Assembly (NCBI GenBank): GCA_902362965.1 | Contig: CABIYQ010000009.1 | Span: 53,227 to 99,673, forward strand | Source: Oscillospiraceae bacterium | GTDB taxonomy: Bacteria > Bacillota > Clostridia > Oscillospirales > Ruminococcaceae | Direction of reading: 5' to 3' | DNA length: 46,447 nt | Part shown: positions 1-46,447 of the stretch, in pieces | Position numbering within the stretch: position 1 is the first letter of the stretch | How the letters are laid out: every line of letters starts with the position of its first letter | Notes under the pieces: model-generated | What the model saw: only the letters and a program-made list of their open reading frames with translations | What the model was told of the DNA's origin: nothing | Database searches by the model: none | Translations under genes and position numbers: made by a program

Positions 1-8
1 GCTGCTCC

Positions 9-1715
9 TTACGGAGAAGTAAGAGGGTTGCTGACTGATATTGGTAGTGAAGCCTCAGAAATGGAGTTTTCTGAGGCTTCAGCTTTTTTTAGTGTTTCTA
101 AAGCCCCCGTAACGCCCTTTGCCACCGTAAAGCTCCACTTATGAGGCAGCATTTTCAAATAAACATCTATATGGTTTTTATCGTTAATTACCATTTTGTC
201 GAGTATCTGGGTGTAGTATTCGTCCTCGTACTGGATACCGTTAATCAGCTCGTCAATAGCGTTCTTTATATCTTCCATCAATTCCTTTTGCTTTGCAATT
301 ACAATCTGCTGATTTTCTATGCTTTCCACCATAGATTTCAAGCTGTCGATTTCAGCATCGTATTTTGCCCTAAGAGCCGTAAATTCATTACGGTCAATAT
401 CACCGCTTGTATAAAGGTCAATCAAATCAGTACGTTTTTTCTGTGCTGCTTCAATTTTATCTTCCAGAGTATTTGTATCTGCACCTGTCATATCCATTGA
501 AATCACCTTGTGAATCATCTTAATCAAGTTATCCGCTATTTTCTGGCGGTCAATGGTGAGCTGTTTGCAGACGAGATACATGATATGAGTCGCATCTTCA
601 TTACGGATACTAAGCCCCGTACAGCCCACTTGGTTTCCTGCCTTGTCAATATGCGGTCTGCCGTACTTGGCAGCTTCCCCACAACGCCACGCCTTATAGC
701 GGCTTCCGTCTTTGCGTGTCTTATATCTTGCCACATAGCTTGAACCGCAGCAGCCGCACTTGATTTTTCCAGAGAACGGATAGCGGTTGCTGTGTTTTGC
801 CTTGCCCTCCTGTGAAAGTGATTTTGCATCTAAAATGCGGTTTGCTTTATCGAAAAGCTCACGGGAGATAATCGGCTCGTGGTGGTCTTTGATAATGACA
901 AATTCCTCCTGCCCTCGGTTGTACTTTTTTTCATGGGATAGGAAGTCTGGCGTAAAGGTTTTCTTCTGTACTAAATCGCCGCAGTATTTTTCATTTCGGA
1001 TAATACGGAGAATGACGGTGTTTTGCCATTCCTTAACACGCATAGGCTCAATGCCTTCCTCCCGAAGCTCACGGGCAATAACATGAGTACCTTTTCCCTC
1101 GTCCACAAACTTGTGGAAGATAAGGTGGACGATTTTTGCTCCCTCCTCGTTGATAGTCATTTTCCCGTCTTTTACATCGTAGCCGAGCATACTGCGTCCA
1201 AACACAACGCCTTGCTCCATCTGGCGTTTTTGTCCCCATTTTACACGCTCGGAAGTCTTGCGGCTTTCCTCCTGTGCGATAGAGGACATGATAGCAAGGC
1301 GAAGCTCCGCATCGCCGTCCAAGGTGTTGATGTTGTCGTTTAGAAAGATAACGCCGACACCGTGCTTTTTGAGGTCACGGGTATAGAATATACTGTCAAG
1401 GGTATTTCTCGCAAAACGGGAAATTTCCTTTGTAATAATCAAATCAAAATCACCGTTTTTTGCACACTCAATCATACTGTTAAATTCTTTTCGCTTTTTC
1501 GTATTTGTGCCAGATATACCTTCATCGGCAAAAATCTCGTACAGTTCCCAATCGGGATTACGTTCGATATACTGACGGAAATATCGCTGTTGGCTTTCAA
1601 AAGAATTGGCTTGGTCTTCATTGTCCGTGGAAACACGACAGTAGGCAGCAACTTTCTTTTTCATTTTCTGTATTTTTCTCTCTTGATTGAGAGTTTCGTA
1701 TTTGTTTGTTGACAT
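9..1715 (-). CDS. Large serine recombinase (site-specific integrase/excisionase)
   Basis: A 568-residue large serine recombinase that should cut and rejoin att sites of a mobile element. The N-terminal resolvase domain has YCRVST with the nucleophile Ser29. A recombinase domain follows, then a zinc ribbon (CGCC near residue 320, a second Cys pair about 30 residues on) and a C-terminal coiled coil, as in the TndX/TnpX group of clostridial elements. The open frame extends upstream to a TTG at 1766. I chose the ATG at 1713-1715 because AAAGGAGA sits 7 bases before it. The 3' end of the gene contains a strong hairpin plus T-run readable on the plus strand (49-88). The SHOCT-like gene lies just upstream in the same orientation. 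Family assignment is firm; which element it moves is not visible. Confidence 0.95.
   Translation of the reverse strand: MSTNKYETLNQERKIQKMKKKVAAYCRVSTDNEDQANSFESQQRYFRQYIERNPDWELYEIFADEGISGTNTKKRKEFNSMIECAKNGDFDLIITKEISRFARNTLDSIFYTRDLKKHGVGVIFLNDNINTLDGDAELRLAIMSSIAQEESRKTSERVKWGQKRQMEQGVVFGRSMLGYDVKDGKMTINEEGAKIVHLIFHKFVDEGKGTHVIARELREEGIEPMRVKEWQNTVILRIIRNEKYCGDLVQKKTFTPDFLSHEKKYNRGQEEFVIIKDHHEPIISRELFDKANRILDAKSLSQEGKAKHSNRYPFSGKIKCGCCGSSYVARYKTRKDGSRYKAWRCGEAAKYGRPHIDKAGNQVGCTGLSIRNEDATHIMYLVCKQLTIDRQKIADNLIKMIHKVISMDMTGADTNTLEDKIEAAQKKRTDLIDLYTSGDIDRNEFTALRAKYDAEIDSLKSMVESIENQQIVIAKQKELMEDIKNAIDELINGIQYEDEYYTQILDKMVINDKNHIDVYLKMLPHKWSFTVAKGVTGALETLKKAEASENSISEASLPISVSNPLTSP
49..88 (+). 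terminator. Hairpin with T-run inside the recombinase 3' end
   Basis: A 13-bp perfect inverted repeat (49-61 with 68-80) with a 6-base loop is followed on the plus strand by AGC and seven T. It has the form of an intrinsic terminator for transcripts entering from the left, yet it lies within the minus-strand recombinase frame, where it encodes an Ala/Ser/Glu-rich tail. Confidence 0.55.
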
Positions 1716-1836
1716 AAGAAAATCTCCTTTTCCGATTAAGCTTTGCCTATTGTAAGTAAGTCTCAATTTGCGAATTTTGAAATTGTACTTTATTATGCTT
1801 TATTGAGCATCAGTGCTTCAATAGGCATATGTAAAG

Positions 1837-1858
1837 AGCCAAGCGTTTAGGCTTGGCT
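1837..1858. terminator. Hairpin over the stop codon of the SHOCT-like gene
   Basis: AGCCAAGC (1837-1844) pairs perfectly with GCTTGGCT (1851-1858) around a 6-base loop containing the minus-strand stop codon. There is no long T-run, so it may be a weak terminator or a 3'-end stabiliser. The same hairpin recurs at 22658-22678. Confidence 0.5.
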
Positions 1859-2047
1859 GTGGTTGTTTTTACTGAATTGTTTTTCAATTTCCTCGATGCA
1901 GCGGTCATACTGCGAATGTGTCAAAAGCTCTCTTTTTTTCAGAGAAGCAAGTATTGACTTTTGAAAATGCAGATAAAACGCTGTGTGTTCATGTTCGGTA
2001 ATTTGCGGAGCAGGCTCTCCGACATAGACAAACTCACGATACTTCAA
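1847..2047 (-). CDS. Small SHOCT-like protein linked to the serine recombinase
   Basis: A 66-residue protein beginning at a TTG codon, with AAGGTGGTG about 8 bases upstream. The C-terminal half (FQKSILASLKKRELLTHSQYD and the following helix) resembles the SHOCT helical motif, in which a basic helix and a 'Leu-Leu-Thr' turn lead into a second charged helix. It lies directly upstream of the recombinase on the same strand, and small proteins of this type accompany large serine recombinases in clostridial elements. A role as excision accessory or DNA-binding partner is possible but not shown. A decayed copy lies at 22655-22830. Confidence 0.7.
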   Translation of the reverse strand: MKYREFVYVGEPAPQITEHEHTAFYLHFQKSILASLKKRELLTHSQYDRCIEEIEKQFSKNNHSQA

Positions 2048-2096
2048 TCATCAACACCACCTTGCTATAATGTATTCATAAGGGTTTGTACGATAT

Positions 2097-2166
2097 AACA
2101 CCTTGTCAAGACACGGATAGTATTTTCTGACGAAAATCTCCATCCTTAAAGTCTTGACAAGGTGTT
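2097..2166. repeat. 16-bp inverted repeat with a nested hairpin
   Basis: AACACCTTGTCAAGAC (2097-2112) and its exact reverse complement (2151-2166) flank 38 bases. Inside the loop a second perfect hairpin (2122-2127 with 2132-2137, 4-base loop) is present. The region lies upstream of the recombinase/SHOCT pair. The layout fits a recombinase att site, an oriT-like structure or a regulatory dyad; I cannot tell which. Confidence 0.6.
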
Positions 2167-2168
2167 GA

Positions 2169-2197
2169 AGCCATGCGAAAACTATTTTCGCATGGCT
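2169..2197. repeat. Perfect 13-bp hairpin with a 3-base loop
   Basis: AGCCATGCGAAAA (2169-2181) pairs with TTTTCGCATGGCT (2185-2197) around the loop CTA. It directly follows the 16-bp dyad. No T-run follows on either strand, so a simple terminator is unlikely; a protein-binding palindrome is more plausible. Confidence 0.6.
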
Positions 2198-2369
2198 ATA
2201 ACGAGGGGTTGATTCTTTTTGAAATTCGGTATTAACTTATTTAAGTTTGCAATGTCTGCAATGATTTAATGTTTGTACAATATTTAATAACATTTATAAA
2301 TAAATTTATCAAAATATATACAAAAAGCTAATAATTTATTAATATTTTATGAACATTTTATGGAAATTA

Positions 2370-2398
2370 TTGACATTTAATATTGTTTATTGTATAAT
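2370..2398 (+). promoter_or_regulatory. Consensus promoter of the biosynthetic operon
   Basis: TTGACA (2370-2375), a 17-base spacer and TATAAT (2393-2398) match the sigma-A consensus exactly, with about 50 bases to the first gene. A direct repeat TGCAATG (2248-2254 and 2257-2263) lies about 110 bases upstream. The rest of 2200-2457 is very AT-rich and holds no gene. Confidence 0.85.
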
Positions 2399-2457
2399 AA
2401 AATATATTATTTTTATATTAGACAATAATATATAATTGTTATCAGGTGGTGAGCAGA

Positions 2458-3948
2458 TTGAATGTATTTAAAATAATTGAAGAACACAATAATTTTGATA
2501 CAGCATTATTATATCGTGGTAAAAAAACTACATATAAAGAATTACTGGAAAAATCCAAAAAATTATCTGATGTAATTAATAAGCATACGGAAAATATACC
2601 TGAGCCTGTAGGAGTATTTATTTCAGGTTCATTGGATTTTTCTGTTTCATTCTTTTCAATAGCGCATGCAGATAAAGTAATTATGCCATTAAATGTAAAC
2701 TTAAAGAAAGCTGAATTCGTACGAATAATTAAATACTTGGATATAAGGATTATTATTACTAATGATTTGTTTTATGATAGACTTATTAAGTTAATTGATA
2801 ATGATATTACAGTAATATGTCTAAATGCTGACGGCGATGTGAAATTTGTTAATGACGTTACTGATATGAGGCATATTGAATATAATAATGAATTAAAAGA
2901 TGTAGCATTGATACTACATACCTCTGGATCGCTTGATTCTCCTAAAAGTGTGATGCTGACACATGAAAATTTGTTAAGCTGTATCCATTCGATATCGGAA
3001 GATTTGAATATAACACAAAAGAATAATACATTAATAATTTTGCCAATGTATTATGCATCTGCAACCATATCACAGTTTCTGACTCATTTGTATGCAGGCG
3101 GAACAGTAACATTTATGGATACAATTTTTACGTCGGAAAATCTGTTTTATAATATTGCAAATTATAAAATAACTAATTTTTCATGTATACCATCAATGCT
3201 TTCAGAAGTATTAAATAATTTAAGCAAAATAGAAAAATATGATTTATCTTCATTAAAATATGTATGTTTTGGCGGTGCGTTTGCAGCCGGTAATAAAGTC
3301 AATGAATTAGTTAAATATTTTTCGAATGTAAAATTTATCAGAACGTACGGTTTGACTGAAGCTTCGACAAGAATTTCACATTATGTTGAACAGCCTGATG
3401 TTATAAATGATACTTGCGTTGGAAAGTGTATTCCGAATGTTAAAGTTAGAATAGTCGATAAAAATGAAAATGATTGCAGGATTGGAGAAATAGGGGAAAT
3501 TACAGTAAAAGGTCCTAATGTTATGAAAGGTTACTATATGCGGACTGATGAAACTGAAAAGGTTATGATTAATGGTTGGCTGCATACTGGTGACTTGGGC
3601 AGGATAGATGAGGAGAATAATTTATATATTGTCGGAAGAAGAAAAAATATTATAATACGCAATGCTGAGAACATATATCCTGAGGAAATAGAAGGAGTTC
3701 TTAATAGTTGTCCGCAAATAAAGGAATCTTTTGTTTATGGAGAACCTCATGAGCTTTTAGGTGAAGTTCCGGCAGCAATAATAGTAATTAACGATGGCTT
3801 TGAGTTTAAAAAACAAGAGTTGATTAATTATTGTTACAATAAATTGTCGAGTTCAAAAATTCCTGTAAAATTTATAGTTGCGGATAAAATTGAAAAGACA
3901 AGTAATGGAAAAATTAACAGAGGGTTCAGAAAAGAGGAGTTTGTATGA
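2458..3948 (+). CDS. Adenylate-forming acyl/aminoacyl ligase (ANL superfamily)
   Basis: A member of the class I adenylate-forming enzymes, which activate a carboxylic acid as the acyl-AMP and load it on CoA or a carrier protein. Visible motifs are the phosphate loop HTSGSLDSPKSV (a variant of TSGTTGxPK), YGLTEAS, HTGDLGRID, GRRKNIIIR, and a C-terminal SNGKINR with the catalytic Lys. At about 496 residues it is the usual size for a stand-alone domain. The frame is open to GTG codons at 2446 and 2449, but AGGTGG lies 8 bases before the TTG at 2458, which I prefer. The stop overlaps the start of the next gene, a carrier protein, by 4 bases, so that protein is the natural acceptor. The substrate cannot be read from sequence. 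Confidence 0.9.
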   Translation: MNVFKIIEEHNNFDTALLYRGKKTTYKELLEKSKKLSDVINKHTENIPEPVGVFISGSLDFSVSFFSIAHADKVIMPLNVNLKKAEFVRIIKYLDIRIIITNDLFYDRLIKLIDNDITVICLNADGDVKFVNDVTDMRHIEYNNELKDVALILHTSGSLDSPKSVMLTHENLLSCIHSISEDLNITQKNNTLIILPMYYASATISQFLTHLYAGGTVTFMDTIFTSENLFYNIANYKITNFSCIPSMLSEVLNNLSKIEKYDLSSLKYVCFGGAFAAGNKVNELVKYFSNVKFIRTYGLTEASTRISHYVEQPDVINDTCVGKCIPNVKVRIVDKNENDCRIGEIGEITVKGPNVMKGYYMRTDETEKVMINGWLHTGDLGRIDEENNLYIVGRRKNIIIRNAENIYPEEIEGVLNSCPQIKESFVYGEPHELLGEVPAAIIVINDGFEFKKQELINYCYNKLSSSKIPVKFIVADKIEKTSNGKINRGFRKEEFV

Positions 3949-4211
3949 TTGAAAAAAATGATTTTGAAGTAGATTTAAAAAAGATAATCAAAGAAAATAC
4001 TTATATTTCACTTGATGATGAAAATTTTAAAGACAATACGGATTTAATTGTAGACTTGGGATTTGATTCACTGTCTATTGTAAATTTGATAGCAGATATT
4101 GAAAAGTATTTTAAAATAGAATTTGAAATAAATGAATTGGTATCTGAGGTAATCGCAAATTATGGGAATCTTAAGAAATGTGTCAGCAGTAAAATTAATA
4201 AGGAAGTGTAA
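3945..4211 (+). CDS. Acyl carrier protein
   Basis: An 88-residue carrier protein with LGFDSLSIV, where the Ser in DSL is the expected 4'-phosphopantetheine site. The four-helix pattern and acidic character are typical. It overlaps the upstream ligase by ATGA and precedes a PaaK-like ligase by 5 bases, so it probably carries the acyl group made by one or both ligases. The likely downstream transfer enzyme is the BtrH-like protein at 21577. A dedicated phosphopantetheinyl transferase is not seen in the window. Confidence 0.9.
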   Translation: MIEKNDFEVDLKKIIKENTYISLDDENFKDNTDLIVDLGFDSLSIVNLIADIEKYFKIEFEINELVSEVIANYGNLKKCVSSKINKEV

Positions 4212-4216
4212 AGTTT

Positions 4217-5476
4217 ATGAAAAATCAGAATTTGTCGACTTTAATAGAATATGCTTATAGGCATGTAAAATATTATCATGAATTATTTAATAAAATAGGT
4301 ATAGACGCTTCTTTAATACAAAGCTCAGAAGATCTGATTAAGATTCCTATTTTAAAAAAAGATACGATACAAGAACAAATGACTGATTTTATTTCAGATG
4401 AATATCAGAAGTTCCCGAAAAATGAAAATGTAGTAATAAAAAGAACATCAGGGTCTACCGGAAAATATCTGAAAATATATTGGGATTATAAGGATGATAT
4501 TAAGTCTTTAATGCCTTTATGGACTCTGAGAAGCAGATTATATGGTATTGATCCGAAAATGAAGTGGTGCAGCTTTTATTCTACCAGATATGAGGGAAAT
4601 AAAATAAAGCCTCTTCTTCCCAAGGAAGTTGCTCTTAACGGCAGATATATGGGATTTTCAAAAATCGGTTTAACATATAAAAAAATTGAGGATAACTACC
4701 GTGATATACTGGAATTTAATCCGGACTGGCTGCTCCTTCAACCCAGTATTGCTTATTTAATGTCGCAAATTGTCAAAGAACATAATTTACCTGTACCATC
4801 AAATTTAAAGTACATAGAAATGAGCGGGGAATATTTATTCGATAATTATAAAAAGCAAATTGAAGAAACCTTTGATGTTTATACGGCTAATCAGTATGGC
4901 TGCAACGAGGCGAATGAAATAGCATATGAATTCAAATGCCGCAATATGCATGTTATTGAAAATAATGTTATTGTTGAAGTACTCAAAGACGGAAAACCTG
5001 TGATAAATGAAGAGGGCGATATATATGTTACTTCTTTAAAGAATTTTGCTATGCCTTTTATTCGTTATCAGACGGGAGACAGAGGTATATTGATAACTGA
5101 TCATAACTGTTCATGTAAAAATAAAGCACCGATATTGAAGGTTAATTCCGGTAGATCCAGTGATTTTTTGCTTTTGGAAAACGGTGAAAAAATGAATAGC
5201 TATGTGTTGGCTAATATTGTTGAGTATACTAATGAAAATATGTCCTCAGCGATCAAGCAGTTTCAGATAACACAGACTGATATTAATAAATTTAATGTTA
5301 ATTTGGTAGTTAAGTCATCATATTCAGGCTGGAAAAATGCGATTAGTGAATGTTTTCTTGATAATATACAAGAGGAAGAACTTAAAAATGCGAAATGGAA
5401 TTTTATTTTTTCTGATGAAATTTGTCCGGATAAAAATACAGGTAAATTTAAGTATTTTATTAATGAATTGATATAA
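4217..5476 (+). CDS. PaaK-like (phenylacetate-CoA ligase/CoF synthetase family) adenylating enzyme
   Basis: A 419-residue protein with the PaaK-type phosphate loop RTSGSTGKYLKIYW, the QYGCNEANEIAYEF segment and FIRYQTGDRG near residue 290, followed by a small C-terminal domain. Members adenylate aromatic or other carboxylates and pass them to a thiol. It sits between the carrier protein and the exporter in the same operon. With the ligase at 2458 there are two acid-activating enzymes around one carrier protein; they could use different acids or act in sequence. The family is clear and the substrate unknown. Confidence 0.85.
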   Translation: MKNQNLSTLIEYAYRHVKYYHELFNKIGIDASLIQSSEDLIKIPILKKDTIQEQMTDFISDEYQKFPKNENVVIKRTSGSTGKYLKIYWDYKDDIKSLMPLWTLRSRLYGIDPKMKWCSFYSTRYEGNKIKPLLPKEVALNGRYMGFSKIGLTYKKIEDNYRDILEFNPDWLLLQPSIAYLMSQIVKEHNLPVPSNLKYIEMSGEYLFDNYKKQIEETFDVYTANQYGCNEANEIAYEFKCRNMHVIENNVIVEVLKDGKPVINEEGDIYVTSLKNFAMPFIRYQTGDRGILITDHNCSCKNKAPILKVNSGRSSDFLLLENGEKMNSYVLANIVEYTNENMSSAIKQFQITQTDINKFNVNLVVKSSYSGWKNAISECFLDNIQEEELKNAKWNFIFSDEICPDKNTGKFKYFINELI

Positions 5477-5498
5477 AGGATTTAAGGATAGGTATAAA

Positions 5499-7313
5499 AT
5501 GTTAAAAATATGGAGCAAGGTAAAGGACTTTTGGTCAATAATCTTTTTTTGTCTGAAATTAACTGTTGAAGCTTCGCCGAAATTTTTTATTTTATATGTA
5601 TTGCTTGATGTTTTAATTGTGGTCGTACCTTTTGCGGTTATTTATGTTACCAGTATTTTGATCAATTTATTGGTTGAGTATGCGGGAAGCAATGACTTTA
5701 ACGGTGTAATACGCTCTTTGATAATTATAAGTTTATTAATGCTTGCACTAAATATATTAAATAAAACCATTGAATCGGTAAAGCTTTATTTGGAAGGCTT
5801 ATATAATGAAATTATAAGTATAAAAACCAGACATCAGATCATGAAAAAGGCGGCTGAAATCGATCTGTACTGCTTTGATTCACCTGAGTTTTATGATGAA
5901 ATGAATGATGCAAGTAATAACAGCGCTTATATAATTCAAACAGCTTTTCAGGTTCTGTCCTTTATTCGTTATTTTTTTCAGTTTTGTATAGCTTTTGTAA
6001 ATCTATTAATGTGGAACGGTATTCTTCCAATATTATTAACACTGTCTGTTATTCCAAGCGTTATATTTAAAAATAAACAATTGGAATCTGTATACAGCTT
6101 TCAAAGAGAGCATATGAAAGACGAGCGAAAAATATTTTACTCTTTTAATATGGCATTGAGTAAGGAATATGCTAAGGATATCAGAATATATGGATTGTTT
6201 CCGTTTTTAAGTTCAAAGGTTTTGAATGCATGGAATCATTTGTTTAATTCAAAAAAGCGAATAACTAAAAGGTATACTAAAATTTTAATTGTTTTTGATA
6301 TGCTGCCCGAAATAATAATGGTGGTATGTATATTTTTGCTTGGCGTATCCGTTATAAGAGGTAATTGTACAATAGGAGATTTTAATTATTATCAGGGAAT
6401 TATCGGACAAGTTACAGCAGGTATATTTATGGTGATATATAATTATACTCAAATATATGATGGCAAAATACGTATAAATAATTATGTAAAGTTTATGAAC
6501 TTTAAAAATAATGTTAAAGATGAAGGTAAATTAGTACTTGAAAAATCATTATTTACTATAGAATTTAAAAATGTTGGTTTTAGATATAATAATAAAGCAA
6601 AATATGTACTGAAAAATTTAAGCTTTAAAATAAGAAGCGATCAGAAAATTGCTTTGGTTGGTGTTAACGGAAGCGGAAAATCTTCAATAATAAAATTACT
6701 TCTTAGATTTTATGATCCTGAAGAAGGAGTAATTTTAATTAACGATAAAGATATTCGGGAATATACCATTGAAAGCGTAAGAAAATGTTTTAGTCCGATG
6801 TTTCAGGATTACTGTAATTATGCTTTTACTGTAAGTGAAGATGTTTCAATATCAAATTATAATGAGTCGCATAATGAGGAAAAAGTTCAGTATGCATTAT
6901 ATAAAAGCGGAGCATATGAATTTGTTGAAAAATTTCCTGATAAGCTGAATACTTATTTATCCCGTCAGTATGAAGAAGGGGAAGAATTGTCTGGCGGACA
7001 GTGGCAAAAAATAGCGCTTTCCAGAATGTTTTTTCAAAATGCGGAAATGTATATTCTTGATGAGCCTTCGTCAGCGTTGGATGCTGAATCGGAAGATGAA
7101 TTATTCCGTAAGTTTGAAGAGCTTTATAAGGATTGCGGTGCGATATTGATTTCTCATAGACTGTCTAATGTTAAAACGGCAGATAATATTCTTGTTATAG
7201 GTGATGGAAAAATAATTGAACAGGGGAATCATAAGGAATTAATGAAATTAAATGGAAAATATGCACGAATGTATAATTTGCAGGCAAAAAAGTACAGCGA
7301 GATAACTGTATAA
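5499..7313 (+). CDS. ABC exporter, fused membrane and ATPase domains
   Basis: A 604-residue half-transporter. About six membrane segments fill residues 20-320, then a nucleotide-binding domain with Walker A GVNGSGKSS (around residue 388), signature LSGGQWQK (around 498), Walker B MYILDEPSSALD (around 518) and the H-loop SHRLS. There is no N-terminal C39 peptidase domain, so leader cleavage must be done by another enzyme, plausibly the S8 protease encoded next. Position in a RiPP operon indicates export of the finished peptide. It probably works as a homodimer, since no partner half-transporter is present. Confidence 0.93.
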   Translation: MLKIWSKVKDFWSIIFFCLKLTVEASPKFFILYVLLDVLIVVVPFAVIYVTSILINLLVEYAGSNDFNGVIRSLIIISLLMLALNILNKTIESVKLYLEGLYNEIISIKTRHQIMKKAAEIDLYCFDSPEFYDEMNDASNNSAYIIQTAFQVLSFIRYFFQFCIAFVNLLMWNGILPILLTLSVIPSVIFKNKQLESVYSFQREHMKDERKIFYSFNMALSKEYAKDIRIYGLFPFLSSKVLNAWNHLFNSKKRITKRYTKILIVFDMLPEIIMVVCIFLLGVSVIRGNCTIGDFNYYQGIIGQVTAGIFMVIYNYTQIYDGKIRINNYVKFMNFKNNVKDEGKLVLEKSLFTIEFKNVGFRYNNKAKYVLKNLSFKIRSDQKIALVGVNGSGKSSIIKLLLRFYDPEEGVILINDKDIREYTIESVRKCFSPMFQDYCNYAFTVSEDVSISNYNESHNEEKVQYALYKSGAYEFVEKFPDKLNTYLSRQYEEGEELSGGQWQKIALSRMFFQNAEMYILDEPSSALDAESEDELFRKFEELYKDCGAILISHRLSNVKTADNILVIGDGKIIEQGNHKELMKLNGKYARMYNLQAKKYSEITV

Positions 7314-7339
7314 AAAATGAATTAAGTGGGATGAAGAGA

Positions 7340-8797
7340 ATGAGCCGAATAAAAGCTGCTATTATCGACGATGGCGTCGACGTTTCTCAGTTCAGTAATA
7401 TACAATCTTTTACAGTAAAAAAAGATTTAAGTATTAAAAAGGATTTTACTGCTGCAAAACAATATAATCATGCAACAACTTGTATGAAAATCATAAAGAA
7501 ATTTACAGATATCAGTAATGTAGATTGGTACAGTATAAAAATATTAGACGATGACAGTAAACTTGCAAATATAAATCAGTTTTTAAAGGCTCTTGAGTTA
7601 TGTGCAGAATTAGGTGTAAAGATAATACACTTAAGTATAGGTACTTCTATATATGATGATTTTGAGTATGTTGAAAAATATGTAAATCGTTTATGTGACA
7701 TGGGTGTTATAATAGTTGCAGCATCCAGCAACAAAGGAACAGTGACATATCCTGCATATATGAATAATGTAATAGGCGTAAAAAACAATTATTTGTTAAA
7801 GGACGATAAATACATATTTAATGAAAACCCAATGGATCATATAGATTTCAGCGCCGCATCCGCACATATTTTACGCAGCGGTAAGGAACTGAATGTAACC
7901 ATGAGGTCTAACAGTTATGCAGCTCCGATAATTACTGCAAAAGTAATTACGATATTGAATAATAATGAATCGGCATCATTTGAAAAAGTTTACAATTTAT
8001 TAATGAAGAATTCGGTTAATAAAAATTGCAAGGTAAATACTGTATATTTTGATCCTTTATCCTGCGCAGACAGAGTTTTATTAAATATTGTTTCTGATAA
8101 AGATGAAGAGGATTTTTTGCCCTTTTCACAAATAAATTATCCTCAGTATATACTGCATTCGGAAACTTATAAAAGTGAACTGAACGAAATTGATTTAAGC
8201 AGATATGATCAAATAATTTTAAGTTTCTTGTCATTACAATATCAGAAATCGGAGATTATTTCTTATTTTTTGAATAATTATAATGGAAAAATAGCAGTTT
8301 ATCATAACGATTCGTTTTTTGAATACAGTTCAAAAAATAGAAGTGAAGCGGAGCGTTTATGGTTATATAAAAATAAAATGTTTGAATCTTTAAAGGCGGA
8401 TAATAAAGAAAATAAGATAAATATACCTGTTGTAGGCATTCATTGTGAATCAATTCAGAAACTGGTTAACATAATTTATAAACTGAATTATAATTTTAAA
8501 TCAGACGGGTACTATTGTGAATCATTTTTGGAAATGTCTCAGGCAGAATTACTTGGTTTTAATGTTATTCCCAATTTGAATATTAAGCAATTTTTATGTA
8601 AAAGCAGTAATTTTTTTAACTGTAATATAATTATAATAGGTTTTAGTAATTTGAACCTGATTGAAAAATTTAACGACTTTGACGTTATTATATGTCAGGA
8701 TAAATACAAGAAAGAATTATCTTTAATAAATAATGATACTGTATATATTGATTGTAAAGATGATATGTATAAAAAGCTAATATCAATTTTAGAATGA
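7340..8797 (+). CDS. Subtilisin-like (S8) protease with a C-terminal maturation-system domain
   Basis: Counting from the ATG at 7331, the subtilase triad is Asp13 (AIIDDG), His47 (NHATT) and Ser195 (SNSYAAP, where most family members have GTSMAAP); the oxyanion Asn is in AASSNKG near 134. There is no signal peptide or propeptide, so it should act in the cytoplasm, most likely on the precursor peptides. Residues from about 250 on are not protease. Their last part (VVGI, GYYCES, ELLGF, IIIIGFSN) resembles the second half of the protein encoded at 10236. S8 proteases accompany CLI_3235-type clusters as far as I recall. I prefer the ATG at 7340 for ribosome-site spacing, but 7331 is possible. Confidence 0.83.
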   Translation: MSRIKAAIIDDGVDVSQFSNIQSFTVKKDLSIKKDFTAAKQYNHATTCMKIIKKFTDISNVDWYSIKILDDDSKLANINQFLKALELCAELGVKIIHLSIGTSIYDDFEYVEKYVNRLCDMGVIIVAASSNKGTVTYPAYMNNVIGVKNNYLLKDDKYIFNENPMDHIDFSAASAHILRSGKELNVTMRSNSYAAPIITAKVITILNNNESASFEKVYNLLMKNSVNKNCKVNTVYFDPLSCADRVLLNIVSDKDEEDFLPFSQINYPQYILHSETYKSELNEIDLSRYDQIILSFLSLQYQKSEIISYFLNNYNGKIAVYHNDSFFEYSSKNRSEAERLWLYKNKMFESLKADNKENKINIPVVGIHCESIQKLVNIIYKLNYNFKSDGYYCESFLEMSQAELLGFNVIPNLNIKQFLCKSSNFFNCNIIIIGFSNLNLIEKFNDFDVIICQDKYKKELSLINNDTVYIDCKDDMYKKLISILE

Positions 8798-8819
8798 TTA
8801 AAAAGGGAGAAGTAGAATT

Positions 8820-10223
8820 ATGGAAAATAAACCGTTTGTTCATATGTTGAAAACACCGCTTGCAAAATATGCTTTTGATGTAAATACAAATCAACTTATC
8901 CAGGTGAATGAAGAGTTATATGATTATTTAAAAAAATCAAGCGACGCTTCGATAAGCAGTGCAGCTAAAAAGCAGCTGGACTTTTTAACGTCTCACGGAT
9001 ATCTTTCTAGTAAACACCCCAAAAAAATGAAACATTATCAGAGCGATTTGCTTGAATATCAGTTGAATGAAAATGTTGCACAAGTCACGCTTCAGGTAAC
9101 TCAGCAATGTAATTTCAGGTGTTCTTACTGTCCTTATACTACTGCTGAATTTGATGTTCAAAGAAAACATAATTCTAATACAATGTCTTATGAGACGGCA
9201 AAAGCCGCCGTAGATTTCTTTGCGGAGCATTCTGCTAATCAGAACGACGTTTGTGTTGGGTTTTACGGCGGAGAACCTCTTTTAGAGTATGATTTGATAA
9301 AAGCAATGGTTGAATATTCAGAGAAAATATTCAAGGGAAAAAATCTGACATTTACTGTGACTACAAATGGTTCTCTTTTTACACCTGAAAATGTGAAGTT
9401 TTTTAACGAGCATAATTTCAATGTAATGATTAGTCTGGACGGTCCTCCGGAAGTACATGACAGATCAAGAAAATTTGCTGCAACTGGTATGGGTACATTT
9501 TCAGTAATAGCTAAAAATATACAAATGATAAAGGAAGATTTTCCGGAATTTTTTAATAAAATTTCATTTAATATTGTTATTGATCCGAGGTATTCATGTA
9601 ACGATCTGCATGAAATGTTTAATAACAGTGAACTGTTTTCAGATTCCAATATTCGTTCAACCTTAATTGAGGATTTCTTTTCATATGAAAAAGTTATTTC
9701 TGATGAGGTTTACGATATTGAGCAAAATATACATGAATTCAAAGCATATTTATCCGAATTAGGCAAATACCCTAAGGAAAAGGTTTCTAAGATAGCTTAC
9801 AATAATCTGCATCAAAATATAGCAAGACTTAATATGTCAATGCAGCCTCAAAAAACTCTATTGGATACTATGTCCCATAGCGGACCTTGTATTCCGGGGC
9901 AAAGAAGATTGTTTATCGATGTAAACGGTAATTTTTTCCCTTGCGAAAGAGTAAGCGAAACTTCCGATGCGATGAAAATAGGCGATTTAAAAAATGGATT
10001 TGACTTTGAAAATGCAAGAAAAATTCTTAATGTTGCAGATTTAACAGAAAAGCAGTGCTGTAATTGCTTTGCAATACGTCATTGCACCACATGTGCAAAA
10101 TATTGCGATAATAACGGTGAATTGTCTGCGGAACTGAAGTTGTCAAATTGTAAAAACGTTCGTTTCAATGCAGAGGAGACATTTAAAAATTATTTGATAT
10201 TAAAAGAATTAAAAAGTGTGTGA
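8820..10223 (+). CDS. Radical SAM/SPASM peptide maturase (CcpM-like)
   Basis: A 467-residue maturase. The radical SAM cluster motif CNFRCSYC supplies Cys97, Cys101 and Cys104; YGGEP and TTNGS follow. A SPASM domain from about residue 350 has Cys357 (GPCIPG), PCERV and the dense CCNC...CTTC...YC run for auxiliary iron-sulfur clusters. The first 90 residues look like a peptide-binding winged helix. Related enzymes of Cys-rich peptides make thioether or other radical crosslinks, and the gene order matches the clostridial CLI_3235/Clo7bot system, whose enzyme is called CcpM (named from memory). The substrates should be the three peptides at 11738-12270. The actual crosslink is not predictable. 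Confidence 0.92.
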   Translation: MENKPFVHMLKTPLAKYAFDVNTNQLIQVNEELYDYLKKSSDASISSAAKKQLDFLTSHGYLSSKHPKKMKHYQSDLLEYQLNENVAQVTLQVTQQCNFRCSYCPYTTAEFDVQRKHNSNTMSYETAKAAVDFFAEHSANQNDVCVGFYGGEPLLEYDLIKAMVEYSEKIFKGKNLTFTVTTNGSLFTPENVKFFNEHNFNVMISLDGPPEVHDRSRKFAATGMGTFSVIAKNIQMIKEDFPEFFNKISFNIVIDPRYSCNDLHEMFNNSELFSDSNIRSTLIEDFFSYEKVISDEVYDIEQNIHEFKAYLSELGKYPKEKVSKIAYNNLHQNIARLNMSMQPQKTLLDTMSHSGPCIPGQRRLFIDVNGNFFPCERVSETSDAMKIGDLKNGFDFENARKILNVADLTEKQCCNCFAIRHCTTCAKYCDNNGELSAELKLSNCKNVRFNAEETFKNYLILKELKSV

Positions 10224-10235
10224 GGAAAGTATAAA

Positions 10236-11360
10236 ATGAAATGCGAAAAAATTGGTATATATCCGTTTAATAATGACTGTAATGTATTTTTACAATATAG
10301 TGATTTAATATCTTCTGATTATAGAATTTGTGAATTAGCTTCATTAACCGGTTGGGGATTAACCGATAAAAAAGTACAATTGTATTCTAAAGATTATCAA
10401 ATCAAATCGTCATTGCAGGAATTTGAGCAAACTGTGGATTCACTGTTTGTACCTGAATTTGACGTTTCTGAACAAGTTGAAAATATTATTGTAAATGAAA
10501 TAGTAAATTATATTCCTAAAATAAGTAAAATAATGTGTTTTGCAAAGCTTACCGATAATAATTTACATAGGTTGAAATCAGAATGTAACGAATCGGGTAA
10601 ATGTGTGTTGTATTACGCTTATGAAAATAATAAAATTGATGATAATAAACCATATTTAAAAAATGATGAGGTATATCTTGAACAGATCGATATACCTATA
10701 ATAGCAGTAGCGGGAATGTGGGAAAATACCGATAAATTTACAACATCAATGGTTTTAAGAGATAAGTTTTTAAAGGAAGGTTATAAGGTTACACAGATAG
10801 GTTCAAGAAAATATTGTGAATTATTTGGATTTCATTCATTTCCGGATTTTATGCTGAATCCTGAAATTTCGGAAAATAAAAAACCGCTGTTGTTTAATCG
10901 GTACATTAAAAACTTAGCTGAAAATGAAAAGCCTGATGTTATAATTATCGGAGTACCCGGCTCAATACAATCTTTCAATGAAAAGCATACGAATCATTTC
11001 GGGATTTTGCCGTATTTGGTATTTCAGTCAGTATTGGTAGACTTTCTGGTAATGTGTACTTTCTATGAAAGTTCTTCTCCGGAATTTCTTGAGGAAGTAT
11101 TTAATTTGTGTAAATACAGATTGTCATGTGAGGTTGATGTGTATCATATGTCCAATTTATTCTTTGATATGGACGAAATATTAGAAAAAGGTTTGATATT
11201 TACCAATAAATTGCCGCTTGAAATGGTTGAAAGAACTATAGAAGAAAAATACAGTGAAAGCAGATTGCCTGTTATTAATATACATCAAAAGGATTCTGCG
11301 GATAAATTATATAATATGATACTTGATAAGCTTTCAAATGATGTAAAAATTATGATATGA
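10236..11360 (+). CDS. Peptide maturation system protein, TIGR04066-like
   Basis: A 374-residue protein without membrane segments. The second half starts with IIAVAGMWENTDKFTTSM, which looks like a decayed P-loop, and continues with YKVTQIGSRKYCELFGFHSF and DVIIIGVPGS, the pattern I associate with the TIGR04066 family of clostridial peptide maturation clusters. Its biochemical role is unknown. It sits 12 bases after the radical SAM gene and 9 before the acyl-carrier-related gene, so it is probably part of the same maturation complex. A related segment forms the C-terminus of the S8 protease at 7340. Confidence 0.75.
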   Translation: MKCEKIGIYPFNNDCNVFLQYSDLISSDYRICELASLTGWGLTDKKVQLYSKDYQIKSSLQEFEQTVDSLFVPEFDVSEQVENIIVNEIVNYIPKISKIMCFAKLTDNNLHRLKSECNESGKCVLYYAYENNKIDDNKPYLKNDEVYLEQIDIPIIAVAGMWENTDKFTTSMVLRDKFLKEGYKVTQIGSRKYCELFGFHSFPDFMLNPEISENKKPLLFNRYIKNLAENEKPDVIIIGVPGSIQSFNEKHTNHFGILPYLVFQSVLVDFLVMCTFYESSSPEFLEEVFNLCKYRLSCEVDVYHMSNLFFDMDEILEKGLIFTNKLPLEMVERTIEEKYSESRLPVINIHQKDSADKLYNMILDKLSNDVKIMI

Positions 11361-11369
11361 GGTGAAAAA

Positions 11370-11654
11370 ATGCCGGTACAGGAAAAAAATTTGTTGAAAA
11401 CAGAACAGATCAGCCAGTCGATCTTTGAAATTTTGGAAAATAATTTTGATTTGAAACTTGATAAAAATAATAAAAACATTAAGGATCAGAATTTTTTTGG
11501 TAAAATTATAAAGTTTAAAGCAAGAGATTTGGTGTATTTGATTTATTTACTTGAAAAGAAATATGATATTGTTTTTAGTGAAGATGACATAGATAATGTG
11601 TCTATGTATACAATTAACGGTTTATCTGAGATAGTTTCAGAACACTTAAATTAA
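11370..11654 (+). CDS. Acyl-carrier-related protein lacking the phosphopantetheine serine
   Basis: A 94-residue acidic helical protein with the spacing of an acyl carrier protein, but where DSL should be it reads FKARDLVYLIYLLEKKYDI. There is no serine at the attachment point, so it is unlikely to carry a pantetheine arm. This matches the acyl carrier-related proteins annotated in CLI_3235-type maturation systems. It may serve as a scaffold or peptide-binding subunit. GAGGTG precedes the start by 5 bases. Confidence 0.72.
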   Translation: MPVQEKNLLKTEQISQSIFEILENNFDLKLDKNNKNIKDQNFFGKIIKFKARDLVYLIYLLEKKYDIVFSEDDIDNVSMYTINGLSEIVSEHLN

Positions 11655-11664
11655 ATTGCTGCTC

Positions 11665-11688
11665 AAATGAGTACATATTCTCATTTTT
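11665..11688 (+). terminator. Hairpin between maturation genes and precursor peptides
   Basis: AAATGAG (11665-11671) pairs with CTCATTT (11680-11686) and is followed by TT. It is a short possible attenuator or processing site that could uncouple precursor levels from enzyme levels. A weak promoter-like pair, TTGCAT (11687) and TAATAC (11709) with 16 bases between, follows immediately. Confidence 0.35.
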
Positions 11689-11737
11689 GCATATATGGGC
11701 CCAAAAAATAATACTTTTAGAAAGGAGGGAAAATGTT

Positions 11738-11896
11738 ATGAAAAAGCTAGTTAAGGCTAATACCGGCAGAAAAGACAGTGTAGAAGCTTATGCTTGCAGT
11801 TGTACTTGCAGTTGTCCATGTTCCGGAGGTGCAAACAAGGTTACTCAAGCAGTATCCAATAGTTCTACAAGAGCACAGAAACCTAATAATAAGTAA
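11738..11896 (+). CDS. Cys-rich precursor peptide 1 (Clo7bot/CLI_3235-type)
   Basis: A 52-residue precursor. The ATG at 11738 has AAAGGAGG 9 bases upstream; the longer open frame from 11687 has no ribosome site. The leader MKKLVKANTGRKDSVEAY is followed by the core CSCTCSCPCSGG, with Cys20, 22, 24, 26 and 28 in strict CxC alternation, then a Lys/Thr/Ser tail. It is the likely substrate of the radical SAM enzyme at 8820. The mature product boundaries are unknown; the protease could cut before or after the Cys block. Confidence 0.88.
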   Translation: MKKLVKANTGRKDSVEAYACSCTCSCPCSGGANKVTQAVSNSSTRAQKPNNK

Positions 11897-11933
11897 TTTC
11901 GTTATTAAAGTATGTCATTAGGAGGAAAATACA

Positions 11934-12074
11934 ATGAAAAAGCTAGTTAAGACTAATACCAACAGAAAAGACAGTATTGAAGCTTATGGTTGCACTTGTA
12001 CTTGTCCATGCTATGGCAGTACAAACAAAGTTACTCAAGCAGTAGGCAATAGCGCTTCAAAGGCAATTAAGTAA
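11934..12074 (+). CDS. Cys-rich precursor peptide 2
   Basis: A 46-residue paralogue of peptide 1, preceded by TTAGGAGG with normal spacing. The leader MKKLVKTNTNRKDSIEAY is nearly identical. The core CTCTCPCYGS has Cys20, 22, 24 and 26, one fewer than peptide 1. The tail NKVTQAVGNSASKAIK aligns with that of peptide 1. The gene is short enough to be missed by standard gene calling. Confidence 0.87.
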   Translation: MKKLVKTNTNRKDSIEAYGCTCTCPCYGSTNKVTQAVGNSASKAIK

Positions 12075-12111
12075 TTATTTTATTCAAAAATGTTATTAGG
12101 AGGAAAATGCT

Positions 12112-12270
12112 ATGAGAAAGCTGATTAAGGCTAATAACAGCAGAAAAGACAGCGTAGAAGCTTATGCTTGCTATTGCACTTGTGCATGTACTAATAATAT
12201 TAATAATAAAATTTCTAAAGCAGTAAGCAAAAGTACAGCGTCACAGTTAGCAGATGTAAATCATAAGTAA
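12112..12270 (+). CDS. Cys-rich precursor peptide 3
   Basis: A 52-residue third paralogue behind TTAGGAGG. The leader MRKLIKANNSRKDSVEAY is conserved while the core diverges: CYCTCACTNN, again with Cys20, 22, 24 and 26. The tail is longer (ending in ADVNHK). Leader conservation with a varying core is typical of several substrates served by one enzyme. It is the last gene before a strong hairpin. Confidence 0.87.
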   Translation: MRKLIKANNSRKDSVEAYACYCTCACTNNINNKISKAVSKSTASQLADVNHK

Positions 12271-12302
12271 ATTATAAGTAATTATTTAGACGTCTATTAA
12301 AG

Positions 12303-12338
12303 TATAAGAAGCAATCTGTAAAAAGATTGCTTCTTATA
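12303..12338 (+). terminator. 15-bp perfect hairpin ending the precursor operon
   Basis: TATAAGAAGCAATCT (12303-12317) pairs exactly with 12324-12338 around a 6-base loop. No long T-run follows, so it may terminate poorly and instead protect the abundant precursor mRNA from 3' decay. Confidence 0.65.
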
Positions 12339-12542
12339 ATCAATTAATAAATAATTAACAAAAAGTTCTTATTTTATTTACAAAAATAATGCAATAATTA
12401 TCGATTTGGAATCGTTATATATATAGTAAGTGAAAATATAAAGAGATAGATATATGTATTATAATGCTTTTGGTAGGTTTTTCCAAGGTTAAATACTTAA
12501 TTTATCTGAATATTATCTGACAAATGAAAGGAGTCAGCTTAT
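12339..12542 (+). promoter_or_regulatory. Intergenic leader of the second operon
   Basis: AT-rich and non-coding. A TATAAT at 12460-12465 is a possible -10 box, but the matching -35 is poor. A good ribosome site (AAAGGAG) stands before the ATG at 12543. I see no riboswitch or clear operator. Confidence 0.35.
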
Positions 12543-13925
12543 ATGAATAATAAGTTTAACACTATGTTCAGACGATTTACAGCTTTGGCGTCAGCAGCCG
12601 TTATGTTAACAGCAGCCGGAACAGGTTGTTCCGGTAAAGATAAGGTCACTATTCAGGAACCGACAGATAAATTGGTGATTTATTCAGGACCTGTAGTTGA
12701 TAAGGCTTTAAAAGCGGCATTAAGCAGTTTTAAGAATTTATATCCAAATGTGGAAGTAGAATACAAAGAATTCGGTACTTCTAATGATCCGGAAGCTGAA
12801 TCAAATTATCTGGAAACAATAAAAAATGAATTATCTTCCGGTAAGGGGCCTGATTTGATTCTCATGCACAGTTCAGAATATGATGATATTTATCGTATGA
12901 TGAAAAGTGAAAGTTTTCAGGATTTAAATCCTTTGCTGGAAAATGATGAGTCTTTTGATAAAGGACTATACAATGAAACAGTTTTTGATTCCGGAGTTTT
13001 TGAAGGCAAACGCTACTTTATTCCTATATCATATAGTATGCGTGTTCTGTTAACCTCACAGGAAGCGCTGGAGGCGGAAAATATTACTGTTGATGATAAT
13101 TTAAGTTTTGATGATTTTTCTAATATAATGACTAATTATGTAGATAAATATGAAAGCAATATGGATAAAACTTTTTTTACTTTGGAAGGTATGAAGCTGG
13201 AAACATTTTTTCCATGGAATGGCATGAATCTTTTAGATTATGAAAAAAAGAAAGTTTTGATCGATAATGATGACTTCAAGAAAACCATGGAGTTATATAA
13301 AAAATATTATAATATGGATAACAGGGAGCAGGAATCAGTACTTTCAACATATCAAGGTGACGGTGCTGTTATGATCAACAGCGGCAGCTGCTTATTTGAA
13401 TCCGGTATATTAGGTGGGGTGTCAAAGGCTTTAGAAGTTTATTCAGCCTTGTTGACTGATAAAACGCCGGTGCTTAGCCGTTTTCCGTCAATAAGCGATA
13501 AAAATGTGGCTACGCCTAAGTATATGGCTGCTATCAGAAGCGGCAGTCCTAATCAGGCAAATGCTTATTCATTTATAAAGATTCTTTTATCTGAAGATTA
13601 TCAGAATAAAAATGCTGTTTTTAGCGAAGCATGTTTAGAGATTCCCGTACTGAAATCAGCTTTGGAAAATGGTATTGACAGTTGGAATAAAAAATTCGGA
13701 GGGCAAAAAGATACTGAACACGGAGTAACATTAACAGCCCTTTCTGATGCTGATAAGGATAAGTTTATTGATATTTACAGTAATGTAGACGCATGTGAAT
13801 TGTATAACAATAATTTGATAAATTTCGTATGGGAAGCAATGGAACCTTATTTTAAAGGCGAAAAATCATACGATGAATGTCAGAAAAATTTATATAATAA
13901 ATTAGAGCTTTATATAAATGAATAA
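12543..13925 (+). CDS. Extracellular solute-binding lipoprotein (family 1, sugar-type)
   Basis: A 460-residue binding protein of an ABC importer. A basic N-terminus, hydrophobic segment and AAGTGCSG with lipidation Cys29 give a lipoprotein signal. The body has features of family 1 binding proteins (LVIYSGP, LKAALSSFKNLYPNVEVEYKEFGTS, GPDLILMHSSEYDD, AYSFIKILLS). Two permeases of the MalF/MalG type follow, so it delivers a solute to them. Placement between RiPP precursors and glycosyltransferases suggests it could take up a sugar or sense the product. The ligand is unknown. Confidence 0.87.
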   Translation: MNNKFNTMFRRFTALASAAVMLTAAGTGCSGKDKVTIQEPTDKLVIYSGPVVDKALKAALSSFKNLYPNVEVEYKEFGTSNDPEAESNYLETIKNELSSGKGPDLILMHSSEYDDIYRMMKSESFQDLNPLLENDESFDKGLYNETVFDSGVFEGKRYFIPISYSMRVLLTSQEALEAENITVDDNLSFDDFSNIMTNYVDKYESNMDKTFFTLEGMKLETFFPWNGMNLLDYEKKKVLIDNDDFKKTMELYKKYYNMDNREQESVLSTYQGDGAVMINSGSCLFESGILGGVSKALEVYSALLTDKTPVLSRFPSISDKNVATPKYMAAIRSGSPNQANAYSFIKILLSEDYQNKNAVFSEACLEIPVLKSALENGIDSWNKKFGGQKDTEHGVTLTALSDADKDKFIDIYSNVDACELYNNNLINFVWEAMEPYFKGEKSYDECQKNLYNKLELYINE

Positions 13926-14006
13926 AATTACAGCTGAAAAAACAGTATATTTATTTGTATTTTATATAAAGTATTCCAGACTTTGAAAGATTGGAGTTGT
14001 ATATGA

Positions 14007-14906
14007 ATGAATAAATTAATGTCAGCTCGTAATAAAAAAACTAAATTAGCAAAAAAGGATGCAGTTACCGGATTTATATTTTCTTTACCGTCTGTTTCCG
14101 GAATGCTTGTATTCTTTTTAATACCGTTTATAATATGTATAGTATTATCATTGACTGATAATATAAACAGTATGAATTTTGTGGGTATAGATAATTATGT
14201 TGATATAATATCCAGCCAGACCTTTAGATTAGCTGCGTGGAATACGTTGAAATTTATTTTGGTATCCGTACCTTTGATCATGGTTTTTTCATTTTTAATC
14301 GCATCACTGCTGTATCAGAAATTAAAAGGATTTGAATTTTTCAGATCAGTATTTGTATTTCCGTTGGTACTTCCGGTTTCTTCAGTCATATTATTTTTTC
14401 AGATGATCTTTGCTGAAAAGGGATTAGCTAACGATGTTCTTTCTTTAATGGGATTACCTGTTAAGGATTGGCTTAATTCTTCAGCTTCTTTTATAGTCCT
14501 TGTAATCTTATATGTCTGGAAAAACTGCGGATATAATATTATTCTTTTTCTGGCTGCCTTAAATTCTATACCTAAAGCGTATTATGAGGTTGCAGATTTG
14601 GATTCTACCAGCAGACTCAAAAAGCTTATAAACATAACGTTACCAATGATTTCTCCGCACTTGTTTTTTATTTTGGTAATATCAATTATAAATACTTTTA
14701 AATCTTTTAAAGAGGCATATATTTTGTGCGGTGATTATCCTCATAAAAGTATCTATATGATCCAGCATTTTATGAATAATAATTTTCAAAATCTGAATTA
14801 TACCCGATTATCTGTAGGATCTATTCTTGTTTTTATAATTATATTTATTATTATATTATTATTGTTTAAGTTCAAAAAAAGATTGGGAGATATTGAATAT
14901 GGTTAA
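14007..14906 (+). CDS. Sugar-type ABC importer permease (MalF/UgpA-like)
   Basis: A 299-residue permease with six membrane segments. The coupling (EAA) region is YYEVADLDSTSRLKKLINITLPMISP, with slight divergence from the usual EAAxxDGA. The start at 14007 has TTGGAG upstream; a competing ATG at 14003 runs straight into a stop. The stop overlaps the next permease. No ATPase gene lies in the operon, so it presumably uses a shared MsmX/MsmK-type ATPase from elsewhere in the genome. Confidence 0.88.
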   Translation: MNKLMSARNKKTKLAKKDAVTGFIFSLPSVSGMLVFFLIPFIICIVLSLTDNINSMNFVGIDNYVDIISSQTFRLAAWNTLKFILVSVPLIMVFSFLIASLLYQKLKGFEFFRSVFVFPLVLPVSSVILFFQMIFAEKGLANDVLSLMGLPVKDWLNSSASFIVLVILYVWKNCGYNIILFLAALNSIPKAYYEVADLDSTSRLKKLINITLPMISPHLFFILVISIINTFKSFKEAYILCGDYPHKSIYMIQHFMNNNFQNLNYTRLSVGSILVFIIIFIIILLLFKFKKRLGDIEYG

Positions 14907-15759
14907 AAGATTCAGGTTTTCATATGGCAAAATTATTTCTTATATAATTTTGAGCTTGTTATCGGTTGTAGTACTGATGCCGGTCGTTTTTATGATTTGC
15001 GGTTCTTTAATGGGGAAGTCGGAAATATTAAATAGTTTCGGAAATTTGATCACTAATGATAATACGGACAGCAACTTTCATATTATTCCGAATCAAATAA
15101 CTTTAATGGGGTATGCAGATGTTTTTTTACTTGACCCATCTTATTTGATGAAATTCTGGATCTCAATTTTTATATCTGTTACAATCGTAGTCGGTCAGGT
15201 TATAATATCGTGTTTCAGTGCGTACGGTTTAGCCAAGTTTAATTTTCCGTTTAAAAATGTAATATTTTATCTTGTAGTTATTTTGATGATGCTGCCTGTT
15301 CAGGTAACGTTAGTTCCGAATTACATATTGTTTGATAAGATAGGACTGATAGGATCTTATCTTTCTTTGATACTTCCCGGCATTTTCAGTACCTTTGGCG
15401 TATTTCTTCTGACGCAGGTGTTTTCTGCTATTCCTAATGATATGATTGAGGCAGCGAAAATTGATGGAGCAAATCATTTTCAGATATTAATTAGGATAAT
15501 TATACCATGTTCCAAAACCGGAATAGCGTCTTTAATTATATTATGTTTTATAGATTCATGGAATATGATTGAACAGCCGTTGGCCTTTTTGAAAAATTAC
15601 TTGAAATATCCGCTTTCAATATTCCTTTCACGTATAAATGATACTAAATTAGATATAGCTTTTGTGTGCGGAGTATTGGCAATTATTCCTGTTTTCATAT
15701 TGTTTTTATTTTTTAAAGACGCTTTAATAAAAGGTGTTGAATATTCTAATATGAAATAA
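14893..15759 (+). CDS. Sugar-type ABC importer permease (MalG/UgpE-like)
   Basis: A 288-residue partner permease with six membrane segments and a well-kept coupling loop MIEAAKIDGANHFQILIRIIIP. It overlaps the first permease by 14 bases, which suggests translational coupling. An alternative ATG at 14899 lies just downstream. It should form the heterodimeric membrane channel with the protein at 14007. Confidence 0.9.
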   Translation: MNMVKRFRFSYGKIISYIILSLLSVVVLMPVVFMICGSLMGKSEILNSFGNLITNDNTDSNFHIIPNQITLMGYADVFLLDPSYLMKFWISIFISVTIVVGQVIISCFSAYGLAKFNFPFKNVIFYLVVILMMLPVQVTLVPNYILFDKIGLIGSYLSLILPGIFSTFGVFLLTQVFSAIPNDMIEAAKIDGANHFQILIRIIIPCSKTGIASLIILCFIDSWNMIEQPLAFLKNYLKYPLSIFLSRINDTKLDIAFVCGVLAIIPVFILFLFFKDALIKGVEYSNMK

Positions 15760-15787
15760 TTGAATTATACTGTAGAGGTGAATGTTA

Positions 15788-16858
15788 ATGGAACAAAAAA
15801 ATAATAAAAAGTTTTTGATTCAAATATCTGTTATTGTATTGATTATATTGCTCTTGTGTACTTTTCTTTCAAAATCAATTTATAATATGTCTCTTCCATA
15901 TGTAGAGGTAATAAATCCTGCTGCGGAAAAGCTTTCGGTGTCTTCAAGTGCAACCGGTGAGGTAATGGTTGATAGTCAGAAAATATGTTACAATGTTCCA
16001 TTAAAAATAACGGAAGTTTATGTAAAGGAAAATGATGAAGTTAAAGCCGGAGACGTTCTCTTTGAAGTAGACAGCAAAGAATTCTCTATAAATATACAAA
16101 AGAAAGAACTTGAGGTTCAAAAAATTGAAGATCAGCTTGACCAATGGTTATCATATAAGGATCGTGCTAAACTTGAAGATGAATTGGAAATTGCCGAAGG
16201 AGAGCTTGAACTGTATAAAGAGCAGGTTCCTTATGATGGAAATGTTTGTGCTGAAAATAATGGTATTATATCTGAAATAAAGGTAAACGCCGGAGATTTG
16301 ACTAAGGAAGGCGATACCTTGGCGGAAATTACAGATGAAGCTCAAAGTATGTCTGTAAAATTTTCATTTGGTCAAACAGATGACGTACTGTGCAGAGTCG
16401 GAGATGAGGTACAGTTGACTTATATGGAAACTGCGTGGTATGAAGGTAAGCCGTCAACTGAAGAAAAAACTGTTAATACTACGGTTATTAAAAGAGAATA
16501 TGATACTGAAAAAAAGCAGTATTTCTTTTATGCCGAGATAGATAACAGTAATAAAAAGTTTTATGAGGGACAGAAAATAAAAGTCAATTATATTATTTCC
16601 TCGGATTTATATGAAAATGTTGTTCCTTTAAATGCAATTTCTAAAGATGAAAATAGAGATACTGTAGTTTATGTTTTACAGTCTAGAGACGGTTTGTTTG
16701 GTGAAGAATACTATGTAAAAAAAGTTAAAGTAGATCAGTTGGAAAAAAATAATGTGAAGTCGGCTATTAACGGAGATGATATAAGTGCTTATATTGAAGT
16801 CGTAGTATCATCGTCAAGAGCGCTTACCTCTGGGGAGACTGTGAGGGTAGTACGGTGA
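15788..16858 (+). CDS. HlyD/MacA-like membrane fusion (efflux adaptor) protein
   Basis: A 356-residue protein with one N-terminal membrane anchor (about residues 12-32). A biotinyl-lipoyl-like barrel half (ITEVYVKENDEVKAGDVLFEVD), a coiled-coil hairpin (about 110-150), the second barrel half (GIISEIKVNAGDLTKEGDTLAEI) and a beta domain follow. This is the adaptor fold of type I and MacAB-like exporters, seen in Gram-positive bacteria with FtsX-type permeases. The ATG at 15788 has GAGGTG 7 bases upstream; the ATG at 15782 is too close to it. The next gene starts within its stop codon (GTGA). Confidence 0.87.
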   Translation: MEQKNNKKFLIQISVIVLIILLLCTFLSKSIYNMSLPYVEVINPAAEKLSVSSSATGEVMVDSQKICYNVPLKITEVYVKENDEVKAGDVLFEVDSKEFSINIQKKELEVQKIEDQLDQWLSYKDRAKLEDELEIAEGELELYKEQVPYDGNVCAENNGIISEIKVNAGDLTKEGDTLAEITDEAQSMSVKFSFGQTDDVLCRVGDEVQLTYMETAWYEGKPSTEEKTVNTTVIKREYDTEKKQYFFYAEIDNSNKKFYEGQKIKVNYIISSDLYENVVPLNAISKDENRDTVVYVLQSRDGLFGEEYYVKKVKVDQLEKNNVKSAINGDDISAYIEVVVSSSRALTSGETVRVVR

Positions 16859-18069
16859 TTATAACTAAGTATTCAAAGCTTAAATTATTTTTATACACAA
16901 TAATTTTTGCACTTTTTATGTTTATGAGTATTTCAGTACGGCAGCAAGTAATATCAGCGCTGCCTGAGGCTGTAGAATATGTATCAAAAAATAATACGGA
17001 CTATATAACGCTTTCTGAGATTAAACAAGCCGTTAATAATTCAGATGATATTATGACAGTAAATGTACAGAACCGTAAAAACGGAACAGCTGAGGCATAC
17101 CATACTTCTCTTTTATCTGATAATGTCAATATTATTCTTACTGATGAAAATTATCCTGAAATACATAATATAAATATGATAAAGGGCAATTTTTTTTCAG
17201 CAGTTATTTCAGAATCTGATGCAATAGTAATAAGCGACAGTCTGGCAAATTTGCTTTTTAAAAGTATAGATATTATTGGATGTCAAATGATATTGAATGG
17301 TGAAACCAAGACTATTTCCGGAGTCTATGAGAATAACGAAAGCTTTGTAAGTGATTTATCTTCTAATGGACTTGAAACAGTGTTTGTACCGGTATATTAT
17401 CAAACTGATATTAATGATTCGACTAGAATTGAAAGCTTTTATGTCAAAGGAAATAACGGCTCAATCGGCAATAAGGAAATCCAGGAATTAAATGCACTCC
17501 TGAATAATAAGCTTGAATTATATAAACAAAACGATTTAAATTCTTCAAAAAAGTTATTGATGCAGCTTTTTAATATCATAATATTCGTTATAGGACTGAT
17601 TGTGGTTGTAAAACTTTTTTCTGTAATTATTAAAAATATAAAAAAAATAGTAAATTATATTATAGCTGTCAAGGGTTTTGACAATGCAGTTCCGTCAGTA
17701 AATGTAAAATTATGCATACTCGGTACCATATTATGTATTGCTTTTATAATTCCTATAATAGTTTTGTGTACGTTTAAAATATACATACCCGAAGGCTTTA
17801 TACCTGAACATGACCGTATATGCGATATTTCTTATTATTATGACTATATGTTGAATTTCGTTCAGGGAATAAGAACAGAGGATAGATGGAATTATTATCA
17901 GGAGTTAATACTGAGTTTTTATGTGATTTTATTTGTTTTGGGAATTAGTACAGTTATAATGTTTATAAAAACGTTTTTTATGTATATTAAATTTTTCCGT
18001 ACATATGCGGAAGGCTTTAATGATTCGGTGCAAAAAACTTTAGTAAAGGATGAAAGGAATGAAAAATAA
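16855..18069 (+). CDS. FtsX/MacB-like membrane protein
   Basis: A 404-residue protein with a GTG start overlapping the previous stop. Topology is one N-terminal membrane segment (10-28), an extracytoplasmic domain of about 200 residues (IHNINMIKGNFFSAVISESDAIVISDSLANLLF is of the MacB periplasmic type), then three membrane segments (near 238-262, 285-308 and 360-385). This is the FtsX/MacB permease layout. With the adaptor at 15788 it would make a MacAB-like transporter, but no MacB-type ATPase is encoded here. Sequence divergence keeps the family call moderate. Confidence 0.7.
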   Translation: MIITKYSKLKLFLYTIIFALFMFMSISVRQQVISALPEAVEYVSKNNTDYITLSEIKQAVNNSDDIMTVNVQNRKNGTAEAYHTSLLSDNVNIILTDENYPEIHNINMIKGNFFSAVISESDAIVISDSLANLLFKSIDIIGCQMILNGETKTISGVYENNESFVSDLSSNGLETVFVPVYYQTDINDSTRIESFYVKGNNGSIGNKEIQELNALLNNKLELYKQNDLNSSKKLLMQLFNIIIFVIGLIVVVKLFSVIIKNIKKIVNYIIAVKGFDNAVPSVNVKLCILGTILCIAFIIPIIVLCTFKIYIPEGFIPEHDRICDISYYYDYMLNFVQGIRTEDRWNYYQELILSFYVILFVLGISTVIMFIKTFFMYIKFFRTYAEGFNDSVQKTLVKDERNEK

Positions 18070-19636
18070 ACCGGTTGTAGGAATTCTTTTGGATACAAGG
18101 GGCGATCCGCCATACATAAGCGTAGGGAAACTTTGGAAACAGTCTATTAACATACTACAGGAAAAATATTCAATAGAAGTTTTAGAAATTGATTCTTATA
18201 AAGTAGAAAACGATAGCAGATACAGAGAATTTGTTCAAAAAATTGATTTACTAATGGTCTTATCTCCCTATTATACTATAGACAGAACTGTGAAAAAGTT
18301 TCCGGTTGTTGCTTACGGTTTAGGATCAATGCAGAAAGGCGGTCATTGGCTTTATGACAACAAAGACAGTTTTAAAAGCTATGATTCGATTATATTAAAT
18401 TCTACTGCTTGTCAGAGTATATTTGAAGAATTAGTTATGGATAATAGTTTGAAGTCATGTTTTATACCTTTTGGTGTGGATACGTCGATCTTTTATCCTA
18501 GACCAAATAAGTCGGAACTGCGAAAAAAGTATAATGTTCCGGAAAACGCTTTTATTATGCTGTACTGCGGTAGGATCAATTTACAGAAAAATCCCATGCT
18601 GCTTCTCAGTATACTTAGAGATATGGCAGATAAATATAAAAATTTATATTTAATGTTTATGGGTTCTTTTGATAATTTTTATATACCGGAATTTTCTGAT
18701 AAATCGTCGCCAGATACTAAAAATGAATTTTATAAAATGGTTGAAGAGTTTAATCTGAATTCCAGAATTATAATGTTTGATACTCAGAATATTTCCCAAA
18801 CTTATGCGGAAATGATTTGTTTGGCTGATATAGGTATTAATCTGACTACTTTAATAAGTGAAAATTTTGGTTATACTCCTGTTGAAATGCAAGCATGCGG
18901 TCTGCCTGTGATAGGTACTGATTGGGGCGGACTAAAGGATACTATTGTAGATAATGTAACCGGATTCAGTATTCAAACCGTTTTATCGAAAAACGGTGTG
19001 AGAATCAATTTAGAGCAAATTAAAAATAGGATAGAATTGTTGATTAATAATCCTGAACTATTAAAACAAATGGGAGTTAATGCAAGGGAGAACGTTATAA
19101 AAAATTATTCTTATACATTATTTGCTGACAGAATCCAAAATCTGATATCTGAAACATATAATGAATTTATATCCGGAAGCATGAATGAGTCGGAAATAAA
19201 ACTGAATCCGATCATGAAAAAAATGTCTCATGATATAAAAAGTAATTATGGAACTTCACGGTGTGTAAGCTGGGAGTATCTTCATCCCGAAATAGATTTT
19301 GACCATTATGATTTGATCGTTTCAAAATGTGCAACAGGAAAATCAGATGATATCCAATGGAATAAGGAGGATATTGTTTCTAAGGGATTTGACTGGTCGG
19401 TAATAAACGGCAAATTTAAATCATACGATCCGCGTTGGAATCAGTCGTTTGAATTAGTTGATTGGAGTTTAAGCGATGCTGAATTGAAATTTCTTGAATC
19501 AGTTGACAAGGGTCATACTATTGATGAGCTGATAAGTACATATAATCGTGAAAATACTTTTGAACTGTTGAATACTCTGACTTGTAAAGGCTTGCTTATG
19601 CCGTTTAAAAAGGAAATGATGTATGTCACGGAATGA
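18059..19636 (+). CDS. GT4-type glycosyltransferase with a C-terminal winged-helix-like extension
   Basis: A 525-residue protein. Residues to about 370 form a GT-B glycosyltransferase: LYCGRINLQKNP, and the donor-binding SENFGYTPVEMQACGLPVIGTDWGG with the EX7E pair of the GT4 family. The last 130 residues are extra. They end in a segment (WSLSDAELKFLESVDKGHTIDELISTY through LLNTLTCKGLL) with the helix-helix-wing rhythm of PqqD-like RiPP recognition domains. If that holds, the enzyme may dock on the precursor leader and glycosylate it. The start at 18059 has AAAGGA 8 bases upstream. The gene overlaps both neighbours. Confidence 0.82.
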   Translation: MKNKPVVGILLDTRGDPPYISVGKLWKQSINILQEKYSIEVLEIDSYKVENDSRYREFVQKIDLLMVLSPYYTIDRTVKKFPVVAYGLGSMQKGGHWLYDNKDSFKSYDSIILNSTACQSIFEELVMDNSLKSCFIPFGVDTSIFYPRPNKSELRKKYNVPENAFIMLYCGRINLQKNPMLLLSILRDMADKYKNLYLMFMGSFDNFYIPEFSDKSSPDTKNEFYKMVEEFNLNSRIIMFDTQNISQTYAEMICLADIGINLTTLISENFGYTPVEMQACGLPVIGTDWGGLKDTIVDNVTGFSIQTVLSKNGVRINLEQIKNRIELLINNPELLKQMGVNARENVIKNYSYTLFADRIQNLISETYNEFISGSMNESEIKLNPIMKKMSHDIKSNYGTSRCVSWEYLHPEIDFDHYDLIVSKCATGKSDDIQWNKEDIVSKGFDWSVINGKFKSYDPRWNQSFELVDWSLSDAELKFLESVDKGHTIDELISTYNRENTFELLNTLTCKGLLMPFKKEMMYVTE

Positions 19637-20636
19637 AACTGGTGCGTTTATAGTACCGCATTATAACGACGGAAACGAGATAGAACTTAAGTGGTTTGGA
19701 GAAGCTTTAAATAGTATAAAATTACAAACTGATAATGACTGGAAGATAATTGTAATTGACGACGCTTCAACATCTGAAAAAGCGATAAGCTTTCTGAAAC
19801 AAATGAAAAAGTACTTTTCTGAAAAGATGGAGGTTATTTTTTTATCAGAAAATCTGGGTCCCGGCAATGCTCGTAATATCGGTATTAAGAGAGCTTTTGA
19901 ATTGGGCTGCCCATTTGTTCTATACCTTGATCAAGATGATATTTCCCATCCTGAAAGACTTGAGGTTACAAGAAAAATATTTAACCGTCAACAGGAAGCC
20001 GGAGTCGTTTACAGTACATTTCAGGTAATTGATGATAATAGTGATATTGTACCAAAAAATAAAATTATACCGTCCATTCAGGAAATACTTGACAGTCATG
20101 TCAATAATCCTCCTCAGGGGAAAAATGTATGGATAAGAATTGCAACCGAAACCGGATATGTTAATCTAACGTCGTCTACAAGCGTACGTACTGATGCGGC
20201 ATTAAGGTGTCCGTTTCCTATAGAAAGAGTTTCTGAGGACTATTATACATGGCTGACTTATTCTGCGTCAGGTTATCAATTTGTTTACACTCCTTTGATT
20301 CCCAGCGGGTATAGAATACCGCAAATTGTCAACGGTTCCAGATCAAGAAGTTCCTCGGGAGGAACGCATACGTTTAATATGATCAAGAGTATTATTGATA
20401 TGAGAAGTATTCAGGCTGCTGCTGATATAGCTTATAAAAACGGAAGTTTTACAGATAAACAAATAAAAGAGATAAAGGTGAGATTCTGTTTAAAAAAATC
20501 AGAATCAATGGCAATAGACGGCGAAAAGGAAATCTCAGAAGATTATATTTACAGAGCAAGGGATATTGACAATGAATTGACTGAAAAATTATTAAAGGAA
20601 AAGGAAAGTATGTTTTATGGCGGTATTATTGACTAA
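19623..20636 (+). CDS. GT2-type glycosyltransferase
   Basis: A 337-residue GT-A enzyme: GAFIVPHYND near the N-terminus, WKIIVIDDAST, LGPGNARNIGI, and LYLDQDDISHPERL supplying the DxD-like metal site. There are no membrane segments, so it should act in the cytoplasm on a nucleotide-sugar. It overlaps the GT4 gene by 14 bases and the Ntn hydrolase gene by 20, so the three are likely translated together. The acceptor is unknown; peptide glycosylation is an inference from context. Confidence 0.87.
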   Translation: MSRNETGAFIVPHYNDGNEIELKWFGEALNSIKLQTDNDWKIIVIDDASTSEKAISFLKQMKKYFSEKMEVIFLSENLGPGNARNIGIKRAFELGCPFVLYLDQDDISHPERLEVTRKIFNRQQEAGVVYSTFQVIDDNSDIVPKNKIIPSIQEILDSHVNNPPQGKNVWIRIATETGYVNLTSSTSVRTDAALRCPFPIERVSEDYYTWLTYSASGYQFVYTPLIPSGYRIPQIVNGSRSRSSSGGTHTFNMIKSIIDMRSIQAAADIAYKNGSFTDKQIKEIKVRFCLKKSESMAIDGEKEISEDYIYRARDIDNELTEKLLKEKESMFYGGIID

Positions 20637-21561
20637 TTCAGTGGCAACAAATGGAATTAATAAGACTGTTCAGATGCTAAATCAGAATGTCTCTTCATTG
20701 GACGCTATTGAATCCGGAATCAGATTAGTGGAATCAGATCCTGAAGCGGGGTGGGTTGGATATGGAGGCCATCCCAATCTGCTTGGGACAGTAGAATTGG
20801 ATGCAGGTATCATGGACGGTTTAACTCTTAATGCAGGAGCAGTTGGAGCGTTGTCCGGATATTTGCACCCTATTTCTGTTGCCAGAAATGTAATGGAAAA
20901 ATTGCCTCATGTTTTTCTTGCCGGAAACGGCGCTGCTAAATTTGCTGAAGATTGCAATGCAGAATCCGGAGATAATCTTACTGTGCGTACTTGTAAGGAC
21001 TGGAATGACTGGCTGAATAATAACCGTAATTTAAGTGAATCAAATAATTGGCCGGACGTAAGCCTGATCAGATTGTCAATGTTGACTGCGAATAATAAAA
21101 CAGCAAAAGGTACTACAATTTTTCTTGCGCAGGATAATGACGGAAATTTTAGTGCCGGTTCAAGTTCAAGCGGTTGGAGCTTCAAATATCCCGGCAGACT
21201 TGGAGATTCGCCTGTTATTGGTTCCGGTATATATGCTGACAATAGATACGGAGCAGCTGCTTGTACCGGAATGGGGGAATTGACTTTAAGGTCTAATACT
21301 GCAAGGTCTGTTATTCTTTATCTAAAAATGAATATGACGTTAAAAGAAGCTTGTTATGAGGCATTAAATGATTTGAGAGCTATAAAAACCGATTTCAGAG
21401 GCGGAGTTACGATTTATGCTTTAGACGCAAAGGGAAATCGTTTTGTATTGTCTGTCAGGGCTTTGGATAAAGGATTGCCTGAATGCGATACTTATTATTG
21501 GTACTGGGATAATCAGTATGATGAGCCTGTCAAAATGAATGCGGTTATGGAAAATTGGTAG
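20617..21561 (+). CDS. Glycosylasparaginase/isoaspartyl peptidase-like Ntn hydrolase
   Basis: A 314-residue member of the threonine Ntn-hydrolase family (N4-(beta-N-acetylglucosaminyl)-L-asparaginase, plant-type asparaginase). Family blocks are SSLDAIESGIRLVESDPE, GYGGHPNLLGTVELDAGIMDG, and, after a variable linker, KGTTIFLAQDNDGNFSAG, then RLGDSPVIGSGIYADN and AAACTGMGE. The Thr after KG (near residue 167) is where autocleavage exposes the nucleophile; the usual GTVG reads GTTI here. There is no signal peptide. Next to two glycosyltransferases it may trim an Asn-linked sugar or an isoaspartyl peptide during maturation. Confidence 0.85.
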   Translation: MAVLLTNSVATNGINKTVQMLNQNVSSLDAIESGIRLVESDPEAGWVGYGGHPNLLGTVELDAGIMDGLTLNAGAVGALSGYLHPISVARNVMEKLPHVFLAGNGAAKFAEDCNAESGDNLTVRTCKDWNDWLNNNRNLSESNNWPDVSLIRLSMLTANNKTAKGTTIFLAQDNDGNFSAGSSSSGWSFKYPGRLGDSPVIGSGIYADNRYGAAACTGMGELTLRSNTARSVILYLKMNMTLKEACYEALNDLRAIKTDFRGGVTIYALDAKGNRFVLSVRALDKGLPECDTYYWYWDNQYDEPVKMNAVMENW

Positions 21562-21576
21562 AAAGGGAGGATTGCT

Positions 21577-22623
21577 TTGAAAGATTATTTGAGTATGCAT
21601 TATTATTATAATGATGATGGTACGGCAGATGAGATTGTGGATTCTCTTGGGGATTGTCTTGTTCAAAGCGCATATGTAATATTGAAAAATAAATATAATA
21701 TGCGAAATGATTATTATAAGGCATTTTTAAATGAAACTACTGTTAGATTAAGTTTATATAATGATAACAGCATCGCTTGTTTTGCAACGATTGAAAATAA
21801 TTTTAATAAAATGTTGTTTTCAATGAAAGAATATGAAGAAAATGAAAATACCGTTAATAAAGTCAGTGAAATTTTAAATTCAGGTGAAATACCGGTTATT
21901 AAAACCATTGTCGAAAGACTGCCCTATTCATCATTTTATAATGAAGCTTATAAGCTGAATCAGATCAGAACGCATCATGTATTTTTAATTGTTGGCGAAG
22001 ATACAGATAATTTTTTCTTTATAGATAATCCCAGCGTAATATCGTATGGCAGATTTGAAGCATTTTCCGGTAATAAAGAAGTGGGCGTTTTACCTAAAAA
22101 TATTTTGTATAATGCTACAAAGGATGTTAGTAGTATTTTTGTTTTTAATTTTAATATGGATACGATTGATAAATATATTAACAATCCGTTATTCGCTTTT
22201 GCAAATTCAAGAAATAATTATTTGAAGGAAAGTGAAACGGAAGATAATTTATTGCATTTTTTTGGAAAGCAGGCGTTGTTAAAGCTAAAAGAATTATTTG
22301 AAATGGAGTGTATTGATCTAGAGTCTGTAGCCCCTTCAAAAGACAGAAGTATGATTATATATTTAAATTGGAAAATCTGGAATATAAAAGGACGCAGAAA
22401 ATTGTTACGGCATTATTTAAATGAAAATAAGAGTAATATTGGAGAAAAAGGTATAAAAATGATAAGTGTTCTGGACAATTCTATTACTCATTGGTTGTTA
22501 TTGTACAGAGTTATATACAGAGATTATCTTAAGGGAAATTTAATTTTGGGAAATCAATATGTCAAATTGTTAAATGAAATTATTATATGTGAAGATGAAA
22601 TATATGGGTTATTAGGTTCTTAA
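21577..22623 (+). CDS. BtrH-like acyltransferase (butirosin H N-terminal domain family), copy 1
   Basis: A 348-residue protein with a papain-like arrangement: Cys26 in DSLGDCLVQSA, His in THHVFLIVGEDTDN (near 132) and Asp in FFIDNPSVISY. This resembles the BtrH family, whose founding member moves an acyl group from an acyl carrier protein to an amine. Here the natural donor is the carrier protein at 3945 loaded by the ligases beside it. It starts at TTG 21577 with AAAGGGAGG upstream, 15 bases after the hydrolase gene. A close paralogue lies at 38279; they share long identical stretches, e.g. YKAFLNETTV. The family call is good; the acceptor is unknown. Confidence 0.75.
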   Translation: MKDYLSMHYYYNDDGTADEIVDSLGDCLVQSAYVILKNKYNMRNDYYKAFLNETTVRLSLYNDNSIACFATIENNFNKMLFSMKEYEENENTVNKVSEILNSGEIPVIKTIVERLPYSSFYNEAYKLNQIRTHHVFLIVGEDTDNFFFIDNPSVISYGRFEAFSGNKEVGVLPKNILYNATKDVSSIFVFNFNMDTIDKYINNPLFAFANSRNNYLKESETEDNLLHFFGKQALLKLKELFEMECIDLESVAPSKDRSMIIYLNWKIWNIKGRRKLLRHYLNENKSNIGEKGIKMISVLDNSITHWLLLYRVIYRDYLKGNLILGNQYVKLLNEIIICEDEIYGLLGS

Positions 22624-22654
22624 ACCATTTAAGATATTAACATCAGTCCAATTA

Positions 22655-22830
22655 AAAAGCCAAGCGTTTAGCTTGGCTTAAATTCGTGTTGCTATATTGC
22701 TTTTTTCAATGCAGCGGTCATATTTTGAGGGGTATGTATATACAAAACGCTGTGTATTTCTGTTCTGTAATTTGCGGAGCAGGCTCTCTTATATAGGTAA
22801 ATTTACGGCATTGTAATCATCAACAGATAT
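22655..22830 (-). pseudogene. Decayed copy of the SHOCT-like mobile-element gene
   Basis: This stretch matches 1836-2055 in the same orientation. It keeps the AGCCAAGC hairpin (22658-22678, with A-run/T-run flanks suiting a minus-strand terminator), a block around GCAGCGGTCATA, and GTAATTTGCGGAGCAGGCTC, which is identical in both copies. About 50 bases from the middle are missing and no open frame remains. It is a relic of the recombinase-linked module seen at the left end, placed just after the last gene of the biosynthetic island. Confidence 0.85.
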
Positions 22831-22849
22831 ACTAAATTTTTTTAGTGGC

Positions 22850-22878
22850 TTGAGAAATGAGACGAATTATGTTAAAAT
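22850..22878 (+). promoter_or_regulatory. Promoter of the YccF-like gene
   Basis: TTGAGA (22850-22855), 17 bases, TAAAAT (22873-22878). It is followed by a leader of about 60 bases and AAGGAGAG before the ATG. Confidence 0.65.
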
Positions 22879-22943
22879 ATAGTTTATATGATACTATTAT
22901 GTTTTAATGGTAACTATTAATTTTATCTAAGGAGAGCGAACAT

Positions 22944-23309
22944 ATGAGTATAATAGGAAATTTATTATGGTTTATTTTGGGCGGAATTATAAGCGGGTTA
23001 AGTTGGATTTTGTCTGGGTGTCTATGGTGTATTACTATAATAGGTATTCCGATAGGTATACAGTGTTTTAAATTTGCTTCTATAGCATTTTTTCCGTTTG
23101 GAAAAGAAGTTGTCTATGGCGGAGGAGCAGTGTCGTTGATTGCAAATATATTCTGGCTGATATTAAGTGGAATTCCAATGGCTATCGGATATTTACTTTT
23201 AGGTATTTTATTGTCTATAACGATTATTGGCATTCCATTTGGAAAACAGATGTTTAAATTAGCAAAACTTTCTTTAATGCCATTTGGGGCTACTATACAA
23301 CATATTTAA
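22944..23309 (+). CDS. YccF-family small membrane protein
   Basis: A 121-residue membrane protein made of two similar halves, each with a hydrophobic pair and the signature ITIIGIPIG / ITIIGIPFG followed by a Lys and PFG. This internal duplication is the YccF domain (inner membrane component). No transported substrate or activity is established. It is monocistronic, with its own promoter and a strong terminator, and appears unrelated to the flanking clusters. Its start has AAGGAGAG at good spacing. Confidence 0.88.
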   Translation: MSIIGNLLWFILGGIISGLSWILSGCLWCITIIGIPIGIQCFKFASIAFFPFGKEVVYGGGAVSLIANIFWLILSGIPMAIGYLLLGILLSITIIGIPFGKQMFKLAKLSLMPFGATIQHI

Positions 23310-23320
23310 AATAGAGTAAA

Positions 23321-23357
23321 AATAATGGAGATTTATTATGCTCCATTATTTTTTTAT
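23321..23357 (+). terminator. Rho-independent terminator after the YccF-like gene
   Basis: AATAATGGAG (23321-23330) pairs with CTCCATTATT (23341-23350), followed by a run of T. Stem, loop and T-run are all textbook. Confidence 0.9.
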
Positions 23358-23535
23358 TATAATTTTTCTTTATTTTACCAATATATATTAAGAATATATA
23401 GATGTATTATTGTAAATTAAATCTAAACAAGATGTTATTATGTGCAATGTGCCAAACGAAAACCTTTAATTATGAATAAAAGTACTTGAAAATTCGTGAT
23501 TATGCACTAATTTGATTAAGGCGGAAGGTTTTTTC

Positions 23536-23564
23536 TTGACATTTTTAATATAACAGTTTATAAT
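23536..23564 (+). promoter_or_regulatory. Consensus promoter of the pilus operon
   Basis: TTGACA (23536-23541), 17 bases, TATAAT (23559-23564): an exact sigma-A consensus. Just upstream an AAAACCTT / AAGGTTTT pair about 60 bases apart could form a weak dyad. The interval from 23360 to the promoter otherwise holds no gene. Confidence 0.85.
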
Positions 23565-23633
23565 ATAGATAAATTGATTTTTATTATTTGCTTTGTAGCA
23601 AAAATTAAACTTTAATTCCAGAAAGGAGAAAAA

Positions 23634-23918
23634 ATGACTGACAAGGAATTGCGTAAGCTTAAACGTGCTGAATTGCTGGAAATTATGTTTTATCTCCAGG
23701 AGGAATTAAGCAATGTGAAGCAGGAAAATGAAAGCTTGAGGGTACGTGTTGATGAATTGACAAAGGCTGCTCTTAACTCAAAAACAGAATTATCTGAAGA
23801 TTGTATGCAGGAAATAATTCACGCTGTGAAGAATGCTGCAGAAAGCTGCTTTGTAAACGGACAGCAGCACAATGCGTCCGGCAGCAGTGAATGTAAAAAG
23901 GTCGGAACGGAGCAGTGA
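23634..23918 (+). CDS. Small coiled-coil protein at the head of the pilus operon
   Basis: A 94-residue cytoplasmic protein behind AGAAAGGAG. Residues 3-60 (KELRKLKRAELLEIMFYLQEE and on) are a heptad-like charged helix; the tail is Ser/Cys/Lys-rich. I do not know its function, but small proteins with this opening sit at the front of sortase-pilus loci in gut Clostridia. It may be a regulator or assembly accessory. The signal peptidase gene starts 7 bases after its stop. Confidence 0.7.
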   Translation: MTDKELRKLKRAELLEIMFYLQEELSNVKQENESLRVRVDELTKAALNSKTELSEDCMQEIIHAVKNAAESCFVNGQQHNASGSSECKKVGTEQ

Positions 23919-23925
23919 GGCAGGC

Positions 23926-24507
23926 ATGAACAGTGAGAAAATAAAGGATCTTCCTACGGCTGCACAGCTTGAATCTGAAATGAAGCGTATCAGATATAAA
24001 AGAGGATACTTAAAAACTTTGTATAATACAGTTGCTTCATTGCTTGTAGTAGCGGCGGTTGCAGTTTTGATATCAATGCTTTTTCTTCCGGTTCTTCGTG
24101 TTACAGGTGAAAGTATGTCTCCGACCCTGAATAATGACGAGCTTATAATATGCAATAAGCGAAGTAACTTTAAAAGCGGAGATATTGTGGCGTTTTATTT
24201 TAATAATAAAATTCTGCTTAAAAGAGTAATCGGAACTGCCGGTGACGTTATTGATATCAGCGAGGACGGTACGGTTTATGTCAACGGTGTGATCCTTGAT
24301 GAACCGTATCTTAGTGAGAAAGCTTTTGGTGAGTGTGACATTGAATTGCCGTATCAGGTGCCTGATAACAGGGTTTTTGTTATGGGAGATCATCGTTCGG
24401 TTTCGATTGACAGTAGATCGTCTTCAGTTGGATGTATTGCAGATGAATATATTATTGGAAAGGTTATTTTGAGACTTTGGCCATGGGAATGTATCGGTAT
24501 TGTTTAA
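23926..24507 (+). CDS. lepB: Signal peptidase I
   Basis: A 193-residue type I signal peptidase. A cytoplasmic N-terminal helix and a membrane anchor (about 40-62) precede the catalytic Ser in GESMSPTL; the catalytic Lys is in ILLKRVIGTAGD, and the VMGDHRSVSIDSR box follows. Both catalytic residues are present, unlike the inactive SipA chaperones of some pilus loci. A longer frame begins at 23872 inside the previous gene; the ATG at 23926 has GAGG upstream. Position suggests it processes the long signal peptides of the pilus subunits. Confidence 0.9.
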   Translation: MNSEKIKDLPTAAQLESEMKRIRYKRGYLKTLYNTVASLLVVAAVAVLISMLFLPVLRVTGESMSPTLNNDELIICNKRSNFKSGDIVAFYFNNKILLKRVIGTAGDVIDISEDGTVYVNGVILDEPYLSEKAFGECDIELPYQVPDNRVFVMGDHRSVSIDSRSSSVGCIADEYIIGKVILRLWPWECIGIV

Positions 24508-24573
24508 AAGAATATTTATTTTTTGATGATATACAATGTATAGATAAAAAAGCATTTAAGGGGGGAGTAATTC

Positions 24574-27500
24574 GTGAAGGAATTTCAGTCGATAATTCTT
24601 AAGTTTGTGAAGAATCATGAAAGACATAAGAAATATCTAGCTTTTCTTATGGCTCTTTCAATTATGGTGTCTTTTGCAGTACCGTTCAGCTTAATAATGC
24701 CGGCGATCAGTATGACGGCGGAAGATGCTCAGTATGCAGATGACATGCCTACGATGTATTCTGCCAGCGGAAAAGAAAGTCATACTACTCGTCAGCATCC
24801 GCATGGTCCGGCGAGACCAAATATTGATAATCCTTATTTCACTGGTGTGGCAAATGAGATTCCTGGTGCGGATGCGGATGGTAATCCGTCAAAGGATTTT
24901 ACAAATAATATTACATCAACATCAGTTTGGGTGGTAGATGCTGATAAAGATAAATATCAAATTGAGCAATCGGGTAATTCGGCAACTATAAAGGTACCTG
25001 AGGGATCAGATTATACGAGCGTAAACTTGAGATTTGAGTTGCAGTATACGATTTCAAGTACGGAAAACGGTGTAAATACCGTTACAAAAGAACGCCCTTG
25101 TATCTACTATCAGCTGCCGGACGGCGTTACGGTTCCTAGTGAATATTATGGAAATGATAAGATTGTTATTGATGATGGAGTTACAGCCGGTTATTTTTCT
25201 ATCAATGAACAAGGATTGATAGTTATTCAGTTTTTGGATTCTTATATTGATGATAAAATTGCTCACAGTCCAAACTTCACCGGTACAATAACTTTTAATG
25301 GTACAGTATCTAGAGATAACGATGCGGACGGTGACCGTGTTATAACAATAGGTGATCTTACACTTGATGTTCAGTTTCCGGACAAGAACTATTCTATTAT
25401 AAAGTCCGGTTCTGTTAAGTCTGTTGATGAAACGGGAAAACCGTATATTGAATGGACAGTTTCTCTCTCTAGTTATTATAACCAATCATTGAACGGTTAT
25501 AAACTTGTTGATGAAAAATTTAAGGATAGCGCTAATATTACAATTAACCCTTCAGGGCTGGGCAACTTTGATGAAAACGGAAACTTTGTATTTGATGCTG
25601 ATCCGCCTCGTGACGAAAACGGAGACGCAACCGTAACATTTACTTATAAAGAATACATTGATGATATAAATAAAGATTATCAAAGCGGTAATCTGACAAA
25701 AGAAAATGAAGCTAAACTTCTGAGTCCCGATTCCAGCACGGAAGTGGCTAAGGATAAAAAGTCGGTTACTCTTTTAAAACCGAATATATATAAAAGTGGT
25801 AAACCGGACTATGATGTTACCGGAGCACATGATAAGACAGTTTATTGGAATATAGATGTATCGAGTCCGTACGGAACTTCGCTTAAGGATTATCAGGTTG
25901 TTGATGATAAGTTTATCGATGCTCATAATTTAAAAGTGACCTCCGGCGGAAAAGATGTAGCCTTTGAATTACAAGGAAACACAATTGTGTTCGGAGATGC
26001 GGCTCCTAGCTCGGTCGTTATTACATATGAACAGGACATTTCGGATATTATCAGCGGCGGCAATAATTATACAAATGTTGAGAATGCCGCAACGCTTCTT
26101 TATCCTAACGGAAATGAAGCTAATAAGGGTTCTACAAGTGTGAATTACAATTCTACTAATCCTTATAAACTTAATAAAAACGGTAGTCACAGTTATGATA
26201 CAGGTTTAATTACTTGGACTGTAAACGCAACGCTTAATGACAGAAATAATAAAAAAATTACTTTGAACGGTTATGAACTGACAGACCCGTCTTTAGAGAA
26301 TATTGATTTAAGTCAAATTAGTATTTCTTCAGCAAACTTTGGATATTCCGGTATGACGGCTGAGTATGACGCTCAAAATGATAAAATCATTTTATACGGT
26401 TATAACCGTGATACTAATAAAAATGATATTAAACATGCTGAAATAACTAAGAATGGCAGTACTCTTACAATTACTGAAGCTGCTCCTTTCTCGGAAGTTC
26501 AAGATGAAAGTAAAGTACTCGGAATACATGATATTACATTTACTTATACTACTGAGGTAAAAAATGCCGGTGATGACGGTACTGTAGTATCAACTAATGG
26601 CAGCGGTGAAAAAGTTATTAAAAACAGTGTCAGTGATAATCATGACAACAATGAAAACGGAGAAGTAACTATATCAACCAGAGAACAGCTTGTAAAAACA
26701 CTTAAAAGCAATGCCAATGATATGGAATACGTCAGTGACATGACCGAGAATGAAGCAAAAATTTTGAAATGGGAATTGAATCTCATTCAGGATACGGGCT
26801 TTTCTTCCATTGATAACGATAAAGTTCTGGTAGATGTAATGAACGCTACAAACGGCGGTGATCATTACCTTAATATTGAAACGCAGAAAAACAATATTAA
26901 ACTTTACGTTAAAAAAAGTGAGTCAGGTGAAGAAAAACTACTTACAGAAGGTTCTGATTATACTATTGAGTTTTATGATTCCTCCGGACAAAATGCCGAT
27001 GCGATCACTGAAGGTCATGCAAAGCAGTTTAGAATTGAATTCAACAGCAATATAGATGACGAAGGCTATAAGTACATGCGTGTTGAATATGAAACTACTG
27101 CTGATGTTTCCGGAGTAAATAAGCCTGCCGAGGGTGAGTCCACTGAAAGCAAATTCTCTAACAATGCAAGCTTTGGTAACAGTTCATCTGGAGATACTAA
27201 TTATACATTCGAACTTCGTGATGACAGCATGGTCGAAAATGTAAGCATTTCAGTTAAAAAGAACTGGGTTAATGACAATAACGATTCCGAAAGACCTCAA
27301 AGTATAAAATATATGCTTCAGCGTAAGCTTGGAACGAACGGAGAATGGGAAACTATTTATAAGAATTCTGACGGTAAGTGGGTAGTCATTGATGATTCTG
27401 TTGATGAAAGCTCTTATATTCAGACGTTAACTCATGATGGTTACGGAAATTGGCATAATGCTTATACATGGAATGATTTACCTAAGGAAACGGCAGAGCA

Positions 27501-30500
27501 TAATGATCTTTACTATTATCGTGCTGTAGAAGTTGATGTTCCCGATGGATATAATGTATCATATTCTAATGAGAATGGTATCAATTCCGGTGAGTTTACA
27601 ATTACGAATACTAAGAAAGCCTCCATTGAAAAAATTGCTTTAGATAAAAATGGAAATCCGTTGCAATCCAATGAGTTATTATATAAGGATCTGCAAAAAA
27701 CTACATACAACGGTACAGAATACTATGTATTTGGTTGGCAGATTAATTTGCCGAAGCGAGATGCCACAATAACGGATACTATTTCTGAAGATTCTGTTTT
27801 GTTGGAGGGATATGATTTAGGTGAAACCACTACTTGGGGAGACTCATTAAAATACCCATGTATATATACTGACTACGGTTCCTCTTGGACTTTAGAAAAT
27901 AATAATTATACATACTCGGGCAATACTATTGAATTCAAAGTGTATAATAATCAAACTAAACTTGTTTACTATACCGGTATTCCGGTAAGTACGTTTGATA
28001 ATTCATATAATGAGTCTAAGAGTTATCGTGTTGATAATACCGTTATCTATGACGGCGACAGCCAGACAGTTAGTGTTAATGTTGTTGAAAAAACAATTGG
28101 TGGTCCGGATATTTCTGATGCAGGTCTTTTAGGTAAGTCTGTAAATGACGAAGCCGGCACTAATAAAGATAACAACATATACGTAAACGGCGGTGTAGTA
28201 AAATATGTTGTCTATGTAAATCCGGAGGGCAAAAAACTTTCAAATACTGATGAATACGATTTGACAGACTCATTTATGTTTGATAGTTATGCCGGTCTTT
28301 CGGCAGAGGAGATCATGGAAAAACTCTCCGCAAGACTTGATAATATTACTGTAGAAGAAGTAAATGCCGATTGGGATGAGAATGGAAATGTAACAGGCGC
28401 AACTGTCATACGTCCTCTTAACAATGGTGAATACAGATATACAGTAGATTATAATAATGCATCAACAGAGTCAATTCCTTTAAACCTTACCAGTAATCGT
28501 TATGATAACACTATGTATATTTGGGATGCTAATAATAAACAGCAGACTATTAATGAAGAAGTCTCTATAGAACTATTAATCAGTGGTACAGCAAATAAAA
28601 CGGGATACTATTTGATTGATGGAAATAAAGTAACCCTTGATTTTGATTCAAACGGTCATGCAACATATGTTTGGAAAGGAAAGTTGGAATCAAACTATGC
28701 TAAACAACTTTCAATAAAAGAACAGAAAATAAACGAGTCCGGCGAGTGGGTTGACTTGGTGTGGGAGGATGTTAAAACTTTCCAGGATGCTGCACTTCAG
28801 AGCGCAAGTTATGAGAAGATGACAAGTTTCTCTGCTGCACAAATTAATCTTACTGTTCCTGATGAAACGGCTCTTAAAATTACTTATTCATATAAGCTTT
28901 CAAAAGATGGTATAGACCTTGGCACCAGAATTAATGGTGTTGCATGGGGCGGAAACGATGTATTTACTGCTTCAAATTCAATTTCATTGAATACTGGTAA
29001 TGCTCAGGCAACTGATTCGACTGATGATCAGTCATTTATTGTAAACAGTACTGCTGCAACAGTTACAACAGGTAATTTACCGCAGATTGTTAAATATGAT
29101 GTAAATGATTATAGTTTACAGTTGAATGCCGGCTTCTTGATTGCAAAATATGAAGGAGATAATAATTGGAATTATGCTGTTAAAGATCAATGGCAGAAAT
29201 ATGACAGTGGAGAATGGAGCGATATTGACGAAAAGGATGCACAATCCACTGATAATATCAGGCATTCTCTTACATTTGATGCATTGGCTGAAGGAAACCA
29301 AGTTCCTGATGGAGCTGTAACAATCAACATTAAGGGAGAACCTTATAAGGTGGATTTAAATGACGGTGATTTTTATAAGATTATAGAAATAGTTCCGCCT
29401 GATGGATATGAGGGTTCTAATCTTACTTTTACTGATGAATATCCTGATTTGAAATCATTATTGATCGCGTATGCCAAAAATCCGGACAGTTTTAAGGACA
29501 GTGATTATTATAATTTCTTAAAGAACTTCGTTTCCACTCACTATATTGAATATGGAACGAAAAAACTTTCACAATATCCGGATGGTGTTACATCGGGAAA
29601 TCTGATTAAAGTAAGTACGGGTGGTTCTGTTAATATTTACGATAATCAATTAATTAATGTTAAATCCGAGAAAACGTGGGATAGAGAAGATCACTATAGG
29701 TCTAAGGTAAAAGTAGAACTTTTATGGTCTTACACAAAATCTCCTACGGGCATACCGATTGATGCAAAGCAAGCAAATGCTGAATCATTGGGACTTCTTG
29801 ACAGCAGCTTTAGCTATGAAAAAGAAATATTATCCAATGAATCCGCTATATGGGAGGATTTGCCCAGTGGTATAAACGGCAGACCAATTTACTACTATGT
29901 GAAGGAAACCGGTTATACGCTTGATTATACTACAGGAAATGCAGGTTGGTATAATCTTCAGTCAGACGGTACTTATAAGAATGAATCCGGAGAGATCGGA
30001 TCATATAAACCGATCTACATCGGAAATGCTTTGAATAAGGGCGATAAAGACAGTGATGACTCTACCGGAACAGTTTCTATTAACAATACAGAAGGTCTGA
30101 CTGTTAAGAAACTATGGGTTTATTCAAACGGTACTCCAATGGAAGCGGAAAGTATTCCTTTAGACAAGATAACTTATAAGCTTTATGGAATAACCCAAAA
30201 TTCACAGCAAGTTGAGTTATACACCGGTACTTTGACATCTGATGGAAATTGGAAAGAGGTTGTTCCATCTGAATATCTCAAGGATGAGTATGTTTCATAT
30301 AGAGTGGAGGAATATCTTGAAGATCTGACAGCTGAAGAAAAATTACAACTGTATGGATATAAAATCAGTTGTACGGGTGTATCAAACGGAAACACTGGTG
30401 AGTTTACCATTACCAATAAAAACAATACGCCTTCAGAAATTGAAGTTAATGTTGAAAAGGAATGGGGAGACGGAAACGAACTGCATCAATTGGATAGTAT

Positions 30501-33426
30501 TAAGATAAAGCTTTATAAATCGTCCAGAAGTTTGTCTGATAAGGAAATTGAAGCGTTATCGAAAGGTACATTGCCATCTGATAATACAGTTTCTGCTGTG
30601 GAAAATGGCGAAGTGACACTGTATGCAGGAAATCAGTGGAAACATACATGGAGCGATTTAGCTTACAAAGATGAAAATGTCAGCAGGTATTTTTACTATC
30701 CTGTTGAAATTGATATGACGGTTTCGGATACTTCAAAACAATATACACCGTCATATGCTAGGGCTGATAAAGCTGCAACGCAGAGTGTTAAAATCCGTAA
30801 TACGGTTCCCGGCGGTCTTACTGTAAATAAGAGTTGGGTCAATGACAAAGGTGAAGAAATTACCAATGGACTGCCTGAAGAAATCGTTGTAGAGTTATAT
30901 AAACGTCTGCAAGGCAGTGCAAGTTCCGGTGGTGACGATACATCTTCAAAGAATTTACCATCAAGTTTGAAAGTCATATCAGTAGGCGATTCAATTACCG
31001 ATGGATTTTGGACATCGTCAGATGACTATCCTCATAGATTAGAAAGCTTATTGAAGAATGATGGTGTAATTCAAGAGGTAGGTAATTACGGTATTAGCGG
31101 TCAGGTTGTTTCGGAGATTTCATCTCGTATAAGCAAACAAGGCTCAGGTAAATGGAGCCAAGGCGTTGACTATATTGATACCAATGTAATGTGTATAATT
31201 GCAGGTACTAACGATATAAATAAAGGCAACTGGGAACTTTATGGAGAAGATAATACAGAAAGAAAAGCAAAAATGAAAGCGGCTGTAAAGCAAATGATTC
31301 AGACTGCTTATCAAAACGCTAATACATCTGATTTTGTTGTACTCTTAGGTTGTGTTCCATATGAAGATTTTGTTAATTCTGACGGTTCGGTAGAAATAAA
31401 TATCAACTATTGCAGTGCTCATACTGCATTGGCTAAATCAGTTGGCGTTAGTTGGGTAGATGCTTCTATGGGTGCAGAAAAAGCACAGGAATTTGAAAAT
31501 GGAATCAACAAAATGATTGATTCTTATAATGACATGCTGAAAGAAGTCGTAAGTGAACTGCAACAAGACGAAGCTACAAAAACAATAAAATTTGTTGATG
31601 CTTATGCTAAAAAAATTAAGGATAATGAGTTATTATATGATGGAGTACATCCGGATTCTAATGGTTATGTTGAGATAGCAAACGCTTTTTATGATGCAAT
31701 AAATGTTTATTATGGTGTTACAAGTTCTACAACGTCAACCAATGCTCCTGTAAACATCGACGATTGTCCGACTGATTTGACAGAATCAGAAAAGGTTGGA
31801 GAATATACAATTACTCCTGATGAAAATGGTAATTGGTCTCTGACTATCGGCGATCTGGAAAAATCAGACGGAAAAAATGATTACGTTTACTACATTAAGG
31901 AAAAGCCTGTCAACGGATGGGATACAAGCTATAAGGCGAATGGTCAGATAATCAGTGATGAGGATATGTCACCGATTACCTTGATCAATACAAAGGTTAC
32001 AGAGTCCTTAGACATTACGGTTAAGAAAAAATGGAATGATGGAAACGGTAATGGTCGACCGGATAGTTTGACATTGCAGCTACAGCAAAAGCTTGGTGAG
32101 AATGGTGATTGGAACAATTATGATTATCCAACTCCGTCTCCTAATCCTGAGTGGACATATTCTTACGTTGATTTACCTTCTGAAAATGATTCCGGAGAAA
32201 AATATTATTACAGAGTTGTGGAAGTCGTTCCTGATGGATATGTTCTGACTTCTGAAGTTAATAATGACGGAATTTCTATTGACAGTGAGGATAAGACCGT
32301 TGAATTAACTAATACCATTACTCTTAGTATGAAAATCAAAAAGGAATGGGCAGACGGTCAAAATCACGAAGTAGATTCAGTTACGGTTAATATTCATCGG
32401 TCAACGAATCCGAGTGATGCGCCAATAGTGACTACCATTTCTGCTGATACTCAAACTACCAGCACTACTAAAAATACAACTACGACAACTACTGTTAAAA
32501 CAGTACCATCAACAACAACATCTACGTCAATGTCAACTACGACTTCTGTAATTACAACTACTATTACTACCACAACAACTAACGGCGGTGGAGGAGATGT
32601 AGTTACAGGCAGTTCTATTACTGTTGATGATAGTCAACAAGATGTAACTATAGACGTAGACAATAAAAACATAAGCAGCATAACGCTTGATTTTGATACT
32701 TCTGAAATGCCAAATGATTCACAGCTTCATATGTATTTGGGCGGATGGAATGCCCAGATAGATATTATTTTCCGAGATGGTAAGTTTACATCGTCGTCTC
32801 CAAATAAAATCAAAAATGTAACTATAGACGGAAATGTAGTTGTGGTTGAGTTTGAGGATGGTGTAAATGCTAATTGCGGTTGGGATAGCAATAAAAATAA
32901 TAAGATAACACTTCATAAGAATAACGGAACAATATATATTGATAGTTATACAATTACTTACGCTTCTTCTAACACATATTCACTTCGCAGATCTGCTTCT
33001 TTCTATAGCGGCAGAGCAAATGACGCTTTAGTCGGCGAAGCTGAATGGACTGGAAATACAACCTCAATTACGCTGAAATTCACTGATAATTGGGAAAAAC
33101 TTATTACAAACCTCCCTGCCTATGATGAAGATGGAAATCCTTACTACTATTGGGTAGAGGAAGATGAAAAGAGTGCGGCTGGCTTTGAAGTCTCCTATAA
33201 ATATGATGACGGCGATAATGATACAGATTTCTGCATCAACGCAATAAATCCGGGAGATAATCCAACTGCAACAATCAGAAACAAAGTTGTTAATACTTCT
33301 GTTACCATGCCTTCTACCGGCGGAAAAGGAACATCATGGTATTATATCACGGGCACAGTAATTTTGCTGAGTTCGTCCGCTGCTTACTATCTTATCAAAC
33401 GGCGATGGAAATTTGCCGAAAAATAA
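24574..33426 (+). CDS. Giant sortase-anchored pilus adhesin with nested GDSL hydrolase domain
   Basis: A 2950-residue surface protein with a GTG start after AAGGGGGG. A long signal peptide (to about residue 48) is followed by collagen-binding-like beta domains (about 280-870, with repeated KPYIEWTV, KTVYWNIDV, GLITWTV openings) and a Cna-B domain at 889-1010. More beta domains precede a chain of Cna-B domains from about 1695, each opening VKK-W or VEKEW. The Cna-B at about 2080 is interrupted by an SGNH/GDSL hydrolase (GDSIT near 2140, NYGISG, GTND, DGVHPDSNG near 2355) and resumes at 2405. The last Cna-B (from 2585) is interrupted by a Thr-rich linker and a beta domain (2675-2800). The end is MPSTGG, a membrane helix and a basic tail. 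It is the likely pilus tip. Confidence 0.93.
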   Translation: MKEFQSIILKFVKNHERHKKYLAFLMALSIMVSFAVPFSLIMPAISMTAEDAQYADDMPTMYSASGKESHTTRQHPHGPARPNIDNPYFTGVANEIPGADADGNPSKDFTNNITSTSVWVVDADKDKYQIEQSGNSATIKVPEGSDYTSVNLRFELQYTISSTENGVNTVTKERPCIYYQLPDGVTVPSEYYGNDKIVIDDGVTAGYFSINEQGLIVIQFLDSYIDDKIAHSPNFTGTITFNGTVSRDNDADGDRVITIGDLTLDVQFPDKNYSIIKSGSVKSVDETGKPYIEWTVSLSSYYNQSLNGYKLVDEKFKDSANITINPSGLGNFDENGNFVFDADPPRDENGDATVTFTYKEYIDDINKDYQSGNLTKENEAKLLSPDSSTEVAKDKKSVTLLKPNIYKSGKPDYDVTGAHDKTVYWNIDVSSPYGTSLKDYQVVDDKFIDAHNLKVTSGGKDVAFELQGNTIVFGDAAPSSVVITYEQDISDIISGGNNYTNVENAATLLYPNGNEANKGSTSVNYNSTNPYKLNKNGSHSYDTGLITWTVNATLNDRNNKKITLNGYELTDPSLENIDLSQISISSANFGYSGMTAEYDAQNDKIILYGYNRDTNKNDIKHAEITKNGSTLTITEAAPFSEVQDESKVLGIHDITFTYTTEVKNAGDDGTVVSTNGSGEKVIKNSVSDNHDNNENGEVTISTREQLVKTLKSNANDMEYVSDMTENEAKILKWELNLIQDTGFSSIDNDKVLVDVMNATNGGDHYLNIETQKNNIKLYVKKSESGEEKLLTEGSDYTIEFYDSSGQNADAITEGHAKQFRIEFNSNIDDEGYKYMRVEYETTADVSGVNKPAEGESTESKFSNNASFGNSSSGDTNYTFELRDDSMVENVSISVKKNWVNDNNDSERPQSIKYMLQRKLGTNGEWETIYKNSDGKWVVIDDSVDESSYIQTLTHDGYGNWHNAYTWNDLPKETAEHNDLYYYRAVEVDVPDGYNVSYSNENGINSGEFTITNTKKASIEKIALDKNGNPLQSNELLYKDLQKTTYNGTEYYVFGWQINLPKRDATITDTISEDSVLLEGYDLGETTTWGDSLKYPCIYTDYGSSWTLENNNYTYSGNTIEFKVYNNQTKLVYYTGIPVSTFDNSYNESKSYRVDNTVIYDGDSQTVSVNVVEKTIGGPDISDAGLLGKSVNDEAGTNKDNNIYVNGGVVKYVVYVNPEGKKLSNTDEYDLTDSFMFDSYAGLSAEEIMEKLSARLDNITVEEVNADWDENGNVTGATVIRPLNNGEYRYTVDYNNASTESIPLNLTSNRYDNTMYIWDANNKQQTINEEVSIELLISGTANKTGYYLIDGNKVTLDFDSNGHATYVWKGKLESNYAKQLSIKEQKINESGEWVDLVWEDVKTFQDAALQSASYEKMTSFSAAQINLTVPDETALKITYSYKLSKDGIDLGTRINGVAWGGNDVFTASNSISLNTGNAQATDSTDDQSFIVNSTAATVTTGNLPQIVKYDVNDYSLQLNAGFLIAKYEGDNNWNYAVKDQWQKYDSGEWSDIDEKDAQSTDNIRHSLTFDALAEGNQVPDGAVTINIKGEPYKVDLNDGDFYKIIEIVPPDGYEGSNLTFTDEYPDLKSLLIAYAKNPDSFKDSDYYNFLKNFVSTHYIEYGTKKLSQYPDGVTSGNLIKVSTGGSVNIYDNQLINVKSEKTWDREDHYRSKVKVELLWSYTKSPTGIPIDAKQANAESLGLLDSSFSYEKEILSNESAIWEDLPSGINGRPIYYYVKETGYTLDYTTGNAGWYNLQSDGTYKNESGEIGSYKPIYIGNALNKGDKDSDDSTGTVSINNTEGLTVKKLWVYSNGTPMEAESIPLDKITYKLYGITQNSQQVELYTGTLTSDGNWKEVVPSEYLKDEYVSYRVEEYLEDLTAEEKLQLYGYKISCTGVSNGNTGEFTITNKNNTPSEIEVNVEKEWGDGNELHQLDSIKIKLYKSSRSLSDKEIEALSKGTLPSDNTVSAVENGEVTLYAGNQWKHTWSDLAYKDENVSRYFYYPVEIDMTVSDTSKQYTPSYARADKAATQSVKIRNTVPGGLTVNKSWVNDKGEEITNGLPEEIVVELYKRLQGSASSGGDDTSSKNLPSSLKVISVGDSITDGFWTSSDDYPHRLESLLKNDGVIQEVGNYGISGQVVSEISSRISKQGSGKWSQGVDYIDTNVMCIIAGTNDINKGNWELYGEDNTERKAKMKAAVKQMIQTAYQNANTSDFVVLLGCVPYEDFVNSDGSVEININYCSAHTALAKSVGVSWVDASMGAEKAQEFENGINKMIDSYNDMLKEVVSELQQDEATKTIKFVDAYAKKIKDNELLYDGVHPDSNGYVEIANAFYDAINVYYGVTSSTTSTNAPVNIDDCPTDLTESEKVGEYTITPDENGNWSLTIGDLEKSDGKNDYVYYIKEKPVNGWDTSYKANGQIISDEDMSPITLINTKVTESLDITVKKKWNDGNGNGRPDSLTLQLQQKLGENGDWNNYDYPTPSPNPEWTYSYVDLPSENDSGEKYYYRVVEVVPDGYVLTSEVNNDGISIDSEDKTVELTNTITLSMKIKKEWADGQNHEVDSVTVNIHRSTNPSDAPIVTTISADTQTTSTTKNTTTTTTVKTVPSTTTSTSMSTTTSVITTTITTTTTNGGGGDVVTGSSITVDDSQQDVTIDVDNKNISSITLDFDTSEMPNDSQLHMYLGGWNAQIDIIFRDGKFTSSSPNKIKNVTIDGNVVVVEFEDGVNANCGWDSNKNNKITLHKNNGTIYIDSYTITYASSNTYSLRRSASFYSGRANDALVGEAEWTGNTTSITLKFTDNWEKLITNLPAYDEDGNPYYYWVEEDEKSAAGFEVSYKYDDGDNDTDFCINAINPGDNPTATIRNKVVNTSVTMPSTGGKGTSWYYITGTVILLSSSAAYYLIKRRWKFAEK

Positions 33427-33443
33427 ACAAACGCTAGTGGGAT

Positions 33444-33476
33444 CTGCGGCATGAGTACATATCGTGCTCACCGCAG
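33444..33476 (+). repeat. Intergenic hairpin between adhesin and major pilin
   Basis: CTGCGG (33444) pairs with CCGCAG (33471-33476), and inside it TGAGTAC pairs with GTGCTCA with one wobble. There is no strong T-run. It is likely an RNA processing or stability element that lets the abundant major pilin message accumulate apart from the 9-kb adhesin message. Confidence 0.5.
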
Positions 33477-33515
33477 TACCACAAAAAAATAAAATTATAT
33501 GATCGGAGATTTATT

Positions 33516-35174
33516 ATGAAAAAATTCAAGAAACTCAATGCTGTTATCACAGCAACTTTAATGGCAGCCGCTCTTTCTGTTCCAATGGCTTCTTCACTTT
33601 CTGTATCAGCAGCTGCTGGTGATAATTCAATCACAGTTAAGGCCGGTAATGACAAGATGACACATAGTGATGTAGCAGCATATCAGGTATTTGCAGGTAC
33701 ATATAACGATGCAGACTCAAACTTGACTATTACCGGTTGGGGTGACGGCATCAATGTAACTGCTTTCATTACAGCTATTAAAGCTGATGCAACAATCGGA
33801 AGTTCATTTGCTGGTGAGATAACAAATGATGCAGCAGGTGCACAGGCAGTAGCTGACATTGTTGGCAAATGGACTGACAATTCAGATGAAGCAAAAGCAT
33901 TTGCTAAATTGGCAGTTGCAAACGCTGCAACAAAGTCCGGTACATATAGTGAAGGTGTAATCAGCGGCATTGCTGACGGTTACTATGTAATGGCTGACGA
34001 GTCAGCAGCTACTGCTACAGATCCAACAGGCTCTGCTTTTACTCTTGGTCTTTTACAGGTAGTTGGCGGAGAGAATGTAGAAGTAACTACTAAAATTGAT
34101 TATCCTACTGTTGTAAAGAAAGTTCAGGAAGATGATAAAACAGATGATGGCGGTTATGGTGCAGGCTTCAATGACGTAGCTGACTGGAACGCTAATACAG
34201 ATGTTCCATTTAAAATCATTGCTACAATGCCTTCAAATATTGATGAGTATGATCACTATTACATGAACTTTACAGATACGCTGGATGATACATTTGGAAA
34301 TCCTGAGAATATCGTAGTTACTGCCGGTACTAAAACTTTAGTTAAAGACACTGATTACACAATTACAGCTAATGGTAACGATATGAATATTGTTATCATG
34401 GATCTCAAGGGTGTTGATGGTCTCACAGTTGATGATAAAACAACTGTAACTGTTACATATACAGCTAAGTTAAATGTTAGTGGAGATAACTTAGCAATAA
34501 TAGGTCGTAACGGTCAGGAAAATAAGGTAAAGCTTGAATATTCAAACAATCCTAACAAAACAGGTAACGGTTCATCTAAACCTGAAGATACAGGTGAAAC
34601 TCCTGAAGATAAGGTAATTGTTTTTACTTACGAACTTGATATTACTAAGATTGATGGAGCTACAAAAGCAACAATTGAAAATGCACAATTTAAACTTGGT
34701 AATGATAAAAATCAATGGGCAACAGTTAATGAAGCCGGTTACTTTACAGGCTGGGTTGATGACGAAGATAGTGCAACTGTACTGAAGTCTGATGCTAATG
34801 GTATTTTTAAGGTTATCGGTCTTGATGACGGCAACTACAAATTAAAGGAGCTTAATTGGTCAGAAGAATATAATATTCCTGATACTGCATTTAATGCAGT
34901 GATTGATGCTAATACATTGTTTACACAGGATGATTATGCTAATGCTTCGGCTGCTTTAATAGAATTAACAGGTAGCGTTAATGGTAAGGACGATACTGGC
35001 GCAAATGCAGATGATGGTATAGTAGCAGGAACCATCGAAAATAACAAGGGAACAACGTTACCATCAACTGGCGGTATTGGTACAACTCTCTTCTATGTAG
35101 GCGGTGGATGCGTAGTTGCTCTTGCAGGTGTAGCTCTCATTACAAAGAAGCGTATGAACAATCGTGAAGATTAA
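33516..35174 (+). CDS. Major (backbone) pilin, isopeptide-forming, LPSTG-anchored
   Basis: A 552-residue pilin. A signal peptide ends near residue 35 (VSAAAG), followed by an N-terminal domain, then DYPTVVKKVQ around residue 200, which carries the candidate pilin Lys for sortase crosslinking. Fimbrial isopeptide-type beta domains follow, the last with DGNYKLKEL in place of the usual E-box YxLxET. The C-terminus has LPSTGG, a membrane helix and a basic tail. The family is the SpaA/SpaH/EbpC type. The class C sortase that should polymerise it is the next gene. Codon use looks more highly adapted than that of its neighbours, consistent with an abundant protein. Confidence 0.93.
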   Translation: MKKFKKLNAVITATLMAAALSVPMASSLSVSAAAGDNSITVKAGNDKMTHSDVAAYQVFAGTYNDADSNLTITGWGDGINVTAFITAIKADATIGSSFAGEITNDAAGAQAVADIVGKWTDNSDEAKAFAKLAVANAATKSGTYSEGVISGIADGYYVMADESAATATDPTGSAFTLGLLQVVGGENVEVTTKIDYPTVVKKVQEDDKTDDGGYGAGFNDVADWNANTDVPFKIIATMPSNIDEYDHYYMNFTDTLDDTFGNPENIVVTAGTKTLVKDTDYTITANGNDMNIVIMDLKGVDGLTVDDKTTVTVTYTAKLNVSGDNLAIIGRNGQENKVKLEYSNNPNKTGNGSSKPEDTGETPEDKVIVFTYELDITKIDGATKATIENAQFKLGNDKNQWATVNEAGYFTGWVDDEDSATVLKSDANGIFKVIGLDDGNYKLKELNWSEEYNIPDTAFNAVIDANTLFTQDDYANASAALIELTGSVNGKDDTGANADDGIVAGTIENNKGTTLPSTGGIGTTLFYVGGGCVVALAGVALITKKRMNNRED

Positions 35175-35209
35175 TTTTAAGAAGTAAAATTTTGTTATAG
35201 CCTTAAATT

Positions 35210-35237
35210 CCTGCCGGTGAAGTTTTTTGCCGGCAGG
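35210..35237 (+). repeat. Hairpin between major pilin and sortase
   Basis: CCTGCCGG (35210-35217) pairs with CCGGCAGG (35230-35237) around a loop that contains six T. As the T-run is in the loop and not after the stem, it may act as a partial attenuator or stabiliser that keeps sortase below pilin expression. Confidence 0.5.
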
Positions 35238-35253
35238 CATTAGGGAGGGTTCC

Positions 35254-36141
35254 ATGAGAAGAAAAAAGGCAAATGTGATTTCTACAATTGTATTAATAAT
35301 AATCTTACTGGTGGGGCTCTCCGTAATGCTTTATCCGATAATCAGTAATTGGTGGAATTCCAAGGTTCAGACTCGTGCAATCGCAAATTATAATCGAGTC
35401 GTTGCTGAATTGGATGACAATGAAACCGAACGTATAATTGCCGAGGCACGTGATTATAATAACCAACTGGCACAGTTACAAGCTCCATTTTCACAGTACA
35501 ATAAAATTTCCGGTTATGAAAATATTCTTGATATTTCGGATTCCGGAATTATGGGGTATATTTCAATTCCGGCTATTAAGGCAGAGTTCCCGATATATCA
35601 TGGTACAGATGAAGAGGTTCTTAACATCGCTGCCGGACATTTACAGGGTTCTTCATTTCCGGTAGGAGGAAGTGATACTCATGCTGTTATTTCGGCACAT
35701 AGAGGACTGCCTTCTGCTAAGCTTTTCAGTGATCTGGACAAAATGGTGGTTGGAGATACATTTACTGTTACTGTATTGGATGAAGTTCTGACTTATGAAG
35801 TGGAAGAGATTTTTATTGTTAAACCAAATGAAATGGAAAAACTTGCTATTATTCCAGGGGGAGATTATATAACGCTTATGACATGTACTCCCTATGGTAT
35901 TAATACTCACAGATTACTGCTTCGTTCCCACAGAATAGATACAGTTTATGGTCAGAATTTTAAACTTACTTCCGATGCAGTTCAGGTAGATCCTATGCTT
36001 GTTGTTCCGGTTATTGCTGCACCATTGATTATCATTTTATTGATTTTCTGGATTTTCGGCGGAAAATTAAAAAAGAAAAAATCTATTATAAATAGAAATA
36101 CATTATATAGGCTTCCAAGTCAAAAGGAGGAGGGTGATTAA
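35254..36141 (+). CDS. Class C (pilin-polymerising) sortase
   Basis: A 295-residue sortase. It has an N-terminal membrane helix, a lid region (ENILDISDSGIMGYISIP), the catalytic His in AVISAHRGLPSAKLF, the catalytic Cys in TLMTCTPYGINTHRLLLRSHR with its Arg, and a C-terminal membrane helix with a basic tail. The two membrane segments and the TPYGxNTHRLL motif are class C features. The frame opens earlier at 35227, but GGGAGG lies just before the ATG at 35254. It should join major pilin subunits through a Lys isopeptide bond. Confidence 0.95.
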   Translation: MRRKKANVISTIVLIIILLVGLSVMLYPIISNWWNSKVQTRAIANYNRVVAELDDNETERIIAEARDYNNQLAQLQAPFSQYNKISGYENILDISDSGIMGYISIPAIKAEFPIYHGTDEEVLNIAAGHLQGSSFPVGGSDTHAVISAHRGLPSAKLFSDLDKMVVGDTFTVTVLDEVLTYEVEEIFIVKPNEMEKLAIIPGGDYITLMTCTPYGINTHRLLLRSHRIDTVYGQNFKLTSDAVQVDPMLVVPVIAAPLIIILLIFWIFGGKLKKKKSIINRNTLYRLPSQKEEGD

Positions 36142-36144
36142 TAT

Positions 36145-37173
36145 ATGCATATGAAAATTTGCAGGAATTTTGGAGCTGCGTTATGTTTTGTTGGGGTAAT
36201 ATTATGGTTGATGGCAGGATTAATGCTGAGTGTTTCAGCAGATTCAGCCGCTAACAGTTTGACACTTATTTGTAAAACTGAAAAGGTAACCCTCACTGGT
36301 ATGCATTGGGACTTATATCGAGTCGGTTCACGTAAGGGAGGCAATTTTGTTCTTGAGGGGGATTTTGCTAAGTATCCTGTTTCATTAGAGGATATGTCCT
36401 CGTCAGCTGTTACTGAGGCGGCGAAAACTTTGGAAAATTATGCAGTCCTTGATAAAATACCGGCTTTGGATCAGGGTGAAACCGGAAAAGACGGTTTATT
36501 AAGATTTGATAATCTGAATTCGGGATTGTATATGGTGTGCGGTAAAAATATTCAAGTTGGGGATACAATTTATATGCCGTCAGCAATTTTGATTGAAATT
36601 ATGAAATCTGAAGATGGTAAAAATGTTGATTTGGACGCTTATCCAAAGTTATCAACAAAGACCGCTTCAGGAGAAAATTCAAAATATGCTGTAAAAAAGA
36701 TTTGGGAAAATGATGAAAACGCTCTTGAAAATAGGACGGCTTCAATTAGTGTTGAAATTTATGGTGATGAAAAGTTATATGAAACTGTGACTCTTGATGA
36801 GTCTAATGATTGGACTTATCTGTGGATGGCAGAATCAGACATTGATTGGCGTGTAAAGGAAGTTAAAGTTCCTGAAAATTATACGGTGGTTTATAGTTCA
36901 AATGAAAAACAGTTTGCGATTGTGAATACTTACAGTGAGAAAACACCTAATCAAACTACTGTTTCAACTACAGTAGCTTCTGGTGGGTCTACAAGACCGA
37001 CAGTTATAACTACAAATCCTTCAAACGGTTATTCGAATGTTACAAGTAACACTAATACAAAGCTTCCGCAAACCGGACAGCTTTGGTGGCCGGTTCCTGT
37101 TATGGCATGTGGAGGAGTGATATTCATAACTGTAGGAGCACGTTTAAAATCAGGAAACAAGAGGGATAACTAA
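36145..37173 (+). CDS. Minor/basal pilin, LPQTG-anchored
   Basis: A 342-residue protein behind GGAGGAGGG. It has a signal peptide to about residue 35, an N-terminal domain of the pilin type (HWDLYRVGSRKGGNFVLEGDF), and a Cna-B-like domain (KYAVKKIWENDENALENRTASISVEIYG to FAIVNTY). A Thr/Ser/Asn-rich wall-spanning stalk, LPQTG, a membrane helix and a basic tail end the protein. Its small size and Pro/Thr stalk suit the base that anchors the pilus to the wall. LPQTG differs from the LPSTG of the backbone, matching a separate housekeeping or second sortase. Confidence 0.88.
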   Translation: MHMKICRNFGAALCFVGVILWLMAGLMLSVSADSAANSLTLICKTEKVTLTGMHWDLYRVGSRKGGNFVLEGDFAKYPVSLEDMSSSAVTEAAKTLENYAVLDKIPALDQGETGKDGLLRFDNLNSGLYMVCGKNIQVGDTIYMPSAILIEIMKSEDGKNVDLDAYPKLSTKTASGENSKYAVKKIWENDENALENRTASISVEIYGDEKLYETVTLDESNDWTYLWMAESDIDWRVKEVKVPENYTVVYSSNEKQFAIVNTYSEKTPNQTTVSTTVASGGSTRPTVITTNPSNGYSNVTSNTNTKLPQTGQLWWPVPVMACGGVIFITVGARLKSGNKRDN

Positions 37174-37802
37174 TGAAAAAAATGCATGGACGCTTGTGCA
37201 TTATGATTGGGGCAGCGTTGCTTTTAGCGGCGTTGTCCCTTGTTTTGTACAATTTAAATAAAGACAGTCAAGGCGGAAAAGCATCTCAGGAGCTTCTTGC
37301 AGAATTAAAATTAGAAATGCCGCAAATTTCTAGTGATGACGGAAACTTATCAAATAATGATTTATTCAAAGAGTATGAAGATGATGAACCTGATCAGGAT
37401 AACTTTATAGAGGTAAATGGAAGGATCTATGCAGGAGTAATTTATATTCCGTCCCTTCAATTGGAGCTTCCTGTACTCAGTGAATGGAGCTATGATAATT
37501 TGGATATTTCTCCATGTCGCTACTCAGGATCAGCTTTTAAAGGAAATCTTATAATTGCAGCGCACAATTATCGTTCCCATTTTGGCAGACTACAAGAGCT
37601 TGGAAGTGGAGATACTATTATTTTTACAGATGGTAAAGGAATTGTATATGAGTATGAAACTGTTCAGACTGAAACTGTCGATGGCAGAGACGTTGAAGCA
37701 ATGGAGCTTGGTTCAGAGAATAATTGGGACTTGACATTATTTACATGCACTCTTAGTGGTCAAAGCCGAGTGACAGTGAGGGCAGTGCAGACAAATAATT
37801 GA
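37173..37802 (+). CDS. Second sortase, single-anchor type
   Basis: A 209-residue sortase with one N-terminal membrane segment. The catalytic His is in LIIAAHNYRSHFGRL, the Cys in LTLFTCTLSGQSRVTVRA with its Arg. It lacks the C-terminal membrane helix and the class C lid, so it is closer to class D or unclassified sortases. Its start overlaps the stop of the minor pilin gene (TAATG). It may attach the LPQTG base protein to the cell wall. Confidence 0.88.
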   Translation: MKKMHGRLCIMIGAALLLAALSLVLYNLNKDSQGGKASQELLAELKLEMPQISSDDGNLSNNDLFKEYEDDEPDQDNFIEVNGRIYAGVIYIPSLQLELPVLSEWSYDNLDISPCRYSGSAFKGNLIIAAHNYRSHFGRLQELGSGDTIIFTDGKGIVYEYETVQTETVDGRDVEAMELGSENNWDLTLFTCTLSGQSRVTVRAVQTNN

Positions 37803-37823
37803 AGAGGTACATATCAAATATAA

Positions 37824-37862
37824 AAACTGTCAACATAAAAGGTATGTTGACAGTTTGTTTTT
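37824..37862 (+). terminator. Strong terminator of the pilus operon
   Basis: A 14-bp perfect stem (37824-37837 with 37843-37856), 5-base loop, then GTTTTT. This is the end of the operon started at 23536. Confidence 0.92.
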
Positions 37863-37875
37863 AATATGAATTAGC

Positions 37876-37901
37876 CCGCAAAAGTATTATTACTTTTGCG
37901 G
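37876..37901. repeat. 11-bp perfect hairpin
   Basis: CCGCAAAAGTA (37876-37886) pairs with TACTTTTGCGG (37891-37901) with a 4-base loop. T-rich sequence follows, so it may be a second terminator or insulator. Confidence 0.55.
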
Positions 37902-37920
37902 TTATTTGTTTTTGTCTTTT

Positions 37921-37991
37921 TTTGGCATTCAAGGCGTTATTTTGGCATTCAGGGTAAAAGTATTGATTTTTATATAATTATTTTGTATAAT
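37921..37991 (+). promoter_or_regulatory. Promoter with an upstream direct repeat (possible activator site)
   Basis: TTTGGCATTCA occurs at 37921 and again at 37941, exactly 20 bases apart, so both copies face nearly the same side of the helix. The promoter TTGATT (37963-37968), 17 bases, TATAAT (37986-37991) follows 11 bases later. Paired direct repeats with this spacing upstream of a weak -35 are typical of LytTR-family activators. The leader from about 38000 to 38278 holds no gene I can see. Confidence 0.6.
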
Positions 37992-38278
37992 AAAAATACA
38001 AAAATAATTTATAGGATTATGATTATAAAAATGATAAATATTTTTTAGCTAATAGGGTAATCGGCTTATTTGCTGAATATTCTAGGGATTTTATTTACGA
38101 GTTATATTTAGAATGCTGATTATTAACTACGCATTATTCCCCAAAAAGCTAGATTTATGTTCGAATTATGTAAGGTATCTTGTGTTTCAGGATATGGTTT
38201 TTGAATTTTGGAATAGTATATATAATGATTTAGTAATAATGAATGCGATTAATGAAATCTTAAGTAGGTAGGTGTATT

Positions 38279-39337
38279 ATGGAGAATTTTTTAACTAAAC
38301 GCTATTATTTAAATTCAAATAATATGATGGATGATATTGTAGATTCTCTTGGAGATTGTTTAGTGCAAGCTGCATATCTGGTTTTAAAGAGTAAATATGG
38401 TTTGCGGCGGGATGATTATAAAGCATTTTTAAACGAAACTACAGTAAAATTGATTGTTGATTCAAATAATGATTTGATTTCTTTTGAAACAGTTGAAAAC
38501 ATGTTTGATAGGGAAGTTTTCTCTATTAATAGCAATTCGCAAACGAATCAAAATACAGTAGAAACGGTGTCGAGTGTTTTGAAAACAGGGGACATTCCGG
38601 CTATTGCAACGATTATAGAGAGATTTCCTTTTTCTGCTTTTTATGATATTAATTATAAATTAAATATAAGACGAACAGGACATGTTTTTATTATCGTTGG
38701 TGAGGATGAGGAGAATTTCTTTTATGTTGATAATCCTAGTGTAATATCATATAAGCAATATGTTGCTTATGAAAAAAATAGAGGGATCGGAATTATTTCA
38801 AAGAAGTTTTTTTATGAGGCAACTAAAGATTATTGCGATGTACTTACATTTAAGTTTAATAAGAATGTTATTGATTATTATACTAAGCATCCACAAGAAG
38901 CACTGATTAATTCAAAAGATAACTATTTTAAGAATGAAGTTTATTATGGTAACTTTATTGAATATTTTGGACGGAATGCTCTGATAAAATTGATTGAATT
39001 GTTTGAAACGGAAAATCTGCGCTTTGATGCCCTGGCTCCATCAGAAGACAGAGATATGATTACATATTTCAATTGGAAATTGTGGAATATAAAAGGTCGA
39101 AGAAATTTACAAAGATATTACTTGGAGCAAAATAATAATAACAATGCGTTAAAATTAATAAAATCATTAAAAGAATCAATAAAGCATTGGGATTTACTAT
39201 ATAAGATTTTATATAAAGATTACTTACAAGGTGCGGTTATTATGGGGAAAAAATATATTCCGGTTATTGAAAATGTTATTGCCGTTGAAGGTGAACTACA
39301 TGAAGCATTGGTGAAATATTTGAGTTTGGAAATCTAA
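38279..39337 (+). CDS. BtrH-like acyltransferase, copy 2
   Basis: A 352-residue paralogue of the protein at 21577, about half identical by eye. It keeps Cys26 (DSLGDCLVQAA), His (TGHVFIIVGEDEEN) and Asp (FFYVDNPSVISY). AGGTAGGTG precedes the ATG. The two genes downstream supply an amino acid:carrier-protein ligase and a carrier protein, so this copy would transfer an aminoacyl group where the first copy transfers an acyl group. The acceptor is not encoded next to it. It has its own repeat-bearing promoter, so it is likely controlled separately from the island at 2458-22623. Confidence 0.75.
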   Translation: MENFLTKRYYLNSNNMMDDIVDSLGDCLVQAAYLVLKSKYGLRRDDYKAFLNETTVKLIVDSNNDLISFETVENMFDREVFSINSNSQTNQNTVETVSSVLKTGDIPAIATIIERFPFSAFYDINYKLNIRRTGHVFIIVGEDEENFFYVDNPSVISYKQYVAYEKNRGIGIISKKFFYEATKDYCDVLTFKFNKNVIDYYTKHPQEALINSKDNYFKNEVYYGNFIEYFGRNALIKLIELFETENLRFDALAPSEDRDMITYFNWKLWNIKGRRNLQRYYLEQNNNNNALKLIKSLKESIKHWDLLYKILYKDYLQGAVIMGKKYIPVIENVIAVEGELHEALVKYLSLEI

Positions 39338-39367
39338 GGAGTTTTTGATAACAATTGAGAAGGGGAA

Positions 39368-40516
39368 GTGTCCTTGAAAATTATTAAAATTGAATTGACA
39401 AAAAACATAGATAAAAAAGAGTTTATTAAAAATATAGGTTTTGTTTCTGAGGTAATATTAGATTTTAGTGTAAAGAACAGTACTTTAATTGTAAAAGTTT
39501 CAGATAATGCAGATGAAAACCAAGTTGAGCATGATTTGAAATTATATGCAGAAAAGTTTATATTGCCGGATAAAGATAAAATAATTTATCATTATAATGA
39601 TAGTACCAGGTATTATAATGATGTTTTTAATAAATACAAACAGTGTTTTCATGACTTTGGTTGCGGTAATATCGCATTAAGTGGAGCAGCAGAATTTTTA
39701 TTTAGATTTTTTGACGAAAAATTTGAACGTATTGCAATGGAGCATAATGCACACTGTAAGGTATATCCAACGTTGCTTCCGGTAGATGCATATAAGAAAA
39801 CGGGATATTTAAAGCATTCTCCGCAATATGCAATGTTTTGTTGCAGCACGTTTGAAGATATGAGTAATCTTGAAAATTTGGATAAAAATATTGATGCTTA
39901 TAACTGGTCATCAGTGTTGAAAGATCCTATACATGCGTTATCGCCGTCAGCTTGTTTTCATACATATTTAGAATATGAAAATATGACTTTAGATACAAAT
40001 TCAGTAGTTACTTTTAATCAGAATGTATTTCGAAATGAAGGAAGATTCAATTATTCAGAGATTGGTAGATTAATGGGTTATCATGTAAGAGAAATTGTTA
40101 TGATTGGTTCTGCTGATTTTGTTTCGAATATAAGAAAAAGAATTTTAGATACAGTGATTATTTTACTGAAACAATGGAAAATGTGTGCGAAAGTTTGTGT
40201 TGCATTTGATCCATTTATAATACCTAAAATGCAAAAATTTAAAAAGATTCAGAAATCAGAAGAATTGAAGTATGAAATTAGATTGAATTGTTCTAATGAA
40301 CATGAAATCTCTGTGGCTTCGTTTAATTTACATGGATCAGCTTTTACGTCACCTTTTAATATCAAAATTGCAAATATAGATAATACAGTTACAGGTTGTA
40401 TTGGATTTGGATTAGAAAGATGGGTAATAGCGTTTATAAGTCAATTTGGTATAGATATAAATAATTGGCCTGATGAGATTAAAAATGCTTATAAAAAGGA
40501 GCAAAAAGATGAATAA
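39368..40516 (+). CDS. Amino acid:[carrier protein] ligase (class II aaRS-like)
   Basis: A 382-residue protein with the hallmarks of stand-alone seryl-tRNA-synthetase-like enzymes that load amino acids on carrier proteins: LLPVDAYKKTGYLKHSP, ALSPSACFHTYLEY, VFRNEGRFNYSEIGRLMGYHVREIV, and the class II motif 3 region GCIGFGLERWVIAF. These enzymes lack a tRNA-binding domain and charge the phosphopantetheine arm of a small carrier, typically with Gly or Ala. The carrier gene overlaps its 3' end. It starts at TTG or a nearby codon after GAAGGGGAAG. The amino acid cannot be assigned from sequence alone. Confidence 0.9.
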   Translation: MSLKIIKIELTKNIDKKEFIKNIGFVSEVILDFSVKNSTLIVKVSDNADENQVEHDLKLYAEKFILPDKDKIIYHYNDSTRYYNDVFNKYKQCFHDFGCGNIALSGAAEFLFRFFDEKFERIAMEHNAHCKVYPTLLPVDAYKKTGYLKHSPQYAMFCCSTFEDMSNLENLDKNIDAYNWSSVLKDPIHALSPSACFHTYLEYENMTLDTNSVVTFNQNVFRNEGRFNYSEIGRLMGYHVREIVMIGSADFVSNIRKRILDTVIILLKQWKMCAKVCVAFDPFIIPKMQKFKKIQKSEELKYEIRLNCSNEHEISVASFNLHGSAFTSPFNIKIANIDNTVTGCIGFGLERWVIAFISQFGIDINNWPDEIKNAYKKEQKDE

Positions 40517-40763
40517 TAGTATATATGATATAGTTGCAAAAAATGTAAAACAAATTTTTGATGAAGAAAACATATCTGTTATTGTTACGTATGAAACCAA
40601 ATTGGATAGAACTTCAGGTATAGATTCACTAAATTTATTAAAATTAACTTTGCGTATAGAGGAAGATTTAGGTATAAATCTAGATGATTATTTAAATCTT
40701 ATTCATTCTGCCGGTACTGTAAGTGAATTGGTTTCCGTTATTGAAAAAGCAATAGAAGATTGA
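40509..40763 (+). CDS. Aminoacyl carrier protein
   Basis: An 84-residue carrier protein with SGIDSLNLLKL, the DSL serine being the pantetheine site. The frame opens upstream at 40473, but the ATG at 40509 has AAGGA 8 bases before it and gives a normal carrier length. It overlaps the ligase gene by 8 bases, which strongly suggests the two act as a pair, with the BtrH-like protein at 38279 as the transferase. Confidence 0.9.
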   Translation: MNNSIYDIVAKNVKQIFDEENISVIVTYETKLDRTSGIDSLNLLKLTLRIEEDLGINLDDYLNLIHSAGTVSELVSVIEKAIED

Positions 40764-40789
40764 TGTGCTCCTATTGCAGCAGCTATTAA

Positions 40790-40882
40790 AAGTGTTTTAA
40801 CTCTAATTATAACGCCGCAAAGTTCGGTTTGATTTGGAACATTTCCGATGCTTCTCTGGGTACAGAAGAATTAGCACATTGA
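40790..40882 (+). pseudogene. Possible 3' remnant of a disrupted gene
   Basis: One frame reads AAKFGLIWNISDASLGTEEL and a stop at 40880-40882, with no start codon or ribosome site. It looks like the tail of a protein cut by recombination and lies directly beside the stop of the recombinase at 40891. It may be the attachment-site gene of that element. I do not recognise the protein, and chance is not excluded. Confidence 0.3.
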
Positions 40883-40890
40883 TGATGGAA

Positions 40891-42405
40891 TTAAAGATTA
40901 AGAATGATTTTGATAGTAAAAGGGGAATCATCATTTCTTGTTCGGTTATCATTTTTGCGTGTATAATAAATATTATTAATTATAACTTTAAGAAACTCAT
41001 TTTTAATTTTTGGGTGTATATCTGGATTTTGGAGAGTATTTAAGGCATTTGACAATTGAACTATTTTTTCTTCATAATTAATAGAATTAGGAATTGATGT
41101 TTTTAGATTTTCAATTTCTGATGTGATTTTTTTGCGTTTTTCAGCTAATGCTGTATTACGCTTTATAAAAATGGCATTAGTATAAATTCCTTGTTCCAGC
41201 AATTCATATAATTTATCCTGCTGATTTTCTATAGTTTTAAGTTCTTTGATCAGACTTTCGAGAATGCCGTTTTGTATTGATTCAGATTGATTATCGCCGT
41301 TTGAAATTTTTATTTTAAAGTCATTAATATATTTTTTCAGTGCTATGATAACTTCACTTTCAAATTCGCTATACAATACCGATCTATTTTCACATCTTGG
41401 CTGATTGGGACATATAATTCTCGGTGATGATTTATTAAATTTTTTATAAACCATAGATTTACCACATTCACATTTTACAAGTCCTGCAAACGGGTTAACG
41501 ATTTCATATTCTTTCTTTACTCTTGGATTTTGTCCGAAACGCTTTTGAGCTGCATTAAAAACTTCTTCTGAAATAAGTCCGTTGTGTTTTCCGTCAATAA
41601 TTATCCATGAATCTGGAGTGGATTTTGGACGGGAACATACTATTTCGCCATCTTTGTATGTTTTTACTGTTTTGCGCCAGTTCCAGCGTATTTTACCGAT
41701 ATATACGGGATTTCTTAAAATATCCCTAATAGTGGAATCTGACCAATAATTATTTTTTCTGGGTTTAATGCCAATAGAATTTAAATGATTTGCTATTTTT
41801 GATGTACCCATATTTTGATTTACAAACAAATCGAAAATCAATCTTACAACGTTTGATTCGTCATTTTCAACGAGAACATAGTTTTTATCAATTTTTTCTT
41901 TTGAGTACCCAAAAGGAGGAATAGAACCTATATAATTTCCATCGCTGACAGATGCAAGGCGTCCTCTCATAAGAATTTCTTTGACGTATTCGAGATAGTC
42001 ATTACCTCTCATTAATTCCATTTCAAAAAACTTACGGTCATATTTTTCCGATAAGTCATATGTTTTAGTAGGTGTATAAACCAGTGTGTTTGTATATTGA
42101 AAAGCTCTTATTATAGTACCGCAGTCGTGTAAGTCTCCTCTGCTGAGTCTTTGCGGTTCTATAACCAATACACCGGTAATTTGTTCGTTTTGAATACATT
42201 TAAGTAGTTTATTCATTAAGGGACGGTCTTTAATTGTTTCACCAGATACAATTTCTCTAAATATATCTTCTTCTGGAACAGCTTTTCCGATATTTTTTTC
42301 AGCGTATTCCTGCAAGATTTTCTCGTGCCTTGCCAATATTTCTTCAATGGTTTCATGTTCTCCGTCGGCTCTTGATTTTCTTAGGTACATTAGATATTTT
42401 TGCAT
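40891..42405 (-). CDS. Second large serine recombinase
   Basis: A 504-residue recombinase not closely related to the one at 9-1715. The catalytic Ser11 is in MYLRKSRAD; PQRLSRGD follows, then the recombinase domain, a zinc ribbon (CECGKSM and CPNQPRC near residue 330-350) and a C-terminal coiled coil. AAGGAGG precedes the ATG by about 6 bases. It is the probable integrase of the prophage-like element to its right, whose small early genes follow on the plus strand. Confidence 0.95.
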   Translation of the reverse strand: MQKYLMYLRKSRADGEHETIEEILARHEKILQEYAEKNIGKAVPEEDIFREIVSGETIKDRPLMNKLLKCIQNEQITGVLVIEPQRLSRGDLHDCGTIIRAFQYTNTLVYTPTKTYDLSEKYDRKFFEMELMRGNDYLEYVKEILMRGRLASVSDGNYIGSIPPFGYSKEKIDKNYVLVENDESNVVRLIFDLFVNQNMGTSKIANHLNSIGIKPRKNNYWSDSTIRDILRNPVYIGKIRWNWRKTVKTYKDGEIVCSRPKSTPDSWIIIDGKHNGLISEEVFNAAQKRFGQNPRVKKEYEIVNPFAGLVKCECGKSMVYKKFNKSSPRIICPNQPRCENRSVLYSEFESEVIIALKKYINDFKIKISNGDNQSESIQNGILESLIKELKTIENQQDKLYELLEQGIYTNAIFIKRNTALAEKRKKITSEIENLKTSIPNSINYEEKIVQLSNALNTLQNPDIHPKIKNEFLKVIINNIYYTRKNDNRTRNDDSPFTIKIILNL

Positions 42406-42441
42406 AAATTCCTCCTTATTTTATTATTGATTGTGTTTTTT

Positions 42442-42514
42442 ATAACGCTCTGTATATTTGCAGGGCGTTATTTTTATAAGAATTCCCCGGTATTGACCGA
42501 GGAATCTTATTTTC
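42442..42514. terminator. Paired hairpins between hicB and the recombinase
   Basis: ATAACGCTCTG and CAGGGCGTTAT form a near-perfect stem flanked by T-runs on both strands (bidirectional terminator). A second stem, GATTCCTCGGT with ACCGGGGAAT on the minus strand, follows near 42481-42508. Together they separate the toxin-antitoxin genes from the recombinase gene. Confidence 0.6.
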
Positions 42515-42902
42515 ACCTGATATTAAGACGATTTTCAAGGGCTTCACGAAGAACAGCAGAAAAATTAATTCCGGCTTCCTCTGCTTTTATGTTCAACCAG
42601 CTTGGAATAGTACAATTTTTCTTGACGGTTCTGTTGTCTAGCATTCGTCTATATGCATCTAAATCAACATCGACAAGCGTTACAATTGAATCTCCCTCAG
42701 CGTTTATTGATGAAATAGCAGAAGGCATGGGAAGTGTTTTATTTTCGTCTTGCATATCAACAGCAGTAATACAAATGGCATCTCTCGCCATTTCCAGTGC
42801 ATTGGCAAGGTCTGTTCCCTGTGTCATTATATCAAAATCTGGTACATTGACAAGAAACATTTCATTATCAGGGGTTAGAATAACTGGATATACTTCTTTC
42901 AT
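42513..42902 (-). CDS. hicB: HicB-type antitoxin
   Basis: A 129-residue protein with the HicB partial RNase-H-like fold (YPVILTPDNEMFLVNVPDFDIMTQGTDLANALEMARDAI) and a C-terminal helical DNA-binding tail (WLNIKAEEAGINFSAVLREALENRL). ATAAGGAG lies upstream. In a working system HicB neutralises the HicA mRNA-cutting toxin. Here the hicA gene in front of it is cut short, so this may be an orphan antitoxin. Confidence 0.9.
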   Translation of the reverse strand: MKEVYPVILTPDNEMFLVNVPDFDIMTQGTDLANALEMARDAICITAVDMQDENKTLPMPSAISSINAEGDSIVTLVDVDLDAYRRMLDNRTVKKNCTIPSWLNIKAEEAGINFSAVLREALENRLNIR

Positions 42903-42942
42903 AAAAACAACTCCTTATAATATTTTTGTGGGAATACACGGA

Positions 42943-43080
42943 CTATTTCAGTCCGTGTTTTTTAATGATTGCTTGTGCAAGTTTTTCATTGATTTCCCTG
43001 TGTCGTGGGATTGGTTCGTTTTTTGCACCATTGGTATATATATCATAATTTCCACCATCACGTTTTAACCGAATTTGATG
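42943..43080 (-). pseudogene. hicA: Truncated hicA toxin
   Basis: The frame HQIRLKRDGGNYDIYTNGAK and on to PIPRHREINEKLAQAIIKKHGLK matches the HicA core with its conserved basic residues, ending 40 bases before hicB as in intact hicAB operons. The N-terminal helix (about 13-16 residues) and start codon are missing. Upstream the sequence passes directly into the border of the next toxin-antitoxin unit, so the 5' end was probably lost when that unit arrived. Confidence 0.72.
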
Positions 43081-43116
43081 AAAGGCCGTGTTGCTATGAT
43101 TTGCATTTTAATTAAT

Positions 43117-43194
43117 AAAATTCCCCTCGTGAGAGGGGAGGTCTTAAGCATATGCAATTAGTACGAGGCTTAAAACAAATCACTGTGTGAACCG
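43117..43194. repeat. 78-bp direct repeat, copy 1 (toxin-antitoxin unit border)
   Basis: Identical to 43736-43813. It contains a CCCCTC/GAGGGG hairpin that serves as a minus-strand terminator, and runs into the 3' end of the toxin gene. Confidence 0.9.
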
Positions 43195-43445
43195 GTTCTT
43201 GTAAGATAAAGAATAAGTTCATTGTTATTGATTTCGTATATCAGAAGCCAGTCAGGTTGAATGTGACATTCCCGACAACCTTTAAAGTTACCTGACAATT
43301 CATGGTCTTTATTCTTTTCGGGGAGAGGAACTGCATTTGCAATATTATTGATTATTTCTGTAAGAAGACTTAAATCTTTATGCTGTTTTTCCATTTTCTT
43401 TAAATCTTTTTTAAACTGAGAAGTTGGTTTTATGATATATTTCAT
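43170..43445 (-). CDS. YafQ/RelE-family toxin, unit 1
   Basis: A 91-residue mRNA interferase of the YafQ family. The pattern KDHELSG, CRECHIQPDWLLIY and TRTGSHSDLF preserves the positions equivalent to YafQ His50, His63, Asp67, Trp68, Arg83, His87 and Phe91, so it should be active on ribosomes. Its ATG overlaps the antitoxin stop by 4 bases (ATGA). Confidence 0.93.
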   Translation of the reverse strand: MKYIIKPTSQFKKDLKKMEKQHKDLSLLTEIINNIANAVPLPEKNKDHELSGNFKGCRECHIQPDWLLIYEINNNELILYLTRTGSHSDLF

Positions 43446-43648
43446 TTCAGTAAGTCCCTCATCATATCATCGGCATTATCGTATGATTTGTAGTTGTCAG
43501 GATTTTTTTTCATGTCCTCAACTTCGGCAAGAGCCTTAAGCGTTTCCTCATTTGGCTCTTTGTATCTGCCAAATAACATCAAAAATGCATTTAACTGCTC
43601 TTCTGTCATTGAATCAATTACATTATATGCCATTTCTCTAATACTCAT
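43442..43648 (-). CDS. Antitoxin partner of the YafQ-type toxin, unit 1
   Basis: A 68-residue protein, MSIREMAYNVIDSMTEEQLN then an acidic C-terminus that should wrap the toxin. AAAGGAG is 9 bases before the ATG at 43648; the open frame from TTG 43657 is less likely. The N-terminal helix pattern is not a classic DinJ ribbon, so the antitoxin class is unassigned. Confidence 0.85.
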   Translation of the reverse strand: MSIREMAYNVIDSMTEEQLNAFLMLFGRYKEPNEETLKALAEVEDMKKNPDNYKSYDNADDMMRDLLK

Positions 43649-43672
43649 ATAAAACAACTCCTTTCACTTATA

Positions 43673-43701
43673 ATTATATATTATATATTAAAATATGTCA
43701 A
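43673..43701 (-). promoter_or_regulatory. Promoter of toxin-antitoxin unit 1
   Basis: On the minus strand: TTGACA (43701-43696), 17 bases, TATAAT (43678-43673). The spacer is an AT-rich palindrome-like run, a likely autorepression site. Confidence 0.75.
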
Positions 43702-43735
43702 TCATTATTCTTCTGTTTTTCAACTTAGAATATAA

Positions 43736-43813
43736 AAAATTCCCCTCGTGAGAGGGGAGGTCTTAAGCATATGCAATTAGTACGAGGCTTAAAACAAATC
43801 ACTGTGTGAACCG
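43736..43813. repeat. 78-bp direct repeat, copy 2
   Basis: Identical to 43117-43194. It marks a tandem duplication of about 0.6 kb covering toxin, antitoxin and promoter; the promoter regions are also near-identical. Confidence 0.9.
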
Positions 43814-44061
43814 ATTCTTGACAATGTCAGGATAAGTGAATCATTTTGAATTTTGTAAATCAACAGCCAGTCAGGTTGAATGTGACATTCTCTAAAACCT
43901 TTCCAATCACCTGTTAGTGCATGGTCTTTGTACTTTTCTGGAAGAGGTTGTTCATTTGCAAGCATATCGATTACAGTTTCCATATCGTGAATATTTAAAT
44001 GGCGTTTTAATATTTTTTTATAATCTTTTTTAAAGGAATTATGGTATCTAATCGTCAGCAT
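43789..44061 (-). CDS. YafQ/RelE-family toxin, unit 2
   Basis: A 90-residue paralogue of the unit 1 toxin with the same catalytic set (KDHALTG, CHIQPDW, SRIGSHSDLF). The C-terminal half is nearly the same, while the N-terminus (MLTIRYHNSFKKDYKKI) has diverged. That suggests each toxin is matched to its own antitoxin. It overlaps the antitoxin gene by 14 bases. Confidence 0.93.
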   Translation of the reverse strand: MLTIRYHNSFKKDYKKILKRHLNIHDMETVIDMLANEQPLPEKYKDHALTGDWKGFRECHIQPDWLLIYKIQNDSLILTLSRIGSHSDLF

Positions 44062-44263
44062 TTAAATCCTCCATTAGTTCAGCAACTGAATGGAATTCCC
44101 TGCTAAGATTTTTGTTATTATTAACATCGTTCATAACTGTTAGAGTTTCATTATTAGGTATATCACTAGAATTACTAAAGCCGTTTAGAAGCATTGCTAA
44201 TCCTTGCAACTGTTCTTCACTTAATCCATCAAGGATATGGTTTACATATTCTCTAGTACTCAT
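44048..44263 (-). CDS. Antitoxin partner of the YafQ-type toxin, unit 2
   Basis: A 71-residue protein, MSTREYVNHILDGLSEEQLQ with an acidic C-terminus. It is similar to the unit 1 antitoxin at the N-terminus and divergent in the toxin-binding tail. The ATG at 44263 has AAAGGAG 9 bases upstream. Confidence 0.85.
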   Translation of the reverse strand: MSTREYVNHILDGLSEEQLQGLAMLLNGFSNSSDIPNNETLTVMNDVNNNKNLSREFHSVAELMEDLNADD

Positions 44264-44287
44264 ATAAAACAACTCCTTTCACCTATA

Positions 44288-44316
44288 ATTATATATTATA
44301 TATTAAAATATGTCAA
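44288..44316 (-). promoter_or_regulatory. Promoter of toxin-antitoxin unit 2
   Basis: Minus strand TTGACA (44316-44311), 17 bases, TATAAT (44293-44288), the same arrangement as unit 1. Confidence 0.75.
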
Positions 44317-44357
44317 TCATTATTCTCCTGTTTTTCAACTTAGAATATAAAAAATTC

Positions 44358-44374
44358 CCCCGACCGAGTCGGGG
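44358..44374. terminator. GC-rich hairpin
   Basis: CCCCGAC (44358-44364) pairs with GTCGGGG (44368-44374). On the minus strand it is followed by AATTTTTT, so it ends transcription coming from the decayed gene at 44417. Confidence 0.7.
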
Positions 44375-44416
44375 AGGATCATTGTATTTTACTATAGATT
44401 TTTGTAATTGTAATTT

Positions 44417-44655
44417 TTAGTCGAAAATGCTATACGTAGTTTCTCCATTTTTCACTGTGTAGATAGGTGTTTCAGTACCTACTTCAACAACATTAAAAGC
44501 TAAGTTGGGATTATTATAACTTTTAATCGTATTTTTTAAAATTGTATTAAGTTCGGTAAACGGAGCGGTGATACTTTCGCTCTTAAAGATTTCAACATTA
44601 GTAACAGCCTCGGTTGTTATTTCAGCAGTAGTTTCAACAGTTGATTCTTCTTTTT
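44417..44655 (-). pseudogene. 3' fragment of a decayed gene
   Basis: A minus-strand frame of about 79 residues starts just after an in-frame stop and has no start codon. It reads EESTVETTAEITTEAVTNVE (a Thr/Glu linker like those of secreted lipoproteins), then a short domain ending VKNGETTYSIFD. It looks like the C-terminal remnant of a secreted protein; the family is not recognised. The bases from 44656 to 44734 hold nothing I can identify. Confidence 0.5.
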
Positions 44656-44734
44656 AAGAAAATAAATGTCAATATGAAGTAATGGAGTTTAGAGAATCAA
44701 CCGAAACCAAGTCAGCGTAAAGGAGGTGAAAGAT

Positions 44735-44794
44735 ATGAAAATAACCATTGAAACAGAACCTAAAGAAATAGCCGACCTTATTCGTTCCGTGTGA
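44735..44794 (+). CDS. Tiny ORF with a strong ribosome site
   Basis: A 19-residue peptide, MKITIETEPKEIADLIRSV, behind a near-perfect AAAGGAGGTG. The opening resembles small proteins of phage and conjugative elements in gut Clostridia that continue further, so this is probably a gene truncated soon after its start. Confidence 0.4.
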   Translation: MKITIETEPKEIADLIRSV

Positions 44795-44840
44795 TAGTAG
44801 TGGCTATCCTTTTGAACACAGTCAATCCCAAGAAGATTCA

Positions 44841-45116
44841 TTATCCAAAAATTGAATTATTAATAAAATCCCATTGTTTTTTGTTCAACCAGCCTTGTTT
44901 ATTATTTACAACTTCTATGACTAATAATCTATTGTTTGAATCAAGATAAGGCTTGATTTTTGCTTGAATATCGTCCGCACTTGAATAGTTGCTTTTTATC
45001 AAGTACGACGATTTCCAATAGGAACACCAAGCCGTCGAAGCTTCTTTGATAGCATCAATTACATCATCATAGTTTTGACCAGGGTTATTAAGGTCATATG
45101 TAATAAAGTAAACCAT
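44841..45116 (-). CDS. Small Cas2/VapD-like ferredoxin-fold protein (SinR-type family)
   Basis: A 91-residue protein that begins MVYFITYDLNNPGQNYDDVI and alternates strands and helices as in the Cas2/VapD fold (WKSSYLIKS, LLVIEVVNN). Database members are often named 'SinR family', a name unrelated to the Bacillus regulator. There is no CRISPR array or cas gene nearby, so a nuclease or toxin-like role on a mobile element is more likely. It is preceded by GGGGGGAA on the minus strand. Confidence 0.65.
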   Translation of the reverse strand: MVYFITYDLNNPGQNYDDVIDAIKEASTAWCSYWKSSYLIKSNYSSADDIQAKIKPYLDSNNRLLVIEVVNNKQGWLNKKQWDFINNSIFG

Positions 45117-45214
45117 TATTATTTCCCCCCTTTTCTATATATTATTTTTATTATAATTCAATTGGTGAAATATGTCTATAAAACGAAACTTAGTCGTTAT
45201 AGGAGAAATTAAAA

Positions 45215-45262
45215 ATGTACATAGGTGAATTATTTTCTAAGATTTTTGATGCAGCCAGTTAG
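45215..45262 (+). CDS. Possible 15-residue leader peptide
   Basis: MYIGELFSKIFDAAS behind AGGAGA, followed by a TACTTTT/AAAAGTA hairpin (45265 onward) before the phage-like operon. It could be a translated leader. It is too short to be certain. Confidence 0.25.
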   Translation: MYIGELFSKIFDAAS

Positions 45263-45343
45263 GTACTTTTCTAAAAAAGTAAATTATCTTAATTAGGAAA
45301 CAAGTACAAGTGGTGCTGAGTAGGATATAAAGAGGTGATAAAT

Positions 45344-45550
45344 ATGATTAAATATGAAAGCGAAAATGCAATAGTTGAGGTTCATTTTGCAAATATTACT
45401 GATTCCGAAAGGCAAATACGGCATAAGCAATTGGAGCAGGGACTAATAAAATATTATAAAAATGTTGTTGATTGTATTGGTAAATGGCCGGATGAAGATT
45501 GTACACAAGAAAGTAATTCTCAATTACAAAATCAAGGAGGAAAGAAATGA
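45344..45550 (+). CDS. Small hypothetical protein, phage-like early region
   Basis: A 68-residue protein, MIKYESENAIVEVHFANITD and on, beginning at the ATG with AGAGGTG 6 bases upstream. The fold and function are not recognised. It starts a chain of tiny genes joined by ATGA overlaps, as in phage early operons. Confidence 0.7.
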   Translation: MIKYESENAIVEVHFANITDSERQIRHKQLEQGLIKYYKNVVDCIGKWPDEDCTQESNSQLQNQGGKK

Positions 45551-45717
45551 AGCAGACGGAATATAACATAAAAACACGGCAATGCAAGACAAATTACAGT
45601 CCCGACCCATGGGGAGAACTAAAGGCAATTAATGACCGTGCGATTATTGATAATATGATTAGAGACTATACATATATTAATAAGAAACAGAATGTTTTAA
45701 GGGAAGATTTGATATGA
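45547..45717 (+). CDS. Small hypothetical protein
   Basis: A 56-residue protein overlapping the previous gene by ATGA. AAGGAGGAAAG precedes it. It ends with YTYINKKQNVLREDLI, which is echoed by the opening of the next ORF. Function unknown. Confidence 0.6.
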   Translation: MKQTEYNIKTRQCKTNYSPDPWGELKAINDRAIIDNMIRDYTYINKKQNVLREDLI

Positions 45718-45782
45718 CTACATATATAAATAAAAAACAGCCTGCCCTGAGGCAACAGGGACAGGCAAAAGAAAAAATTTAA
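45714..45782 (+). CDS. Very short ORF repeating the end of the previous gene
   Basis: 22 residues, MTTYINKKQPALRQQGQAKE then KI, overlapping the previous stop by ATGA. The first part matches the C-terminus of the preceding protein at both DNA and protein level, so this may be a local duplication, not a true gene. Confidence 0.35.
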   Translation: MTTYINKKQPALRQQGQAKEKI

Positions 45783-45837
45783 ACACATAAATGATAGCAT
45801 GAAATAGAGGAAATGTCAAGGAGGAAAGGTAATTAAA

Positions 45838-46029
45838 ATGTACAGAGGGAAAACCCATACAGTATATGGAATAGCATATTTTAATGACGTCATATACAGT
45901 TCAATTTTTTACGAAAATGAGGACGATGCGGAACAGTTTGTAAATGACGGTATCGGTGAAAAAATTATAAAAGTACATCTGTCAAACGAATCATATAAAG
46001 TGTTAAAGAGAAAAGGAGTTATAAGATGA
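45838..46029 (+). CDS. Small hypothetical protein
   Basis: A 63-residue mixed alpha/beta protein (YGIAYFNDVIYSSIFYENED) with AGGAAAGG upstream. The pattern suggests a small phage accessory protein; the family is unknown. Confidence 0.65.
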   Translation: MYRGKTHTVYGIAYFNDVIYSSIFYENEDDAEQFVNDGIGEKIIKVHLSNESYKVLKRKGVIR

Positions 46030-46157
46030 GCTGCATTTACGATTATGACAGTCCTTGCGAGTGTGATATTGAGGCATGCAGAACCTGTTATAAAAATCCG
46101 GACAAGCCAGAACCAGATATTGATTTAATGAGAGATTTGGAAAGGGAGGAAAAATAG
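46026..46157 (+). CDS. Small Cys-rich protein
   Basis: 43 residues overlapping the previous gene by ATGA. CECDIEACRTC gives four cysteines with zinc-knuckle-like spacing. Function unknown; typical of phage early clusters. Confidence 0.65.
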   Translation: MSCIYDYDSPCECDIEACRTCYKNPDKPEPDIDLMRDLEREEK

Positions 46158-46158
46158 T

Positions 46159-46386
46159 ATGGCTGATTTTTCAGATGGCGTAAAGGAATACATTGAAGCA
46201 GAAGGAAAAATAAGAAATTTCTTTCCGGTAGACTGGAAAGGTAATAAGGATATTAGCTGTTTTCAATGCGATTTTTTCAATCGAAACAGTGGATTGTGTT
46301 TAATAACAAAAGAGGTAACGCCATATCCTCAAAAGTTTACGGGACGTATTTGTCCATTTAATGAGGCAGCAAGAAAGGAAGAGTAA
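46159..46386 (+). CDS. Small Cys-containing protein, phage-type
   Basis: A 75-residue protein with CFQCDFFNRNSGLCLITKEV and a later Cys (RICPF), a likely zinc or iron-sulfur site. GGGAGG lies before the ATG. Proteins of this type stand directly before recombination genes in Firmicute phages. Confidence 0.7.
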   Translation: MADFSDGVKEYIEAEGKIRNFFPVDWKGNKDISCFQCDFFNRNSGLCLITKEVTPYPQKFTGRICPFNEAARKEE

Positions 46387-46387
46387 A

Positions 46388-46447
46388 ATGGACAGTTTTT
46401 TTAAAAGAGTGTCGGCTATACAAGCTGAACTTAAAGCGCCTAAGAAT
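46388..46447 (+). CDS. 5' end of a probable ERF-family phage recombinase
   Basis: The first 20 codons, MDSFFKRVSAIQAELKAPKN, run off the window. FxxxxxIQxELKAPKN is the opening I know from ERF-type single-strand annealing proteins of Firmicute phages. Too little is visible to be sure. Confidence 0.5.
   Translation, partial: MDSFFKRVSAIQAELKAPKN

Follow-up and report, generated by a model that had tools for sequence, protein, structure and literature searches.

Gene content of the island

The window, a 46,447-nucleotide stretch of a contig from an Oscillospiraceae bacterium, carries an island (2446–22623) in which gene calls and profile searches found every gene named in the first-pass annotation and in the order claimed (Table 1). 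Neighboring genes are spaced by −20 to +83 bases, in line with the short gaps and overlaps described earlier; the exception is a 272-base gap that follows precursor 3 and precedes the solute-binding protein gene. Serine recombinases lie on both sides of the island, a sortase-pilus cluster is located downstream of the second operon, and a pilin/adhesin is also encoded downstream. No Rfam family matched within the window.

Table 1. Genes and features of the island, with positions in the window and supporting matches.
Feature	Position	Strand	Evidence
AMP-forming acyl ligase (AMP-binding and C-terminal domains)	2446..3948	+	PF00501 197 bits, PF13193 57 bits
Acyl carrier protein ACP1 with DSL motif	3945..4211	+	PF00550 38.8 bits; DSL in alignment
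PaaK-like adenylating ligase	4217..5476	+	NCBIfam PaaK/DVU_1553 models <= 97 bits, under cut-off
ABC exporter (membrane and ATPase)	5499..7313	+	PF00005 98 bits
S8 protease, presumed leader peptidase	7331..8797	+	PF00082 E 9e-8; QhpE model 79 bits, under cut-off
CcpM-type radical SAM/SPASM peptide maturase	8820..10223	+	TIGR04068 521.6 bits, cut-off 500
TIGR04066 peptide maturation protein	10236..11360	+	313.6 bits, cut-off 200
TIGR04069-like carrier-related protein without attachment Ser	11370..11654	+	46.5 bits, cut-off 70
Precursor peptide 1, core CSCTCSCPC, C-terminal Lys	11738..11896	+	TIGR04065 34.9 bits, cut-off 26
Precursor peptide 2	11934..12074	+	TIGR04065 33.6 bits, cut-off 26
Precursor peptide 3	12112..12270	+	TIGR04065 32.6 bits, cut-off 26
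RNA hairpin, 15 pairs, 3' of precursors (terminator or attenuator)	12303..12338	+	z −6.9
Solute-binding lipoprotein	12543..13925	+	PF01547 43 bits
Binding-protein-dependent permease 1	14007..14906	+	PF00528 59 bits
Binding-protein-dependent permease 2	14893..15759	+	PF00528 59 bits
HlyD-type adaptor	15782..16858	+	PF13533, PF16576
MacB_PCD/FtsX-type permease	16855..18069	+	PF12704 47 bits
GT4 glycosyltransferase with C-terminal beta3-alpha3 (RRE-like) domain	18050..19636	+	PF00534 81 bits
GT2 glycosyltransferase	19623..20636	+	PF00535 78 bits
Glycosylasparaginase-like Ntn hydrolase	20617..21561	+	PF01112 212 bits
BtrH/CcbD/CtaG-like papain-fold amide synthase (predicted)	21577..22623	+	C27, H134, D150

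By its sequence, the radical SAM/SPASM maturase is CcpM (TIGR04068), with the motif CNFRCSYC at residue 97. The RumMC and PapB models, which bear on whether the product would be a sactipeptide or a ranthipeptide (thioether to the alpha carbon or to a different carbon), also match, each under cut-off. The core had been assigned to the CLI_3235/Clo7bot type. The CLI_3235/CcpM part of this assignment holds, with the maturase, the TIGR04066 protein and the precursors all above cut-off, and Clo7bot membership was rejected (79.7 bits for the maturase versus the TIGR04334 cut-off of 600). The TIGR04066 protein was present in all 30 loci compared. The TIGR04069-like protein scored under cut-off, yet this family is by far its best match, and it has an Ala at the attachment-Ser column of the carrier alignment. 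No TIGR04069 companion was detected in 5 of the 30 loci, and we therefore treat it as non-essential. The S8 protease has the motifs IDDG (at 12), HAT (at 47) and SNSYAAP (at 193); the Pfam C39 peptidase domain was not matched in the ABC exporter. Precursor 1, previously placed at 11687, most likely starts at 11738, because its leader then resembles those of the other precursors.

A hairpin (z from 200 shuffles of a 103-base stretch) stands between the precursors and the tailoring genes, and stems folded without shuffle control also occur 3' of the precursors in the five other clusters that carry the glycosyltransferase. The second operon (12543–22623) does contain the tailoring genes attributed to it, but its first part (12543–18069) is a transport block of a solute-binding lipoprotein, two permeases, HlyD and MacB_PCD. 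Homologues of the lipoprotein occur in 11 of the 30 CcpM loci, and the block travels apart from the tailoring cassette (L060, L054 and L087).

Acyl-activation and tailoring enzymes

Both adenylating ligases are present, one recognized by Pfam and the PaaK-like one by NCBIfam models under their cut-offs, without a Pfam match. The best NCBIfam rows for the AMP-forming ligase are acyl-CoA ligase types, the rows shown all being under cut-off. The distinction between one true and one related carrier protein was upheld: the DSL motif is found only in ACP1 of the island's two carrier-like proteins.

Profile searches confirmed the two glycosyltransferases. E271 and E279 of GT4 are invariant across 30 aligned rows, and GT2 has DQD at residue 103. 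In the predicted GT4 model (pLDDT 91.6), a C-terminal beta3-alpha3 domain spans approximately residues 442–519 (strands 442–445, 449–452 and 455–458; helices 476–486, 491–498 and 500–512). Among ten fragments of this C-terminus, none matched PqqD (PF05402) in Pfam and one matched winged-helix families, with HTH_24 the best. We rejected homology to the CcpM N-terminus (hhalign probability 1%, inside the range of 24 other region pairs). Foldseek with GT4 returned matches to whole GT4 enzymes rather than to the C-terminal domain by itself. Because the sequence tests were negative, we filed the domain as RRE-like in fold and not as an RRE; the modeled fold suggests that it may dock the precursor leader.

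The glycosylasparaginase-like hydrolase scored 211.6 bits against a PF01112 threshold of 27, as expected from the first-pass annotation. Its nearest solved chain is 1p4k (E 9.5e-44), with the nucleophile Thr aligned and preceded by Gly. Known glycosylasparaginases have Asp before the nucleophile Thr at the self-cleavage site. We can only guess that the hydrolase trims a glycosyl-Asn or processes an aspartyl bond.

The BtrH-like label stood for the structure, a predicted papain fold like that of BtrH and of CcbD/CtaG-like amide synthases, and failed at the family level (PF14399 BtrH_N, 13.6 bits versus a threshold of 29.7). A Cys-His-Asp triad (C27, H134 and D150) is invariant in 16 rows. Identity to the CcbD, CtaG and BtrH chains is 9–12%, and a search of PDB sequences gave four matches, the best with an E of 0.18. 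Confidence in the model is middling (pLDDT 71.8, and <50 for residues 1–26). By eye, no signal peptides were noticed in the GT4, GT2, Ntn and BtrH-like proteins.

Recurrence of the cassette beside CcpM cores

GT4, GT2, Ntn hydrolase and BtrH-like genes recur, as had been predicted, beside CcpM-type cores in three other genomes (G001, G811 and G824) and in one of two clusters of a fourth (G002), whose other cluster retains GT4 and the BtrH-like gene. Including the window, six clusters carry GT4 (GT+). The pattern named beforehand as refuting, cores without the cassette, was also partly found: in 24 of the 30 core loci (GT−), neither GT4 nor a BtrH-like gene was seen in the 6.7–21.4 kb read, some cut by contig ends, and we thus consider the cassette optional. 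Two pairs of loci are outside these counts: L061 and L062, which share contigs with L007 and L009, and L091 and L092, in which the maturase is distant and S8 is fused to TIGR04066.

Cores without the cassette would be expected if chance had brought two independent pathways together on one mobile island, with the second producing a small acyl-glycoside of its own. The recombinases flanking the island fit this scenario, as do recombinase-like pieces that, by eye, adjoin the L002 and L053 clusters. However, all five GT4 occurrences adjoin a CcpM-type core despite rearranged gene orders, and the cassette was always accompanied by the ACP1 and PaaK genes from the first gene run in the six GT+ loci, which makes chance assembly distinctly unlikely. 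A carrier protein was found in 2 of the 24 GT− loci, L015 (DSI) and L088 (NSL), and not in the other 22. The GT+ clusters form one clade (98/95) in the TIGR04066 tree, so their co-occurrence with the core may equal a single acquisition, and the Fisher p-values do not take kinship into account; in the maturase tree they are not one clade (2 changes). The trees took in 28 of the 30 loci, omitting L087 and L090 (broken maturases).

Retention of the BtrH-like and Ntn genes alongside biosynthetic ligases and a carrier protein also argues against their being self-resistance enzymes that inactivate cell-trapped product as an acylated or deglycosylated pro-form. The Ntn protein is indeed nearest to a glycosyl-asparagine hydrolase, and BtrH protects butirosin against resistance mechanisms, but the account in that source concerns an antibiotic evading resistance rather than producer immunity (PMC10318531). 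We consider this role very improbable.

In L053 and L067, a fused GT4-GT2 lies directly 3' of the precursor, and lipoprotein and permease genes were undetected in the stretch. This arrangement bears on whether the cassette, as part of the locus, instead targets a surface or envelope molecule, such as the solute-binding lipoprotein or the downstream pilin/adhesin, for self-protection or display. The lipoprotein and transporters that open the second operon, the sortase-pilus cluster that comes after it and the hairpin that separates it from the precursors would suit an envelope target. The fused gene, the RRE-like fold on GT4 and the lack of signal peptides noticed by eye in the four tailoring proteins speak against it and make it unlikely.

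Some relatives are damaged: in L002 the GT4 C-terminus is gone, along with GT2 and most of the Ntn gene, and the L087 maturase is only a 142-residue fragment. Yet every gene in the window is open with the checked motifs intact, and in G001, where the contig end cuts the first ligase, the observed frames are open, with an intact Ntn gene (L093). A decaying, mostly inactive cluster is thus exceedingly improbable.

Precursors of other loci were chosen by pattern and by eye, and 20 of the 24 GT− loci yielded one (none from L055, L059, L060 and L089). Those of the GT+ loci L002, L053, L067 and L069 had no TIGR04065 match at 1e-5, and the maturases of the last three score under the TIGR04068 cut-off. 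The idea that Ser/Thr-rich tails mark glycosylated precursors was rejected: Ser/Thr content did not differ between 7 GT+ (0.28) and 13 GT− (0.27) peptides (p 0.94), and the tails thus carry no glycosylation-site mark. The C-terminal Lys is also found in four GT− loci.

GT4 searches at the level of the class (391 genomes) and of the order (394) recovered G001 only, and GT4 was not found on plasmids; CcpM gave three distant plasmid records. A further search with GT4 gave 38 relatives with E of about 1e-110 or better. Scans of viral contigs with the Ntn, TIGR04066, GT4 and CcpM proteins yielded no confirmed relative. At a loose threshold, TIGR04068 was positive in 270 of 297 genomes and also in 13 of 14 control genomes, and 3 of the 297 exceeded the cut-off; the ten best places were followed, three on contigs already in the set.

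A proposed pathway

Joint action of the cassette and core genes is well supported by their linkage and by the GT4-GT2 fusion; the Cys-crosslinked, glycosylated and N-acylated product proposed at first pass is the inferred part of that reading. Because genes for adding sugar and acyl groups adjoin the same kind of peptide machinery in other species, the peptide probably carries both. We consider it fairly probable that 2446–22623 is a single RiPP locus for a CcpM-modified, glycosylated, amide-acylated and secreted peptide, probably antibacterial. This proposal builds on the observed gene set, recurrence and C-terminal Lys and on predicted folds and catalytic motifs; from these we infer action of the enzymes on the peptide, step order, acceptor, sugar and acyl identities, and antibacterial role. 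Weighing against it are the 24 core loci with no cassette in the stretch read, the single GT+ clade in the TIGR04066 tree, the negative sequence tests for an RRE, the unmarked precursor tails, the C-terminal Lys in GT− loci, the maturases and precursors of several GT+ loci that fall short of their family models, the intervening hairpin and the middling BtrH-like model.

CcpM would act on the cysteines of the three short precursors. GT4, perhaps leader-docked through its RRE-like domain, and GT2 would then add a short sugar chain. One or both acyl ligases would charge ACP1 with an acid, which the BtrH-like papain-fold enzyme would transfer to a peptide amine as an amide, the conserved C-terminal lysine being the first candidate. 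The S8 protease would cut off the leader and the ABC exporter would release the product.

More tentatively, acylated glyco-CcpM peptides could form a new subtype of RiPP. A leader-docking GT4 and a GT2 would build the sugar chain on the radical-SAM-modified Cys peptide; a stand-alone ligase and carrier protein would supply a papain-fold amide synthase of the CcbD/CtaG/BtrH type, which would cap the conserved C-terminal Lys or a sugar amine with an acyl or aminoacyl group. The bounded gene set recurring in six clusters makes its predictions testable: a glycosylated, amide-capped Cys peptide, a leader-docking GT4 and a papain-fold amide synthase acting on a ribosomal peptide.

Comparison with known systems

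The one studied product that we found for the bare CcpM/CLI_3235 machinery is SacP23. When its whole cluster from Paenibacillus polymyxa #23 was cloned in B. subtilis, the product was a peptide of m/z 3404 with activity against Gram-positive bacteria; the authors expected thioethers and left the structure open (PMC10731318). The cluster shares with the window a CLI_3235-family precursor, an ABC transporter, TIGR04068, TIGR04066, TIGR04069 and a subtilisin-like protease, whereas ligases, a DSL carrier protein, glycosyltransferases, an Ntn hydrolase and a BtrH-like gene are all missing from its eight-gene table (PMC10731318). The activity of SacP23 without such a cassette counts against the pathway proposed for the window. 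The window matches CLI_3235/CcpM systems in maturase, TIGR04066 protein and precursors above curated cut-offs, and differs in adding GT4 and BtrH-like genes, unseen in 24 of 30 core loci, and a carrier protein.

RRE-Finder predicted RRE-glycosyltransferase fusions that likewise join a glycosyltransferase to a beta3-alpha3 domain, with radical SAM genes close to some of them; the family named in the 2025 paper is PF00535 (GT2), whereas the window domain is on a GT4 (PMC7470986, PMC12710340). The Ntn hydrolase differs from the bacterial glycosylasparaginase 1p4k in the Gly before its Thr and in the location of its gene in a biosynthetic operon. Fatty-acylated RiPPs are known to use GNAT-type acyltransferases. 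Lipolanthines, goadvionins, selidamides and nostolysamides (the latter acylated on Lys side chains) resemble the proposed product in carrying an acyl group on a ribosomal peptide, but the window has a papain-fold enzyme, plus glycosyltransferases. The claim that no described RiPP has this set agrees with the literature searched, in which we found neither the combined tailoring chemistries nor sugar and acyl tailoring of a CcpM peptide. CcbD, CtaG and BtrH are carrier-protein-dependent and amide-forming, whereas the BtrH-like protein of the window is encoded in a ribosomal peptide cluster; if the subtype is real, it would place nonribosomal amide-synthase logic inside a ribosomal pathway.

Gene organization of the island

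The island comprises two head-to-tail gene runs (Table), with spacings of -20 to +83 bases inside the runs and 272 bases between them. The maturase (CcpM, TIGR04068), the TIGR04066 protein and all three CLI_3235-type precursors (TIGR04065) pass the NCBI cut-offs, and the carrier-related TIGR04069-like protein fell under its cut-off in the profile search. The closest relative found is locus L001 of G001, an uncultured Oscillospiraceae MAG (88% maturase identity), which preserves the gene order. The gene set named by the first-pass annotation is confirmed. Its interpretation is supported for gene linkage and gene families; the product, a Cys-crosslinked, glycosylated and N-acylated peptide, is a prediction.

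Features of the window and of compared loci (window positions unless a locus is named)
Feature	Position	Strand	Content
Run 1	2446-12270	+	AMP-forming ligase, ACP1, PaaK-like ligase, ABC exporter, S8 protease, CcpM maturase, TIGR04066, TIGR04069-like, three precursors
Run 2	12543-22623	+	solute-binding lipoprotein, two permeases, HlyD, MacB_PCD, GT4, GT2, Ntn hydrolase, BtrH-like
Recombinase	9-1766	-	large serine recombinase
Recombinase	40891-42405	-	large serine recombinase
Pilus cluster	23872-37802		signal peptidase, 2950-residue protein, pilin, two sortases
Second trio	38279-40763		BtrH-like (48% to first), seryl-tRNA-synthetase-like amino acid:carrier ligase, carrier protein
Small proteins	43170-43445 and 43789-44061	-	two similar proteins resembling RelE/YoeB-type toxins (by eye)
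L071+L053 (G002)			ACP1-PaaK-ABC-S8-maturase-4066-4069-precursor-[GT4+GT2 fused]-Ntn-BtrH-AMP ligase
L002 (G002)			GT4 of 432 residues, Ntn remnant, BtrH, ACP1, PaaK, core; GT2 lost
L053 piece	L053:12359-12712		apparent related C-terminal piece of formyltransferase (by eye)
L072 (G824)	L072:4817-5680	-	formyltransferase (PF00551, 68.5 bits) adjoining adenylating ligase
L088	L088:15161-16615		after CcpM-type locus, NSL carrier protein and apparent ketosynthase gene (by eye)
L006	L006:12872-21275		three CLI_3235-type precursors interleaved with five solute-binding protein genes, beside CcpM core

Recurrence of the tailoring cassette

A maturase search yielded 15 loci in named genomes, and loci added from genome searches brought the comparison set to 30 distinct core loci (four further fetched loci were excluded). 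All 30 carry the maturase and TIGR04066 protein; ABC genes occur in 24, S8 proteases in 19, solute-binding proteins and PaaK-like ligases in 11 each and the permease pair in six. GT4 is present in six loci (GT+) and the BtrH-like gene in the identical six. These two genes thus recur together in 6/30 loci but were unseen in the other 24 (GT-), whose stretches span 6.7-21.4 kb and are in some cases cut by contig ends, so that absences apply to the stretch read. The Ntn hydrolase is intact in five of the six GT+ clusters; a GT4-GT2 fusion occurs in three, and the two genes are separate with an overlap in two.

Two of these clusters (L071+L053 and L002) lie in G002, an R. flavefaciens MAG. Those of G811 (L067/68) and G824 (L069/70/72) follow the L053 order, with GT4-GT2 fusions of 849 and 848 residues, respectively. 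Their Ntn hydrolases share 69% and 67% identity with that of the window, and their BtrH-like proteins 38% and 43% with the closer of the window's two copies. The G824 cluster additionally has a lipoprotein-permease-permease-HlyD block and a formyltransferase. The maturases of L053 (446.8), L067 (467.5) and L069 (385.4) have TIGR04068 as best family, all below the cut-off, and that of L002 scores 515.3; the TIGR04066 proteins of these loci exceed their cut-off. Four GT+ precursors from outside the window gave no TIGR04065 match at 1e-5.

Genome searches for GT4 (E<=1e-60, overlapping samples) matched 1/11 in the genus of G001, 2/396 in the family, 1/391 in the class, 3/125 in the genus of G002 and 1/394 in the order: in total five places in four genomes, each adjoining a CcpM-type core. 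Within the genus of G002 (125 genomes), TIGR04066 occurs at ten places in nine genomes, and GT4 and the BtrH-like protein at four places each, all within those ten. The other six (L087-L092) have no cassette in the stretch, and their genomes gave no GT4 or BtrH-like match at the search thresholds used. Across nine genomes the BtrH-like protein occupies four places; three adjoin a CcpM core and the fourth (G001:C114) adjoins an amino acid:carrier ligase, a carrier protein and two ABC genes.

In trees of 28 loci, TIGR04066 unites the GT+ members in a single clade (98/95), whereas the maturase tree takes two changes and places L003-L006 among them. Judged from these phylogenies, the cassette may stem from a single gain. 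The raw p-value for BtrH-like co-occurrence is 1.7e-6 (30 loci, ignoring kinship), but the strength of the linkage lies in the retention of the cassette through rearrangement and gene fusion.

Candidate acylation and glycosylation steps

The carrier protein ACP1 retains its DSL motif in 6/6 GT+ clusters. In the same six, the TIGR04069-like protein carries Ala or Pro at the column of the carrier Ser and so cannot be charged in the usual manner. Two of the 24 GT- loci showed a Ser-bearing carrier (L015, DSI; L088, NSL; uncorrected p 4.7e-5 for GT+ vs GT-), and L088, with its carrier and apparent ketosynthase gene (by eye), hints that acyl chemistry recurs in the CcpM RiPP class. The AMP-forming and PaaK-like ligases are both candidates for loading ACP1. 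The ligase of the window's second trio scores 122.9 bits against NF005479, under the cut-off of 357, and the same trio precedes two ABC genes in G001 (L052). This arrangement points to an acceptor step for amino acid:carrier ligases.

Every GT+ precursor found (ten peptides, six loci) ends in Lys, compared to 4 of the 20 GT- loci in which a precursor was identified (p 0.0009 counted per locus, ignoring kinship). The same terminal Lys is present in nine of ten database relatives of precursor 2, and the tenth extends past the usual end. As the island's annotated genes include none for an amino sugar, the simplest candidate acceptor amine for the BtrH-like enzyme is this Lys. The Ser/Thr content of precursor tails did not distinguish GT+ from GT- loci. 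A stable RNA hairpin (z -6.9) lies 3' of the window's precursors, strong stems follow those of the five other GT+ loci (folded without shuffle control), and L053, L067 and L069 have a T run between the stem and GT4. The tailoring run is therefore probably reached by read-through or from its own start.

Among solved proteins, the Ntn hydrolase matches glycosylasparaginases most closely (1p4k, E 9.5e-44); isoaspartyl peptidases score less well (about 1e-32). Its Thr nucleophile and a GR.GDSP motif align, but the residue ahead of the Thr is Gly. Its position between GT2 and the BtrH-like gene in 5/6 GT+ clusters argues for a part in the pathway.

The predicted GT4 model (pLDDT 91.6) has a GT4-type fold closest to the solved chains of HepE, PimB', BshA and MshA, and residues E271 and E279 are invariant across 30 aligned rows. 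A confident domain of three strands and three helices follows the catalytic part. Sequence tests did not support its identity as an RRE, a PqqD-like leader-binding domain, and winged helices of other kinds have the same fold; docking of the precursor leader by this modelled domain is therefore a proposal. A protein search (E<=1e-30) returned 55 GT4 relatives, the window's own type included, of which 12 have both GT4 and GT2 Pfam domains (10 of these being 846-867 residues). One relative from Candidatus Kentrum (P0036, 37%) has an alignable C-terminal domain, and PF20706 (GT4 in conflict systems) was found on P0035 and P0036. By homology, the family extends beyond Firmicutes.

Transport genes and flanking regions

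Solute-binding proteins and permeases also adjoin cassette-free CcpM cores (L054, L060 and L087), and binding proteins without permeases do so in L006, L007, L009, L057 and L058. This marks the transport block as a module of its own, perhaps with a role in uptake, sensing or immunity. Large serine recombinases flank the window's island and recombinase-like pieces, identified by eye, adjoin the L002 and L053 clusters; GT+ loci are thus probably mobile. The neighboring sortase-pilus cluster is conserved in G001 (L051, 85-97% identity).

Comparison with known systems

In the open-licence literature, four papers use CLI_3235 and the TIGR0406x names and none the name Clo7bot; listings and abstract openings also held no description of a radical-SAM peptide both glycosylated and acylated. 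CcpM is named as a known group (PMC9062424), a CLI_3235-type cluster is reported by prediction only (PMC7343975), and RRE-glycosyltransferase fusions are described in unproven clusters, with radical SAM genes in 4/9 (PMC7470986). PMC10731318 describes SacP23, an eight-gene CLI_3235/TIGR04068/TIGR04066/TIGR04069 cluster from Paenibacillus polymyxa expressed in B. subtilis, whose peptide (m/z 3404) is active on Gram-positive bacteria and in which thioethers are expected but undemonstrated. The window's island differs from SacP23 in its tailoring genes, which are absent from the gene table of that paper.
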